From Arenicola marina (Eukaryota > Annelida > Polychaeta > Arenicolidae): a DNA stretch of 64,000 nt. The notes under the pieces are model-generated. The model ran no database searches. It saw nothing but the letters and a program-made list of their open reading frames with translations, and was not told the DNA's origin. Each line of letters opens with the position of its first letter. The stretch's first letter is position 1. The stretch spans positions 47,709,174-47,773,173 of the forward strand of contig OZ025250.1 in the NCBI GenBank assembly GCA_964019135.1. Reading direction: 5' to 3'. This document shows, piece after piece, positions 1 to 64,000 of this stretch. Position numbers and translations under genes: made by a program.

Positions 1-471
1 CTGTAGCACACCACGGGTAAGCTGTCCTACTGTAGCACACCACGGGCCAGCTGTTCTACTGTAGCACACCACGGGTAAGCTGTCCTACTGTAGTACACCA
101 CGGGTAAGCTGTCCTACTGTAGCACACCACGGGCAAGCTGTCCTACTGTAGCACACCACGGGCCAGCTGTCCTACTGTAGCACATCACGGGCAAGCTGTT
201 CTACTGTAGCACACCACTTGCAAGCTGTCCTACTGTAGCACACCACGGGCCAGCTGTCCTACTGTAGCACACCACGGGCAAGCTGTCCTACTGTAGCACA
301 CCACGGGCAAGCTGTCCTACTGTAGCACACCACGGGTAAGCTGTCCTACTGTAGCACACCACGGGCAAGCTGTCCTACTGTAGCCCACCACGGGCAAGCT
401 GTCCTACTGTAGCACACCACGGGCAAGCTGTCCTACTGTAGCATACCACGGGCCAGCTGTCCTACTGTAGC
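1..471. repeat. 29-bp tandem repeat (about 16 copies)
   Basis: A head-to-tail array with a 29-bp unit beginning CTGTAGCACACCACGGG and ending GCTGTCCTA runs from the window edge. Units differ by single bases (GGGTAAG, GGGCAAG, GGGCCAG). There are no unique spacers, so it is a minisatellite rather than a CRISPR array. It lies upstream of paralog A and may extend left of the window. Confidence 0.95.
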
Positions 472-1554
472 GGTAGGATGATGAAATAGGGGCGTGTGGG
501 GGGGGGCGGGAGAGAAAGCGGAAGAAACGAAAGAAGTGAAAAAAATAAAGAATCATGCTTGAAGATAAGACAAATGCATATAGACAGAGAGCGACTAAAT
601 AGGACTTTATTTAAGCGTGGGTTTAACTTTCGTGGCCAGCACATTGTGTTCCTGAGCAGATTACGGACGTATTCTGCTCATTGTGCACACGACACTGAAT
701 TGCCAAAGGCCAGCTTTTGGGTTAATTAATTCGTTAAATTAGTATAATATTCCCACAGAAGAGTAAATATTGAAGCAATCTGGACAATATATAGCTTATA
801 GTTTGTGTTGCACGTATTAGTCACGAAATCTGAACAAACTCGGACATCAACTCTGAACGATCAGAGTGGTAATTGTCGCGCCAAGTGACGTAGATGCAAG
901 TTCCGGTTTAATTGTAGATCACGCTAAATATAGGCAGGTGTCGGGTTTATGTAGATATTCAGGCAAATTGACATGATTGAGAAAAAAGGTAACTTACAGG
1001 TGTTCGATGTGTTGAATCCATAGTATCTGAAATAGTGTTTTAACCTGCGATGTTGGGTTACCGAAGTTTTAACAAAAGAAATAACATGACTGTCCAACTC
1101 ATGCGTACAGCGCACCAGCCCTTCAGACGGGAACATACATTTACGTCACGAAACATCAAATGATGGCCGCTGACTATTTCTTGATGTTTTAGCGCGTCAT
1201 ATAGGATAATGGTAAATAATTCAGATAGTCCCCCCGAATGAAATTAACGGGTATTCTACTTTGATGGAGCAATATAATAGGCTCAATACATTGAAAGTCT
1301 CTTTGGACCTTGGAGATGGTCGCAAGTTGCACGAATACGGGAATTGGTATCACAAATTTATCTAGAACTAGAAGTTAACAAGAATGATGGGTTTGGGTCA
1401 GGCAGGCAGTGTTAAGGCGCAAGAAGGTGCCAAGTACATGAATGTCGGCAGGTGTTTAACATGGGGTTAAACAGAAGGATTGGGGAGAAGGAATGGCGGG
1501 GGGGGGGGGGTGACGTGCTGAACCGACTTACCATGTCCGTGTCTGAGTGCTTAA
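472..1554. other. Non-coding stretch, part of intron 1 of paralog A
   Basis: I see no convincing gene. The purine-rich part near 478-600 is the reverse complement of sequence near 52.70-52.81 kb. The part at 1320-1475 recurs in direct orientation near 46.59-46.72 kb and inverted near 52.50-52.64 kb. Both counterparts lie between a signal-peptide exon and its receptor body, so this is read as homologous intron-1 sequence. A run of about 12 G lies at 1499-1511. Confidence 0.6.
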
Positions 1555-1775
1555 ATGATTGATTGGATAGAACGATCCAACCTCTGTCATATGGCGACAA
1601 TGGAAGTGGAGAGGAGCCCGGAATAACCCTTACTCTTTGCAAAGAGTAACCCCAACACTTTATTCCGAACAGGCAGACAGTTACACAGATGGGGCTCAAA
1701 CCATGCACCGGTCGTTGATGGTAGTCTAGCAGGGTATCCTTCACAACAGCCAAACACGCCATCTATTGGACTACG
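1555..1775 (-). mobile_element. tRNA-derived SINE, older copy
   Basis: On the minus strand the sequence starts near 1775 with TAGTCCAATAGATGGCGTG. It passes a decayed polymerase III B box (GGTTTGAGCCCC) and a shared central block containing CTCCTCTCCACTTCC and GCCATATGACAGAGG. The same family occurs at 52.16-52.40 kb with a perfect B box. A related SINE with the same central block is at 63.5 kb. The 3' end is not clear. Confidence 0.7.
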
Positions 1776-2402
1776 AGTCTAAAGATTACTGCCCTATGCA
1801 ATACAATGCAAAACTATAGCCTGTTAGAATACTAAACGATACTAACCAGGAAAATGAACCAAGACCAAACAATGCTTCATCAATGCGACGACTGCAGCAA
1901 GCTCTGTAGATCACAGATTGTTGAGTCTTAAGCGAACATGCTGCGAAACAAATCGGAATACTCAATATTCACAAAGTTGCTTTGCGCTTGCTTCATGTCA
2001 CGTTCCAAAGTTGTTACTTTTATATGGCCCGATTAGCACAAGAATGACACATTCTTATCACTGACATGAATATTCTATAATCTGCTCAGCATGCCTAATC
2101 AGGTGCAATGATCCGGTGATGTACACACAAACCTGTGACGTAGTGCACGTAGCTCCCAACTTATTGTCAGCTGTCAAGGAAAACCCCTTTCTGTCAGATA
2201 TATAGCTCTGTTAAATGTAAATGCTAATCTTTTATTATGTACAATATGCAGATTTATATTGACATGATATTTGTGCATAAATAACTTTAAATTTAAGCAA
2301 AAGCTACCATCTGTCGTCTTTTGCAGACGCACTGATGCCAACCCAATGGCAAAACGTGTGTTACCTATCGACACTGAGTTGACATGTACATCGTTCTTTC
2401 AG
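1776..2402. other. Intron 1 sequence flanking the V exon of paralog A
   Basis: No gene is seen. The block is conserved in inverted orientation at about 51.08-51.70 kb (paralog E), and its last 130 bases are conserved at 36.55-36.67 kb (paralog B). The conserved stretch ends in the polypyrimidine tract and AG (2401-2402) that precede the V exon. Confidence 0.65.
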
Positions 2403-2741
2403 GTGTTGTCGGCCAGGCGACCATCACAACGCCCCCTGAGAACGTGGCGCAGTACGTCGGTGACAACGTCACGCTCGCCTGTGAATTCCAGGAGATTATC
2501 TATGAACTGGTGTGGTCCGAGTGTATCACTACCGCACCAGTCTGTAATGCACTATTCCGAGATGGTACAACCATTCCCGGCCCCCCGATCCCACCTCGTT
2601 ACTCAGTTGTTGACCGCACCGGGACATCCGGGAAGAGATACGACTTTGTCATCACAGGAGTCCAGACAGCTGATGGCGGACAGTTCAGATGTGACAGCAC
2701 AGCTGTATCCGCTCCGGCTTATGCTGAAGTCATTGCGTTAG
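2403..2741 (+). CDS. Exon: V-like Ig domain of paralog A
   Basis: 113 codons, phase 1 at both ends (acceptor TTCTTTCAG, donor GTAAGA). Ig landmarks are the B-strand cysteine in VTLACEF, the C-strand tryptophan in LVWSE, and the F-strand TADGGQFRC, a D-x-G-x-Y-x-C variant with Phe for Tyr. The G strand is AYAEVIALG. A second cysteine pair (SEC...PVC) lies in the C to C-prime region. Joined to the signal exon, the mature N-terminus would start near GQATITTP. Homologous exons are at 36672-37010 and, inverted, 50743-51081, all 339 bp. Confidence 0.88.
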   Translation: MLSARRPSQRPLRTWRSTSVTTSRSPVNSRRLSMNWCGPSVSLPHQSVMHYSEMVQPFPAPRSHLVTQLLTAPGHPGRDTTLSSQESRQLMADSSDVTAQLYPLRLMLKSLR

Positions 2742-5700
2742 GTAAGATAACATAATATACATATAACATCACTACAACAGCGTGTACTAAGATGTTCCGA
2801 GATGGTGACGGGCCTCCCGGCGCCTCACCCCCCGATCCTTATGCCGCTGTCCAACACACCGGTTAACGCGGAGAAAAACACGACTTGGTCAGCCTGGGAG
2901 TTCAGATTGCTGATGGCGGACAGTTCAGATGTGATAACTCAATTACTCCCATTCGGCTTTCTTTCTGGTTTGAGATCCGCCCGACAGTCTCATCATTGAC
3001 CTGAAGTTGTGTTAGGTATGATAAAGTGTATTCAAGCTGAGGTTCTACTACACCCAGACGTATATTATTGGCTTGGCGCTGGAGTATGTTACAATGTATA
3101 CTGACCTCTCATATACTGGAAGTCTTTGTATTTGTGAAGGCCTACCTTACCCTTTCATCACTTCTTTCATTCACTACTTTTCAAGCTTGATTTAGATATA
3201 GATTGATATTTAATATATTTAAAGGGAATCGTAAGATGTTGACCATCTGAAAACATCCGCTGACAACATCTGTCGCGTTGTATCTTTCACAAATCACTCA
3301 CGTTACCACTGACAACATCACTTGCGTCATATCTGTGTTGGCATAATGTACACGTATGGAGGAAACTCAAACGCCATGGCAACGTGATAATATTTACGAT
3401 CAGGCGGTTTTTTTTACCGTAATTTATCCCAGACACAACAGAATACATGTCAAAGTAAGTTTTTTCAACTCTTCAATTCTTCGGGGTCAAATATAAAGTC
3501 CATTCTTCTACGAGCGTCTTTCTACACTATAACCACATTTCTATGTTAATTTGGCACTGTCTCTTCGGAATATAAAATCGGAACGCTTTTTAACACAGTC
3601 ATATGAGGAACGTTTGTTTGGTCTATTCCGGGCACCCCAGTTATAGTGGCCCCAACTGGAGAAACACTCGGTGCACTACGCGCTACGGGGGAACGACTGG
3701 TCGGGTCGGCGGGTGGCGGATGGAGGGGTGGGGGTAGCGACTGATCGGGTCGGCGGGTGGCGACTGGTCGGGTTGGCGGGTGGCGGATGGAGGGTTGGGG
3801 GTAGCGGATGGAGGGTTGGGAGTAGCGATTGGTCGGGTTGGCGGCTGGCGGATGGAGGGTTGGGGGTAGCGGATGGAGGGTTGGGGATAGCGACTAGTCG
3901 GTTTGGCGGGTGGCGGATAGAGGGTTGGAGGTGGCGGATGGAGGGGTGGGGGTAGCGACTGGTCGGGTTGGCGGGTGGCGGATAGAGGGTTGGAGGTGGC
4001 GGATGGAGGGGTGGGGGTAGCGACTGGTCGGGTTGGCGGGTGGCGGATGGAGGGTTGGAGGTGGCGGATGGAGGGGTGGGGATAGCGACTGGTCGGGTTG
4101 GCGGCTGGCGGATGGAGGGTTGGGGGTAGCGGATGGAGGGGTAGGGGTAGCGACTGGTCGGGTTGGCGGGTGGCGGATGGAGGGTTGTGGGTAGCGGATG
4201 GAGGGGTGGGGTAGCGTATGGAGGGTTGGGAGTAGCGATTGGTCGGGTTGGCGGCTGGCGGATGGAGGGTTGGGGTTAGCGGATGGAGGGTTGGGGATAG
4301 CGACTAGTCGGTTTGGCGGGTGGCGGATAGAGGGTTGGAGGTGGCGGATGGAGGGGTGGGGGTAGCGACTGGTCGAGTTGGCGGGTGGCGGATAGAGGGT
4401 TGGAGGTGGCGGATGGAGGGGTGGGGGTAGCGACTGGTCGGGTTGGCGGGTGGCGGATGGAGGGTTGGAGGTGGCGGATGGAGGGCTGGGGATAGCGACT
4501 GGTCGGGTTGGCGGCTGGCGGATGGAGGGTTGGGGTAGCGGATGGAGGGGTAGGGGTAGCGACTGGTCGGGTTGGCGGGTGGCGGATGGAGGGTTGTGGG
4601 TAGCGGATGGAGGGGTGGGGTAGCGTATGGAGGGTTGGGAGTAGCGATTGGTCGGGTTGGCGGCTGGCGGATGGAGGGTTGGGGTTAGCGGATGGAGGGG
4701 TGGGGGTAGCAACTAGGCGGTTTGGGGGTTGGCGGATGGAGAGTTGGGGGTAGCGGATGGAGGGGTGGGGGTAGCGACTGGTCGGGTCGGCGGGTGACGG
4801 ATGGAGGGTTGTGGGTAGCGGATGGAGGGGTGGGGCTAGCGACTGGTCGGATTGGCGGGTGACGGATGGAGGGTTGGGGGTAGCGGATGGAGGGTTGGGG
4901 GTGGCGGATGGAGGGGTGGGGGTAGCGACTGGTCGGGTCGGCGGGTGGCGGATGGAGGGTTGGGGGTAGCGGATGGAGGGGTGGGGCTAGCGACTGGTCG
5001 GGTCGGCGGGTGGCGGATGGATGGTTGGAGGTAGCGGATGGAGGGTTGGAGGTGGCGGATGGAGGGGTGCGGGTAGCGACTGGTCGGGTTGGCGGGTGGC
5101 GGATGGAGGGTTGGAGGTGGCGGATGGAAGGGTGGGGTAGCGGATGGAGGGTTGGGAGTAGCGATTGGTCGGGTTGGCGGCTGGCGGATGGAGGGTTGGG
5201 GTTAGCGGATGGAGGGGTGGAGGTAGCGACTAGTCGGTTTGCGAAGTGGCGGATGGAGAGTTGGGGGTAGCGGATGGAGGGTTGGGAGTAGCGATTGGTC
5301 GGGTTGGCGGCTGGCGGATGGAGGGTTGGGGTTAGCGGATGGAGGGGTGGGGGTAGCGACTAGTCGGATTGGCGGGTGGCGGATGGAGAATTGGGGGTAG
5401 CCGATGGAGGGGTGGGGGTAGCGACTGGTCGGGTCGGCGGGTGGCGGATGGAGGGTTGTGGGTAGCGGATGGAGGGGTGGGGCTAGCGACTGGTCGGATT
5501 GGCGGGTGACGGATGGAGGGTTGGGGGTACCGGATGGAGGGTTGGGGGTGGCGGATGGCGGGGTGGGGGTAGCGACTGGTCGGGTCGGCGGGTGGCGGAT
5601 GGAGGGTTGGGGGTAGCGGATGGAGGGTTGGAGGTGGCGGATGGAGGGGTGGGGATAGCGACTGGTCGGATTGGCGGGTGACGGATGGAGGGTTGGGGGT

Positions 5701-8700
5701 AGCGGATGGAGGGTTGGGGGTGGCGGATGGAGGGGTGGGGGTAGCGACTGGTCGGGTCGGCGGGTGGCGGATGGAGGGTTGGGGGTAGCGGATGGAGGGT
5801 TGGGGGTGGCGGATGGAGGGGTGGGGGTAGCGACTGGTCGGGTTGGCGGGTGGCGGATGGAGGGTTGGAGGTGGCGGATGGAAGGGTGGGGATAGCGACT
5901 GGTCGGGTTGGCGGGTGGCGGATGGAGGGGTGGGGGTAGCGACTGGTCGGGTTGGCGGCTGGCGGATGGAGGGTTGGGGGTAGCGGATGGAGGGGTGGGG
6001 TAGCGGATGGAGGGTTGGGAGTAGCGATTGGTCGGGTTGGCGGCTGGCGGATGGAGGGTTGGGGTTAGCGGATGGAGGGGTGGAGGTAGCGACTGGTCGG
6101 GTTGGCGGGTGGCGGATGGAGGGTTGGAGGTGGCGGATGGAGGGGTGGGGGTAGCGACTGGGCGGGTTGGCGGGTGGCGGATGGAGGGTTGTGGGTAGCG
6201 GATGGAGGGGTGGGGTAGCGTATGGAGGGTTGGGAGTAGCGATTGGTCGGGTTGGCGGCTGGCGGATGGAGGGTTGGGGTTAGCGGATGGAGGGGTGGGG
6301 GTAGCGACTAGGCGGTTTGGGGGGTGGCGGATGGAGAGTTGGGGGTAGCGGATGGAGGGGTGGGGGTAGCGACTGGTCGGGTCGGCGGGTGACGGATGGA
6401 GGGTTGTGGGTAGCGGATGGAGGGGTGGGGCTAGCGACTGGTCGGATTGGCGGGTGACGGATGGAGGGTTGGGGGTAGCGGATGGAGGGTTGGGGGTGGC
6501 GGATGGAGGGGTGGGGGTAGCGACTGGTCGGGTCGGCGGGTGGCGGATGGAGGGGTGGGGGTAGCGACTGGTCGGGTCGGCGGGTGGCGGACGGAGGGTT
6601 GGGGGTAGCGGATGGAGGGGTGGGGCTAGCGACTGGTCGGGTCGGCGGGTGGCGGATGGAGGGTTGGGGGTAGCGGATGGAGGGTTGGAGGTGGCGGATG
6701 GAGGGGTGGGGGTAGCGACTGGTCGGGTTGGCGGGTGGCGGATGGAGGGTTGGAGGTGGCGGATGGAAGGGTGGAGATAGCGACTGGTCGGGTTGGCGGA
6801 TGGCGGATGGAGGGGTGGGGGTAGCGACTGGTCGGGTTGGCGGCTGGGGGATGGAGGGTTGGGGGTAGCGGATGGAGGGGTGGGGTAGCGGATGGAGGGT
6901 TGGGAGTAGCGATTGGTCGGGTTGGCGGCTGGCGGATGGAGGGTTGGGGTTAGCGGATGGAGGGGTGGAGGTAGCGACTAGTCGGTTTGCGAAGTGGCGG
7001 ATGGAGAGTTGGGGGTAGCGGATGGAGGGTTGGGAGTAGCGATTGGTCGGGTTGGCGGCTGGCGGATGGAGGGTTGGGGTTAGCGGATGGAGGGGTGGGG
7101 GTAGCGACTAGGCGGTTTCGGGGGTGGCGGATGGAGAGTTGGGGGTAGCGGATGGAGGGGTGGAGGTAGCGACTGGTCGGGTTGGCGGGTGGCGGATGGA
7201 GGGTTGGATGTGGCGGATGGAGGGGTGGGGGTAGCGACTGGGCGGGTTGGCGGGTGGCGGATGGAGGGTTGTGGGTAGCGGATGGAGGGGTGGGGTAGCG
7301 TATGGAGGGTTGGGAGTAGCGATTGGTCGGGTTGGCGGCTGGCGGATGGAGGGTTGGGGTTAGCGGATGGAGGGGTGGGGGTAGCGACTAGGCGGTTTGG
7401 GGGTTGGCGGATGGAGAGTTGGGGGTAGCGGATGGAGGGGTGGGGGTAGCGACTGGTCGGGTCGGCGGGTGACGGATGGAGGGTTGTGGGTAGCGGATGG
7501 AGGGGTGGGGCTAGCGACTGGTCGGATTGGCGGGTGACGGATGGAGGGTTGGGGGTACCGGATTTAGGGTTGGGGGTGGCGGATGGCGGGGTGGGGGTAG
7601 CGACTGGTCGGGTCGGCGGGTGGCGGATGGAGGGTTGGGGGTAGCGGATGGAGGGTTGGAGGTGGCGGATGGAGGGGTGGGGATAGCGACTGGTCGGATT
7701 GGCGGGTGACGGATGGAGGGTTGGGGGTAGCGGATGGAGGGTTGGGGGTGGCGGATGGAGGGGTGGGGGTAGCGACTGGTCGGGTCGGCGGGTGGCGGAT
7801 GGAGGGTTGGGGGTAGCGGATGGAGGGTTGGGGGTGGCGGATGGAGGGGTAGGGGTAGCGACTGGTCGGGTTGGCGGGTGGCGGATGGAGGGTTGGAGGT
7901 GGCGGATGGAAGGGTGGGGATAGCGACTGGTCGGGTTGGCGGGTGGCGGATGGAGGGGTGGGGGTAGCGACTGGTCGGGTTCGCGGCTGGCGGATGGAGG
8001 GTTGGGGGTAGCGGATGGAGGGGTGGGGTAGCGGATGGAGGGTTGGGAGTAGCGATTGGTCGGGTTGGCGGCTGGCGGATGGAGGGTTGGGGTTAGCGGA
8101 TGGAGGGGTGGAGGTAGCGACTGGTCGGGTTGGCGGGTGGCGGATGGAGGGTTGGAGGTGGCGGAGGGAGGGGTGTGGGTAGCGACTGGGCGGGTTGGCG
8201 GGTGGCGGATGGAGGGTTGGAGGTGGCGGATGGAGGGGTGGGGATAGCGACTGGTCGGGTTGGCGGGTGGCGAATGGAGGGGTGGGGGTAGCGACTGGTC
8301 GGGTTGGCGGCTGGCGGATGGAGGGTTGGGGGTAGCGGATGGAGGGGTGCGGGTAGCGACTAGTCGGTTTGGGGGGTGGCGGATGGAGCGTTGGGGGTAG
8401 CGGATGGAGGGGTGGGGGTAGCGACTGGTCGGGTCGGCGGGTGACGGATGGAGGGTTGTGGGTAGCGGATGGAGGGGTGGGTTAGCGGATGGAGGGTTGG
8501 GAGTAGCGATTGGTCGGGTGGGCGGCTGGCGGATGGAGGGTTGGGGTTAGCGGATGGAGGGGTGGGGTAGCGACTAGTCGGTTTGGGGGGTGGCGGATGG
8601 AGCGTTGGGGGTAGCGGATGGAGGGGTGGGGGTAGCGACCGGTCGGGTCGGCGGGTGACGGATGGAGGGTTGTGGGTAGCGGATGGAGGGGTGGGGGTAG

Positions 8701-11700
8701 CGACTGGTCGGGTTGGCGGCTGGCTAATGGAGGGTTGGTGGTAGCGGATGGAGGGGTGGGGGTAGCGACTGGTCGGGTTGGCGGGTGGCGGATGGAGGGT
8801 TGTGGGTAGCGGATGGAGGTTGGGGGTAGCGGATGGAGGGTTGGGAGTAGCGATTGGTCGGGTTGGCGGCTGGCGGATGGAGGGTTGGGGTTAGCGGATG
8901 GAGGGGTGGGGGTAGCGACTAGTCGGTTTGGGAGGTGGCGGATGGAGAGTTGGGGGTGGCGGATAGAGGGTTGGAGGTGGCGGATGGAGGGGTGGGGCTA
9001 GCGGCTGGTCGGGTTGGCGGGTGGCGGACGGGGGGTAGGGGGTAGCGGATGGAGGGGTGGGGGTAGCGACTGGTCGGGTCGGCGGGTGATGGATGGAGGG
9101 TTGTAGGTAGCGGATGGAGGGGTTGGGGTAGCGGATGGAGGGGTTGGGGTAGCGATCAAGTTTAAAGAACGATATGATTTTGATGGTAGCACTCTGTGCA
9201 ACACAACGTATGTCAAAGGAGGTTGGTTGTCTTGTCTCCATCTCAGAATCACTTTCCTTATGTCTGTTGTATGTAGGAAAATTATTTATTAACTTGCATA
9301 CAATGTACTTATTAACTTAATTACACTTAGTTCCAATAGATAGAAAAGGTAACTGAGGTATTGTTAGCTACTTGTTGGCAGTTTGAGTGGCCTAGAAACT
9401 TAGCTCAACGTATCGCTAGTAGAAACGAGTTATTTGGGGGGTTACCTGTTATGTGACAACGTATTTTACTCAACTCATTATCGGAGAGTCGGAAGGTACT
9501 TATCGATGGAGGTCAAAACTGGATTCCTTGATTGCGATATTTCTACTTCGATATGCCCACATTCTCTTTTCTTCTCTTTTTTTGTTTCCGCCCTTACCCC
9601 TCACCCCACTAACCCCCTTTGCCTCCTTCTCACTCTCACGTTTTTATGCCTCTATGGCTCGGACCATTGGGTAAGTTGCCCCCATGCTCCCAGACAAAGC
9701 TCTAAGTCCTTGCTCGGTCGCCTGGTCAAATGCAACTGCTCAGATGCAAATGCTCAGTTTACCACTTTTTTGCTAAACTGGTCGCTCCCACCCCGACTCA
9801 TACCTACTTCTTATGATGTCTTCCTTCTCATTTCATATTGTAAAAGTTTAATGTCGTAATTTGTGAGACCGCTGCTGCATCTGCTTCAGTTACATTCAAG
9901 TTTTAAAACCTCTCGTAGTGTTGTATGATAGGAACAGTAGTTTACTCTGAATGCTTATTGCTGTTAATTGTATTTTTGTTCTATTCATTTTCGTTTTATT
10001 CATTTAAAAACCAGGGAAATGTGTCCTGTTCGGTTTACTATGTGCTACACTGGATTTTTGAGCTTTACTTAGAGAAACACTGTATGAGAGTATATGATAA
10101 CATACGTTACAGCAAACGAAATATAACACATTTAGCTATATGGATGTGTCTGTAGAAGAGGAAATACTAAATCCATATGGCGGACTAAATAAACATTCAT
10201 TGGGGGAAGTTTTAAAACTAAATTGCAAAGACGACATAGAGGATAATGGTGAACCCGATCTAATTATTCATTCCCCGTATTATCAAGCAGACAGCATTGC
10301 GGACTACTTGAAAAGCGTATCTGTTCAATTTGCAATGTTAAGTTTAAACTGCTGCTCGATCAATGCCAAGTTTGACAAGCTTCAAATATTGATAGATAAC
10401 CTGCAGAGCAAAGGCTGTTACTTTAGCATTATCTGTCTACAAGAGAGTTGGCTGTCAGAGGACTGTGATATACACGCTTTGCACTTCAAGGGTATGCCAC
10501 CATTTCCCAAGGCAAATCACGCAGTAACCATGGAGGGCTAATAATCTATTTACATAACGAATATGATTACAATGGTATAAGCTATCCATGTGAAACTAGC
10601 GTTTGGGAAGGACAATTTGTTGAGGTATTTAAGGGCGTAGTACGAGAAAAGAAAATCATAATGGGAAACATTTATCGCCCACCACGGGAATTAGTTGATA
10701 ATTATCATACCTTTATCGAAGAAATGAAACAAACATCTGCATATTTGGAAAAAATTTGACATGAAGTAATTTTAGCAGGGGATTATAATATTGATCTTCT
10801 GCAAATAGATGAGAAGCAAATAGTTAGCGAATTTTTTGATACAATTGTGACTCACAGCTTTCTGCCTAAATTCACATTACCAACTAGGATATCCCAAAAG
10901 ATGGCATCGCTTATTGATAACATGTTCTGCAAGATATCCCCAAACACTATGAAAAGTACTGCAGGAATCATCATCAATGCAATTTCTAACCACTTTCCAT
11001 ACTTTTTATCACATGCGATTAAGAAAACCAAATGCCCTACTCCTAAATTTATTAAGACTAAAATATACGACCAACAAGCAGTAAACCGTCGAAGACATGA
11101 ATTGCTTTCAACTGATATTTATAGCAAATTAGACAAGAGTAATATGGCTGATCCAAACGTTAACTATGACATCCTGGAAGGTGAGGTGCAAAGGAGAAGT
11201 ACTTGCCAATAAAAATCGTCAAATTTTGTAAGTATAAACATAAACGGTCCACATGGATAACAAATGGAATTACTAAATGCATAGCATTTCGGGACAAATT
11301 ATGCAAAACTCTAATAAGGACTCCCTGCAACACAGCCACATATGATACACTTAAAACTAATCTCCACACTTATAATGGGATACTCAAACGTAATATACAA
11401 TTAGCAAAAAAACGTTACTTTTATGAAAAATTTGAACGATGAAAACTAATATTAAGCAGACATGGGCTGCATTAAAAGACATGCTGAATCGCTCAAGAAA
11501 TAATAAGGAATTTTCGGAATGCTTTAAAGTTGGGAACAGTGTTATATGCGATCGGTTTGAAATCGCCAATCAATGTAAGACATTCTTTACCAATATAGGC
11601 CCAAAACTTGCTAAAGCCATGAGTGCGACCACAAGTGGTGCGTTTAAGAAATACTTAAGAAACCCATGCCTTAACGAGTTAAATTTGTCGATCATCACAA

Positions 11701-14700
11701 GTGATATGACAGAAACAATAATCGAAAAACTGAAATCAAAAAATAGTTGTGGTAAAGACGATATATCAAATTATTGAACGCGATAATGTCGGAAATAAGT
11801 GGTACCCTAACTTTAATAATCAATCAGTCGCTGTCAACAGGCATTTGTCCTAATAAATTAAAAATTGCTAGGGTAGTACCAGTCTTTAAAAGTGGAGAAG
11901 ATGACATCTTCGATAATTATTGGCCCATATCTATATTACCTGCCCTTTTCCAAAGTGCTTGAAAAAATTATCGCAAGCCAAATGTATGAACATTTCCAAG
12001 GAAATATTTTATTAAATAGTAGTCAATATGGCTTAAATCCAAAAGGTTCTACTGAACTTGTCTCAATTGAATTGCCTCAATTAATTTTTTAAAAAATGAC
12101 TAATGGAGATATTCCAATCAATATATATATGGGCCTCTCAAAAGCTTTCGACACGATAAATCATGAATTATTGTTACATAAGTTAAACCATTATGGTGTA
12201 AAAGGCATACCGTTAACACTTTTTGGGAGCTACCTTAGTCAACGTAAACAGTATGTGCAGATTGCGGACACTAGCTCAGAACTTCTTGAAATAACCACGG
12301 GGGTCCCCCCAAGGCTCAATTCTTGGCGGTTTGTTATTCGTCATTGACATTACCGAATATTGCTTGTGCTAGTACTTGTCTAAATATATTATATATGCAG
12401 ATGACACAACGTTAATGAGCACTCTCACGTCATTTATATCTGATTTACCGGATGTAAACCGTAGTGAGGTAATAAATTATGAATTGAACAAAACCAACGA
12501 ATGGCTTAATATCAATAAATTATCATTAAACGCGAAGAAAACAAAATTTATGGTTTTTCACATGCTCGGGAAGAAAATGCAGGTCCCCGATCTCTTTATA
12601 AACAACATCCGTCTAGAACGCGTGGAGGAGTTTAATATGTTTGGCCTCAGAATACAAAGCACTATGAAGTGGCATAGTCACAAAAATAAAATAGCAAACA
12701 AGATCTCAAAGGTAATAGCTATAATGAACAAACTCAAATATACAATACCCGAGCGTACTCTCCAAACAATTTATAATTCACCTGTAGTGCCACACAACAA
12801 TTATTGCATTCTTGCCTGGGGCTACTGTACATCTCGGATCACAAAACTACAGAAAAAAGCTGTTAGGAGAATAACTCTCAGTAAATACTTAAAAAACTAA
12901 ATCTGTAAAAAGGTAGTAAAATGATATTCATCGGCTGCAGCAGCTTAAATTTTACCATAAATTAATTAATACAAACCTGCCACATTACTTCACCCAAATA
13001 CCAACCATACGTAACTCTGATCAACATTCCTACAACACAAGAAATAAGGGACTGGTGTCAATGTTTATATAGTGAAAATAAATGCTCATTGACCTGACCT
13101 AACCTGACTGGTCGGGTTGGCGGGTGGCGAATGGAGGGTTTAGGGTAGCGGATGGAGGGGTGGGGGTAGCGGCTGGTCGGGTGGGAGTAATGATTGGAGG
13201 GGTGAGGGTGTGATGTGGTGTAGCGGATGGAGGGTTGAAGGTTGATTCTGCGCATCGCGACATTTGTTTACTGTTTATCCACCGTTTACACAAGAAAAAA
13301 TGGCAAATAAATATGTGTCCATTATGATTTTTTTATTATCCGTAAGGTTACTTCCTGTAACTGATCATGCCCACAGAACCATTGCTATTAACATGTGTCT
13401 TGCGTTTCTTTGAATCGTTTCGATTCTTTCATTTAGGTTCAGACATGGACTGCTCCAACAACTTGACTTCCGGGTCTGATGTGGAGCTGGGAGGCTTCAT
13501 ATATCTCAGCAGTGAAGTCACACTCCACGGAAGGTGGGCCCCTGTGGCGAGATTCAGATACCCTAACAACACGCTGCTGCCTGGACGGCTAGACGAGACC
13601 AGCGGTGTCACGGCCAAATACAGCGTTGTTTTGGTGGCCGTGAAGAGCCTTGACGAACAGACGCTGTCTGCTGAGTGGTACTTTGATGACGTCACTGGGA
13701 CGGCTACTGGCGAGGCGACTAACACTCCAACCTTCCCTGGGTCAAACACATGCAGCTTTCAGCCGATCACTGTCTTCTGTGAGTATGAATTAAAAGAACA
13801 CAATATAAACTCATGCTGTTCTGTTGGCCATGCTGTCCCGGTGCGCCTTAAGTAGACATTGATACTTCAGCTAGGTATTTGTATAGAAGGTGCAAGCTTT
13901 GATCAGATAAAGCACTGAGTCTATGGTAACCCGTGCATAAAAGAGGTTCTAGCTCAGTACTTCCTGACCGTCGTCGCTATGGTTGCCATGGAGGCCGCTC
14001 AGGTCGGCCCATGCAGCAGCGCCACCTGTGTCTCCAACCACGTGTCTCACTCCACAGCCTCGTGCTGGGCGGCCACGTGGTTCAATCCTAACATAACATA
14101 AGAGCGTAAGTTGATATTGGGACATCACCTTGTTGTTTTGGCTTTCCGGTTGAGCATGCAATATAGTTGGCCGTGGACCACCATGTGACTACTATAGGAG
14201 ACCTGAATGTAGAATCTGGACCGAAACTGGACTGTTTGTGGCGACCGTATCCTCGTCACTATGAAAATCAGTCCGCCTGCAGCGTACAGTGAGAGGGACG
14301 CAAGGGAGATATATGCACCGAGGCGACAGCCGTTCTGAATCGAGCGTTGCTATAGTTACACGATTGATGTAGGTGCGATAAATAGTTCTCATGTGACTCC
14401 ATTTCTGCATCTCTCTCGGCTTGCAGTGAGGGGAACAAGACAAGGGTTTAACATGTCTAAATTACAGTTGCGTTGCATATTCTGAGCACTCGGCGACACT
14501 ATGGTTTTATTGTTGTTTCAGATCCGCCCGAAGGTCTCACCATCGACCCGATACGGGAGAGTTACCACGTGGGTGAGACCATCACGTGTACAGCCGAGGG
14601 TAACCCGGTCCCCGGCATACAGTGGATCAACATGAACGACTGGAGTGTCTCTGTGGACTGTCCCACTGGAGGCTCCTGTCAGCTGGTCGTCTCTCAGGAC

Positions 14701-17700
14701 TGGCTTGGCACCACAGCGACGTATCGCTGTCAACCATGCAACAACTACTTCTCACAGGAGAGATGTATCTCCCAGGATGTAACCTTCAATACGTACAGTC
14801 AGTGACTTAAATTTACTCGTACAGCAATAGTTTTCCTACGAAACGTTTACATTTTAAAAACTGAAATGATGTAGTCTAGTTCTTAGTGTACACTTATTGC
14901 ACATATTATACACAGTAGATGATGTTGCGAGGACACTTTTTGTTCTGAAAAAAAGGTGCATCTTGTGTGGGAATGTGTGGCTTTCTTTTGTACTTAGTCA
15001 TCGACATGCTTGCATATTTCGATAGTATCCATACCTTGTCGTTTTGCAGTCACTACCACGTTCTCTACCACGGCGCCGCCCACCACAACCACCTCAGAGG
15101 TCGCAAGTACCAGTGATCCAAGTGAGACCCTTTACTCCATCTTATCACCAAAGCAGTCCATTAATGTGCCGTAACGCCAATATTTAGCTTATTATCCTGC
15201 AATAACGAGAAATTGGTATGGTTCTATGGGTCACCGATAGCGAGAAATTATTAACATTATATAATACACAGACAACATTACCAGACTCCTTTATTGTACC
15301 ATATCAAGTAAGGTAAGTGGCATTACATGAGAAGTGACTGTCAATAGTTCAGTTACGGGACATACCAACGTTCTGTTGCTCAGTCGAAACCGTTCAGTCT
15401 CGCTGTTGCCTTGCAGACGGCTTCTTTCTGTCGACCGGCGGCTTGGCGGCAATAATTGTCGTCTGCGTTCTCCTGATGCTTGGAAACGTGATTCTCGCCA
15501 TTCTTTATTGGGGGAAACATGGCGAAGGGAAGAACAAAGGTTTGTATGATGTGGAATTGTTTGACAACAGTTATTATATGGATAGGTGCTACCTAAAATG
15601 CGAGCGTATATCTATTAATGCACATATTCAATGGGAACACATGTAGATTAATATTCCAAATAAATCCCATTTCGGCTTCCCATAATGCATATCTTTGGCC
15701 GGATGACGTACATTATGCCACCATGCACGTGCTTGTGGCATCTCAATCGGTTATTCAGGAACTCCCATTGTGATGTGATTTTTATGACATTTTGACGTCA
15801 CAACGACTCAGTATTATAGTCGCGACAAAGTCTCGAATTATCGTTGTTTTCTTAAATCGACAAGTTTCGTTGATACATACATACATGTCTTGCAGTATTC
15901 AATCTTTGACGAAAAAACACGCATGCGTCCATAACAAGCGATCTCTTCCGATTTTCATAGTGGAGGTTGACTTCCACTGGATTTTACAAACACTTAACAG
16001 TATGGCATTTATATAGAGATATTATCATTGTTTGTATGTGTGTGTTATTTAAAGAGCTCGCTTTCGTTCGCTATTATAATCGTATCTTACGTTAACTGTA
16101 TTGCGAGTGGTAATGTGGTTAAATGAGGTCTGTTTCAGACGCAGATTCTGCCTCTATCGAACGGGATGTGACGTGAGTTTCTTCAAATCGTGTAATTCAC
16201 ATTGATCACTAAAAGCAGACACTCTGAGATGAGCAGGATCTATCTGCGTGTGACCTACCACGTATAAATGACCTTAACATGGTTGACATTACCTACTTAT
16301 GGAAGCCAGGTTAGAATAGACTGTTTAGCTATTAGTTGGTGTGTAAGTTAATGTTTCTGGCCTGGTGACTGTTAATGACGGTGATAGCTGTGTGCTCCCC
16401 TTTCCAGATCACCGTCCTACCAGGACATTGCCACCTACGTCAATGTGAGCGGGGGACCGAGGGGGTCTGGGGTTGCCACCCCAATCACCCAACCCGGGTC
16501 TGACCCCTCTGTCAATGTGAGCGGGGCAGCGAGGGGTTCTGGGGGTGCCAGCCCAGTCACCCAACCCGGGTCTGAACCGTACGCTGAGCTGGGTAAGAAT
16601 GACCATAAAAAGATCAAATAACACATATAGATTATCAGGACAGGACAAAACGGCGTTTTGTGATCAATATGGAAGTATTAGGGTCAGGACCACAAAGTCC
16701 GTTAGAAGAACTAACGTTTGATCCAGGCATTTAGGAAGTCTCAAGGTTACTATGTAAGCTGGTTTATTGTTGGCGATCGGTGTGGCCAAATTGTTGGTTG
16801 TGAGTAGTTGTTTCAGTTATTAGATCAATTGGGTGGTCTAATCACAGCTCTGAGCTCATCCATATATCTGTCCAATCGGCGCCGTCGTCCCTTTCTCTGC
16901 TGTGGACGTGTTGGTGACGGTGGACGAGCGATACCATAATTGTATATAAATATATTTTCGTCTTTCCATAGTTGATTTCCACAGATCATGATGGCTTGTG
17001 AGCGACATGGATTTCAGCAATTCCCGAAGTGTGACTGTTATACTCCTTGTTCTTATCTTTACAACGCGTCCTTATATATTATGGTGTTGTGTCATGTTTT
17101 GTGGTTCAATGGAGGTCACAGATAGTATTACGTTGTTATTTTTCAGGCCCCATCCGTGATCCACCCAGGTAAGGATGACTATCAGTCTCTGGTTATTATT
17201 GACATAATGACTCGTGGAGAGAAACACTCGGTCAAAAATCTATTGCATATTGCTCACTGGCGAGATTAATTTAAAGTGCCCCCATTTGTGAAGTGACCCG
17301 CTTGGTACAGCGATCTCCTTTTGTGAAGTGCCCCATCCTGGGTGAAGTGACCCCCCTCTGTGAAGTGACGCCCCTGTGTGAAGTGACCTCCTGTGTGAAG
17401 TGACCTCCCTTTCTGAAGTGACCCCTGTGTGAAGTGACCCCCCTGTGTGAAGTGGCCCACTCTGTGAAGTGACCCTCCTGTGTGAAGTGGACCTCTCTGT
17501 GAAGTGACCCTCCTGTGTGAAGTGACCCCCCTTTATGTAGTGACCACCCATGGTGAAGTGAACCCCCTTGGTGAAGTGACCCCCCTTGGTGAAGTGACCC
17601 CCTCAGTGAAGTGAACCCCTTGGCTTAGTGACCACCTTGGTTAAGAGACCTGCATTTGTAAAGGGATCTTCCTTTGTATAGTGATCTCCCTTTGTGAAGT

Positions 17701-17957
17701 GATCTCCCTTTGTGTAGTGACCTCCCTTTTTGAAGCAACCTTCCTGGTAAATCACCCATGTCACTTCTATATACCGTGTGTACCACATTTATCAATACAC
17801 TCTTGTGAGAATAAACTCAACAAGAAGTTTAATCTGTGTCGAGTTTAATTTGTGTGTGCATCCTCTCTCCTCCAGACTAGTGGAATACGACGTCTTGAGA
17901 CTCCCAGCGGCCAGTGACCTCGACCATGACGTCACACACAATTATATGAACGGCTAG
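2403..17957 (+). CDS. Ig-superfamily membrane receptor, paralog A (multi-exon model)
   Basis: Spliced model with exons 2403-2741, 13437-13778, 14522-14797, 15050-15121, 15417-15539, 16139-16172, 16408-16592, 17147-17168 and 17876-17957. All borders are AG/GT and all phases join in frame to TAG. The signal exon is not in the window; by analogy with 19856-19904 it is 49 bp ending in phase 1. Predicted product about 507 residues: signal peptide, V-like Ig, Ig-like domain lacking canonical cysteines, C2-like Ig, short Thr-rich stalk, TM helix, cytoplasmic tail of about 100 residues. The tail has Tyr motifs YQDI, YVNV, YAEL, VEYDVL (ITIM consensus) and YMNG (YxN). By family knowledge such proteins are cell-surface recognition receptors signalling through SH2 proteins. 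Ligand and role are unknown. It has no internal stop, unlike B. Intron 2 is about 10.7 kb, mostly satellite and LINE. Confidence 0.82.
2785..3020 (+). pseudogene. Decayed Ig exon remnant downstream of V exon
   Basis: The stretch repeats the 3' half of the V exon (CGAGATGGTGACGGGCC, then CTGATGGCGGACAGTTC) but with frameshifts. It then runs into a piece resembling the start of the C2-like exon (GATCCGCCCGACAGTCTC). It ends in TGTGTTAGGTATG, similar to the V-exon donor. The same composite remnant follows the V exon in paralog B (37045-37205) and in E (50478-50710, minus strand), so it predates the duplications. Confidence 0.7.
3021..3679. other. Intron 2 sequence, no gene seen
   Basis: Non-coding sequence conserved in paralog B (37.21-37.87 kb) and, inverted, in E (about 49.8-50.47 kb). 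It ends where the G-rich satellite begins, at GAAACACTCGGTGCACTACG. Confidence 0.6.
3680..9160. repeat. 5.5-kb G-rich composite satellite
   Basis: Made of a roughly 21-bp subunit (GCGGATGGAGGGTTGGGGGTA and variants) combined with a GACTGGTCGGGTTGGCGGGTG block, giving composite units of about 65 bp. The plus strand is extremely G-rich and C-poor. Block lengths are often multiples of three, so long readings such as W-R-V-G-G or H-P-P-P-T appear on both strands; these are repeat artefacts. A higher-order duplication is visible: 5499-5895 recurs almost unchanged at 7527-7923, an offset of 2,028 bp. Smaller relics are at 13.1, 22.6, 31.5 and 53.2 kb. Confidence 0.95.
9161..10139. other. Unassigned sequence between satellite and LINE
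   Basis: No supported gene. The satellite stops abruptly at GGGGTAGCGATCAAG. A pyrimidine-rich tract near 9540-9650 resembles intron-1 pyrimidine tracts elsewhere (52.73-52.83 kb). Part may be the 5' region of the LINE that follows. Confidence 0.4.
10140..11212 (+). pseudogene. LINE apurinic endonuclease region (broken)
   Basis: An opening frame (10140-10541) gives a non-conserved N-terminus, then the endonuclease motifs with Asn in SLNCCSIN and Glu in CLQESW. Reading continues after a frameshift and a stop. A later frame (10847-11212) carries TLPTRISQ, SLIDNMF and ISNHFPYF, the usual end of APE-type LINE endonucleases, where D-H is normally found; the Asp of SDH reads SNH here. This copy cannot make an active nuclease. 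Confidence 0.75.
11203..12900 (+). pseudogene. LINE reverse transcriptase region (broken)
   Basis: Spread over several frames: a linker rich in Lys/Asn, RT motif 1-2 (ARVVPVFKSGEDD), DNYWPISILP, SSQYGLNPKGST, KAFDTINHELL with the first catalytic Asp, TGVPP (in place of G-V-P-Q-G-S), and YIIYADDTTLM with the catalytic Asp pair. The C-terminal stretch NPVVPHNNYCILAWG-like and LQKKAVRRI follow. At least four frame breaks are seen. Confidence 0.8.
13105..13240. repeat. G-rich satellite remnant
   Basis: About two units of the 3.7-9.2 kb satellite (GACTGGTCGGGTTGGCGGG, then GGATGGAGGGGTGGGGGTAG), then degenerate sequence. It suggests the LINE and flanking DNA interrupted a once longer array. Confidence 0.8.
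13437..13778 (+). CDS. Exon: second Ig-like domain of paralog A, non-canonical
   Basis: 114 codons, phase 1-1 (acceptor TCATTTAG, donor GTGAGT). The fold is inferred from the pattern DVELGGFIYLSSEVTLHGRW followed by AP, an aromatic C-strand region, and KYSVVLVAVKSLDEQTLSAE. Positions that would normally carry the B- and F-strand cysteines read Ser (YLSS) and Tyr/Phe (EWYFD). The only two cysteines lie near the ends (MDCSNN and NTCSF). Several N-x-S/T sites are present (NNLT, NNT). The B homologue is 38458-38796. Which Ig subset it belongs to is uncertain. Confidence 0.82.
13779..14521. other. Intron with a conserved decayed block
   Basis: No exon is supported. A stretch at about 13935-14075, including GCCGCTCAGGTCGGCCCATG and GTGTCTCACTCCACAGCC, is well conserved with 39040-39160 in paralog B. 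It could be a relic of another exon or a regulatory element. It contains stops in every frame I tried. Confidence 0.45.
14522..14797 (+). CDS. Exon: C2-like Ig domain of paralog A
   Basis: 92 codons, phase 1-1 (acceptor TGTTGTTTCAG, donor GTCAGT). A classical C2/I-type pattern is visible: PPEGLTIDP, YHVGETITCTAEGNPVPGIQ then W, and LGTTATYRCQPC. Two extra cysteine pairs are possible (VDCPTGGSC; CQPC...RC). The loop VDCPTGGSC is six residues longer in paralog B (39523-39816). Confidence 0.88.
14798..15049. other. Intron between C2-like and stalk exons
   Basis: Non-coding. It is collinear with 39.82-40.31 kb and 41.40-41.93 kb of paralog B. Those copies show that this intron plus the following exon were the unit duplicated in B. 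Confidence 0.5.
15050..15121 (+). CDS. Exon: Thr/Pro-rich stalk of paralog A
   Basis: 24 codons, phase 1-1 (acceptor CGTTTTGCAG, donor GTGAGA). Reads ITTTFSTTAPPTTTTSEVAS then TSDP. This is a short mucin-like spacer, probably O-glycosylated, that lifts the Ig domains off the membrane. Paralog B has three such exons and a further orphan copy lies at 48103-48180. Confidence 0.85.
15417..15539 (+). CDS. Exon: transmembrane segment of paralog A
   Basis: 41 codons, phase 1-1 (acceptor CCTTGCAG, donor GTTTGT). Codes FLSTGGLAAIIVVCVLLMLG, then NVILAILYW, a clear membrane helix of about 23-25 residues. It is followed by the basic stop-transfer stretch GKHGEGKNK, which sets type I topology with the Tyr-motif exons inside the cell. 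Near-identical exon in B at 42233-42355. Confidence 0.9.
16139..16172 (+). CDS. Exon: cytoplasmic tail 1 of paralog A
   Basis: 34 bp between TGTTTCAG and GTGAGT. Phase 1 in, phase 2 out. Reads DADSASIERDVT across the junctions. Conserved exactly in coding length at 42976-43009. Being 34 bp, it cannot be skipped without a frameshift unless a neighbouring asymmetric exon is skipped too. Confidence 0.8.
16408..16592 (+). CDS. Exon: cytoplasmic tail 2 with YQDI, YVNV, YAEL
   Basis: 185 bp, phase 2 in and phase 1 out (acceptor CCTTTCCAG, donor GTAAGA). It encodes two imperfect copies of a roughly 28-residue repeat, V-N-V-S-G-(G/A)-...-T-Q-P-G-S-(D/E)-P. Tyrosines are in SYQDI, TYVNV and PYAEL. 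In the second repeat the tyrosine is serine (DPSVNV), whereas paralog B has DPYVNV. YVNV fits the Y-x-N motif bound by Grb2-type SH2 domains. The function is inferred from motif only. Confidence 0.85.
17147..17168 (+). CDS. Exon: cytoplasmic tail 3 micro-exon
   Basis: 22 bp between a long pyrimidine tract with CAG and a GTAAGG donor. Phase 1 in, phase 2 out. Reads GPIRDPP across the junctions. Sequence is identical at 43984-44005 (B) and 62584-62605 (D), including both splice sites, which supports a real micro-exon. Confidence 0.75.
17275..17745. repeat. Intronic minisatellite, GTGAAGTGACC units
   Basis: Units of about 15-18 bp with core GTGAAGTGACC and a variable CCCCTGTGT or CTCCCTTT spacer. 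It lies in the intron before the last coding exon. The same array occupies the same intron in B (44105-44580) and D (62715-63940). The minus strand reads as G-x-H-F-T-Q-G-G repeats; this is treated as an artefact. Confidence 0.9.
17876..17957 (+). CDS. Exon: cytoplasmic tail 4 with ITIM-like VEYDVL, stop
   Basis: 82 bp from acceptor TCCTCCAG to TAG. Phase 2 in. Encodes LVEYDVLRLPAASDLDHD then VTHNYMNG. VEYDVL matches the immunoreceptor tyrosine-based inhibitory consensus (I/V/L/S-x-Y-x-x-I/V/L), which recruits SH2 phosphatases in other animals. NYMNG gives a second Y-x-N type site four residues from the C-terminus. The B homologue (44779-44860) keeps both motifs. Confidence 0.85.
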
Positions 17958-18049
17958 TGACCGCCAGAGGTGACGCCACGTGTGTCATGCCACGCGTGTG
18001 ATGCCACGTGTGTGATGCCATGTATCAGATATCACACGTCGGTGTGTTA

Positions 18050-18085
18050 AATAAATTCATGAACGGTGGGTTTGTCCTAAATAAA
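18050..18085 (+). terminator. Polyadenylation signals of paralog A
   Basis: AATAAA at 18050-18055 and again at 18080-18085, about 95-130 bases past the stop. Both are altered in B (AATAAG, AATAGA). A distal AATAAA conserved in both genes lies at 18489-18494. Confidence 0.6.
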
Positions 18086-18689
18086 AACACGGCTGTTAAT
18101 GATAAAAACATGTTTTGTTCGCCCCACATGATGTATGGTCGGTATCACAATGACTTCGCACGTGTATAGTGATGTGTAGCTCACGTGCGTCCACATCTTT
18201 CTTCATGACAATGGTAAAGTATGTGACGTGCGTACATGCGTGGTATGAGGGTACGTTATGGTGATAACGTCACGACACCCGCTAGGTGACCAGATTATTT
18301 GTATCAACTTAAACACGGCCACCCGATTCATCCTCTCAATACCGGTGGCTGCCTTGATAATGTTATCACATCCATATTCCATATATACATATAATCGCCG
18401 TATATATCCCAAGCCCTGTAAGCCAGACATAGAGTGGTTAGCATAGCTTCTACGGATACCTGTCACAGAGATATTGTATACCTTTTGTAATAAACCCAGA
18501 TAAGATAAATTAGTTGGTGTTTCCGTGTGTCATGTATTCACTGAGTAAAATCAGACAAGCGTCGATTGTTCGAACCTGGAACTTGGAGGACTATTTGGTA
18601 AATATAAACTAAAGGAAGTCTAACCACAAGCCTTGATTACCAAGATGGTTAAGCGCAAAAGTTGTTTAAAGGATATTGAGTTAATTCAA
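18086..18689. other. Conserved 3' flank of paralog A
   Basis: No gene. Sequence through 18550 is collinear with 44.98-45.48 kb after paralog B, including the AATAAA at 18489. It may therefore be a long alternative 3' UTR. Confidence 0.45.
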
Positions 18690-19365
18690 TACCGCGGCCT
18701 GCCATGGCTTCCGTTGGCTTCATCAATACGACTGTCTCAGATGCCTTCCGTTGACTCCGTCAAAACGACTGTCTACAATGTCTGCTGCTTACTCCATCAA
18801 TAAGGCTGTCTAACAATCATGCGTTTGTATCCATCAATACGACTGTCTACCATGCATCAATACGGTCGTCTACTATGCCTTCTGTTGACTCCATCAAAAC
18901 GGCTGTCTAACATACATTCTGCTGACCCCATGAATAGGGATGTCTACCACGACTTCTGTAGACTCCATCAATACGACTCTCTACCACACCTTCTGTTGAC
19001 TCAAACAATACGGATGTCTACCTTGCATCAATACGGTTGTCTACCATACCTTCCGTAGACTCCATCAATACGGCTGTCTAACATACCTTTTTTTGACTCC
19101 ATCAATACGACTGTCTACCATGCCTTCTGTTGACTCCATCAATACGGCTGTTTGCCATACCTTCTGTTGACTCCATCAATACGGCTGTCTACCATGCCTT
19201 CTGTTGACTCCATCAATACGGCTGTCAACCATGCCTTCTGTAGACTCCATCAATATGGCTGTCAACCTTGCCTTCTGTAGACTCCATCAATATGGCTGCC
19301 TGCCATACCTTCTGTTAACTCCATCAATATGGATTTCTACCATGCCTTCCATCAATTTCATGCGA
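18690..19365. repeat. 37-bp tandem repeat upstream of signal exon
   Basis: About 18 units near 37 bp with core GACTCCATCAATACGGCTGT and CTACCATGCCTTCTGTT. Shorter arrays of the same unit precede two other signal-exon blocks (22850-23140 and 45625-45760), which marks them as one duplicated unit. Confidence 0.9.
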
Positions 19366-19389
19366 ATACCATGGCTTGTCTGCCGCGCC

Positions 19390-19855
19390 ACGCCACTTGC
19401 TTGACCCTGTACAGCTACCGATGAGGCTAAATGTGGACGACACATACATCTATCAGCTAACTTCGCCCGGTTAACAAGAAACGGTATGCATAGCCTTTTC
19501 CAGGGCGATCTAATCTGTGGCGTATTTCACCCGATGCTTATTTGTCTCCATTAGCCTAATGTCCCCCATTCGCAAACAATCACTTCATGTCTGCGCTGCA
19601 CGTAACTACTTATGTGAAGTGTTTCTTCGGGGTAGGGCTGGGCTGGCCGACGCGGGGAAGGGGGGTGGGGGAGGGTGTGTAGGCTTATTTCGGCGGAGAG
19701 TGGACAACTTGCGGTGGACTTTCGAGGTGACTGGAGGGGGGTGGGGCGGGGGGCATGTTATAAGGCAAGATTCGACCATCCAGGAAGTGTATCTCTCTAA
19801 ACCATAGGCACAGTCACCACAAACGATCGGAGTGTCGGTAATAGCGGCGTCCAGC
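19390..19855 (+). promoter_or_regulatory. Putative promoter and 5' UTR block, copy 1
   Basis: A block conserved in five places ahead of a signal exon. It contains a GC-rich G-run section (19655-19755), then TATAAG at 19759-19764, 92 bases before the ATG. The ATAAGGCAAG and CATCCAGGAAGTGT segments around it are kept in the other copies. A start of transcription near 19790 would leave a 5' UTR of about 65 bases. This is inference from conservation and the TATA-like motif only. Confidence 0.5.
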
Positions 19856-19904
19856 ATGAAGGTGGAGAGCATTGTCGGAGTACTGATTTCTATCACCATT
19901 ACAG
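19856..19904 (+). CDS. Signal-peptide exon, copy 1
   Basis: Reads MKVESIVGVLISITIT plus one base, ending at a GT donor in phase 1, the phase required by the V exons. Joined to a V exon it gives a hydrophobic stretch ending ...GVVGQ, a plausible cleavable signal peptide. The same 49-bp exon occurs at 28596, 46330 and 54326 (minus), and in split form at 24344-27016. The start is chosen because the ATG is conserved in all copies. The next V exon on this strand is 16.8 kb away, beyond two more signal exons, so it may be an orphan or alternative first exon of B. Confidence 0.72.
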
Positions 19905-20855
19905 GTTGGTGCAATATATCAAATTGTCTGTTAACTTTATAGGTAGGCCTGATATATCAACTGGTCTGATACCTTTATATGTAGGTGTGATATATCAACT
20001 GGTCTGTAACCGTTATACATGGGTGTAATATACCAACTGGCCTGTTACCTTTATAGGCGGGTGTGATACATCAACTGGCAGGTCTCCATTATAGGTGGAT
20101 GTGATATATCAACTGGTCTATCTCCATTATAGATGGGTGTGATATATCAACTGTCCTGTTACCTTTATAGGTGGGTGTAATATATATACATATATCAACT
20201 GGTCTGTTGCATTTATACGTGGGTGTGATATAGCAACTGGTTTGTCTCCATTATAGGTGGGTGTGATGAACCAACCGGTCTGTCTCCATTATAGGTCCGT
20301 ATGATATATAAACTGGTCTGTCTCCATTATAAGGTGGTTGTGATATATCAACTGGTTTGTTATCATTATAAGTGGGTGTGATATATCAACTGGACTGTCT
20401 CCATTATTGGTGGGTGTGATATCTCAACTGGTCTGTTACCTTTGCCGTTGAGTGTGATATATCAACTGGTCTGTTTCCATGATAGGTGTGTTTGATATAT
20501 AAACAGATCCGTCGCCATTATAGATAGGTGTGATATATCAAATGGACTGTCTCCATTATAGGTGGGTGTGATATATCAACCGGTCTGTCTCCATTATAGG
20601 TGTGTGTGATATATCAAATGGTCTGTCTCTATGATAGGTGGGTTTGATATATCAACTGGTCTGTGTCACTATTGTAGGTGGGTGTGATATATCAACTGGT
20701 CTGTGTCACTATTATAGATGGGTGTGATATATCAACTGGGTTCTCTCACCATTATAGGTGGGTGATATATCAACAGCTCTGTCTGCTTTATAGGTGGGTG
20801 TGATATATCAACTATTCTGTTTCCATTATAGGTGGGTGTGATATATCAACTGGTA
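19905..20855. repeat. Intron-1 minisatellite of splice-junction units, copy 1
   Basis: Roughly 26 units of 36-38 bp, consensus GTGGGTGTGATATATCAACT followed by GGTCTGTCACCATTATAG. The unit is the same as the end of the signal exon plus the start of its intron, so every unit repeats a CATTATAG/GTGGGT donor-like junction. Confidence 0.93.
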
Positions 20856-22400
20856 TCTGGCACATGTATTGCATCGTGTGAACAGGGCATAATTAAGTGT
20901 CCTTCGTGGGCTACGGTTAAAACTCGAGGTAGCAGCTTGCGCGTAGGGACAGTGAGTGTACCTTGCAAACTAACCATTCCCACATTGCACAATTCGTTCC
21001 TGACAGGTAAGAATCTCTTATATCTAGTATCCTCCATTGAATTCCCTGTGTCAGTGCGATCTCTGCCCTCCTTCATCTCATCATCATCTGAAGACGACCT
21101 TTAAATTTCACGAGTTGTGACGGCTATTGGAGTAGAAATGTGGGCTTTGAAACAAGCATATTCTTCAGCCACGTTTCAGTTGTCAGATCTCTGATCACAT
21201 GTTTGCGTAGGTCGAGATAGTGCGTCAGCTACATTGGTCGATCCTGGCTTGTACCTGACAATGAACTTGTATGGTTGAAGCATTAACACCCAACGTTGTA
21301 TCCGTGCTGAAGCTTTTGACGAATATATTACTTTCAACGATTTATGGCCAGTAATCAACGTGAATTCTATGCCATAAAATACAAATGGAATCGCTCGCAA
21401 GCGCTTCTTTCTCAGTTTGAGAATATCTCCTTTCCACAAAGTGCGGCTGACGTAGCTAATCACGGAGTCTTCTCCGATCTGGTTTCCTAGCATCAGACAC
21501 CGCTTAAATTACCCTTTCTTGAGTTAGACCCACGCCTCCCTTCGACAACACATGGCCAACAAAGGTAAGATGAGACATATTGAAAGCACACTTATTCTTA
21601 GTCATAGTTATTCCGTTAGATTTCAGGGTCTCCATCCCTATTGCAAGGCGTTTGTCATGTTCCGCTGTATTAGCAACATGAACGATGAGGTCACGCGATA
21701 TGTTGCTCATGATAATCACATAGTTTACCTACAACCTCAAAGCAGTCTTTGTATTAACTCATCAGTTCACTGTAGTCACTTACATAATCGTCAGTATTCC
21801 CAATTCTCTCGCTGTGACACAGCCAAGAGGTTGACCACGTCCATCGATCACCAATAACTCTGCCTTGACACTCCGTCCAGGATATACACTGGTGTCTGCC
21901 CCAAAGCGACATAACACTTTCAAAGGTTCAGATGGTCCATATGGGTAGAGTTTCTTTTCACCCAGAGACGAATCACATGGTATCTTCTTACGTTTCAAGC
22001 GTTCCCACATGTCTTTATCCATTACATTCGTGAAAGCACCGGAATCAATGATCATGTCAATCTCTATGCCTCCAACACAGATATAAATTTTGTGGCATTT
22101 TCTATCAGATACAGTATCGCCTAATAACGCATAATCAATTTGAATTGTCACTTTCTACACAGTTCACTTGGTTGCCATACTTTATGCCTTGGAATGTTGT
22201 CTTTGGTGCTGGTCTGTTATTATAATGCCTGCTACTGGTCTTAGATCTGAAGGCAAAATGACCCTTTGGTTGCATCGTCTGCAAATTGTATCACGAACTG
22301 GACATGTTGGATCCTTGCTGTAGTGACCGTCACGCCCACAGCGAAAACATACATGTTTTGGACTCCTTTGTTTGACCCCTCGGCTTAAAGTTAAAGTTGT
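20846..22400 (-). mobile_element. Ty3/Gypsy pol remnant with internal RT deletion, copy 1
   Basis: Read on the minus strand from high to low coordinate: a Cys/His zinc-knuckle region (about 22390-22200), an aspartic protease (IIDSGAFTNVMDKDMW, 22151-21780), the C-terminal part of RT (NKCAFNMSHLTFVGHVLSK, 21719-21504), RNase H (IQRWVLMLQPYKFIVRYKPG then STNVADALSRP, 21493-21176), and an integrase N-terminus (NELCNVGMVSLQGTL, AHEGH, to 20846). Most of the RT domain, including the catalytic YxDD, is missing. Frame breaks separate the parts. No LTRs are seen. The integrase end abuts the minisatellite. Confidence 0.85.
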
Positions 22401-22609
22401 TCACATGGTCATATCTGAGTGAATAACATGAATAAACTGATCACGCACTTGCTCAGTGGTCTGGGTTCCATATTCAAATTCCTCCTTGTTACCAACTGAT
22501 TCGTAACTGAACTTGCATGCGCAATATCGCGTCACATGATTTAGTTTACATTCAATCGCTTGGTGGCGTCACTTACTACATCATCAAGTTAACATTCAAT
22601 ACGTTATAG
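22401..22609. other. Sequence flanking the Gypsy remnant
   Basis: No gene seen. The same sequence follows the Gypsy remnant at 31.24-31.45 kb, and part is present inverted at 53.47-53.56 kb. It is part of the segmentally duplicated block. Confidence 0.5.
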
Positions 22610-22845
22610 GTGGTGTGACGGATGTTGGGTTTGGGGTGGGGTAGCGGATGGAGGGGCGGAGGTAGGGCAATGAATGACGGTAGCGGGGTGTGGGTTAGTA
22701 AATAGAGGGGTGGGGGTGGGTGTCGGGTGAGGAAGTGAATGAAGGGGTGGAGTGGGTGTCGGAGTAGGGTAACAGATGGACGGCGAGGGATAAGGTAGCG
22801 GATGGATGGGTGGGGGGGGGGGGTAGCGGATGGACGAATGGACTG
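22610..22845. repeat. G-rich satellite relic
   Basis: Degenerate units of GGGTAGCGGATGGAGGGG type with GTGGGTGTCGGAGTAGGG, including a G-run at 22811-22822. Related to the large satellite at 3.7-9.2 kb and collinear with 31445-31748. Confidence 0.8.
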
Positions 22846-22849
22846 TTCA

Positions 22850-23140
22850 CTCGATCAATACGACTGTCTACCATGCCTTCTGTTGCCTCCATCAAAACGG
22901 CTGTTTACCATACCTACTATTGACTCCATCAATACGGCTGTCTACCATGCCATATGAGGACTCCATCAATATGGCTGTCTACCATGCCTTCTGAGGACTC
23001 CATCAATATGGCTGTCTACCATGCCTTCTGAGGACTCCATCAATATGGCTGTTTATCATGCCTTCTGTTGACTCCATCAATATGGCTGTCTATCATGCCT
23101 TCTGTTGACTCCATCAATACGGCTGCCCACCTTGCCTTCC
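22850..23140. repeat. 37-bp tandem repeat, second array
   Basis: About seven or eight units of the CTCCATCAATACGGCTGTC type seen at 18690-19365, again immediately upstream of a promoter-like block. Confidence 0.85.
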
Positions 23141-24343
23141 ATTTAATGCGAATACCACGGCTCGTCTTTGCACTATTAACACGGTTGTCTGCCGCGCCAC
23201 GCCACTTGCTTGGCCCTGTACGCTACCGACGAGGCTAAATGTGGACGATACATACATCTATCTGAACAGCTACCTTCGCCCGGTTAACAACAAACGTTTT
23301 GCCTGGCCTCTTCCAGGGCGATCTAATCTGTGGCGTATTTCACCCGATCCTTATTTGTCTCCATTAGCATAATGTCCCCCTCGTGTGCACAGAACGGGCC
23401 TCGCAAACAATCACTTCATGTCTGGGCTGTACGTAACTGTTCATTTCAATTCAATTCAATTCAATTCTTTTATTTGGTCTACGACATGTAAATACACGCG
23501 TGTTGCCATGCAACGAAAACACAGAAAGAGAACATTTTACACACGTTGTTTCATGGCTACGTCGATAAATTTACCGACCGCAAACAGTGCCGCAGGGTGA
23601 TCGCTTGAGAGCAGGTCATTTAAGCCTTTATGTCCCTCCCCACTAAAGGATAACCCCAACCCCATAATTTCGGTTTTAAGTATTTTTCTATGCTTAGAGA
23701 ATTTTTCGCAATGCAACATAAAATGAATCTCATCTTCCACACACCCAGATGTACACTGTCTACATACACGTTCTGTGGCAGGTACTGGTATTGGCTTATT
23801 GTATCGGCCGAGCTCGATTTCGAGTTGGTGGCTTGATAGTCTGAGTCTGGCAAACCACCGTTGATGTTTCTTAGGCAGTCCAGCACCGAGATAAGGTTCC
23901 ATGGTGTAATTAGATTTTAAGGTTGCATATGTTCGTAATTTATTACCCCCTCCCGATGTGCCAGTGCTCGATCTTAAAGTTTTCCAGAATTGTGTTTTAT
24001 ACTCCTCTTCCAGCTTGTTTTGAATATGGGAGAACATGCGTGTGCTACCGTCTCCCCATCTCTTATCCAAACAGTTATGTACCCCAGCCTTAGATAATAT
24101 ACATTTAATAGCAGACGTTCATGTGAAGTGTTTCTTCGGTGTAGGGTTGGGTTTGCCGGGCGCGGGGAGAAGGGGGGGGGGCGGGGGTGTAGGCCACTCG
24201 CGGCCGGCTGTCGTGGGGGACTGGAGGGGGTTAAGGTGGCATGTTATAAGGCAATACTCGACAATCCAGGAAGTATGTCTCACTAAACCACAGCTTCAGA
24301 GTCACTACGAACGATCAGTGTGTCGGTGAGAGGGGCGTCAAGC
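23141..24343 (+). promoter_or_regulatory. Putative promoter block, copy 2, split by a LINE fragment
   Basis: The promoter-like block occupies 23150-23444 and 24117-24343, with TATAAG at 24245-24250, 94 bases before the ATG. A 672-bp LINE fragment separates the halves. The GC-rich section is present (24165-24235). Because the signal exon here is also broken, this copy is probably not used for the full receptor. Confidence 0.45.
23445..24116 (-). mobile_element. 5'-truncated LINE fragment with GTTCAT target duplication
   Basis: The minus strand encodes about 178 residues ending an ORF2-like protein: KLRTYATLKSNYTMEPYL, RLRLSSHQLEIELGRYNKPI, and a Cys/His cluster CRQCTSGCVEDEIHFMLHC. This is the C-terminal zinc-finger region of several non-LTR families. 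The low-coordinate end is a (GAATT)n tail as read on the minus strand. GTTCAT occurs at 23439-23444 and again at 24117-24122, a short target-site duplication. The reading frame from 24070 to 23537 is intact, suggesting a fairly recent insertion. Confidence 0.8.
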
Positions 24344-24351
24344 ATGAAGGT

Positions 24352-26973
24352 CCCAGCCAGCATGGCAACCATCTGCCAACCGTGAAACAACGTTGTCGGC
24401 ATTGTTGGCTCAATGTCGGCAAAGAACATTGGGCCAACGAGTGGGTGCTCATTGGGGAATGATTGTTTCAACGTTGTCTGCCAACAATGGCCCAACCATG
24501 GGCCAACAGTGGGCCAATGTGCGCCGCCGACGTTCTACCGATATTAATCCACTATTGAACCACTGCAAATGTTGTTCACTAATTTATTGACAAAAACCTT
24601 AAAAAGTGCAATACATGAAAAAATCGCTCGTGACCGCTCATATACAGGTGCATGGCCGCTCATAGAGGTGGTCGCTCGTAGATGCGGTCGCTTCCACTCA
24701 TTCCTGATTCTTGCGTTTGCCAGCTGTCACGCTCTCGTCGCCCGTCATCCCGCTTCCCAGCAAATCGCAGCCACTTCTTCACCACCTCTGAATTTGTGGC
24801 GCAACTGGCAGTCGGGTTGCTGCGAGTACCCCCTGAATTAAATCAAAGTAGACTCAATGGCAAAGCTGTTTAAAATATCATGCTGGTCCGATAATATGCA
24901 TGAATAGCATTTACCTATACTGGTATACTTAACACATGTTTTTTGTTAGCTTAATATTTCTCGAACCCTGTTAAAGGCAATACAGTGGTAGCCACATACA
25001 AACTAATGATACTGTTCATAATTTGCAGTTGGCAGGATTTTTTGACAGATCTGTCATATCACATTGAATAGGTAACGCAAATGAGTTAAGTAGACAGTGG
25101 GAAAAGTGGAAATCCTTATCTTATCAGAAGAATACAGCCACACTTACCACACACCACCTGGCGTAAGTTTAGGCGAGGGAATGGCACTTTCCCACTCTTC
25201 CATTGCCAATGTATTTGCTTTGCCACACTGTTTGACAGCACTTAGTCAATCAAACGCTGCACTGCCTTGTCGAAAGTGGATACGCCCATCAAGGTGATGC
25301 TGCTAACCTAATTGGACATATGCAAAATAAAGAGTCAAACTGAAGATAAAATAGACATAAATTAAATTACACAAAGCAATACAAAAACATGGACAAACCT
25401 ATGAGAACTGAAAATGCTGGTCTCTTATTCGTGCATACTTGACTAAAATTGGGTCAGTGGAAGCTTTTGGGGCAACGAAATGATGATGAATGAAATATGC
25501 CCCATATGGGGACCGTCCACTAAACCATGGATGCCTTGATCTCTAGTCCAGTACACTGACCAATAGACTAAGGGGGTTCTCTGAGACTTATATATAGCTG
25601 TGTTTTGTGTGGCCAGGCCTTAACAGCAAAAAACAGTAATCGTTAAATATTACAGCATACCGTTTTCCACATGGTCTCGTCATTAGCGAAGACCTCGTCC
25701 AATCTGTGTAGGGCGTCTACGGTCAGGATGGGGAAGGGCATTCCATCTGGCGGAGGGGTAGGCGTGCAAGTCATGTTGAGATGCTGGCAAATTTTGCCAA
25801 GCATCACACCATTGTGCTCCTGCTGCGGTTGCACGCGCTCCAAAGCGTGCAGGAGGGCAATATCATACTCTGTCACTGTCAATGACATTTAAACAGACTG
25901 TAAAACAAACTGTGAACAGCATATTGTTATAGGTAACACTATAACCACTTGGCCTAACTAAATAAAATGATCTCTTAGTTCCACGAGAAAATGATTCATA
26001 TCAACATAGAAGTTCAGAATGCATCGGCAGATATATGGTTCTGACCACCCACCCAGATACATGTTCTCTATATTTGTCTACACCCTTCTTCTTTTGGACC
26101 AATAGGAATAATCCATTTATATTTTCCATAATTATGTGCCTTGTTTCATAAGAGGCGGATACATGATATAAATTGGCCATTTCCCAATTCAGAGTTATTT
26201 AATATTAAAATTCCCAGTTCACGATTAATGAAAATACTCGATCACTGCGGTCGGCTAATATCCCATTCCCAGTTCACGAAGAATTATTTTCCTCATTCCC
26301 AGTTCACAGTGAAATGAAAAGCCCATTCCCGAGGAACGGAAATATCCCTTGCCCCATCCCTAATAAGTTTAATGACATCAAAACCTTCAGCCAGGGGCAG
26401 GCTAGCTAGTCAAACACTGTGGTAAGATTAAATTAAATCGTTTGAAGTGCTATTCAAGCCTTCACCTGCCCATGGCTAAAGGTTTTGCACTGGTTTGACA
26501 GTGTTTGATTTTAAGAAAAAGAGCTCCAAAAAAGCTAGGCACTCGTGTGAGCGATAATGCAGGATAGGCCAGAAACTGCATACTCAGTGACCGTTTTCTT
26601 CCGCTGTACCATTATATTACAGTTCTAATTAAGTCAGTGCATAAATTACATAATCCGATACTATAAAACAGACCGACGAGACAATAATAATGCGCCAAAT
26701 GAATCAAAATCTCAAAATTCACGATAACTTACAGTCACTTGGAAGATTGCCGCATGAAAGTGGCGCTTCAAAAACTCGCTAGATGGCGCTGTGTTTTGCG
26801 CTAACGGCACTACGCTGGTACGTAGGCGCAATGTTGGGCCAACATTCCATTGCCAACGGTTGGGTGCAGAGCGCAGATGACGGTCGGTATTACGTTGCGC
26901 CTATGTATACTAGCAAACGGTTGCGTTGCCTACCTAAAAACAACGTTGGGCCGATAATGCCATGCTGGCTGGG
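24352..26973. mobile_element. DNA element with terminal inverted repeats inside a signal exon
   Basis: Left end CCCAGCCAGCATGGCA and right end TGCCATGCTGGCTGGG are perfect inverted repeats of 16 bp. Subterminal regions of both ends carry several copies of a TTGGGCCAACATTG-like palindrome. The host exon shows that only GT (2 bp) is duplicated at the ends. No recognisable DDE transposase is visible; one small minus-strand ORF is a weak accessory-protein candidate. The superfamily is not assigned. It is likely a non-autonomous or decayed cut-and-paste element. Confidence 0.75.
25643..25888 (-). CDS. Small ORF within the TIR element, possibly DUF4806-like
   Basis: 81 residues with GMPFPILTVDALHRLDEVFA near the C-terminus. 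This resembles the start of DUF4806-type domains, which often accompany DNA transposons in invertebrates (a P-x-x-T...L..L...L pattern). The frame ends soon after, so it would be a fragment or an exon: a CT-rich stretch and possible splice sites exist but are not decisive. It could equally be a chance ORF. Confidence 0.3.
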   Translation of the reverse strand: MSLTVTEYDIALLHALERVQPQQEHNGVMLGKICQHLNMTCTPTPPPDGMPFPILTVDALHRLDEVFANDETMWKTVCCNI

Positions 26974-27016
26974 GTGGAGAACATTGTCGGAGTACTGCTT
27001 TCTGTCACCATTATAG

Positions 27017-27580
27017 GTGGGTGTGATATATCAACTGATCTGTCACCATTATAGGTGGGTGTGATATATCAACTGGTCTGTCACCATTATAGGTGGGTGT
27101 GATATATCAACTGGTCTGTCACCATTATAGGTGGGTGTGATATATCAAGTGGTCTGTCACCATTATAGGTGGGTGTGGTTTATCGACTGGTCTGTTACCT
27201 TTATAGGTGGGTATGATATATCAACTGGTTTGTTACCTTTACAGGTGGGTGTGATATACCAACTGGTCTGTCTCCATTATAAGATAGGTGTGGTATATCA
27301 ATTGGTCTGTCTCCCCATTATAGGTGTGTGTGATATATCAACTTGTCTCTGTCACCATTATACGTGGGTGTGATATATCAACCGGTCTCTCTCACCATTA
27401 TAGGTGGGTGTGATATATAAACTGGTATCTGTCACCATTATAGGTGGGTGTGATATATCAACAGGTAGTCTCCTTTATAGGTGGGTGTGATATTCCAACT
27501 GGTTTGTCACCATTATAGTTGCGTGTGATATATCAACTATTCTGTTTCCATTATAGGTGGGTTTGATATATCGACTGGTA
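27017..27580. repeat. Intron-1 minisatellite, copy 2
   Basis: About 15 units of the GTGGGTGTGATATATCAACT type, beginning immediately after the donor of the split signal exon. The first units are almost perfect copies of each other, suggesting recent expansion next to the exon. Confidence 0.92.
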
Positions 27581-28112
27581 TCTGGCACATGTATTGCATC
27601 GTGCGAACAGGGCATAATTAAGTGTCGTTCATGGGCTATGGTTAAAAATCGAGGTAGCAGCTTGCGCGTAGGTACAGTGAGTGTACCTCGCACACTAACC
27701 GTTCCCACATTGCACAATTCGTTTTTTTCTGACAGGTAAGTATCTCTTATATCTAGTATCATTTGAATTCTCAGTGTCAATGCGATCTCTCACCTCCTTC
27801 ATCTCATCATCATCTGAAGACAACCTTTAAATTTCACGAGTTGTTACGGCTATTGGATTAGAAATGTGGGCTTTGAAACACGCATATTCTTCCGCTACGT
27901 TTCGGTTGTCAGATCTCTGATCACATGTTTGCGTAGGTCGAGATAGTGCGTCAGCTACATTGGTCGATCCTGGCTTGTGCCTGACAATGAACTTGTATGG
28001 TTGAAACCTTAACACCCAACGTTGTATCCGTGCCGAAGGTTTTGACGAATATATTACTTGCAACGGTTTATCGCCAGTAATCAACGAGAATTATATGCCA
28101 TAAAATAAAAAA
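27581..28112 (-). mobile_element. Ty3/Gypsy fragment, copy 2 (integrase start and RNase H)
   Basis: Minus strand: RNase H end (IQRWVLRFQPYKFIVRHKPG, NVADALSRPTQ) at 28084-27827, then integrase N-terminus (NELCNVGTVSVRGTLTVP, AHERH) at 27780-27580. It is cut at 28112, where the promoter-like block of copy 3 begins. This marks a duplication breakpoint. Confidence 0.8.
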
Positions 28113-28595
28113 AGGAATGCTTGACCCTGGACAGCTACCGATGAGGCTAAATGTGGACGACACATACATCTATCTGAACAGCTAACTTCGCCCGGTTAAC
28201 AAGAAACGGTATGCCTAGCCTTTTCCAGGGCGATCTAATCTGTGGCGTATTTCACCCGATGCTTATTTGCCTCCATTACTCTAATGTCCCCCTCGTGTGC
28301 ACAGAACAGGCCTCGCAAACAATCACTTCATGTCTGGGATGTACGTAACTATTCATGTGAAGTGTCTCTTCGGTGTAGGGTTTGGTTTGCCGGGCGCGGG
28401 GAGAATGGGGGAGGGCGGGTGTGTAGGCTCTCTTCAGCGGAGAGTGGGCCCCTCGCGGCCGGCTGTCGGGGGGACTGGAGGGGGTAATTAGGATGTTATA
28501 GCACAAGAGTCGACAGTCCAGGAAGTATGTCTCACTGAACCACAGCTTCTGAGTCACTACGAACGATCAGAGTGTCGGTAAGAGGGGCGTCAAGC
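28113..28595 (+). promoter_or_regulatory. Putative promoter block, copy 3 (paralog B)
   Basis: Collinear with 19420-19855. The TATA-like site reads GTTATAGC (28495-28502) instead of GTTATAAGG, so the core motif is weakened by a substitution. This is the copy nearest the paralog B V exon, so it is the best candidate for B's promoter. Confidence 0.45.
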
Positions 28596-28644
28596 ATGAA
28601 GGTGGAGAGCATTGTCGGAGTACTGCTTTCTATCACCAGTATAA
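28596..28644 (+). CDS. Signal-peptide exon, copy 3 (probable exon 1 of paralog B)
   Basis: Reads MKVESIVGVLLSITSI plus one base. The donor is ATAA/GTGGGT rather than ATAG/GTGGGT. Phase 1, compatible with 36672. Intron 1 would be 8.0 kb and contains minisatellite, Gypsy remnant and an antisense LINE. Confidence 0.68.
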
Positions 28645-29690
28645 GTGGGTGCAATATATCAACTGGTCTGTTATCTGTATAGGTAGGTGTGATATATCAA
28701 CTGGTCTGTTACCTTTATAGGTAGGTGTGATATATCAACTGGTCTGTTACCTTTATACGTGGGTGTGATATATCAACCGGCCTGTTACCTTTATACGTGG
28801 GTGTGATATATCAACTGGCCTGTCACCTTTATAGGCGGGTGTGATACATCAACTGGCATGTCTCCATTATACGTGGGTGTGATATATCAACTGGTCTATC
28901 TCCATTATAAGTGGGTGTGATATATCAACTGGCCTGTTACCTTTAGGTATGGGTGTGATATATCAGCTGGACAGTCTCCATTATAGGTGGGTATGGTTTA
29001 TCGACGGGTCTGTTACCTTTATAGGGGGGTATGATATATCAACTGGTGTGTTACCTTTACAGGTGGGTGTCATATACCAACTGGTCTGTCTCTATTATAA
29101 GATAGATGTGATATATCAACTGGTCTGTCTCCATCATAAGGTGGTTGTGATATATCAATTTGTTTATTACCATTATGAGTGGGTGTGATATATCAACTGG
29201 ACAGCCTCCATTATTGGTGGGCGTGATATATCAACTAGTCTGTTACCATTATGTATGGGTGTGATATATCAACTAGTCTGTTACCATTATGTATGGGTGT
29301 GATATATCAACTGGTCTGTTACCTTTACAGGTGGGTGTGATATACCAACTGGTCTGTCTCTATTATAAGATAGGTGTGATATATCAATTTGTTTATTACC
29401 ATTATGAGTGGGTGTGATATATCACACTGTTCTGTTAGTCTGTTACCATTATGTATGGGTGTGATATATCAATTAGTCTGTTACCATTATGTATGGGTGT
29501 GATATATCAGCTGGACAGTCTCCATTATAGGTGGGTGTGATATATCAACTGGTCTGTTCCCTTTACTTTACTTGTCTGTCTCCATTATAGGTGGGTGTGA
29601 TATATCAACTTGTCTGTCTCCATTATAGGTGGGTGTGATATATCAACTATTCTGTTTCCATTATAGGTGGGTGTGATATATCGACTGGTA
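28645..29690. repeat. Intron-1 minisatellite, copy 3
   Basis: About 28 units of the GTGATATATCAACTGGTCTG type, more diverged than copy 2, with higher-order pairs such as GTTACCATTATGTATGGGTG repeated near 29.24-29.51 kb. Confidence 0.92.
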
Positions 29691-31240
29691 TCTGGCACAT
29701 GTATTGCATCGTGTGAACAGGGCATAAGTAAGTGTCCTTCATGGGCTACCGTTAAAAATCGAGGTCGCAGCTTGCGCGTAGGGACAGTGAGTGTACCTCG
29801 CAAACTAACCTTTCCCACATTGCACAATTCGTTTCTGACATGTAGGTATCTCTTATATCTAGTATCATTTGAATTCCCTGTGTCAATACGTTCTCTCATC
29901 TCCTTCATCTCATCATCATCTGAAGACAACCTTTAAATTTTACGAGTTGTTACGGCTATTGGAGTAGAAATGTCTGCTATGAAACATGCATATTCTTCCG
30001 CTACGTTTCGGTTGTCAGATCTCTGACCCCATGTTTGCGTAGGTCGAGATAGTGCGTCAGCTACATTGGTCGATCCTGGCTTGTGCCTGACAATGAACTT
30101 GTATGGTTCAAGCCTTAACACCCAACGTTGTATCCGTGCTGAAGCTTTTGACGAATATATTACTTGCAACGGTTTATCGCCAGTAATCATCGAGAATTAT
30201 ATGCCATAAAATACAAATGGAATCGCTCGCAAGCCCGGACCATCGCAAGACCGAACAATCGCAAGCGCTTCTTTCTCAGTTTGAGAATATCTCATTTCCA
30301 CAAAGTGCGACTGACGTAGTTAATCACGGAGTCTTCTCTGTTCTGGTTTCCTAACATCAGACACCGCTTTTACCCTTTCTTGAGTTGGACCCACTCTCTC
30401 TTTGACAACACATGGCCAACAGAGGTAAGATGAGACTTATAGAAAACAAACTTATTCTTATTCATAGGTATTCCATTAGATTTCAGGGTCTCCATCACTT
30501 TTGCAAGGCGTTTGTCATGTTCCGCTGTATTGGCAGCATGAAGGATGATGTCATCCGATATGTTGCTCATGAAAATCATATAGTTTACCTACACCCTCAA
30601 AGCATTCTTTGTATTTATTCATCAGTTCACTGTAGTCACTTACATAATCTTCAGTATTCCCAATTCTTTCGCTGTGTCACAGCCAAGCGGTTGACCAGGT
30701 CCATCGATCACCAAGAACTCTGCCTTGACACTCCGTTCAGGATTTACACTGGTGTCTGCCACAAAGCGACATAACACTTTCAAAGGTTCAGGTGATCCAT
30801 ATGGGTAGAGTTTCTTTTCACCCAGAGACGAATCACATGGTATCTTCTTACGTTTCAAGCGTTCCCACATCTCTTTATCCATTACATTCGTGAAAGCACC
30901 GGAATCAATGATCGAGTCAATCTCTATGCCTCCAACACAGATATACATTTGTGGCATTTTCTATCAGATACAGTAAACGCATAATCAATCTGAATGTTTA
31001 CACAGTTCACTTGATTGCCATAACTTCTACACAGTTCACTTGGTTGCCATACCTTCGGCATTGGAATGTTGTCTTTGGCGCTGGTCTGTTATCATAATGC
31101 CTGCTTCTGGTCTTAGATCTGATGGCAAAATGGCAATTTTGGTTACATCGTCTGCAAATTGTATCACGAGCTGGAGATGTTGGATCCTTGCGAAAGCACA
31201 CATGTTTTGGACTCCTTTGTTTGATCCCTTGATTTAAAGT
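29691..31240 (-). mobile_element. Ty3/Gypsy pol remnant with the same RT deletion, copy 3
   Basis: Same order as 20846-22400: knuckle region (TICRRCNQNCHFA near 31150), protease (SIIDSGAFTNVMDKEMW, 30957-30640), RT C-terminus (30579-30370), RNase H (30190-29933), integrase start (29929-29700). The identical join between protease and late RT in both copies shows that the deletion predates duplication of the block. Extra small changes, such as an insertion near 30231-30262, distinguish it. Confidence 0.85.
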
Positions 31241-31444
31241 TAAAGTTGTTCACATGGTCATGTCTAGATGAATAACCTGAATAACCTGATCACGCACTTG
31301 CTCAGTGGTCTGGGTTCCATACTCAAAGTGCTCCTTGTTACGAACTGATTCATAACTGAACTCTAGACATGCACAATATCGCGTCACATGATTTAGTTTA
31401 CATACCTTCGCTTGGTGGCGTCACTTACTACATCGTGAAGTTAA
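31241..31444. other. Sequence flanking Gypsy copy 3
   Basis: No gene seen. Collinear with 22401-22609. Confidence 0.5.
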
Positions 31445-31748
31445 CATTCAATACATTATGGGTGGTGTGACGGATGTTGGGTTTGGGGTGGCGTAGCGGC
31501 TGGAGGGGTGGAGGTTGGGTAATGAATGATGGGGTGGGTTTAGGTTAGTAAATAGAGGGGTGGGTGTGGGGTGAGGAAGTGAATGAAGGGGTGGAGTGGG
31601 TGTCGGAGTAGGGTAACAGATGGACGGCGAGGGTTAAGGTCGCGGATGGATCGGTGGGGGGTGGGGTAGCGGATGGACGGGTGGGGGTATTGAGGCGGAT
31701 GGCAGGGTGGGGGTTGGGGTTGGGTAACGGATGGACGGGTGGGGGTAT
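31445..31748. repeat. G-rich satellite relic, truncated by LINE tail
   Basis: Units such as GTAGCGGATGGACGGGTGGG, collinear with 22610-22845. The array stops at GGGTGGGGGTA, where the poly-T of the antisense LINE begins. Confidence 0.8.
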
Positions 31749-32069
31749 TTTTTTATTTATTTATTTTTTTTTTTTTTTTTCCATTGGCTCATCTCATACA
31801 GAATGGGTGGGTACAAGGTAAATCAACAAACTTAAAGAGTAGAAGCAATAAAAAACAGGTGTCGAACATTTTACATATATTATATAGTATTATATAGTAT
31901 GAGCTTGTAAACACAATCTACCCCAAACTACACAACTGTATGAATTTCTTCAGCTTGTAATTGGCTATATTGGAAGTATTGCTGTTCCTTCTTCCAGAGC
32001 AACGTGCTTTCTATAGCGAGAAACATATTGGAATATTGAGGGGAAAATACAGTTACATTTACAAAAATA

Positions 32070-32384
32070 TCAATATTCCTTTGCTATTAGCAGAGCTAAG
32101 TCAATAATGCGGTCTTCACCGCCGAACAATGCTAATTTTACGTTACAAGTCAGACGTTTTGGAAACATGTTATCAATCCAGTCTAATACAAGTTCCCAGA
32201 AACCTTTAACCGCTTCACATTCAAAATATATGTGCAATACTGTGTCGATTTCTTCACAACAAAGGTCACATAAATCGTTATCTCGTAATCCCCATGCGTA
32301 TAATTTCTCATTCGTTGCCAAAATACGATGTAAAAGTCTATATTGGAACTCTTGAAGTTTCACATATCTGGTAGTACGGTACAA
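32070..32384 (-). pseudogene. LINE ORF2 C-terminal zinc-finger segment
   Basis: Encodes FQYRLLHRILATNEKLYAWG, CDLCCEEIDTVLHIYFEC, and a following hydrophobic helix. This is the zf-RVT type C-terminal region expected after an L1/Tx1 RT. It is separated from the RT frame by a stop near 32441. Confidence 0.75.
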
Positions 32385-32441
32385 CCTTGAAAAAGCACAA
32401 TAAAATTCTTCTTCAGTTAAATTACCCTTTAGATCAGCTTT

Positions 32442-33827
32442 CTATCCTTTGAAAGGTGTACTTGGTTTTGTGGCAATCGTTTCAATCAGACCGTTGTAGA
32501 CAAATTTCCACGTTTTTGCGTTATCTAAATATAGAGCGAATAGCGATGGTTCTTCGTTTGTTTTCAGAACGGCTTTCCTTCGAGGTGGTAAACTTGCTAT
32601 GATGCCATGATAATGCAGCACATTCAGTTTTAAGTTAAATTTGTTACAGAGAGATTCATGAGTCATAAGCTTACCCTCCGTGGTGAACAGATCTTTAACA
32701 TATACAATTCCTGCTGTAATCCACGATTCGTAACATAATACCTGTTTGCCAGCTCTTATATGAGAATTGAACCAAATTATTTCCTCTCCCGGATTTTTAA
32801 TCTCGGTGTGCTCGCGGAAATGAAATTGACACCACGCTAATATAACTTGTCTCACAAAAACCAACTTAATTGATCTATAAAACGGTAGGGAAATTAAATC
32901 TTTTTCCGATAAATTACACTGCCAAAAAGTAACACCTAATGCACCAAAATAATGGTGAACAAATACACCACAAGAGTCTATATCAATAAAACGCTTCACC
33001 CATGTTGTCTTTAAAGCTTTGTCCTTCGTCTCGATGTTTGGTAAGTTAGCGCCACCGACATTCTTACTATTATATAATAAATTTCGCTTTATTTTATCTG
33101 GCTTTCCATCCCATATATACTTAAATAGTTCTAATTGGATCTTAGTGACAATTGATCGTTCTGGCGTGGGTAATATGGACATGAGGTACACCAGCTGTGA
33201 CACCGCGAACGTTTGTACAATAATCACTTTTCCAAACAGTGTTAACCTTCGACCTCTCCACACTTTTAAAATAGAAGCAATTTTCTTATAAATACATTCA
33301 TCATTTTCTCGTATAGTGCGGTTTATATCAGTATATACTTTGACACCGAGGGTCGTCACATTACTGGTAACCCATTGTATTTTGATTTGGTGTGGTAGAG
33401 AAATGAGGTTAGAAGTTCCTATTGGTAAGATAACTGTCTTATCATAATTAACCTTAAGTCCTGAAAGTTTATCAAATGTTTCAAACTTATCAAGCACTTT
33501 GAGGGGAACTTTTTTTGAGTAAATCAACATCAAACCGAAGTCATCCGCGTAAAGGATAATCTTAAATTCTCTATCGTTACACACGATGCCTCTAACATCT
33601 GGGTCTTGTCTAATATTAATTGCAAATATTTCGGCCGATAAAATAAATAAATATGGTGAAAGTGGACAGCCTTGTCGCAATCCTCTTGACAGTTCAAAAC
33701 TACTTGTCGTCCAGCCATTGTTCATAACGCTACTGTTTATTTTATTGTAAAACAATTGTATAAATCGCGAGATGGAGCTTCTAAAATTAAAATAATTTAA
33801 ACACTCATGCAGATATTTCCATTTCAC
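32442..33827 (-). CDS. LINE reverse transcriptase, C-terminal two thirds
   Basis: 461-residue open frame. RT motifs: FELSRGLRQGCPLSPYLFIL, then FKIILYADDFGLMLI with the catalytic Asp pair (about residue 95), LSGLKVNYDKTVI, and the thumb region TLFGKVIIVQTFAVSQLVYL. The Tx1/L1 hallmark FKYIWDGKPDKIKR and GGANLPNI follow. The first RT motifs lie upstream in a different frame (34041-34640), so the full enzyme is not encoded intact. Length of the uninterrupted frame suggests moderate age. Confidence 0.85.
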   Translation of the reverse strand: MKWKYLHECLNYFNFRSSISRFIQLFYNKINSSVMNNGWTTSSFELSRGLRQGCPLSPYLFILSAEIFAINIRQDPDVRGIVCNDREFKIILYADDFGLMLIYSKKVPLKVLDKFETFDKLSGLKVNYDKTVILPIGTSNLISLPHQIKIQWVTSNVTTLGVKVYTDINRTIRENDECIYKKIASILKVWRGRRLTLFGKVIIVQTFAVSQLVYLMSILPTPERSIVTKIQLELFKYIWDGKPDKIKRNLLYNSKNVGGANLPNIETKDKALKTTWVKRFIDIDSCGVFVHHYFGALGVTFWQCNLSEKDLISLPFYRSIKLVFVRQVILAWCQFHFREHTEIKNPGEEIIWFNSHIRAGKQVLCYESWITAGIVYVKDLFTTEGKLMTHESLCNKFNLKLNVLHYHGIIASLPPRRKAVLKTNEEPSLFALYLDNAKTWKFVYNGLIETIATKPSTPFKG

Positions 33828-34040
33828 CCGGTCAAAGGCCTTTTCGAAATCAATAGAGATTTAAAGGGCCTCCATGTCCTCTTCTTGAACCTTTTCAATG
33901 ATACTCAAGAGTTTAAAAATGTTTTCACCTATGTACCGTCCTTTAATGAAACCCGTCTGGTCTTCGTGTATCACCTTAGGTAGTTTTGATTTAATTCTGT
34001 TCGCAATAGCCTTAGTCATTATTTTATAATTAATTTTACA

Positions 34041-34640
34041 TTAACAAGGGAAATTGGTCTCCAAGTTTTCAGATAGACTGTGTCCTTTCCCTGCTTCGGT
34101 ACAAGAGATATCAGGCCTTGTCTTTGACTGATAAAAAGTATCTGATTTCCATACACTGCATCGCAGCATTTGAAAAAGAGGAGTTTCAAATCTGGCAATT
34201 TTTTTTTTATAAAATTCCGCTGGCAGGCCGTCTGGACCGGGCGATTTATTGTTCGAACACGAGAATAAAGTTTCTCCGATTTCTTTTTCTTTGAGTTTTC
34301 CGCCTAATTCCTCTTGCTCGTGTACAGACAGAGCGGGGTGTTCCTTTGGAAATAAATCAATGTCATCCCTTATGGTATTAGTTTTTTCGGTGTATAAGTC
34401 TAAATAGAAGGCCCTTAGTTCATTAAGGAGGTCATTCTGGTCTTGAATAACCTTACCATCGGTTAGCATTAGTCTGTTAATAACTTTCCTATTATAATTG
34501 CGTTTTTCCAGACTTAAAAAGTACCTTGTGCACTTTTCACCCTCTTCAAACCACGCTATTTTACTTCTTACAATAGCACCGTTTGTTCTGTTCATTAGTA
34601 TTTCGTCCATATTTTCTTTGACTAGAGTAATATCCTGCAA
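34041..34640 (-). pseudogene. LINE linker and RT N-terminal segment
   Basis: Contains IAWFEEGEKCTRYFLSLEKR and NNKSPGPDGLPAEFYKK, typical of the L1-type linker and RT motif 0-1. The frame derails after KKK, in a poly-T run on the plus strand, and ends without motif 2, so this part is broken by a frameshift. Confidence 0.8.
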
Positions 34641-35382
34641 AAGTGCCGGATTTTCGCCTCATCGTTATTGCGGAGTGATCCGATAGGAATCGAGGTAAAA
34701 TATATGATTTTTGTGTCATGTTTACCAAATTAGAAGTAACGAGAATAAAGTCTATTCTGGTAAAAACTAAAGTGGGATATTTTGTATAATAGGTAAATTC
34801 TGTTTTATCTTCATGGTGAGCTCGCCAGACATCAATTAAATCGTGGGCCTCCATAAAACTAAGAAGAGCTGCTCTACTTTTAGTATTTGAGTGATCTGCG
34901 AGGCCGCCCTTTTTGTCTAGATTCGCGTTAAGTATGCAATTAAAATTTCCGCCCATAACTTTGTGGCCTGGTAAATCATTCGTGTCTAACATTTCAAATA
35001 CATTTTGAAAGAATTCCGGGTTGTCTTCATTTGGGCCATATAGGTTGACCACTGTCATTCGCAATTCGTTTATGGTTACATCTAATATTAAATATCTGCC
35101 CCTGGGATCGGCGATGGATCCATGTACTTCCTGGTTGAGTCGTTTAGCGAACAGAATACAAACTCCCCTTGCATTGCTTTCACCATGGGCCAAAAGTATA
35201 TCGCCTTCCCATTCCTTTAACCACCTTTGTTCACCGTTTGTCGTGCTGTGTGTTTCTTGTAACATAATCACATCAGCTTTCTTTTCCTCTCGCAACCAGT
35301 GAAACAGTTTCTGTCTTTTCAGATTATTTTGCATTCCATGCGTGTTTAATGAGATTACAGTTATGGCTTCAATGACACCCAT
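34641..35382 (-). pseudogene. LINE ORF2 endonuclease domain
   Basis: Reads VISLNTHGMQNNLKRQKLF (first Asn), VIMLQETHS (catalytic Glu), VVNLYGPN, VMGGNFNCILN where family members usually have G-D-F-N, and FLSDHSAITM (final Asp-His). The Asp of the GDFN motif is Gly-Asn here, so nuclease activity is doubtful. The open frame continues to 34561 but loses similarity. Confidence 0.82.
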
Positions 35383-35986
35383 TTGCTAAATACCGTGTCG
35401 TATAGGTACAGTTCTTCCTTAGTAATGTAACACCCACGCATTCGTAAGAGAGAGCCAAACAATTGTCTGTCACTCCAAGAGACCGCTCAAACATTGCTTC
35501 TCTGTTGTAGAGAGACGTGAGAAGCACACGATATACATTTTCATTTGACACTTGATGCCCAGAGTTGTCCCCGGGTGCGATAAACAGGTGAGTTACAATC
35601 ATGAAATATATCATCTTGTGTCGTGCATATGGAGCTGGCCTGAGTGACGGCCTGCACTGCCTAGCTAGATACAGTGTCAAACTTCGTTGGCGGCGCCTGT
35701 GAGCTCACAAGTCTCGCGTCGTCGCCCCAGATTTACTCCACGAGGTCCACCATGTAGGTTTCAAGACCACTTCGGGCACCCAAGTCTGCCAAAAGCGCCG
35801 TGCTCACACATTAGGCAAATCGAATAATACACTTAATACGCTCTTGGTAAATAGGAAGTAGCATACAATATCTCAACAGAACAGCGCAACAGGAGAAAAG
35901 GTAAACAAAAATGCATAATGCATATATTATAACTGGGCCGTCTCGCCACCACTAACTTATTTCAGTTAACCGTTTGCAACGCCTCC
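35383..35986. other. Between LINE ORF1 and ORF2
   Basis: No clear gene. On the minus strand, 35680-35400 holds a 103-residue frame with no recognised motif. It may be LINE inter-ORF sequence or a small nested insertion. Confidence 0.35.
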
Positions 35987-36546
35987 TCAACAGATTGACC
36001 CCACCTCAGCTTTGCCACCCGACCGCGCTTGTCTTTGATAAAGCACTTGCCATGCCAGGTCCAGCTTTGAGCGCCTCATGATGTCGTCCTTTGTTGTGAT
36101 GGAGTCAAACTCGACGATTATCGGCTTCACGATGTTTTTTCCTGGCAGCCGATGGGCGCAGCCGGTTTGTTTTTCAAGTATATTGTATGAGAGTTTCTCT
36201 TTAATCAACCGGGCCACTGTAGCTTTGCAGTTTTCGTCACTATGAGTCTGTGAGGTTGCGAGACCAAACACTCGAATATTCTTCCTCCTGGAGTATTGTT
36301 CGTTTTCTATGGTATGCCTTCGGATGCCCAACATGTCTTTTTCAAAAGTTTCGATTCGTATGCTGAAGTCCTTCTCTGCGTCCTTTAAGTTTTGCACTTC
36401 GTTTTTCAACTGGGCATTTTCTTGCTCTAACACCAGAACCTTCGTGCCAAGATGTTCCTCAAGATTTGTAATATACGCCTTTAAACCAGTCACCTCTTCA
36501 CGTATATTTGACTCTATGGCACTTAGCTTTTCACATGATATTTCTG
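35987..36546 (-). pseudogene. LINE ORF1-like protein, 5'-truncated
   Basis: A heptad-rich coiled coil (EEHLGTKVLVLEQENAQLK, NEVQNLKDAEKDFSIRIETF) is followed by ENEQYSRRKNIRVFGL. A later HRLPGKNIVKPIIVEF segment completes the arrangement seen in L1-type ORF1 RNA-binding proteins. The N-terminal 30 or so residues of the open frame above 36546 are host intron read antisense. This shows that the element was truncated on insertion. Confidence 0.75.
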
Positions 36547-36671
36547 CATAAATTACTTTAAAATAAAGCAAAAGCTTCCATCTGTCGTCTTTCGCAGACG
36601 CACGGATGCCAACCCCAGGGAAAACGTGTTTACCTATCGACACTGAGTTGACATGTACATCGTTCCTTCAG

Positions 36672-37010
36672 GTGTTTTCGGTCAGCCAACCATCACAACC
36701 CGCCCTGAGAACGTGGCGCAGTACGTCGGGAACAACGTCGAGCTCCCTTGTGAACTTGAGGAGAGTACCTATGACCTGCTGTGGTCCGAGTGTGTCACTA
36801 ACCAACCAGCCTGTAATACACTATACCGAGATGGTGGAGTCATTGGCGGCGCTTCACCCCCGGCTCGTTACTCAGTTGTTGACCGCACCGGGCCATCCGG
36901 GAAGAGATACGACTTGGTCATCACAGGAGTCCAGACAGCTGATGGTGGACAGTTCAAATGTGATAACGGATTTAGTCCCGCTCCAGCGTATGCCGAGGTC
37001 ATTGTGTTAG
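36672..37010 (+). CDS. Exon: V-like Ig domain of paralog B
   Basis: 113 codons, phase 1-1 (acceptor GTTCCTTCAG, donor GTAAGA). Cys in VELPCELEE, Trp in LLWSEC, F strand TADGGQFKC, extra pair SEC...PAC. Differences from A cluster in the segment after the first Cys (EESTYDL against QEIIYEL) and near the end (NGFSPAPAYAEV against STAVSAPAYAEV). These are loop regions that would face a ligand in V domains. Confidence 0.87.
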   Translation: MFSVSQPSQPALRTWRSTSGTTSSSLVNLRRVPMTCCGPSVSLTNQPVIHYTEMVESLAALHPRLVTQLLTAPGHPGRDTTWSSQESRQLMVDSSNVITDLVPLQRMPRSLC

Positions 37011-37044
37011 GTAAGACAACATGATATACATATGGTATCACCAC

Positions 37045-37205
37045 ACCAGCGTGAACTAAAATGTCAAGAGATGGTGACACACCTCCCGGCGCCTCACCCC
37101 CCCCCCCCCCACCCTCGATCATTATTCTGTTGTCCGACACACCGGATCACGCGGAGAGAGACACGACTTGGTCATCCTGGGGCTCGACAGTCTCATCATC
37201 GACCC
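37045..37205 (+). pseudogene. Decayed Ig remnant downstream of V exon, paralog B
   Basis: Counterpart of 2785-3020. Contains GATGGTGACACACCTCCCGG and the C2-start-like GACAGTCTCATCATCGACCC, but is shorter, with a C-run at 37101-37111. Not codable in any single frame. Confidence 0.6.
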
Positions 37206-38457
37206 GAAGTCGTGTTAAGTTGTGTTATGTATGATAAAGTGTATCAAAGCTAATTTTCCATTACACCCTGACGTATATTATTGGCTTGGCCCTGGAGTGT
37301 GTCGCAATGTACACTGACCTCCCATATACTGAAAGTATTTGTATTTGTGTTGGCCCTTTTATGTACATCACTTCTCAATATAATTTTCCTGCTTGATTTA
37401 GCCATATATTCATAATTAATATATCTAAACAGAATCGTAAGTTATTGACCATCTGAAAACATCCACTGACAACATATGTCGCGTTGTATCTTTCACAAAT
37501 CACTCACGTTATCACCGACAACATGTCTTGCGTCATGTATGTGGTGGCATAATGTATACGTATGGAGGAAACTCAAACGTCATGGCAACGTGATAATATT
37601 TAAGATCAGGCGGTTTTTTATACCGTACTTTATCCCAAACATGACAGAATACCTGACAATATAAGTGTTTTTAATTCTTCAATTCTTCGATTTAATGTAA
37701 ATGCCGACTAAGGGCCAGCGGGGTCAAAATAAAGTCCATTCTTCTACGAGCGTCCTTCTGCACTATAACCGCATTTTTATGTTCATTTTGTACTGCATTT
37801 TTGGTATATGCAATCAAAACGCTTTCTAACTCAGTCATATGAGGAACGTCCGCTTGGTCTGTTCCGGCCATCCCAGTTCTACTAGGCCCAACATCTGAGT
37901 CTACGCGCTTACGACCGTCATGTAGACTGGGGATAATGCCTGTTCACCAGCTCTGCAATTAGAGGGCCGGTTTTCCACACATCGTAACCTTGGCACATGT
38001 TCTAAAGTTTTGACTTCACGATTTTGAAAATTTCAACCAATCAGCGTCGGGCATTTCAGCTGATCAGATCACGCTGACTTGATTGTTTGCATTATGACAA
38101 ACAATCAACGTATATGTGTGGCTTGTATGCATGATGCATGATGGCACAGTGTCGACGTCTGGAGGAAACTTTCGACGCATGATAAAGTTACGACGTGATA
38201 ATAGTTAAGACTAGACGTTTTGCCATAATTTATCTCTATTTTGATCCGTTTTAACAGAACCGACTGTTGATTATTACAGCAATTTTACTTTACCGTTTGA
38301 GGTAGAAGAAGGCGGTCTGAGTATTACATGATTGTATAAATATGTCTGTATTGTCCATGTTATATGTCTAAGTCAGCTTACACTGCTGTAACTGATAGAA
38401 CATCACTGTCAATATGTGCTGTTTATTGCTTTAAATCGTTCGGATTGTGTGATCCAG
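37206..38457. other. Intron 2 of paralog B
   Basis: No gene. It shows what intron 2 looks like without the satellite and LINE that fill paralog A. The 37.88-38.31 kb part is present inverted at 48.89-49.8 kb. Confidence 0.55.
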
Positions 38458-38796
38458 GTTCAGATAAGGAGTGCTCCAACAACTTGACTTCCGGGTCTGA
38501 GGTGGAGCTGGGAGACTTCATATATCTGAGCAGTGACGTCACATTCTACGGAAGGTGGGCCCCTGTGGCGACATTCAAATACCCTAACCGCACGGTGCTG
38601 CCTGGACGGGTTAACGAGACCAGCGGTAACACGGCCAAATATAGCGTTGTGTTGGAGGCCGTGAAGAGCCTTCAAGGACACACGTTGTCTGCTGAGTGGT
38701 ACTTTGACGTCACCGGGACGGCTACTGGCGAGGCGACCAACACTCCAACCTTTCCTGGGTCAAACACCTGCATCTCTTAAGCGATCACTGTCTTCT
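38458..38796 (+). pseudogene. Exon: second Ig-like domain of paralog B, with stop
   Basis: 113 codons, phase 1-1. Same non-canonical pattern as A (DCSNN-like start ECSNN, IYLSSDVTFYGRWAP, AEWYFDVTGTATG, NTC). A TAA at 38778-38780 ends the frame six codons before the donor. The codon is CAG in A. One codon (Asp) is missing relative to A in WYFDDV. Confidence 0.8.
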
Positions 38797-39522
38797 GTGA
38801 GTATGAAACAAAAGAAGAGAGTATAAACTCATGTCATAACAAGATCATGCTATTCTTCTTTCCTGCACCCACGTTGTCTTTATTAGACGTTGACGCTTGA
38901 GGTTTTGTGGTGTATGAGACGGATACAAACCTGTTTATTATCTAGTATGCGGTCTTCTTGTTCCAATAATCTACATTCTTTGATCAGATGAAGCTGAGCC
39001 TATGACATCTGATGGTACGTGGTACACAGTCTACATATGAGGCTGTAGCTCAGTATGCCAGGACCGTCGTCGCTGTGGTTGCCATGAAGGCCGCTCAGGT
39101 CGGCTCCTGCAGCAGCGCCACCTGTGTCTCCAAGCACGTGTCTCACTCCACAGCCTTGTGTTGATATTGGGTCATCATCGTGTTCGCTTTCTGGTTGAGC
39201 ATCTACTATAGCTGACCATGGGCCGCCATTTGACTAGGAGAGCTACTATGGGAGAGCTACTATAGGAGAGCTGAATGCAGAATCTAGACCGACTCGTGAC
39301 TGCCTGCCGTGCTCGCATCAGCGTCACTATGACGCGGAGTCCGCCTGCAGCTTACAGTGGGAGGGACGCAAGCGAGATATATGCACATATGCGACAACCG
39401 TTCTTTGAATCAGTCGATTGCCTTGGTTACCATATTTGGACAAAGATATAACATGTCTTTAATGTACAGTTACTTAGCATATTCTGTGCACTGGGCAACA
39501 CTCGGTTTTATTGTTGTTTCAG
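38797..39522. other. Intron with conserved decayed block, paralog B
   Basis: Non-coding. 39040-39160 matches 13935-14075 of A more closely than the surrounding intron does. No open frame. Confidence 0.45.
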
Positions 39523-39816
39523 ATCCGCCCGAAGGTCTCACCATCGACCCGATACAGGAGAGTTACCACGTGGGTGAGACCATCACGTGTACAGCCCAGG
39601 GTAACCCGGCCCCTAGCATACAGTGGATCAACATGAACGACTCGAGTCTCGCTGTGAATTGTGCCCCTGTGACTGAAGACGCCCCCGTAAACAACTGTCA
39701 GCTGGTCGTCTCTCAGGACCGGCTTGGCACCACAGCGACGTATCGGTGTCAACCCTGCAACAACTACTTCTCACAGGAGAGATGTATCTCCCAGGATATA
39801 ACCTTCAATACGTACG
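39523..39816 (+). CDS. Exon: C2-like Ig domain of paralog B
   Basis: 98 codons, phase 1-1 (acceptor TGTTGTTTCAG, donor GTCAGT). Matches A except for a six-residue insertion (VNCAPVTEDAPVNNC in place of VDCPTGGSC) between strands, plus scattered substitutions. Cys-Trp-Cys Ig core intact (TITCTAQGNPAPSIQW, TATYRCQPC). Confidence 0.87.
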
Positions 39817-40313
39817 GTCAGTTACTTAAAGTTACTCGTACAGCAATAGTTTGCCCACGAAATGTTCAAAATATTTTAAGTGGAATGATGTAATTAGGTG
39901 CTTATTGCACTTATAATGCACAGTAAATAATATTGTGAAGACACTTTTTGTCTTGCCCTTTTTGTCTCGCCAAACTGTCTTGTGCGGGAACGTGTGGCTT
40001 TCGTTTGTACTTCGTCATCAACAGTATCTATGAATTATAAAGTTAACATTCACACAGTCAGATGTGTCCAAGACGTTTCTCCAAAAGATTTGGAAAATCA
40101 TAATGTAGGTGTTAAACTGCTGTATTTATTATTTTGCTAAAATTTTTACCGATGTTACTGTAATGCGTGTTCTGCATTTCATTTGTTTCTTAGTTTTAAC
40201 GTTATACCCTCTGTGTCCGCATGTTAGTTGTTTGATCCAAACTGTGTGGTGAGTTTGGTGGAGAGGTAGTGTGCTCAACTGGATAATGGCGGTCTGTTTT
40301 TGTCGTTTTACAG

Positions 40314-40406
40314 TCACTACCACCTCCTCTACCCCCGTGCCGCCCACCACAACTACCACCACCACAACCACCACCACCACAGAGGCCACAAGTACCAGTG
40401 ATCCAA
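40314..40406 (+). CDS. Exon: Thr-rich stalk 1 of paralog B
   Basis: 31 codons, phase 1-1 (acceptor CGTTTTACAG, donor GTGAGA). A run of ACC/ACA codons gives TTTTTTTTTTT, a coding CCA/CAC microsatellite likely to vary in length between alleles. Flanks match stalk 2 and 3. Confidence 0.8.
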
Positions 40407-40953
40407 GTGAGACCCTTTACTCCATCTTATCACCACATAAGTTCTTTAATGTTAGTGCGGCAACGCCAATATTTAGGTTAAATGGTTGTGGCCCACCGGA
40501 AACAAGAAATGATCATCATTTTATGGCCTACCCGATAACAAGAAATGGTTATTATATCTTAACCCACCGATAATAAGAAATGATGAACATTATATAATAC
40601 ACAGATAACAATACCTTTATTGTACCTTGTTAAGTAAGGCAAGCGACATTACATGACAAGTGACTGAATAGTTCAATTACGGGACAAACCAACGTCCTGT
40701 TGCTCAGTCGTTGCTGAAATTTCCACCTTGGTAACCGCTGTTGACGGTTGGTATTTGAGACATGGCGAGCGAGTGAACAGGATATTCCAGGTCCGTATGG
40801 CTGACTCTTGACACGTAGTTATACCCTCTGTGTCCGCATGTTACAACAAACATTATGATAAACTCAGTTGATGGATCCTGACTGTGTGGTGAGTTTGGTG
40901 GAGAGGTAGTGTGCTCAGCTAGATAATGGCGGTCTGTCTTTGTCGTTTTACAG

Positions 40954-41046
40954 TCACCATCACCTCCTCTATCCCCGTGCCACCCACCACCACCACCACC
41001 ACCACCACCACCACCACCACAGAGGCCACAAGTACCAGTGATCCAA
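40954..41046 (+). CDS. Exon: Thr-rich stalk 2 of paralog B
   Basis: 31 codons, same borders as stalk 1. A purer (ACC)n tract. It arose by duplication of a segment carrying stalk exon plus flanks. The segment 40.66-41.34 kb occurs again at 47.81-48.48 kb. Confidence 0.8.
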
Positions 41047-41095
41047 GTGAGACCCTTTACTCCATCTTATCGCCACAGCAGTCCATTAAATCATT

Positions 41096-41291
41096 AATTA
41101 ATTATTGTGCAACATAGCTAACGGGTAAGTTTTTAATAGATGATAGAATGGTTGTTATTTTTTCATTATCATATGTACATTTATCACATCAACTCATGTC
41201 ATTTTATCATTGAGGGTCAATAGCACTTGTGCTAATGTTTATTGTTGACTTTTATATACCGACGTTGAATAAAACTTTATCTTATCTCATC
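41096..41291 (+). mobile_element. Short LINE 3' end fragment
   Basis: About 195 bp ending GTTGAATAAAACTTTATCTT then ATCTC/ATCTT repeats, a style of LINE 3' tail common in invertebrate genomes. It interrupts sequence that is continuous in A (CCATTAATGTGCCGTAACGCC), with ATTAA-like repeats at the borders. An identical fragment at 48226-48425 came along with the duplicated segment. Confidence 0.55.
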
Positions 41292-41342
41292 TTAATGTTA
41301 GTGCTGTAACGCCAATGTTTAGGTTATTAGGTTGTGGTCGAC

Positions 41343-41405
41343 CTAACAACTACTTCTCACAGGAGAGATGTATCCCCCGGGATGTAACCTTCACTACGTA
41401 CAGTC
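41343..41405 (+). pseudogene. Partial C2-like exon end
   Basis: ACAACTACTTCTCACAGGAG to TACAGTCAGT is the last 60 or so bases of the C2-like exon with its donor, without an acceptor. It marks the boundary of a tandem duplication that copied exon end, intron and stalk exon. Confidence 0.75.
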
Positions 41406-41931
41406 AGTTACTTGAACTTGCACGTACAGCAATAGTTTGCCCACGAAACGTTTAAAATATTTTAAGTGAAATGATGTAGTTAGGTTCTTAGTTTACACTT
41501 ATTGCACTTATTATACCCAGTAGATGATGTTGCGAGGACACTTTTTGTCTTACCAAACTGGTGCATTTTGTGTGGGAATGTGTGGCTTTTTTTGTACTTC
41601 GTCAGCAACATGCTTGCATATTTCGATAGTATACATAGTTAACATTCACACAGTCAGATTAAGTGTCCAAGACGTTTCTCCAAAATATTTGGAAAATCAT
41701 ACTGTAGGTGTTATACTCCTGTATTTATGGTCTGTGTAAAATCTTATCCCCGGTGTTACTGTAATGCGTGTTCTGTACTTCATTTTATATTTTTGTTTGC
41801 TGATTTTTATGTTATACCCTCTGTGTCCGCATTGTAATTAATTAGTTGTTTGATCCAAACTGTGTGGTGAGTTTGATGGAGAGGTAGTGTGCTCAACTGG
41901 ATAATCTCGATCTGTCTTTGTCGTTTTACAG

Positions 41932-42003
41932 TCACTACCACCTTCTCTACTACCGCGCCGCCCGCAACAACCACCACAGAGGTCGCAAGTACCAGTGATC
42001 CAA
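41932..42003 (+). CDS. Exon: Thr/Pro-rich stalk 3 of paralog B
   Basis: 24 codons, phase 1-1. This is the copy most like the single stalk exon of A (TTTFSTTAPPATTTTEVAST), so it is probably the ancestral one. Stalks 1 and 2 are additions. Confidence 0.8.
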
Positions 42004-42232
42004 GTGAGACCCTTTACTCCATCTTATCACCAAAGCAGTCCATTAATGTGCCGTAACGCCAATATTCAGCTTATTATCCTCCAATAACGAGAAATTGGTA
42101 TGGTTCTATGGGTCACCGATAACAATACATGAGAAGTGACTGTCAATAGTTCAGTTACGGGACAAACCAACGTTCTGTTGCTCAGTCGAAACGCCTTCTG
42201 CCTCACCGTTCAGTCTCGCTGTTGCCTTGCAG

Positions 42233-42355
42233 ACCGCGTCTTCCTGTCGACCGGCGGCTTGGCGGGAATAATTGTCGTCTGCGTCCTCTTGTTGATAGGA
42301 AACGTGATTCTCGCCATTCTTTATTGGAGGAAACATGGCGAAGGGAAGAACAAAG
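42233..42355 (+). CDS. Exon: transmembrane segment of paralog B
   Basis: 41 codons, phase 1-1. Helix GLAGIIVVCVLLLIGNVILA then ILYWRKHGEGKNK. Trp-Arg-Lys in place of A's Trp-Gly-Lys strengthens the stop-transfer charge. Confidence 0.88.
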
Positions 42356-42975
42356 GTTTGTATGATGTGGAATTGTTTGACAACAGTTATAATATGGATA
42401 GGTGCTACCTAAAATGCGAGCGTATATCTATTAATTCACATATTCAATGGGAACACATCTAGATTAATATTCCAAATAAATCCCATTTCGGCTTTCCATA
42501 ATGCATATCTTTGGCAGGATGACGTACATTATGCCACCATGCACGTGCTTGTGGCATCTCAATTGGTTACTCAGGAACTCCCATTGTGATGTGATTTTTA
42601 TGAAACTTTGACGTCACAACGACTCAGTATTATAGTCGCGACAAAGTCTCGAATTATCGTTTTTTTCTTAAATCGACAAGTTTCGTTGATACATACATAC
42701 ATGTCTTGCAGTATTCAATCTTTGACGAAAAAACACGCATGCGTCCATAACAAGCAATCTCTTCCGATTTTCATAGTGGAGGTTGACTTCCGGTGGATTT
42801 TACAAGCTCTTAACACTATGGCATTTATATAGAGATATTATCATTGTTTGTATGTGTGTGTTATTTAAAGAGCTTGCTTGCGTTCGCTATTATAATCGTA
42901 TCTTACGTTAACTGTATTGCGACTGTTAATGTGGTTAAATGAGGTTAAAAATTGTAAGTCTGTTTTCCATCTCAG

Positions 42976-43009
42976 ACGCAGATTCTGCCTCTATCGAACG
43001 GGATGTGAC
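42976..43009 (+). CDS. Exon: cytoplasmic tail 1 of paralog B
   Basis: 34 bp, identical coding content to 16139-16172. Acceptor CCATCTCAG, donor GTGAGT. Confidence 0.78.
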
Positions 43010-43244
43010 GTGAGTTTCTTCAAATCGTGTAATTCACATTGATCACTAAAAGCAAACACTCTGAGATGAAACGGATTTATCTGCGTGTGACCTACCACGT
43101 ATAAATGACCTTAACATGGTTGACATAACCTACTTATGGAAGCCAGGTTAGAATAGACTGTTTAGCTATTAGTTGGTGTGTAAGTTAATGTTTCTGACCT
43201 GGTGACTGTTAATGACGGTGATAGCTGTGTGCTCCCATTTCCAG

Positions 43245-43429
43245 ATCACCGTCCTACCAGAACATTGCCACCTACGTCAATGTGAGCGGGGGACCCAAGG
43301 GGTCTGGGGGTGCCACCCCAGTCACCCAACCCGGGTCTGACCCCTACGTCAATGTGAGCGGGGCAGCGAGGGGTTCTGGGGGTGCCAGCCCAGTCACCCA
43401 ACCCGGGTCTGAACCGTACGCTGAGCTGG
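43245..43429 (+). CDS. Exon: cytoplasmic tail 2 with two YVNV motifs
   Basis: 185 bp. Codes SYQNI, TYVNV, DPYVNV and PYAEL in two 28-residue repeats. It keeps the second YVNV that is SVNV in A and D. Phase 2 in and 1 out, as in A. Confidence 0.84.
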
Positions 43430-43983
43430 GTAAGAATGACCATAAAAAGATCAAATAATACATATAGAATATCAGGACAGGACAAAACGGCGTTTTGTGA
43501 TCAATATGGAAGTATTAGGGTCAGGCCCACAAAGTCCGTTAGAAAAAGTAACGTTTGATCCAGGCATTTAGGAGGTCTCAAGGTTACTATGTAAGCTGGT
43601 TTATTGTTGGCGATCGGTGTGGCCAAATTGTTGGTTGTGAGTAGTTGTTTCAGTTATTAGATCAATTGGATGGTCTAATCACAGCTCTGAGCTCATCCAT
43701 ATATCTGTCCAATCGGCGCCGTCCTCCTTTTCTCTGCTGTGGACGTGCTGGTAACGGTGGACGAGCGATACCATAATTCTATATAAATATATTTTCGTCT
43801 TTCCATAGTTGACTTCCACAGATCATGATGGCATGTGAGCGACATGGATTTCAGCAATTCCCGAAGTGTGACTGATATATTCCTTGTTCTTTTCTTTACA
43901 ACACCTCCTTATATATGATGGTGTTGTGTCATGTTTTGTGGTTCGATGGAGGTCACAGACAGTATTACGTTGTTATTTTTCAG

Positions 43984-44005
43984 GCCCCATCCGTGATCCA
44001 CCCAG
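43984..44005 (+). CDS. Exon: cytoplasmic tail 3 micro-exon of paralog B
   Basis: 22 bp, same sequence and splice sites as 17147-17168. Confidence 0.74.
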
Positions 44006-44104
44006 GTAAGGATGACTATCAGTCTCTGGTTATTATTGACATAATGACTCGCGGAGAGAAACACTCGGTCAAAAATCTACTGCATAGTGCTCACTGGCGA
44101 GATT

Positions 44105-44580
44105 AACGTAAAGTGCCCCCAATTGTGTAGTGACCTCTTGGTACAGCGATCTCCCTTTGCGAAGTGAACTCCCTGGGTGAAGTGACCCCTTCTGTGAAGT
44201 GACGCCCCTGTGTGAAGTGACCTCTATTTCCGAAGTCACCCCTGTGTGAAGTGACCCCCCTTGATGAAGTGACCACCCATGGTGAAGTGAACCTCCTTGG
44301 TGAAGTGACCCCCCTTGGTGAAGTGACCCCCTCAGTGAAGTGAACCCCCCTGGCGTAGTGACCACCTTGGCAAAATGACATCTCTTGGCGAAGTGACCAC
44401 CTTGGTTAAGTGACCTGCCTTTGTGAAGTGATCCCCCTTTGTATAGTGATCTCCCTTTGTGAAGTGATCTCCCTTTGTGTAGTGACCTCCCTTTTTGAAG
44501 CAACCTTCCTGGTTGAAGCGACCTCCCTTAGTGAAGTGATCTCCCTTTGTGAAGTGACCCCCCCCCCCTCTTAGTGAAGT
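44105..44580. repeat. Intronic GTGAAGTGACC minisatellite, paralog B
   Basis: Same unit and intron position as 17275-17745, with a C-run at 44559-44568. Confidence 0.9.
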
Positions 44581-44778
44581 GACTCTCCTTGCTGGACGGT
44601 TCCCGGGGGGTCAGGTTCTGGTCACCGTCTGCACGCTCCCATACCTCCGGTAAATCACCCATGTTACTTCTATATACCGTGTGCACCACATTGATCACTA
44701 AACTCTTGAGGGAATAAACTCAAGAAGAAGTTTAATCTGTGTCGAGTTTAATTTGTGTGTGCATCCTCTCTCCTCCAG

Positions 44779-44860
44779 ACGGGTGGAATACGACGTCTTG
44801 AGACTCCCAGCGGCCAGTGACCTCGATCATGACGTCATAAACAATTATATGAACGGCTAG
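44779..44860 (+). CDS. Exon: cytoplasmic tail 4 of paralog B, ITIM-like, stop
   Basis: 82 bp from TCCTCCAG to TAG. Encodes RVEYDVLRLPAASDLDHD then VINNYMNG. The ITIM-type VEYDVL and the YMNG site are retained despite the upstream stop, which is unexpected if the gene has long been dead. Confidence 0.82.
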
Positions 44861-45418
44861 TGACCGCCAGAGGTGATGCCACGTGTGTGATGCCACGTGT
44901 TTGATGCCACGTGTGTGATACCACGTTTCGATGTCATGTGTCTGATATCACGCGTCGGTGTGTTGAATAAGTTCATGAACGGTGGGTGTAAATTTCTAAA
45001 TAGAAACACGGCTGTTTATAACAAAAACGCGTTGTTCGCACCACGTGATGAATGATCGGTGTCACAATGACTTCGCACGTGTATAGTGATGGGCAGCTCA
45101 CGGGCCTCCACATTTTTTCTTCATGACAATGGTAAAGTATGCGACGTGCGTACGTGCGTGGTGTGACGGGTACGTTATGATGGTAACGTCACGACACTCG
45201 CTAGGTGGCCAGATTATTGGTATAAACTTTAACACGGCCACCAGATACATCCTCTCAATACCGGTGGCTGCCTTGATAATGTTATCACATCCATGTTCCA
45301 TATATACATATATATCGCCGTATATATCCCGAGCCCTGTAAGACAGACACGGAGTTGTTGGCATGGCTTCTAGAGGTAGCTGTCACGAACATATTGTATA
45401 TATTCTGTAATAAACCCA

Positions 45419-45424
45419 CATAAT
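45419..45424 (+). terminator. Distal polyadenylation signal, paralog B
   Basis: AATAAA matching the site at 18489-18494 after paralog A. The proximal signals of A are mutated here, so this would be the main one if B is transcribed. Confidence 0.45.
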
Positions 45425-45624
45425 ACAAATTACTTGGTGTTTCCGTATGTCATGTATTTACTGAGTAAAATCAGACAAGCGTCGATTGTCCGAACCTGGA
45501 ATTTAGAGGACTATTTGGTGAATATAAACTAAACGAAGTCCAACCACAAGACTTTCTTATCAAGATAACCGTCAAAATAGTTTAAGGGATATTAAGTTAA
45601 CTCAAAACAGCTGTGTGTCATGAC

Positions 45625-45760
45625 TTCCGTTTACTCCATCAATACGACTGGCTATTATGCCTTCTGTTGACTCCATCAATACGGCTGTCTACCATGCCTT
45701 CTGTTGACTCCATCAATACGGCTGTCTACCATACCTTCTGTTGAATCCCGTCAATACGGA
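45625..45760. repeat. 37-bp tandem repeat, third array
   Basis: About three or four units of the CTCCATCAATACGGCTGTC type preceding the fourth promoter-like block. Confidence 0.8.
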
Positions 45761-45789
45761 TTTCTGCCATGCCTTCCATCAATTTCATG

Positions 45790-46329
45790 CAAATACCATG
45801 ACTCGTCTTTGCACTATTAACACGGTTGTCTGCCGTGCCATGCCTCCTGCTTGACCCCGTCCTGCTACCGATTTGACTTAATGTAGACGACACATACATC
45901 TATCTGAACAGTTAACTTCGCGCGGATAACAAGAGACTTTTTGCCTGGCCTTTTACCACGACGACCTAATCTGTGGCGTATTTCACCCAATGCTTATTTG
46001 TCTCCATTGGCCTAATGTGTCCCTCGTGTGCACAGAACGTGCTTCGCAAACAATCACTTCATGTCTGGGCTGCACGTAACTATTCATGTGAAGTGTTTCT
46101 TCGGGGCTATAGGGCTGGGTTGGCCGGCGCGGGGAAGGGGGGGTGGGGGAGGGGTGTGTAGGCTCTTTTCAGCAGAGAATGGACCACTAGCGGTGGGCTG
46201 TCGGGGTGGCTGGAGGAGGGGGGGGGGCATGTTATAAGGCAAGAGTCGACAATCCAGGAAGTGTATCTCTCTAAACCATAGACATACTCACTACAAACCA
46301 TCAGAATGTCGGTGAGCGCCGCGTCCAGC
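45790..46329 (+). promoter_or_regulatory. Putative promoter block, copy 4
   Basis: Collinear with 19390-19855, including the GC-rich part (46125-46230) and TATAAG at 46233-46238, 92 bases before the ATG. Confidence 0.5.
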
Positions 46330-46378
46330 ATGAAGGTGGAGAGCATTGTCGGAGTACTGCTTTCTGTCACCATTATAG
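46330..46378 (+). CDS. Signal-peptide exon, copy 4
   Basis: Reads MKVESIVGVLLSVTII plus G, donor ATAG/GTGGGT. An intact copy of exon 1, but no V exon follows on this strand in the window. The next plus-strand exon is an orphan stalk at 48103. Likely stranded by rearrangement. Confidence 0.68.
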
Positions 46379-46510
46379 GTGGGTGTGATATATCAACTGG
46401 TCTCTGTCACCATTATAGGTGAGTGTGATATATCAACTGGTCTGTCACCATTATAGGTGAGTGTGATATATCAACTGGTCTGTCACCATTATAGGTGAGT
46501 GTGATATATC
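46379..46510. repeat. Intron-1 minisatellite, copy 4 (short)
   Basis: Three to four units of GTGAGTGTGATATATCAACT type directly after the donor of the signal exon. Confidence 0.88.
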
Positions 46511-46739
46511 ATATATCATATAGCCTAAAGCATATTACTGACGACCAGCGCATTGTGCACACGACACTGAATTGTTAAAGAACAAGTCGCAAGTTGCACG
46601 AACCCGACCACTGGTATCACAAAATTATCTAGAATTAGAAGTTAACCAGAATGATGGGTTTGGCTCAGGCTGGCTGTATTAAGGCGCAAGAAGGTGCCAA
46701 GTAGAGGAATGTCGGCAGGCGTTTAATATGGTGGCATAT
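46511..46739. other. Intron-1 sequence
   Basis: Matches parts of 640-720 and 1320-1475 in paralog A. No gene. Confidence 0.5.
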
Positions 46740-47125
46740 ATGTGCCACTCGCGTTCTCGCATTCTCGCCTGGCACAACCTGAGGCGAGATCGTGAGAACG
46801 CGAGAATGCGCGAGGCGAGAACGCGAGAATGCGCGAGGCGAGAACGCGAGAATGCGCGAAGCGAGAACGCGAGAATGCGAGAGTGCGCGGGGCGAGAACA
46901 CGAGAATGCGAGAATGCGCGAGGCGAGAATGCGAGATTAATCTCGCCCGCGCATTCTCGCGTTCTCGCCCGCGCATTCTTGCGTTCTCGCCCGCGCATTC
47001 TTGCGTTCTCGCCTCGCGCATTCTCGCCTAGCGCATTCTCGCCTCGCGCATTCTCGCCTCGCGCGTTCTCGCCTCGCGCATTCTCGCCTCGCGCGTTCTC
47101 GCCTCGCGCGAGGCGAGAATGTTTT
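46740..47125. repeat. Fold-back array of GCGAGAACGCGAGAATGC units
   Basis: The left arm holds direct repeats of CGAGAACGCGAGAATGCG and the right arm their reverse complement. They meet at the perfect palindrome GCGAGATTAATCTCGC centred at 46938/46939. Arms are about 190 bp with almost no loop. The sequence is CpG-rich and would form a strong hairpin or cruciform. Open frames on both strands follow from the repeat. Confidence 0.93.
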
Positions 47126-47812
47126 GAATATGTGTGACCTTTGATGTATAACTGAAGATGGAGGCAGTTATTACAGAATACCATCAATCCGGCTTTACAA
47201 ACAGAGAAATGTGAAAGGAAGAAGACTGGCAAAATAAAACGCGTGAATGAGATGGCGGGAATAGAAAAAAGAAACCTGATTGAGAGTGATAGTCCCAGAA
47301 TTTTGTTGGTGGGGGGGGGGCCGAGGGTGTCCACTATTTTTTTTTACCGAAAGGACGGGGTCGATACCTCAGACAGCCTTGCGTAGAAAAAGGGCATTCA
47401 TCCTCCATAGGGACACTTGAAACTATTTCGACTCGAACAGTCCTTAGGGGGGGGGGGGTGTCTAACCACTAGGTCGGGTCTACAACATATCTTGGCTTTG
47501 CGATATATTTCGTCGGAAAACGCGACTTTACAGTGTATTCTCAAGTTTCCAAGTGTGGGTGGTTTGCACCCTATGTACCCACCTCCCTCCCCACCCCCCC
47601 CCCCCCCCCCCCCCCCCCTCCCACCTAGATCCGCGCTAAGCTGCCGTCTCCGATGGTATTAGGCTCACACGTCTCACATGGCTTCCGCTGTTATGAGTCG
47701 TAATTTGGACAACCCGGTTTCTTTATCCTTCGATGTTTCCTGGAATATCCTTTGGAAAGAAAGATATACTTTATTTAGGAATGACATCTCTTGGCGAAGG
47801 ATAGACCCAGGA
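47126..47812. other. Unassigned sequence with homopolymer runs
   Basis: No gene supported. G-runs near 47310 and 47450, and a C-run near 47595-47618. Such runs are also frequent assembly weak points. Confidence 0.5.
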
Positions 47813-48102
47813 CTGAATAGTTCAATTACGGGACAAACCAACGTCCTGTTGCTCAGTCGTTGCTGAAATTTCCACCTTGGTAACCGCTGTTGACGGTTGG
47901 TATTTGAGACATGGCGAGCGAGTGAACAGGATATTCCAGGTCCGTATGGCTGACTCTTGACACGTAGTTATACCCTCTGTGTCCGCATGTTACAACAAAC
48001 ATTATGATGAACTCAGTTGATGGATCCTGACTGTGTGGTGAGTTTGGTGGAGAGGTAGTGTGCTCAGCTAGATAATGGCGGTCTGTCTTTGTCGTTTTAC
48101 AG

Positions 48103-48180
48103 TCACTACCACCTCCTCTACCACCGTGCCGCCCACCACCACCACCACCGCCACAGAGGTCACAAGTACCAGAGATCCAA
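48103..48180 (+). pseudogene. Orphan Thr-rich stalk exon
   Basis: 26 codons, phase 1-1, with intact acceptor CGTTTTACAG and donor GTGAGA. Codes TTTSSTTVPPTTTTTATEVT. There are no partner exons on this strand before 62584, so it is probably unused. Confidence 0.65.
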
Positions 48181-48225
48181 GTGAGACCCTTTACTCCATC
48201 TTATCGCCACAGCAGTCCATTAACG

Positions 48226-48425
48226 CATTAATTAATTATTGTGCAACATAGCTAACGGGTAAGTTTTTAATAGATGATAGAATGGTTGTTATTTTTTCAT
48301 TATCATATGTACATTTATCACATCAACTCATGTCATTTTATCATTGAGGGTCAATAGCACTTGTGCTAATGTTTATTGTTGACTTTTATATACCGACGTT
48401 GAATAAAACTTTATCTTATCTTATC
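48226..48425 (+). mobile_element. Short LINE 3' end fragment, second copy
   Basis: Same as 41096-41291, carried in the duplicated segment. Confidence 0.5.
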
Positions 48426-48480
48426 TTAATGTTAGTGCTGTAACGCCAATGTTTAGGTTATTAGGTTGTGGTCGACCAAT

Positions 48481-48890
48481 AACAAGAAATGATTATCATT
48501 CCTTGGCTCACCGACCACAAAAACTGGTTATTATTCTACGGTCCACCAATACCAAAAAATAATTATTATTCTATGGTCCACCAATAACAAAAAATAATTA
48601 TCATTCCATGGTCCACCAATAACCAAAAATAATTGTTATGCTATGGTCCACCAATAACAATTTTTTTTATTATTCTATGATCCACCAATAACACAAAATG
48701 GTTATTGTTCCATGGTCCACCAATAACACAAAATGGTTACAATTTTGTGGTCCACCAATATCAAAAAAAGTTATTATTTCATGGTCCACCAATAACACAA
48801 AACGGTTATTGTTCTATGGTCCACCAATAACAAAAATAGTTGACATTCTATGTATGGTCCACCAATAACAAAAAATTGTTCTACCTCAAA
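48481..48890. repeat. Tandem repeat, GGTCCACCAATAACAAAAAA units
   Basis: About 11 units of 34-38 bp (GGTCCACCAATAACAAAAAA, then TGGTTATTATTCTAT variants). The unit derives from the CCACCGATAACAAGAAATGG sequence that occurs once or twice after stalk exons in B. It ends exactly where the inverted duplication begins. Confidence 0.9.
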
Positions 48891-50477
48891 CGGTAAAGTC
48901 AAACTGCTGTAATAATCGGCAGTCAGTTCTGTTGGAACGGATCAAAATGGTGATATATTATGGCAAAACATCTGGTCGTAACTATAATCACGTCGAAACT
49001 TTCCTCCAGACGTCGACACTGTGCCAAAACGTGAGGGATATCGTCGGCAGACATAAACAAAGGATTGCATGGTGTGTCACAGGTGGTCAATAACTTAGGT
49101 TTCCCTTTTAAAATAGATGAATATTAATATCTGAACTGAAATCAAACAATCTGATTTAAGGAAAAATGCTTTATGCGGTATGATCATTTAGAGGAGAGTA
49201 ACCTCACAGACAGATAACAAGCATAATACATACATATCATGATGTAATGCACTGTGATCCCCTGATCGCCTCCTTGTACCTTAAACTCAACTTGCCATAA
49301 CACGCAGCTTTTGAATCGGTTGCGACGGATCAAGATGGGGATTGCTGGCTAGCCTTACGCCGGGTTTACACGGTACGAACATTCCTTCAACAGTCGTAAC
49401 AACGGTCGAAGCATCCGTTGGTCAACAGTCCCCACGGTCAAACGGCGTACCAACTGACTCAATTATCACTACCGCCACCTAGCGAACATACAATTAGAGC
49501 ATCGTGCGTCATAACGTCATGCATACAAGCCACACATACATTCATCATTGTCATAAGGCAAACAATAAAGTCAACGTGATCTGGTTGGCTGATTGGCTGA
49601 AAAGCTCGACGCTGATTGGTTGAAATTTCCCAAATCGTGAAGTTGATAATAACTTTAGAACATGCGCTAAGCTTACAATGGGTGGAAAACCGGCCCTCCA
49701 ATTGCAGAGCTGGTGAACATGGCACTAGCCATAGTGTACATGACGGTCGTAGGCGCGTAGACTCAGATGTTCGTAGAGCACCCAGTTTTTCGCCAGTTGG
49801 GTCTAGTAGAACTGGGATGTCCGGAACAGACCAAGCGGACGTTCCTTATGTGACTGAGTTAGGAAGCGTTTTGATTGCATATACCAAAAAGGCTGTACAG
49901 CATGAACATAGAAATGCGGTTACAGTGCAGAAAGGCGCTCGTAGAAGAATGGACTTTATTCTGAATCCGCTGGCCCTTAGTCGGCATTTTCATTAAATCG
50001 AAGACATAAAGAATTGAAAAAAAATTACTTTGGCAGGTATTATGTTATGTCTGGGATAAAGTACGGTGAAAAAAACGCCTGATCGTAAATATTATTACGT
50101 TGCCATGGCGTTTGAGTTTCCTAAACACGTATACATTATGCCAACACGGATATGACGCAAGGCATGTTGTCAGTGGTAACGTGAGTGATTTGTGAAAGAT
50201 ACAACGCGACAGATGTTGTCAGCGGATGTTTTCAGATGGTCAACAACTTACGATTCCCTTTAAATATATTAAATATCAATCTATGGCAAAATCAAGCAGG
50301 AAAACTATATTGAGAAGTGATGTACATGAAAGGGCCAACACAAATACAATGACTTCCAGTATATGAGAGGTCAGTGTACATTGCGACACACTCCAGGGCC
50401 AAGCAAATAATTTACGTCAGGGTGTAATGGAAAATTAGCTTTGATACACTTTATCATACCTAACACAATGACTTCGG

Positions 50478-50710
50478 GTCGATGCTGAGACTGTCGGGCG
50501 GATCTGAGACAGGAATGAAACCCGAGTGGGAGTAATTGAGTTGTCACATATGAACTATCCGCCATCAGCAATCTGGACTCCCAGGATGACCAAGTCGTGT
50601 CTCTCTCCGCGTTATCCGGTGTGTTGGACAACAGAACAATGATCGGGGTGGGGGAGGGGCGGGGGGTGAGGCGCCGGGAGGCTTGTCACCATCTCGGAAC
50701 ACGCTGGTGT
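50478..50710 (-). pseudogene. Decayed Ig remnant, paralog E
   Basis: Counterpart of 2785-3020 on the minus strand (GCTGATGGCGGATAGTTCAT; GATCCGCCCGACAGTCTCAG). Contains a G-run and frameshifts. Confidence 0.62.
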
Positions 50711-50742
50711 AGTGATATTATATGTATATTATGTTGTCTTAC

Positions 50743-51081
50743 CTAACACAATAACCTCGGCATACGCTGGATTGGGAACAACTGTGTTTTCACATTTGAA
50801 CTGTCCGCCGTCCGCTGTCTGGACTCCTGTGATGACCAAGTCATATCTTTTCCCGGATGTCCTGGTGCGGTCAACAACTGAGTAACGAGGTGGGGGCGAA
50901 GCGCCGCCAATGACTGCACCATCTATGTATAGTGCACTACAGACTGGTGCGTTAGTGATACACTCGGACCACGGCAGATTATAGACACCTGCCTGTAATT
51001 CACAGACGAGCATAACGTTGTCCCCGACGTACTGCGCCACGTTATCAGGGGGGGTTGTGATGGTCGCCTGTCCGACAACAC
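50743..51081 (-). CDS. Exon: V-like Ig domain of paralog E
   Basis: 113 codons on the minus strand, phase 1-1, acceptor TTCCTTCAG and donor GTAAGA. Core kept: VMLVCELQ, LPWSEC, TADGGQFKC, AYAEVIVLG. The C-strand Trp context is LPW rather than LVW/LLW. Open throughout. Together with the minus-strand signal exon at 54326-54278 it makes a two-exon gene start without the rest of the receptor in the window, so its status is uncertain. Confidence 0.78.
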
Positions 51082-51738
51082 CTGAAGGAACGATGTACAT
51101 GTCAACTCAGTGTCGATAGGTAACACACGTTTTCAATGGAGTTGGCATCCGTGCGTCTGCGAAAGACGACAGATAGCAGCTTTTGTTTTAATTTAAAGCT
51201 ATTTATGCATTTATACAACATAAATCTGCATAGTGTACATAATAAAAGATGAGCATTCACATTTAACAGAGCTATATATCTGACAGAAAAGGGTTTTCCT
51301 TGACAGCTGACAATAAGTTGGGAGCTACGTGCACTACGTCACAGGTTTGTGTGCACATCACCGGATCATGGCACCATTGTAGGTATGCTGAGCAGGTTAT
51401 CGACCATTCATGTCAGTAATAAGAATGGGTCATTATTGTGCTAATCGGGCCATATAAAAGTAACAACTTTGGAACGTGACATGAAGCAAGCGCGAAACAA
51501 CTTTTTGAATATTTTTAGTATTCCGATTTGTTTCGCGGCATTTTTGCTTATGACTGAATAGTCTGTGCGATGACCCATCGTTTGGTCTTGGTTTATTTTC
51601 CCGGTTAGTATCGTTTAGTATCACCGCCAAATTAGTTTAAACAGGTATTCTCTCGGGCTATATGCTTTGCATTGTATAAAGGCAGTAACATTTAGTTGCA
51701 AACATTTTCCTATGAATGAAGTCTAGTTGCCCCCTGGG

Positions 51739-52226
51739 ATCACCCCGTAGTCCAATAGATGGCGTGTTTGGCTATTGTGAAGGGTACCCTCCTAGACTAT
51801 CATAAACGGGGGGGGGGGGGGGGAATCACGCCGTAGTCCAATAGATGGCGTGTTTGGCTGTTGTGAAGGGTACCCTGCTAGACTATCATAAACGGGGGGG
51901 GGGGAATCACGCCGTAGTCCAATAGATGGCGTGTTTGGCTATTGTGAAGGGTACCCTGCTAGACTATCATAAACGGGGGGGGGGATCACCCCGTAGTCCA
52001 ATAGATGGCGTGTTTGGCTATTGTGAAGGGTACCCTGCTAGACTATCATAAACGGGGCGGGGGGGGGGAATCACCCCGTAGTCCAATAGATGGCGTGTTT
52101 GGCTATTGTGAAGGGTACCCTGCTAGACTATCATAAACGGGGGGTGGGGGGGGAATCACCCCGTAGTCCAATAGATGGCGTGTTTGGTTGGCTATTGTGA
52201 AGGGTACCCTGCTAGACTATCATAAC
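51739..52226 (+). repeat. Tandem array of SINE heads separated by poly-G
   Basis: Six units of 80-86 bp: CACCCCGTAGTCCAATAGAT, GGCGTGTTTGGCTATTGTGA, AGGGTACCCTGCTAGACTAT, CATAAACGGGGGG. TAGTCC starts at 51748, 51834, 51914, 51994, 52079 and 52164. Only the last unit continues into the B box and SINE body. Length changes are mostly in the G-run. Confidence 0.92.
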
Positions 52227-52400
52227 GACCGGTGCATGGTTCGAGTCCCATCTGTATAACTGTCTGTCTGTGCGGAATAAAGGTTACTCTGTGCAACGAG
52301 TAAATGTTACACCCGTAGACATGGCTCCTCTCCACTTCGAACCTCCCCATTGTCGCGATATGACAGAGGTTGGATCATCCTATTTAAGGTAACCAATGAC
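52155..52400 (+). mobile_element. tRNA-derived SINE
   Basis: The head matches the array units. A perfect polymerase III B box GGTTCGAGTCC lies at 52238-52248. The central block GACATGGCTCCTCTCCACTT and TTGTCGCGATATGACAGAGG is shared with the SINEs at 1555-1775 and 63541-63794. The 3' end is uncertain. Confidence 0.8.
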
Positions 52401-52959
52401 GCATTCGGACACGGACATGGTCAGTAGGTTCAACCCCTCCCCCCCCCCCCCCCCCCGCCCTATCACCCATCCTTCTGTTCAAACCCATGTTAAACGCCCG
52501 GCCGCCAACGTCTGCCGACATTCATGTACTTGGTACCTTCTTGCGCCTTAACACTGCCTTCCCGAGCCAAACCCATCCTTTTGGTTAACTTCTAGTTCTA
52601 GCTGAAGCTGTGATACCAGTTCCCTGGTTCGTGTAACTTGCGACTTGTACTTTAACAATTCAGTGTCGTGTGCACAATGAGCTGGTCGTCAGTAATATGC
52701 TCAGCAACACAAAGTCCTACAATTTACTCGCTCTTTCTCTATGTACATATGTCTTATCTTTTAGCACGATTCTTTCTCCCCCACTTCTTTTTTATCTTCC
52801 GCTTTCTTCCCCTTCTACTTCACCATTCTGCCCAGCTTGCCCGTGGTGTGCTACCCTGTGTAAACCATGACGAAATCTTTCAAATGTCTCAATACTTAAC
52901 ACATCTGCACCTATCGATATTTTAACAAATATATTTTAACAAAAATGAAACCTAACCAC
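52401..52959. other. Intron-1 sequence of paralog E (minus strand)
   Basis: Inverted counterpart of 478-720 and 1320-1510 in paralog A, with a C-run at 52440-52457. No gene. Confidence 0.5.
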
Positions 52960-53470
52960 AATAACGCACAATCCGTGCCCCCCCCCCCCCCCCGCCCCTA
53001 CCCCCCCCCCCTCTACTTTAGGAGGGGGACAGATTGATATCAGCTAGCATAACCCCCACCCGTCCATCTGCAACTCTACCCCCACACCCGCTCCTTCCAT
53101 TGACTACCCCACCCCCTACCCTGCATTCAGTACTCATCCCATCCCTATTAACTAATCCACATCCCCTCTTTCATTCACAACAACCTCCATTCATTACCCC
53201 TCCATACGCTACCCTACCCCAACCCCCACCCCTCCATTCGCCTCAATACCTCCACCCGTCCATCCGCTACCCCACCCCCACCCATCCACCCGCTACTTTA
53301 CCCCTCGCCGTCCATCCCTACTCCACTCCGACACCCAGTCCACCCCTTCATTCACTTCCTCACCCCATACCCACCCCTCTATTTACCAACCTCTACCCAC
53401 CCCATCATTCATTACCCAACCTCCGCCCCTCCACCCGCTGCTCCACCCCAAACCCAACATCCGTCCCATC
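52960..53470. repeat. C-rich satellite relic (inverted G-rich family)
   Basis: Reverse complement of the family at 22610-22845 and 31445-31748 (CCTCCATTCATTACCCCTCC, CCATCCGCTACCCCACCCCC). Long C-runs at 52979-53010. The proline-rich reading frame is an artefact. Confidence 0.82.
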
Positions 53471-54179
53471 ACCTATAATGTGTTGAATGTTACCTTTATG
53501 ATGTAGTAAGTGGCGCCACCAAGCGATTGAATGTGAACTAAATGGTCAGCGCCGTGGAAGGCTCGAACAGCCGACTTGATGTTACCACTGCCGTCTGGTG
53601 AATACCTGCTAGTGACAGTCGATTATTATAGCAGATTGCGTGCCTTGAGCGAATGTTCGGTAGGTTTGGCTTACAGACATGGATTACGCGTGTTAACGGT
53701 CCACAATAGACGATTTCCTACGAGCATGCGCAGTGCCGCCTAACGCGTCTGGCGCGTCGGTTGCGGGTCGGGATTAGAGGAACGAAGATTAGCCGTTGGA
53801 GGCTAAACAAATGCCGGGGCCGTGATCCGGCCGTGTGTGGACCCCAGGGGCAACGCCCTAAGGGTCAAGATGGCGGTTGGAATGTCGCGGCCAGGGCTTC
53901 GCGACACCGGCAAGAAGATAAAACCGATCATGTGCAGAGCAGGAAGTTTATCCGGTTCACTTAGGTCGTAATAAGTAATCCTGAGGAACTGATGTAGATG
54001 ATGAACTCGAGATGAAAACAAAGATAGTTAGATTATCGCAACACGTTTGGAAAAGAAAAACTTTAACAGAAAACACGTCAGACTGAAAACCAGAAAGCTC
54101 GCGCGTTGAATTCTGGGCCGCGACGCGTCATCTCATGTGACCACTCAGTACGAATAGGGACGTGGAATGGTGACAGACC
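53471..54179. other. Unassigned, partly duplicated sequence
   Basis: 53471-53560 is the inverted counterpart of 22.54-22.61 kb. The remainder, including a GC-rich part at 53745-53950, shows no counterpart in the window and no convincing ORF; it may be a separate insertion. Confidence 0.4.
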
Positions 54180-54277
54180 AGTTGATATATCACACCCACC
54201 TATAATAGGCACAGAAACCAGTTGATATATCACACCCACCTATAATGGCGAGAGACCAGTTGATATATCACACCCAC
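54180..54277. repeat. Intron-1 minisatellite, copy 5 (minus orientation)
   Basis: Three units (reverse complement) of GTGGGTGTGATATATCAACT adjacent to the minus-strand signal exon. Confidence 0.88.
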
Positions 54278-54326
54278 CTATAATGGTGACAGAAAGCAGT
54301 ACTCCGACAATGCTCTCCACGTTCAT
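54278..54326 (-). CDS. Signal-peptide exon, copy 5 (paralog E)
   Basis: Minus strand, reads MNVESIVGVLLSVTII plus G, donor ATAG/GTGGGT, phase 1. The next minus-strand exon is the V exon at 51081-50743, 3.2 kb away, consistent with a real gene start. Lys2 is Asn in this copy. Confidence 0.7.
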
Positions 54327-54760
54327 GCTGGACGCAGCTCTCACCGACACTCCGATCGTTTGTAGTGACTCTGAAGCTGTGGTGTAGATAGATATACTCA
54401 GACCCGGAACTGTTGACTCCTATTACATACCTCATTAACCCAGTCCAGTCCCCTTACAGCCCAACGCGAGCGGCCCACTCTCCGCTGAAAAGAGCATACC
54501 CCCCCCCCCCCGCGCCCGGCCAACCCAGCTACCCGGACGAAACATGTTTGCGAGGCCCGTTCTGTGCACATGAGGGACACATTAGGCTAATGTAGACAGA
54601 TAAGCGTTGGTTGAAACACGCCACAGATTAGAGCGTCCTGGTAAAGGCCAGGCATACAGTTATTTGTCATCCGGGCAAAGTTGGCTGTTCCGATAGACGT
54701 ATGTGTCGTCTACGTTAAGTTTTATCTGGAACTGTACAGGATCAAGCAAGTGGCATCCCA
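54327..54760 (-). promoter_or_regulatory. Putative promoter block, copy 5 (minus strand)
   Basis: Inverted counterpart of 19390-19855, but without an obvious TATAAG: the corresponding place reads GTAATAGGAGTCAACAGTTC. A C-run at 54500-54511 stands in the GC-rich section. Promoter function is doubtful. Confidence 0.4.
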
Positions 54761-54764
54761 GCAA

Positions 54765-55020
54765 ACATGAATGTAATGGCCCAGTACTGGCCCAGTACAC
54801 TCAGTCAGTATCGGATTTTATTGGCCCATTACCGGCACACAGTACTGGCCCAGTACCATTTTGCCCACTAACTTTGTGATGGGCCAGTAATGTGTGCCGG
54901 TGGTGGCCCAGAACTGGCCCTGTACCAGAGCGTCGTTGGCCCGGTACAGTATGCGGCATTGGCCCGGTACCGTTTTGGGCATTTGTCCGGTATAGTACTA
55001 GGCATTTTCACAGAGCAGCA
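54765..55020. mobile_element. Possible TIR-type element fragment with GGCCCAGTAC palindromes
   Basis: Begins CCCAGCAAACATGAATG and carries many copies of GGCCCAGTACTGGCCCAGTA-like sequence in both orientations. This resembles in style the palindromic ends of the element at 24352-26973. No right end or coding region is identified. Confidence 0.35.
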
Positions 55021-55229
55021 TGCATGTTGAATTAATTCGTCTATCCTGTTCCTCACGGCAGTCAGTCGGTCCGCCTGTTCGCGTGTCCCTAGGTTGCGAC
55101 CTCCGCGGCCTGACATTACTACCCACCACGATATCTGATTGATTCCTATGTTTCAGCGATTGGCCTTTTTGGGGATGTGGCCCATGTTAAAGTATAGGAG
55201 AAAGTCTCGAAAAAAACACCGGCCTGAAG
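55021..55229. other. Short unassigned stretch
   Basis: No gene or repeat recognised between the palindromic sequence and the 70-bp satellite. Confidence 0.4.
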
Positions 55230-58060
55230 CATAGGATCGAGGCCGGAGAGGGGCATCCCCAAGCGACACTGGCGCGCGCCGGCGCCTGCGACACGACATA
55301 GTAGGGCCGAGGCCTGGGAGGGGCATCCGCAAGCGACACTGGTGCGCGCCGGCGCCTGCGACAAGAGATGGTAGGGCCGAGGCCTGGGAGGGGCATCCCC
55401 AAGCGACAGTGGCGCGCGCCGGCGCCTGCGACAAGAGATGGTAGGGCCGAGGCCTGGGAGGGGCATCCCCAAGCGACACTGGCGCGCGCTGGCGCCCGCG
55501 ACACGCGATGGTAGGGCCGAGGCCTGGGAGGGGCATCCCCAAGCGACAGTGGCGCGCGCCGGCGCCTGCGACAAGAGATGGTAGGGCCGAGGCCTGGGCG
55601 GGGCATCCCCAAGCGACAGTGGCGCGCGCCGGCGCCTGCGACACGAGATGGTAGGGCCGAGGCCTGGGAGGAGCATCCCCAAGCGACAGTGGCGCGCGCC
55701 GGCGCCTGCGACACGAGATGGTAGGGCCGAGGCCTGGGAGGGGCATCCCCAAGCGACAGTGGCGCGCGCCGGCGCCTGCGACAAGCGATGGTAGGGCCGA
55801 GGCCTGGGAGGGGCATCCCCAAGCGACAGTGGTGCGCGCCGGCGCCTGCGACACGAGATGGTAGGGCCGAGGCCTGGGAGGGGCATCCCCAAGCGACAGT
55901 GGCACGCGCCGGCGCCTGCGACAAGAGATGGTAGGGCCGAGGCCTGGGAGGGGCATCCCCAAGCGACAGTGGCGCGTGCGGGCGCCTGCGACAAGAGATG
56001 CTAGGGTCGAGGCCTGGTAGGGGCATCCCCAAGCGACACTGGTGCGCGCCGGCGCCTGCGACAAGAGATGGTAGGGCCGAGGCCTGGGAGGGGCATCCCC
56101 AAGCGACAGTGGCGCGTGCGGGCGCCTGCGACAAGAGATGCTAGGGTCGAGGCCTGGTAGGGGCATCCCCAAGCGACACTGGTGCGCGCCGGCGCCTGCG
56201 ACAAGAGATGGTAGGGCCGAGGCCTGGGAGGGGCAGCACCAAGCGACAGTGGCGCGCGCCGGCGCCTGCGACAAGAGATGGTAGGGCCGAGGCCTGGGAG
56301 GGGCATCCCCAAGCGACAGTGGCGCGCGCCGGCGCCTGCGACAAGAGATGGTAGGGCCGAGGCATGGGAGGGGCATCCCCAAGCGACACTGGTGCGCGCC
56401 GGCGCCTGCGACAAGAGATGGTAGGGCCGAGGGCTGGGAGGGGCATCCCTAAGCGACAGTGGCGCGCGCCGGCGCCTGCGACAAGCGATGGTAGGGCCGA
56501 GGCCTGGGAGGGGCATCCCCAAGCGACAGTGGTGCGCGCCGGCGCCTGCGACACGAGATGGTAGGGCCGAGGCCTGGGAGGGGCATCCCCAAGCGACAGT
56601 GGCACGCGCCGGCGCCTGCGACACGAGATGGTAGGGCCGAGTCCTGGGAGGGGCATCCCCAAGCGACAGTGGCGCGTGCGGGCGCCTGCGACAAGAGATG
56701 CTAGGGTCGAGGCCTGGTAGGGGCATCCCCAAGCGACACTGGTGCGCGCCGGCGCCTGCGACAAGAGATGGTAGGGCCGAGGCCTGGGAGGGGCATCCCC
56801 AAGCAACACTGGTGCGCGCCTGCGTCTGCGACAAGAGATGGTAGGGCCGAGACCTGGGAGGGGCAGCACCAAGCGACACTGCTGCGCGCCGGCGCCTGCG
56901 ACAAGAGATGGTAGGGCCGAGGCCTGGAGGGGCATCCCCAAGCGACAGTGACGCGCGCCGGCGCCTGCGACACGAGATGGTAGGACCGAAGCCTGGGAGG
57001 GGCATCCCCAAGCGACAGTGGCGCGCGCCGGCGCCTGCGACACGAGATGGTAGGGCCGAGGCCTGGGAGGGGCATCCCCAAGCGACACTGGTGCGCGCCG
57101 GCGCCTGCGACAAGAGATGGATAGGGCCGAGGCCTGGGAAGGGAATCCCCAAGCGACAGTGGCGCGCGCCGGCGCCTGCGACACGAGATGGTAGGGCCGA
57201 GGACTGGGAGCGGCATCTCCAAGCGACACTGGTGCGCGCCGGCGCCTGCGACAAGAGATGGTAGGGCCGAGGCCTGGGAGGGGCATCCCCAAGCGACACT
57301 GGTGCGCGCCGGCTCCTGCGACAAGAGATGGTAGGGCCGAGGTCTGGGAGGGGCATCCCCAAGCGACAGTGGCGCGCGCCGGCGCCTGCGACACGACATG
57401 GTAGGGCCGAGGCCTGGGAGGGGCCTCCCCAAGCGACACTGGTGCGCGCCGGCGCCTGCGACAAGAGATGGTAGGGCCGAGGCCTGGGAGGGGCATCCCA
57501 ACGCGACACTGGTGCGCGCCGGCGCCTGCGACAACAGATGGATAGGGCCGAGGCCTGGGAGGAGCATCCCCAAGCGACACTGGCGCCTGCGACACGAGAT
57601 GGTAGGGCCGAGGCCTGGGCGGGGCATCCCCAAGCGACAGTGGCGCGCGCCGGCGCCTGCGACACGAGATGGTAGGGCCGAGGCCTGGGAGGAGCATCCC
57701 CAAGCGACAGTGGCGCGCGCCGGCGCCTGCGACACGAGATGGTAGGGCCGAGGCCTGGGAGGGGCATCCCCAAGCGACAGTGGCGCGCGCCGGCGCCAGC
57801 GACAAGACATGATAGGGCCGAGGCCTGGGAGGGGCATCCCTAAGCGACAGTGGCGCGCGCCGGCGCCTGCGACACGCGATGGTAGGGCCGAGGCCTGGGA
57901 GGGGCATCCCCAAGCGACACTGGTGCGCGCCGCCGCCTGCGACACGAGATAGTAGGCCCGAGGCCTGGGAGGGGCAGCACCCAGCGACACTGGTGCGCGC
58001 CGGCGCCTGCGACAAGAGATGGTTGGGCCGAGGCCTGCGAGGGGCTTCCCTAAGCGACCC
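55230..58060. repeat. 70-bp GC-rich satellite (about 40 copies)
   Basis: Unit GTAGGGCCGAGGCCTGGGAG, GGGCATCCCCAAGCGACAGT, GGCGCGCGCCGGCGCCTGCG, ACAAGAGATG. CpG-dense, with the internal palindrome GGCGCGCGCCGGCGCC. The 70-bp period shifts frame each unit, and the minus strand has almost no stops in any of three frames (open for up to 624 codons at 56141-58015). Single-base gains or losses occur at 56926, 57121 and 57541. Similarity between units is high, with an internal near-duplicate pair at 55961-56100 and 56101-56220. Confidence 0.96.
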
Positions 58061-61000
58061 CTTGTACCTAAACCCTAAGGATAGTACTGATGTGGCATTG
58101 ACAGAGCGGGCGGCCCTTTACGTCAAAGGCAGGTTAGGCTGCGGGTGAAAAAGAGGGTACCTAACCCTGACCCCAACCCGACCCCGAGCGCAATCTACCC
58201 CTTGTACCTAAATCCTAAGGATGGTACTGATGTGACATTGACACAGGGGGCGGCCCTTTACGTCAAAGACAGGTTAGGCTGCGGGTGAAAAAGTGGGTAC
58301 CTAACCCTGACCCCAACTCAACCCTGACCGTAGTCAACACCCTACGCCTGAACCCTAAAGATAGTACTCATGTGGCCTTGACAGAGCGGGCGGACCTCAC
58401 CCGAAATGCATTTGAGGCGGCGGGGCCAGAGGGTACCTAACCCTGATCCCAACCCAACCCTGAGCGCAATCTACACCATTCGCCGGAACCCTAAATATGG
58501 TACTCCTGTGGCCTTGACAGAGCAGGCAACCCTTACCCAAAACGCAGGTGTAGCGGCGGGTGAAAAAGAGGGTACCTAACCCTGACCCCAATCCGACCCC
58601 GAGCGCAATCTACCCCCTGTACCTAAAGCCTAAGGATAGTACTGATGTGGCATTGACAGAGTAGGCGGCCCTCACCTTAAAGGCAGGTTAGGCTGCGGGC
58701 GAAAAAGAGGGTACCTAACCCTGACCCCAACCCAACCCTGACCGTAGTCGACACCCTACGCCTGAACCCTAAAGATAGTACTCATGTGGCCTTGACAGAG
58801 CGGGCGGCCCTCAACCGAAATGCAGTTGAGGCGGCGAGTCAAGAGGGTACATAACCATGACCCCAACCTAACCCGGAATGCAATGTACACCCTACGCCTG
58901 AACCCTAAAGATGGTAATGATGTGGCTTAAGAGAGCGGGCGGCCCTTATCCACAAGGGAGGTGAGGCGGCGGGTGAAAAAGATCGTACCTAACCCTCACC
59001 CCAACCCGACCCTGAGCGCAATCTACACCCTTCGCCGGAACCCTAAATATGGTACTCATGTGGCCTTGACAGAGCGGGCGGCCCTTACCCGAAATGCAGG
59101 TGTAGCGGCGGGTGAAAAAGAGGGTACCTAACCCTGACCCCAACCCGACCCCGAGCGCAATCTACCCCCTCTACATAAACCCTAAGGATAGTACTGATGT
59201 GGCATTGACAGAGCGGGCGGCCCTTACCCTAAAGGCAGGTTAGGCTGCGGGCAAAAAAGAGGGTACCTAACCCTGACCCCAACCCAACCCTGACCGTAGT
59301 CGACACCCTACGCCTGAACCCTAAAGATAGTACTCATGTGGCCTTGACAGAGCGGGCGGCCCTCACCCGAAATGCAGTCGAGGCGGCGGGTCCAGAGGGT
59401 ACCTAACCTGACCCCAACCCAACCCTGAATGCAATGTACACCCTACGCCTGAACCCTAAAGATGGTAATGATGTGACTTAAGAGAGCGGGCGGCCCTTAT
59501 CCACAAGGGAGGTGAGGCGACGGGTGAAAAAGAGGGTACCTAACGCTGACCCCAACCCGACCCCGAGCGCAATCTACCCCCTGTATCTAAACCCTAAGGA
59601 TAGTACTGATATGGAATTGACAGAGCGGGCGGCCGTAACTCGAAAGGCAGGTTAGGCTGCGGGTAAAACAGAGGGTACCTAACCCTGACCCCAACACGAC
59701 CCCGAGCGCAATCTACCCTCTGTACCTAAACCCTAAGGATGGTGCTGGTGTGGCATTGACAGAGCGGGCGGCCGTTACCCGAAAGGCAGGTCAGGCGGCG
59801 GGTCCAGAGGGTACCTAACCTGACCCCAACCCAACCCTGAATGCAATGTACACCTTACGCCTGAACCCTAAAGATGGTAATGATGTGGCTTAAGGGAGCG
59901 GGCGGCCCTTATCCACAAGGGAGGTGAGGCGGCGGGTGAAAAGAGGGTACCTAACGCTGATCCCAACCCGACCCCGAGCGCAATCTACCCCCTGTACCTA
60001 AACCCTAAGGATAGTACTGATGTGGCCTTGACAGAGCGGGCGGCCCTTACCCGAAATGCAGTTGAGGCGGCGGGTCCAGAGGGTACCTAACCCTGACCCC
60101 AACCCGACCCCGAGCGCAATCTACCCCCCGGTACCTAAACCCTAAGGATAGTACTGATGTGTAATTGACAGAGCGTGCGGCCGTAACCAGAAAGGCAGGT
60201 TAGGCTGCGGGTGAAAAAGAGGGTACCTAACCCTGACCCCAACCCAACCGTGACCGTAGTCGACACCCTACGCCTGAACCCTAAAGATAGTACTCATGTG
60301 GCCTTGACAGAGCGGGCGGCTTTCACCCGAAATGCAGTTGAGACGGCGGGTCCAGAGGGTACCCAACCCTGACCCCAACCAAACCCTGAATGCACTGTAC
60401 ACCCTACGCCTGAACCCTAAAGATGGTAATGATGTGGCTTAAGAGAGCGGGCGGCCCTTATCCACAAGTGAGGTTAGGCGGCGGGTGGAAAAGAGGGTAC
60501 CTAACCCTGACCCCAACCCGACCCCGAGCGCAATCTACCCCCTGTACCTAAACCCTAAGGATAGTACTGATGTGGCATTGACAGAGCGGGCGGCCGTAAC
60601 CCGAAAGGCAGGTTATGCTGCGGGTAAAACAGAGGGTACCTAACGCTGACCCCAACCCGACCCCGAGCGCAATCTACCACCTGTACCTAAATCCTAAGGA
60701 TAGTACTGATGTGGCATTGACAGAGGGCGGCCCTTACCCGAATGCAGGTTAGGCTGCGGGCGAAAAAGAGGGTACCTAACCCTGACCCCAACCCAACCCT
60801 GACGGTAGTCGACACCCTACGCCTGAACCCTAAGGATAGTAGTGATGTGGCATTGACAGAGCGGGCGGCCCGTACCATAAAGGCAGGTTAGGCTGCGGGT
60901 GAAAAAGAGGGAACCTAACCCTGACCCCAACCCGACCCCGAGCGCAATCTACCCCCTGTACATAAACCCTAAGGATAGTACTGATGTGGCATTGACAGAG

Positions 61001-61690
61001 CGGGCGGCCCTTACCCTAAAGGCAGGTTAGGCTGCGGGTGAAAAAGAGGGTACCTAATCCTGACCCCAACCCAACCCTGACCGTAGTCGACACCCTACGC
61101 CTGAACCCTAAAGATAGTACTCATGTGGCCTTGACAGAGCGGGCGGCCCTCACCCGAAATGCAGTTGAGGCGGCGGGTCCAGAGGGTACCCAACCCTGAC
61201 CCCAACCCAACCCTGAATGCAATGTACACCCTACGCCTGGACCCTAAAGATGGTAATGATGTGGCTTAAGAGAGCGGGCGGCCCTTATCCACATAGGAGG
61301 TGAGGCGGCGGATGAAAAAGAGGGTACCTAACCCGGACCCCAACCCAAACCCTGAGCACAATCTACCCCCTATGCCTAAACCCCTAAACATGTTAATCAT
61401 GCGGCCTTGACAGAGCGGGCGGCCATTGGCCGAAAGGCACGTGAGGCGGCTGGTGGAAAAGAGGGTACCTAACCCTGACCCCAACCCAAACCCTGAGCCC
61501 AATTTACCCCCTATGCCTGACACCCTGAAGATGGTAACGATGCGGCTTTCAGAGAGCGGGCGGGCCTTCCGCAAGAATGAGGCGAGGCGGCGGGTGAAGA
61601 GGGTACCTAACCCTGACCCCAACCCAAACCCTGAGCCCAATTTACCCTCTATGCCTGACACCCTAAAGATGGTAACGATGCGGCTTTCAC
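58061..61690. repeat. 136-bp satellite with telomere-like CCCTAA motifs (about 26 copies)
   Basis: Unit GGTACCTAACCCTGACCCCA, ACCCGACCCCGAGCGCAATC, TACCCCCTGTACCTAAACCC, TAAGGATAGTACTGATGTGG, then CATTGACAGAGCGGGCGGCC and CTTACCCGAAAGGCAGGTTA. At least three unit subtypes alternate (GTAGTCGACACCCTACGCC, AATGCAATGTACACCC, GAGCGCAATCTACCCC), suggesting a higher-order repeat of about 400-550 bp. The last units (61.35-61.69 kb) are more diverged. It joins the 70-bp satellite directly at 58061. Confidence 0.95.
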
Positions 61691-61693
61691 AGA

Positions 61694-62098
61694 GCCGTTC
61701 TGTCCTGTCCTGATATACATGTGGTATGTGATCTCTTTACGGTCATTCTTACCCAGCTCAGCGTACGGTTCAGACCCGGGTTGGGTGACTGGGGTGGTCC
61801 CCCCAGCCTCCCCCGCTCCCCCGCTCACATTGACGGAGGGGTCAGACCCAGGTTGGGTGTCTGGGGTGACACCCCCAGCCCCCCTCGCTCCCCCGCTCAC
61901 ATTGACGTAGGTGGCAATGTTCTGGTAGGACGGTGATCTGGAAAGGGGAGCACACAGCTATCACCGACATTAACAGTCACCAGGCCACCGACATTAACAG
62001 TGACCAGGCCTCCAACATTAACCGTAATGACCGTAACGAGATCACATATCACATAGAGATATCACATATAATATCTGGACAGGACAGAACGGTATTTT
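61694..62098. repeat. Inverted repeat pair flanking the paralog D tail exon
   Basis: CCGTTCTGTCCTGTCCTGAT at 61694 is the reverse complement of sequence ending 62098 (GGACAGGACAGAACGG). The adjoining GTATGTGATCTCTTTACGGT (61728-61747) is inverted relative to ATGACCGTAACGAGATCACA (62027-62046). Between them lies the inverted exon and three or four short units of ACCGACATTAACAGTCACCA type (61961-62025). Confidence 0.82.
61753..61937 (-). CDS. Exon: cytoplasmic tail 2 of paralog D, inverted
   Basis: 185 bp on the minus strand with acceptor CTTTCCAG and donor GTAAGA intact. Reads SYQNI, TYVNV, DPSVNV, PYAEL with the repeat form GGARGAGGVTPDTQPGSDP. No stop. It is in the opposite orientation to the next exon of the same paralog (62584-62605, plus), so it cannot be spliced into it as assembled. 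In A and B these exons are co-oriented. Confidence 0.75.
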
Positions 62099-62583
62099 GT
62101 GATCATATGGGAGTACTGGGATCAGGCACACGAAGCCCGTTAGAAACAGTAACGTTTGATCCAGGCATTTAGGAAGTCTCAAGGTTACTATATAAGCGGT
62201 TTTATTGTAAACATTCGGGGATCGGTGTGGCCAACTGGTTGGTTGTCATCGGCTGTTTCGGTTATTAGATCAAATGGATTGTTCAATCACAGCTCTGAGT
62301 ATCCATATATCTGTCCAATCGGACCCGCCGTCCCTTCTCGCGGCTGTGGACGTGTTGCTGATGTGCGATAAATGTCTGTATATATATATAGATTTTCGGT
62401 TTTACATAGTTACTGTGGTTGACTTCCACAGATCATGGTGACATGGCTTACGACAATCCCCGAAATGTGACTGATGTATTCCATGTTCTCTTATTCGTAA
62501 AGCGTCCTTATATATGATGGTGTTGCATCATGTTTTGTGGTTCGATGGAAGTCACAGATATTATTACGTTGCTATCTTTTCAG
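62099..62583. other. Intron before tail 3 exon, paralog D
   Basis: Plus-strand sequence collinear with 16.64-17.15 kb and 43.48-43.98 kb. No other feature. Confidence 0.55.
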
Positions 62584-62605
62584 GCCCCATCCGTGATCCA
62601 CCCAG
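62584..62605 (+). CDS. Exon: cytoplasmic tail 3 micro-exon of paralog D
   Basis: 22 bp identical to the A and B micro-exons, with TTTTCAG acceptor and GTAAGG donor. The following terminal exon would lie right of the window. Confidence 0.65.
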
Positions 62606-62714
62606 GTAAGGATGAATATCAGTCTCTGGTTATTATTGACATAGTGACTCGCGGAAACTCGATACTCGAGAAACAATCGGTAACAAATCGACTACATATT
62701 GCTCACTGGTGAGA

Positions 62715-63940
62715 ATAAGGTAAAGTGCCCGTCTTGGTGAAGTGACCTCTCTGTGTTATGTGAACCCCTGTGTAAAGTGACACCCAGGGCGAAGTGACCT
62801 CCCTTTCTAAAGTGACACCCCTGTGTGAAGTGACCTCCTGTGTGAAACGACCTTCTGTGTGAAGTGACCTCCCTTTGTGAAGTGACCCCCCTGTGTGAAG
62901 TGAGCTCCTGTGTAAAGCGACCTCCTGTGTGAAGTGACCTCCCTTTTTGAAGTGACCCCCCTGTGTGAAGTGTCCTCCCTTTGTAAAGTGACCCCCCTGT
63001 GTGAAGTGACACCCTTGTGTAAAGTGACCCCCTGTGTGAAGTGACCCCCCGTGTGAAGTGACCCCCTGGGTGAAGTGACCTCCTGTGTAAAGTGACCCTC
63101 TTGTGTGAAGTGGCACCCTTGTGTTAAGTGACCCCCCTGCGTGAAGTGACCCCTCTGGGTGAAGTGACCCCCCTGTGTGAAGTGACCCCCCTGTGTGACG
63201 TGACCCCCCCTGTGTGAAGTGTCTCCCTTGTTTGAAGTGACACCCTTGTGTGAAGTGACCCCGCCCCCCTGTGTGAAGTGACCCCCTTTTGTGAAGTGAC
63301 CCCCCTGTGTGAAGTGACACCCCTGTGTGAAGTGACACCCCTGGGTTAAGTGACCCCCCCCCCTGTGTGAAGTTACCCTCCTGTGTGACGTGACCCCCCT
63401 GTGTGACGTGACCCCCCTGTGTGACGTGACCTCCCTGTGTGACGTGACTCCCCTGTGCGACTGTGTGAAGTGACCCCCTTGTGAAGTGACCTCGCTTTGT
63501 GAAGTGACCCCCCCCCCGTGTCAAATGACCTCCCTTTGTGGTTGGTTGGTTTTTCAGGACGCTTTAACCACTTTTGGTCATATCGCGTCAATGGGCGACG
63601 GAAGGGAGAGAGGAGTCATGTCTCCGGGGGTAACCCCCTACTCTTTACGAAGAAAGACATGGGATCTTTATCCTGCGACCACACAAACATGGCCACAGCA
63701 GGGCCCGAACCATCGATCCACGCGCCGTTAGGCTCTCAGGTGACCAGAGCACTCAATGCGAGCGCTCTAGCCCACTGAGCTATCGCGCCGGCCCCCTCCC
63801 TTTGTGAAGTGACCTTCCAGTGTGAAGTGCCCTCCTTTTGTAAAGTGACCCCCATGTGTGAAGTGACCCTCCTGTGTGAAGCGACCCCATGTGTGAAGTG
63901 ACCCCTGTGTGTAGTGACCCCCCTTGCTGCCGACTCCTGG
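62715..63940. repeat. Intronic GTGAAGTGACC minisatellite, expanded in paralog D
   Basis: Same unit as in A and B but about twice as long (roughly 55-60 units), including a GTGTGACGTGACC variant block at 63384-63447, and interrupted by a SINE at 63541-63794. Confidence 0.92.
63541..63794 (-). mobile_element. tRNA-derived SINE inserted in the minisatellite
   Basis: On the minus strand from 63794: GGGGCCGGCGCGATAGCTCA. The A box TAGCTCAGTGG is at 63782-63772 and the B box GGTTCGGGCCC at 63711-63701. A central block (GACATGACTCCTCTCTCCC, GACGCGATATGACC) is shared with the other SINE family here. It ends in a TCCTGAAAAACCAACCAACC tail. CCTCCCTTTGTG at 63529-63540 and 63795-63806 is a 12-bp target-site duplication candidate, though it is also part of the host repeat unit. 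About 254 bp, probably a recent insertion. Confidence 0.88.
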
Positions 63941-64000
63941 ACGGCTCCCGGGCATCAGGTTGTGGTCGCCCGTCTGCACGCTCCCATCCCACTCATTAAT
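63941..64000. other. Intron sequence at the window edge, paralog D
   Basis: CTGGACGGCTCCCGGG and CGTCTGCACGCTCCCAT match 44.59-44.65 kb of B, showing that paralog D continues rightward toward its terminal exon. Confidence 0.55.

Follow-up and report, generated by a model that had tools for sequence, protein, structure and literature searches.

In a few animals, clustered and variable immunoglobulin (Ig) receptors are known whose tails carry tyrosine motifs, namely the cnidarian Alr, the tunicate FcoR and the vertebrate paired receptors. The allorecognition complex of Hydractinia contains 41 Alr genes (passages of PMC11999971), and ITIM/ITAM motifs are reported for candidate Alr members in the parts of PMC12065747 consulted, which also describe Botryllus FcoR as a multigene family of type I proteins of 520-610 amino acids with 53 loci. 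Among lophotrochozoans, the oyster protein CgIgIT2 is an Ig receptor with a tyrosine-motif tail for which a review reports ERK signalling, and a title among the references of that review terms it inhibitory (passages of PMC11999971). For annelids, the literature searched, including passages of PMC11999971, PMC5117596 and PMC10192322, gave no description of a clustered variable Ig receptor family like the one described below, and the nearest entry was a table row for Olavius algarvensis that lists "novel immunoglobulin V-set proteins" (9 V-set and 16 I-set transcripts) as pattern recognition proteins (PMC5117596, Table 1).

Here we describe a locus in Arenicola marina, probably a family of surface receptors that span the membrane once, expand in tandem and serve in recognition. 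The order of the mitochondrial genes points to an annelid; on the mitochondrial piece, ARAGORN gave five tRNA genes in mitochondrial mode and none in bacterial mode.

A cluster of duplicated receptor genes

The window, i.e. the whole stretch of 64,000 nucleotides analysed, belongs to a large cluster in which genes for cell-surface receptors have been duplicated. The original prediction of a clustered and duplicating family was correct and the family is larger than first described: the proposed search of the whole genome with the V exon gave 27 near-complete matches on contig C3 (query itself counted), grouped at 6.9-8.1, 41.5, 44.6-44.95 and 47.58-47.87 Mb; the window falls in the last of these. 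No stops were present in any of these 27 matches or in the next two longest, and all 23 matches to the transmembrane (TM) exon were likewise on C3. Relatives were also seen on contig C1 and at 51.3 Mb, and no tails were recognised in the 10 kb analysed for each. An Rfam search gave 0 matches.

Gene models were built from the window ±100 kb by comparison of paralogs. A gene consists of a signal exon, a V exon, a middle domain that is atypical, an I-set Ig exon, a Thr-rich stalk, a TM exon and four tail exons (T1-T4). The recurrence of this order in copies G1-G5, A and B inside 264 kb (no stalk exon was found in G3 and G4 and no T3 in G4), together with the V-exon matches above, makes chance a remote explanation. 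The duplication unit is the whole exon set, and beyond that only decayed second V-like, extra stalk and extra signal exons were seen. The features in the window are as follows.

2403..2741, plus strand: A, V exon, phase 1-1 (AG/GT sites; Pfam Ig_3 1.2e-4 and V-set 0.02, both under cut-offs)
13437..13778, plus: A, second extracellular domain ("Ig2"; splice sites; present in 9 modelled copies)
14522..14797, plus: A, C2/I-set Ig exon (splice sites; Ig_3 3.3e-4, under cut-off)
15050..15121, plus: A, Thr-rich stalk exon (splice sites and paralog models)
15417..15539, plus: A, transmembrane exon (splice sites and paralog models)
16139..16172, plus: A, tail exon T1 (splice sites and paralog models)
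16408..16592, plus: A, tail exon T2, two 24-aa units, SPSYQDIATYVNV...EPYAEL (splice sites, paralogs)
17147..17168, plus: A, tail exon T3 (splice sites and paralog models)
17876..17957, plus: A, tail exon T4 with stop codon, LVEYDVL...HNYMNG* (paralog models)
19856..19904, plus: signal-peptide exon in the A-B interval, with no V exon seen that belongs to it
26969..27017, plus: partial signal exon
28596..28644, plus: signal-peptide exon nearest upstream of B, last base before the donor changed
36672..37010, plus: B, V exon (Ig_3 9.4e-6 and V-set 7.7e-5, under cut-offs)
38458..38796, plus: B, second-domain exon, interrupted close to the 3' end by an in-frame TAA
39523..39816, plus: B, C2/I-set exon (Pfam I-set above curated cut-off)
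40314..40406, plus: B, stalk exon (splice sites and paralog models)
40975-41046 and 41932-42003, plus: B, further stalk-like copies
42233..42355, plus: B, transmembrane exon (splice sites and paralog models)
42976..43009, plus: B, T1 (paralog models)
43245..43429, plus: B, T2 (paralog models)
43984..44005, plus: B, T3 (splice sites and paralog models)
44779..44860, plus: B, T4, RVEYDVL...NNYMNG* (paralog models)
46330..46378, plus: fragment set E, signal exon (start set from exon length)
48103..48180, plus: fragment set E, stalk exon
50743..51081, minus: fragment D, V exon
54278..54326, minus: fragment D, signal exon
61753..61937, minus: T2 exon, inverted relative to T3
62584..62605, plus: fragment E, T3 exon (T4 just beyond the window at 64128)

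The outer limits given originally, a V start at 2403 and an E T3 end at 62605, were reproduced. The V, second-domain, C2, stalk and TM exons are all phase 1-1, as had been claimed for the ectodomain and TM; since the model search itself required phase 1-1 sites, stop-free frames were counted separately and were found in 9/9 V, 8/9 domain-2 and 8/9 C2 models. In the ninth C2 model, from copy I, the end was misplaced, and a GT donor is present at the homologous position; the TM acceptor of the same copy is TG, i.e. one splice site is lost. In A and B AG/GT was present at the implied positions and all exons are open except B domain 2, the only one with a stop among the full-length members of 35 domain-2 matches (one short fragment is likewise stopped). 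For A, the nearest signal exon is found outside the window, 4.3 kb upstream, and is interrupted by an in-frame TAG. A hydrophobicity scan within 2 kb of A or D gave no convincing signal exon; the signal exons were recognised by paralog comparison, and an earlier, wider hydrophobicity scan had already listed that at 54326 on the minus strand.

D (signal and V, minus strand) and E are rearranged fragments. The T2 and T3 of E were rejected as parts of one gene because T2 lies on the minus and T3 on the plus strand. Of the four paralogs of which the original prediction noted parts, the window thus contains two as full exon sets from V on (A and B) and two as fragment sets (D and E). In all, that observation was confirmed, with corrections for the A signal, B domain 2, D and E, and the interpretation built on it was partly supported.

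Tail motifs and the T2 repeat

The predicted ITIM tail was not supported as stated. The strict ITIM [SILV]xYxx[ILV] occurs in the T4 of A and B (VEYDVL, 2/9 copies). The other seven T4 exons have A at position -2 (AEYDVL or AKYDVL) and therefore no strict ITIM, and none was found outside T4 in 8 spliced tails. As a shared feature the ITIM tail was accordingly rejected on the basis of T4 in the 9 copies. Better conserved than the ITIM are YxN (Grb2-type) motifs and PY(A/E)EL. PYAEL is present in 19/19 T2 rows; of the 18 rows that include a 5' end, 15 have TYVN and 16 have YxN at their first tyrosine. A C-terminal YxN was found in 8/9 T4 exons read. In the divergent 7-8 Mb subfamily both copies read keep PLYQNMATYVN and PYEEL, the +3 residue being G or S. 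The Grb2 SH2 domain recognises pYxNx, and pYVNV is the Grb2 site of Shc (passages of PMC10968029); judged by motif, the conserved YxN sites of the tail are probably of the Grb2-docking type.

T2 is a 24-aa repeat, often with YVN, and the copies have between 1 and 21 units of it. The tyrosine is not present in every unit, and that of the second unit is lost in many T2 exons (e.g. DPSVNV, DPHVNV). The conserved Y and N in a 20-unit YVN array were considered as a sign of selection and this was rejected, because the codons are identical and the array is young.

These motifs bear on the possibility that the family mediates inhibitory/activating allorecognition in the manner of Hydractinia Alr or Botryllus FcoR, with tails that recruit SHP/SHIP, or Syk through an ITAM-like YAEL-x11-YDVL created by T2-T3-T4 splicing. 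Such a function would fit the ITIM consensus in A and B, the ITAM spacing YxxL-x11-YxxL in 6/8 spliced tails (and in G3 with a corrected T2 end) and the reported ITIM, hemITAM and core motifs of FcoR tails and ITIM/ITAM motifs of candidate Alr genes (passages of PMC12065747). We consider it unlikely, given that a strict ITIM is missing from 7/9 T4 exons and that none of the 10 copies read of the 23 TM matches has a charged TM residue that could pair with an adaptor. Annelids are moreover mostly solitary.

Extracellular domains and their variability

The first ectodomain exon encodes a V-type Ig domain, antibody-like by profile comparison. A profile from 9 V exons matched antibody VL in PDB (1.7e-14), and both cysteines and the tryptophan of Cys (B) - Trp (C) - D.G...C (F) were present in 25/27 V copies, one Cys missing in each of G1 and L033; the single V exons of A and B were under the Pfam cut-offs. 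The third exon encodes an I-set/C2 domain, with B above and A below the Pfam I-set cut-off; a profile of 5 C2 exons matched I-set proteins in PDB (best 3.9e-9), closest to Ig domains of neural adhesion/guidance proteins (neurofascin, Robo, NCAM2). For the second domain the label "Ig-like" was not supported, as neither Pfam nor PDB gave a significant match. In Pfam, A and B had none and 6 members had chance-level matches only (best PKD, 0.06 in 1), with no sushi match; the best PDB profile match (0.64) was not significant, and hhalign comparison with the V and C2 domains of the same family gave probabilities of 3.4 and 0.2.

Amino-acid change is concentrated in the loops of the V domain, the tip of the receptor in the layout originally proposed, and the V exon varies most among the copies, as recognition receptors would lead one to expect. 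The dN/dS was 1.02 in loops vs 0.50 in framework (Fisher p 2.8e-5) and the entropy 1.30 vs 0.64 bits (p 7.8e-6), with the loop limits drawn after the sliding-window scan had been seen and dN/dS counts distorted by exchange between copies. Individual loops had values around 1 and not clearly above (CDR1-like 0.72, CDR2-like 1.29, CDR3-like 0.96), and by exon, with corrected C2 ends, dN/dS was 0.99 for V, 0.77 for domain 2, 0.57 for C2 and 0.51 for TM. The twofold higher dN/dS in the loops suggests that recognition is the likely role.

The affinity of the C2 profile to neurofascin, Robo and NCAM2 would be expected if the copies instead label cells in neuronal or tissue adhesion (Dscam- or CAM-like) and are not involved in immunity. 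The V domain is antibody-like, however, and whole genes and not alternative exons are duplicated. A recognition locus evolving by birth and death is suggested by the change focused on the loops and by the presence of broken copies and inversions, so that adhesion is quite improbable. Gamete recognition or mate compatibility is less probable still: rapid change of binding surfaces is likewise typical of fertilisation proteins, but to our knowledge so many copies would be unusual in gamete-recognition systems.

Open and damaged copies

Four copies upstream are open end to end and encode 507-531 residues (G1, G2 and G5 with 10 exons, G3 with 9), with all splice sites intact. No copy in the window is open end to end (stops in the A signal exon and B domain 2; D and E fragments), and the copies there appear to be in decay, within a cluster that retains open ones. 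In A, B, D, E, F, G4, H and I the gene is broken or incomplete, or its model is incomplete, although a GT donor at the homologous place in the G4 C2 exon indicates that G4 may be more intact than its broken model suggests. That the array is mostly dead, consisting of pseudogenes maintained by segmental duplication with little present function, would account for these eight copies and is the least probable explanation of all, given four nearby copies open with every splice site present and stop-free V exons in the 27 near-complete and two next longest matches.

Proposed role in recognition

A role as recognition receptors would be compatible with the parts present: a signal-like first exon, V, middle domain, I-set, stalk, uncharged TM and tyrosine-rich tail. 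The V loops would bind varied ligands (microbial, self or gamete), and upon clustering the tail would be phosphorylated by a Src-type kinase. PY(A/E)EL might then dock a Src-type SH2 domain and the YxN motifs recruit Grb2/drk, leading to Ras-ERK. The number of T2 units (1 to 21, tyrosine not in all) would set how many adaptors are bound per receptor, and new specificities would arise by duplication and exchange between copies.

More tentatively, and with considerable doubt, we propose that the coding minisatellite in the tail gains and loses YVN Grb2-type sites, such that V-loop specificity and signal gain could evolve independently, in a system for annelid self/microbe discrimination. Signal strength would then be tuned in an unusual way, through a repeat that adds or removes adaptor sites as it expands. 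Independently of this proposal, a receptor family of such a type in an annelid would offer a testable locus for graft rejection and for the recognition of symbionts or pathogens.

Comparison with known systems

The organisation of the worm family resembles that of Hydractinia Alr and Botryllus FcoR, and an annelid family of such receptors would extend their known range to another branch. The Hydractinia parallel drawn originally holds for organisation, the level at which the two were compared; the phylum is different, the worm tail has a rare strict ITIM, many YxN motifs and the 24-aa repeat, and the worm middle domain matches no Ig model. FcoR, as described in the parts of PMC12065747 consulted, is similar in being type I with a V-type Ig first, C2 Ig, TM and a long tyrosine-motif tail, and differs in having a sushi domain and two C2 domains where the worm family has an unassigned domain, with no sushi match, and one C2. 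Olavius is an annelid too; beyond its table entry, the passages of PMC5117596 describe no architecture, clustering or tail. CgIgIT2 has five Ig domains and is not presented in the passages of PMC11999971 as a clustered hypervariable family. Unlike Dscam-hv, in which mutually exclusive exon arrays lie within one gene, the worm copies repeat the entire exon set, and a charged TM, which together with a short tail marks the activating partners among vertebrate-type paired receptors, was found in 0/10 worm copies read, of 23 TM matches. The YVNV / pYxN motif also forms the Grb2 docking sites of LAT. It is shared with the Grb2 site of Shc (passages of PMC10968029), whereas in the worm family the motif lies on the receptor itself and its number is varied by repeat expansion.

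Family members inside the window

The genome containing the window comprises 867 Mb in 762 contigs, with the window at C3:47709174-47773173, and the window together with 100 kb fetched on each side (264 kb) was surveyed. Splice sites were used to position the exons of genes A and B, and phase 1-1 was common to the V, second-domain, C2, stalk and TM exons, as had been claimed for the extracellular and TM exons. The window holds every exon of gene A from V through T4; the signal exon closest to A, located 4.3 kb upstream of the window, translates as MKV followed by a stop. The second-domain exon of gene B carries a stop close to its end. D is a minus-strand signal exon plus V, whose V has 96% protein identity to that of the downstream copy F (+84 kb), and E consists of plus-strand signal, stalk and T3 pieces with an accompanying T2 on the minus strand. 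Given the stops in A and B and the fragments D and E, no intact family member is seen in the window; of the parts of at least four paralogs described originally, A and B are full exon sets from V on and D and E are fragments.

The signal exon (49 bases, MKVESIVGVLLSVTII-G), which is preceded by conserved sequence, was recognised by comparing copies, and its peptide is a putative signal sequence, judged from position and hydrophobicity only. A 38-bp minisatellite, whose units repeat the donor sequence, has the splice donor of this exon as its first unit. The 264 kb contain 13 signal exons, and 10 of them are followed by at least three matching units.

Signal exons (copy comparison) and associated minisatellites in the window
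19856, plus strand: signal exon
26969, plus strand: signal exon, partial
28596, plus strand: signal exon
46330, plus strand: signal exon
54326, minus strand: signal exon
19896-20854, 27001-27579, 28640-29689: 38-bp minisatellite starting at the signal-exon donor

Mobile elements and tandem arrays were also located, and a decayed second V-like exon was observed directly downstream of V in several copies (2780-2950, 37099-37191 and 50528-50635).

Repeats in the window (retroelement ORFs judged by eye)
10100-12900, plus strand: LINE-like element, reverse-transcriptase motifs
32070-36560, minus strand: LINE-like element, reverse-transcriptase motifs, abutting the V exon of B
21176-21508, 27827-28090, 29933-30196: three related RNase H-like retrotransposon fragments
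3703-9154, 55238-58058, 58057-61695: very large tandem repeat arrays within the locus

Copies in the cluster and in the genome

Five more copies of shared orientation, G1-G5, lie upstream of the window, and downstream lie F (signal and V), H (signal and V not recognised) and I, which is truncated where the surveyed 264 kb end and has lost its TM acceptor. The spliced models of G1, G2 and G5 have 10 exons and encode 511, 507 and 513 residues, and that of G3, in which the stalk exon was not found, has 9 exons and encodes 531 residues (stops excluded), all four without internal stop. The V domain of G1 is without the second Cys, and the models of G4 and H are incomplete or wrong.

The genome search for additional copies that had been proposed yielded more of them. 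The V search gave 41 rows, 27 of which span nearly the whole query at 59-100% identity and are all on C3 (6.9-8.1, 41.5, 44.6-44.95 and 47.58-47.87 Mb), and there were 35 rows for the second domain, 44 for C2, 23 for TM, 31 for T2 and 20 for T4, counts that include fragments and are lower bounds. The existence of the receptor family is near certain. T4-like matches (81%) were seen at C3:35882738 and 36004367, apart from the known clusters. A separate dense cluster of PF00047 Ig matches is located at C20:20.43-20.78 Mb, and no place on C20 was among the family matches for V, second domain, C2, TM, T2 or T4.

Two divergent genes show V, second domain and C2 in the family's order with about 1 kb spacing, one at C1:56774030-56776382 and the other at C3:51.33 Mb, inside a stretch of C2-like matches (51.20-51.36 Mb, L052), so this order is probably older than the clusters. 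An intron apparently divides the V of the C1 gene (L051), whose second domain has a Cys that none of the cluster copies read possesses. At C3:51.33 Mb the C2 exon is continued by an open, Ser/Thr-rich stretch of 763 residues.

The mitochondrial contig C762 (15,942 bases) is open under code 5 and has the order nad3, trnS(UCU), nad2, cox1, trnN, cox2, trnD, atp8-like (a short frame), trnY, trnG and cox3-like start, where names besides cox1 and the tRNAs are a reading of the translations. We take this to be the annelid ground pattern.

Identity of the domains

Single V exons match Ig_3 and V-set, but under the Pfam cut-offs; a profile built from nine V exons, seven of them from the cluster and two from divergent relatives, matched V domains of antibody light chains at up to 1.7e-14. 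For C2 the matches were I-set proteins that act in neural adhesion and guidance (best 3.9e-9). The second domain had been described as Ig-like, a description that was not borne out: there was no significant match in Pfam (best PKD, 0.06, in one of six members) or PDB (best 0.64) and no convincing alignment with the family's V and C2 domains, and it is therefore not called Ig. The TM is without charged residue in all 10 copies read, out of 23 TM matches.

Cytoplasmic tail

T1-T4 translate as ...SPSYQNIATYVNVSGG...EPYAEL, GPIRDPPR, RAEYDVL...HNYING. The ITIM-bearing tail named in the original Alr parallel applies to A and B, which fit the strict ITIM, but not to the other seven of the nine T4 exons read, which have A at -2. 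The ITAM spacing range is 6 to 12, and the distance from YAEL to YDVL falls inside it, being 11 residues in 6/8 spliced tails; the exceptions are G4 and G3, the latter reflecting a misplaced T2 end, since corrected.

T2 is a coding repeat with a 72 bp unit (24 aa), present as one unit in H, two in most copies, three in L060, four in G3 and 21 in L053 (C3:41494698-41496248), where 517 residues are open from AG acceptor to GT donor and 20 of the units have DPYVN. All 18 distinct T2 places and one partial copy were read; PYAEL is present in 19/19, and of the 18 copies with a 5' end, 15 have TYVN and 16 have YxN at the first tyrosine. Outside the long array, later units have often lost their tyrosine. 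Genome searches with T2 and T4 gave no match in the 7-8 Mb subfamily, and reading by eye, with splice sites unverified, gave PLYQNMATYVN and PYEEL in both of two copies. Because N at +2 is kept in these motifs while +3 is G or S, they would fit Grb2, described as recognising pYxNx (PMC10968029), better than ITIM, and from the tail motifs we infer that signalling may proceed via Grb2/Src-type SH2 docking.

Past the TM exon donor an open frame (GLYDVELFDNSYYMDR...) is kept in A and B (15540-15646 and 42356-42462), possibly an intron-retention tail.

Sequence variation in the V domain

Substitutions in 27 V exons were mapped by parsimony onto a FastTree tree. For the whole of V, dN/dS is 0.68. 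Three loops (residues 27-36, 45-63 and 97-105) were placed by Cys/Trp landmarks after viewing a sliding-window scan. Their dN/dS was 1.02 vs 0.50 for the remainder of V (Fisher p = 2.8e-5) and their entropy 1.30 vs 0.64 bits (p = 7.8e-6; 25/27 exons, two near-duplicates dropped), these p values being guides only, as the choice of loops was not blind and the sequences, being related, are not independent of one another. By loop, dN/dS was 0.72 (CDR1-like), 1.29 (CDR2-like) and 0.96 (CDR3-like). Pairwise dN/dS among 8-9 copies of the window's cluster, including broken ones, was 0.99 for V, 0.77 for the second domain, 0.57 for C2 and 0.51 for TM. Some pairs are far closer in their 3' exons than in V (for G2/A, dS is 0.19 in V and 0.05 in the second domain, and the T2 proteins are identical), which suggests exchange between copies. 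The change in the V loops, together with the birth-and-death structure, makes it likely that the family serves recognition.

Comparison with known receptor families

No description of an annelid family of such clustered Ig receptors was found in the literature searched: immunoglobulin is not mentioned in the passage of PMC10192322 consulted, and Table 1 of PMC5117596 gives novel transcripts for the annelid Olavius, nine of V-set and 16 of I-set type, without detail. Candidate roles for the present family are immunity, self-recognition, adhesion and fertilisation. Described systems for comparison are the 41 Alr genes of Hydractinia and the oyster CgIgIT2 (PMC11999971), and the FcoR architecture with its ITIM/hemITAM (PMC12065747).
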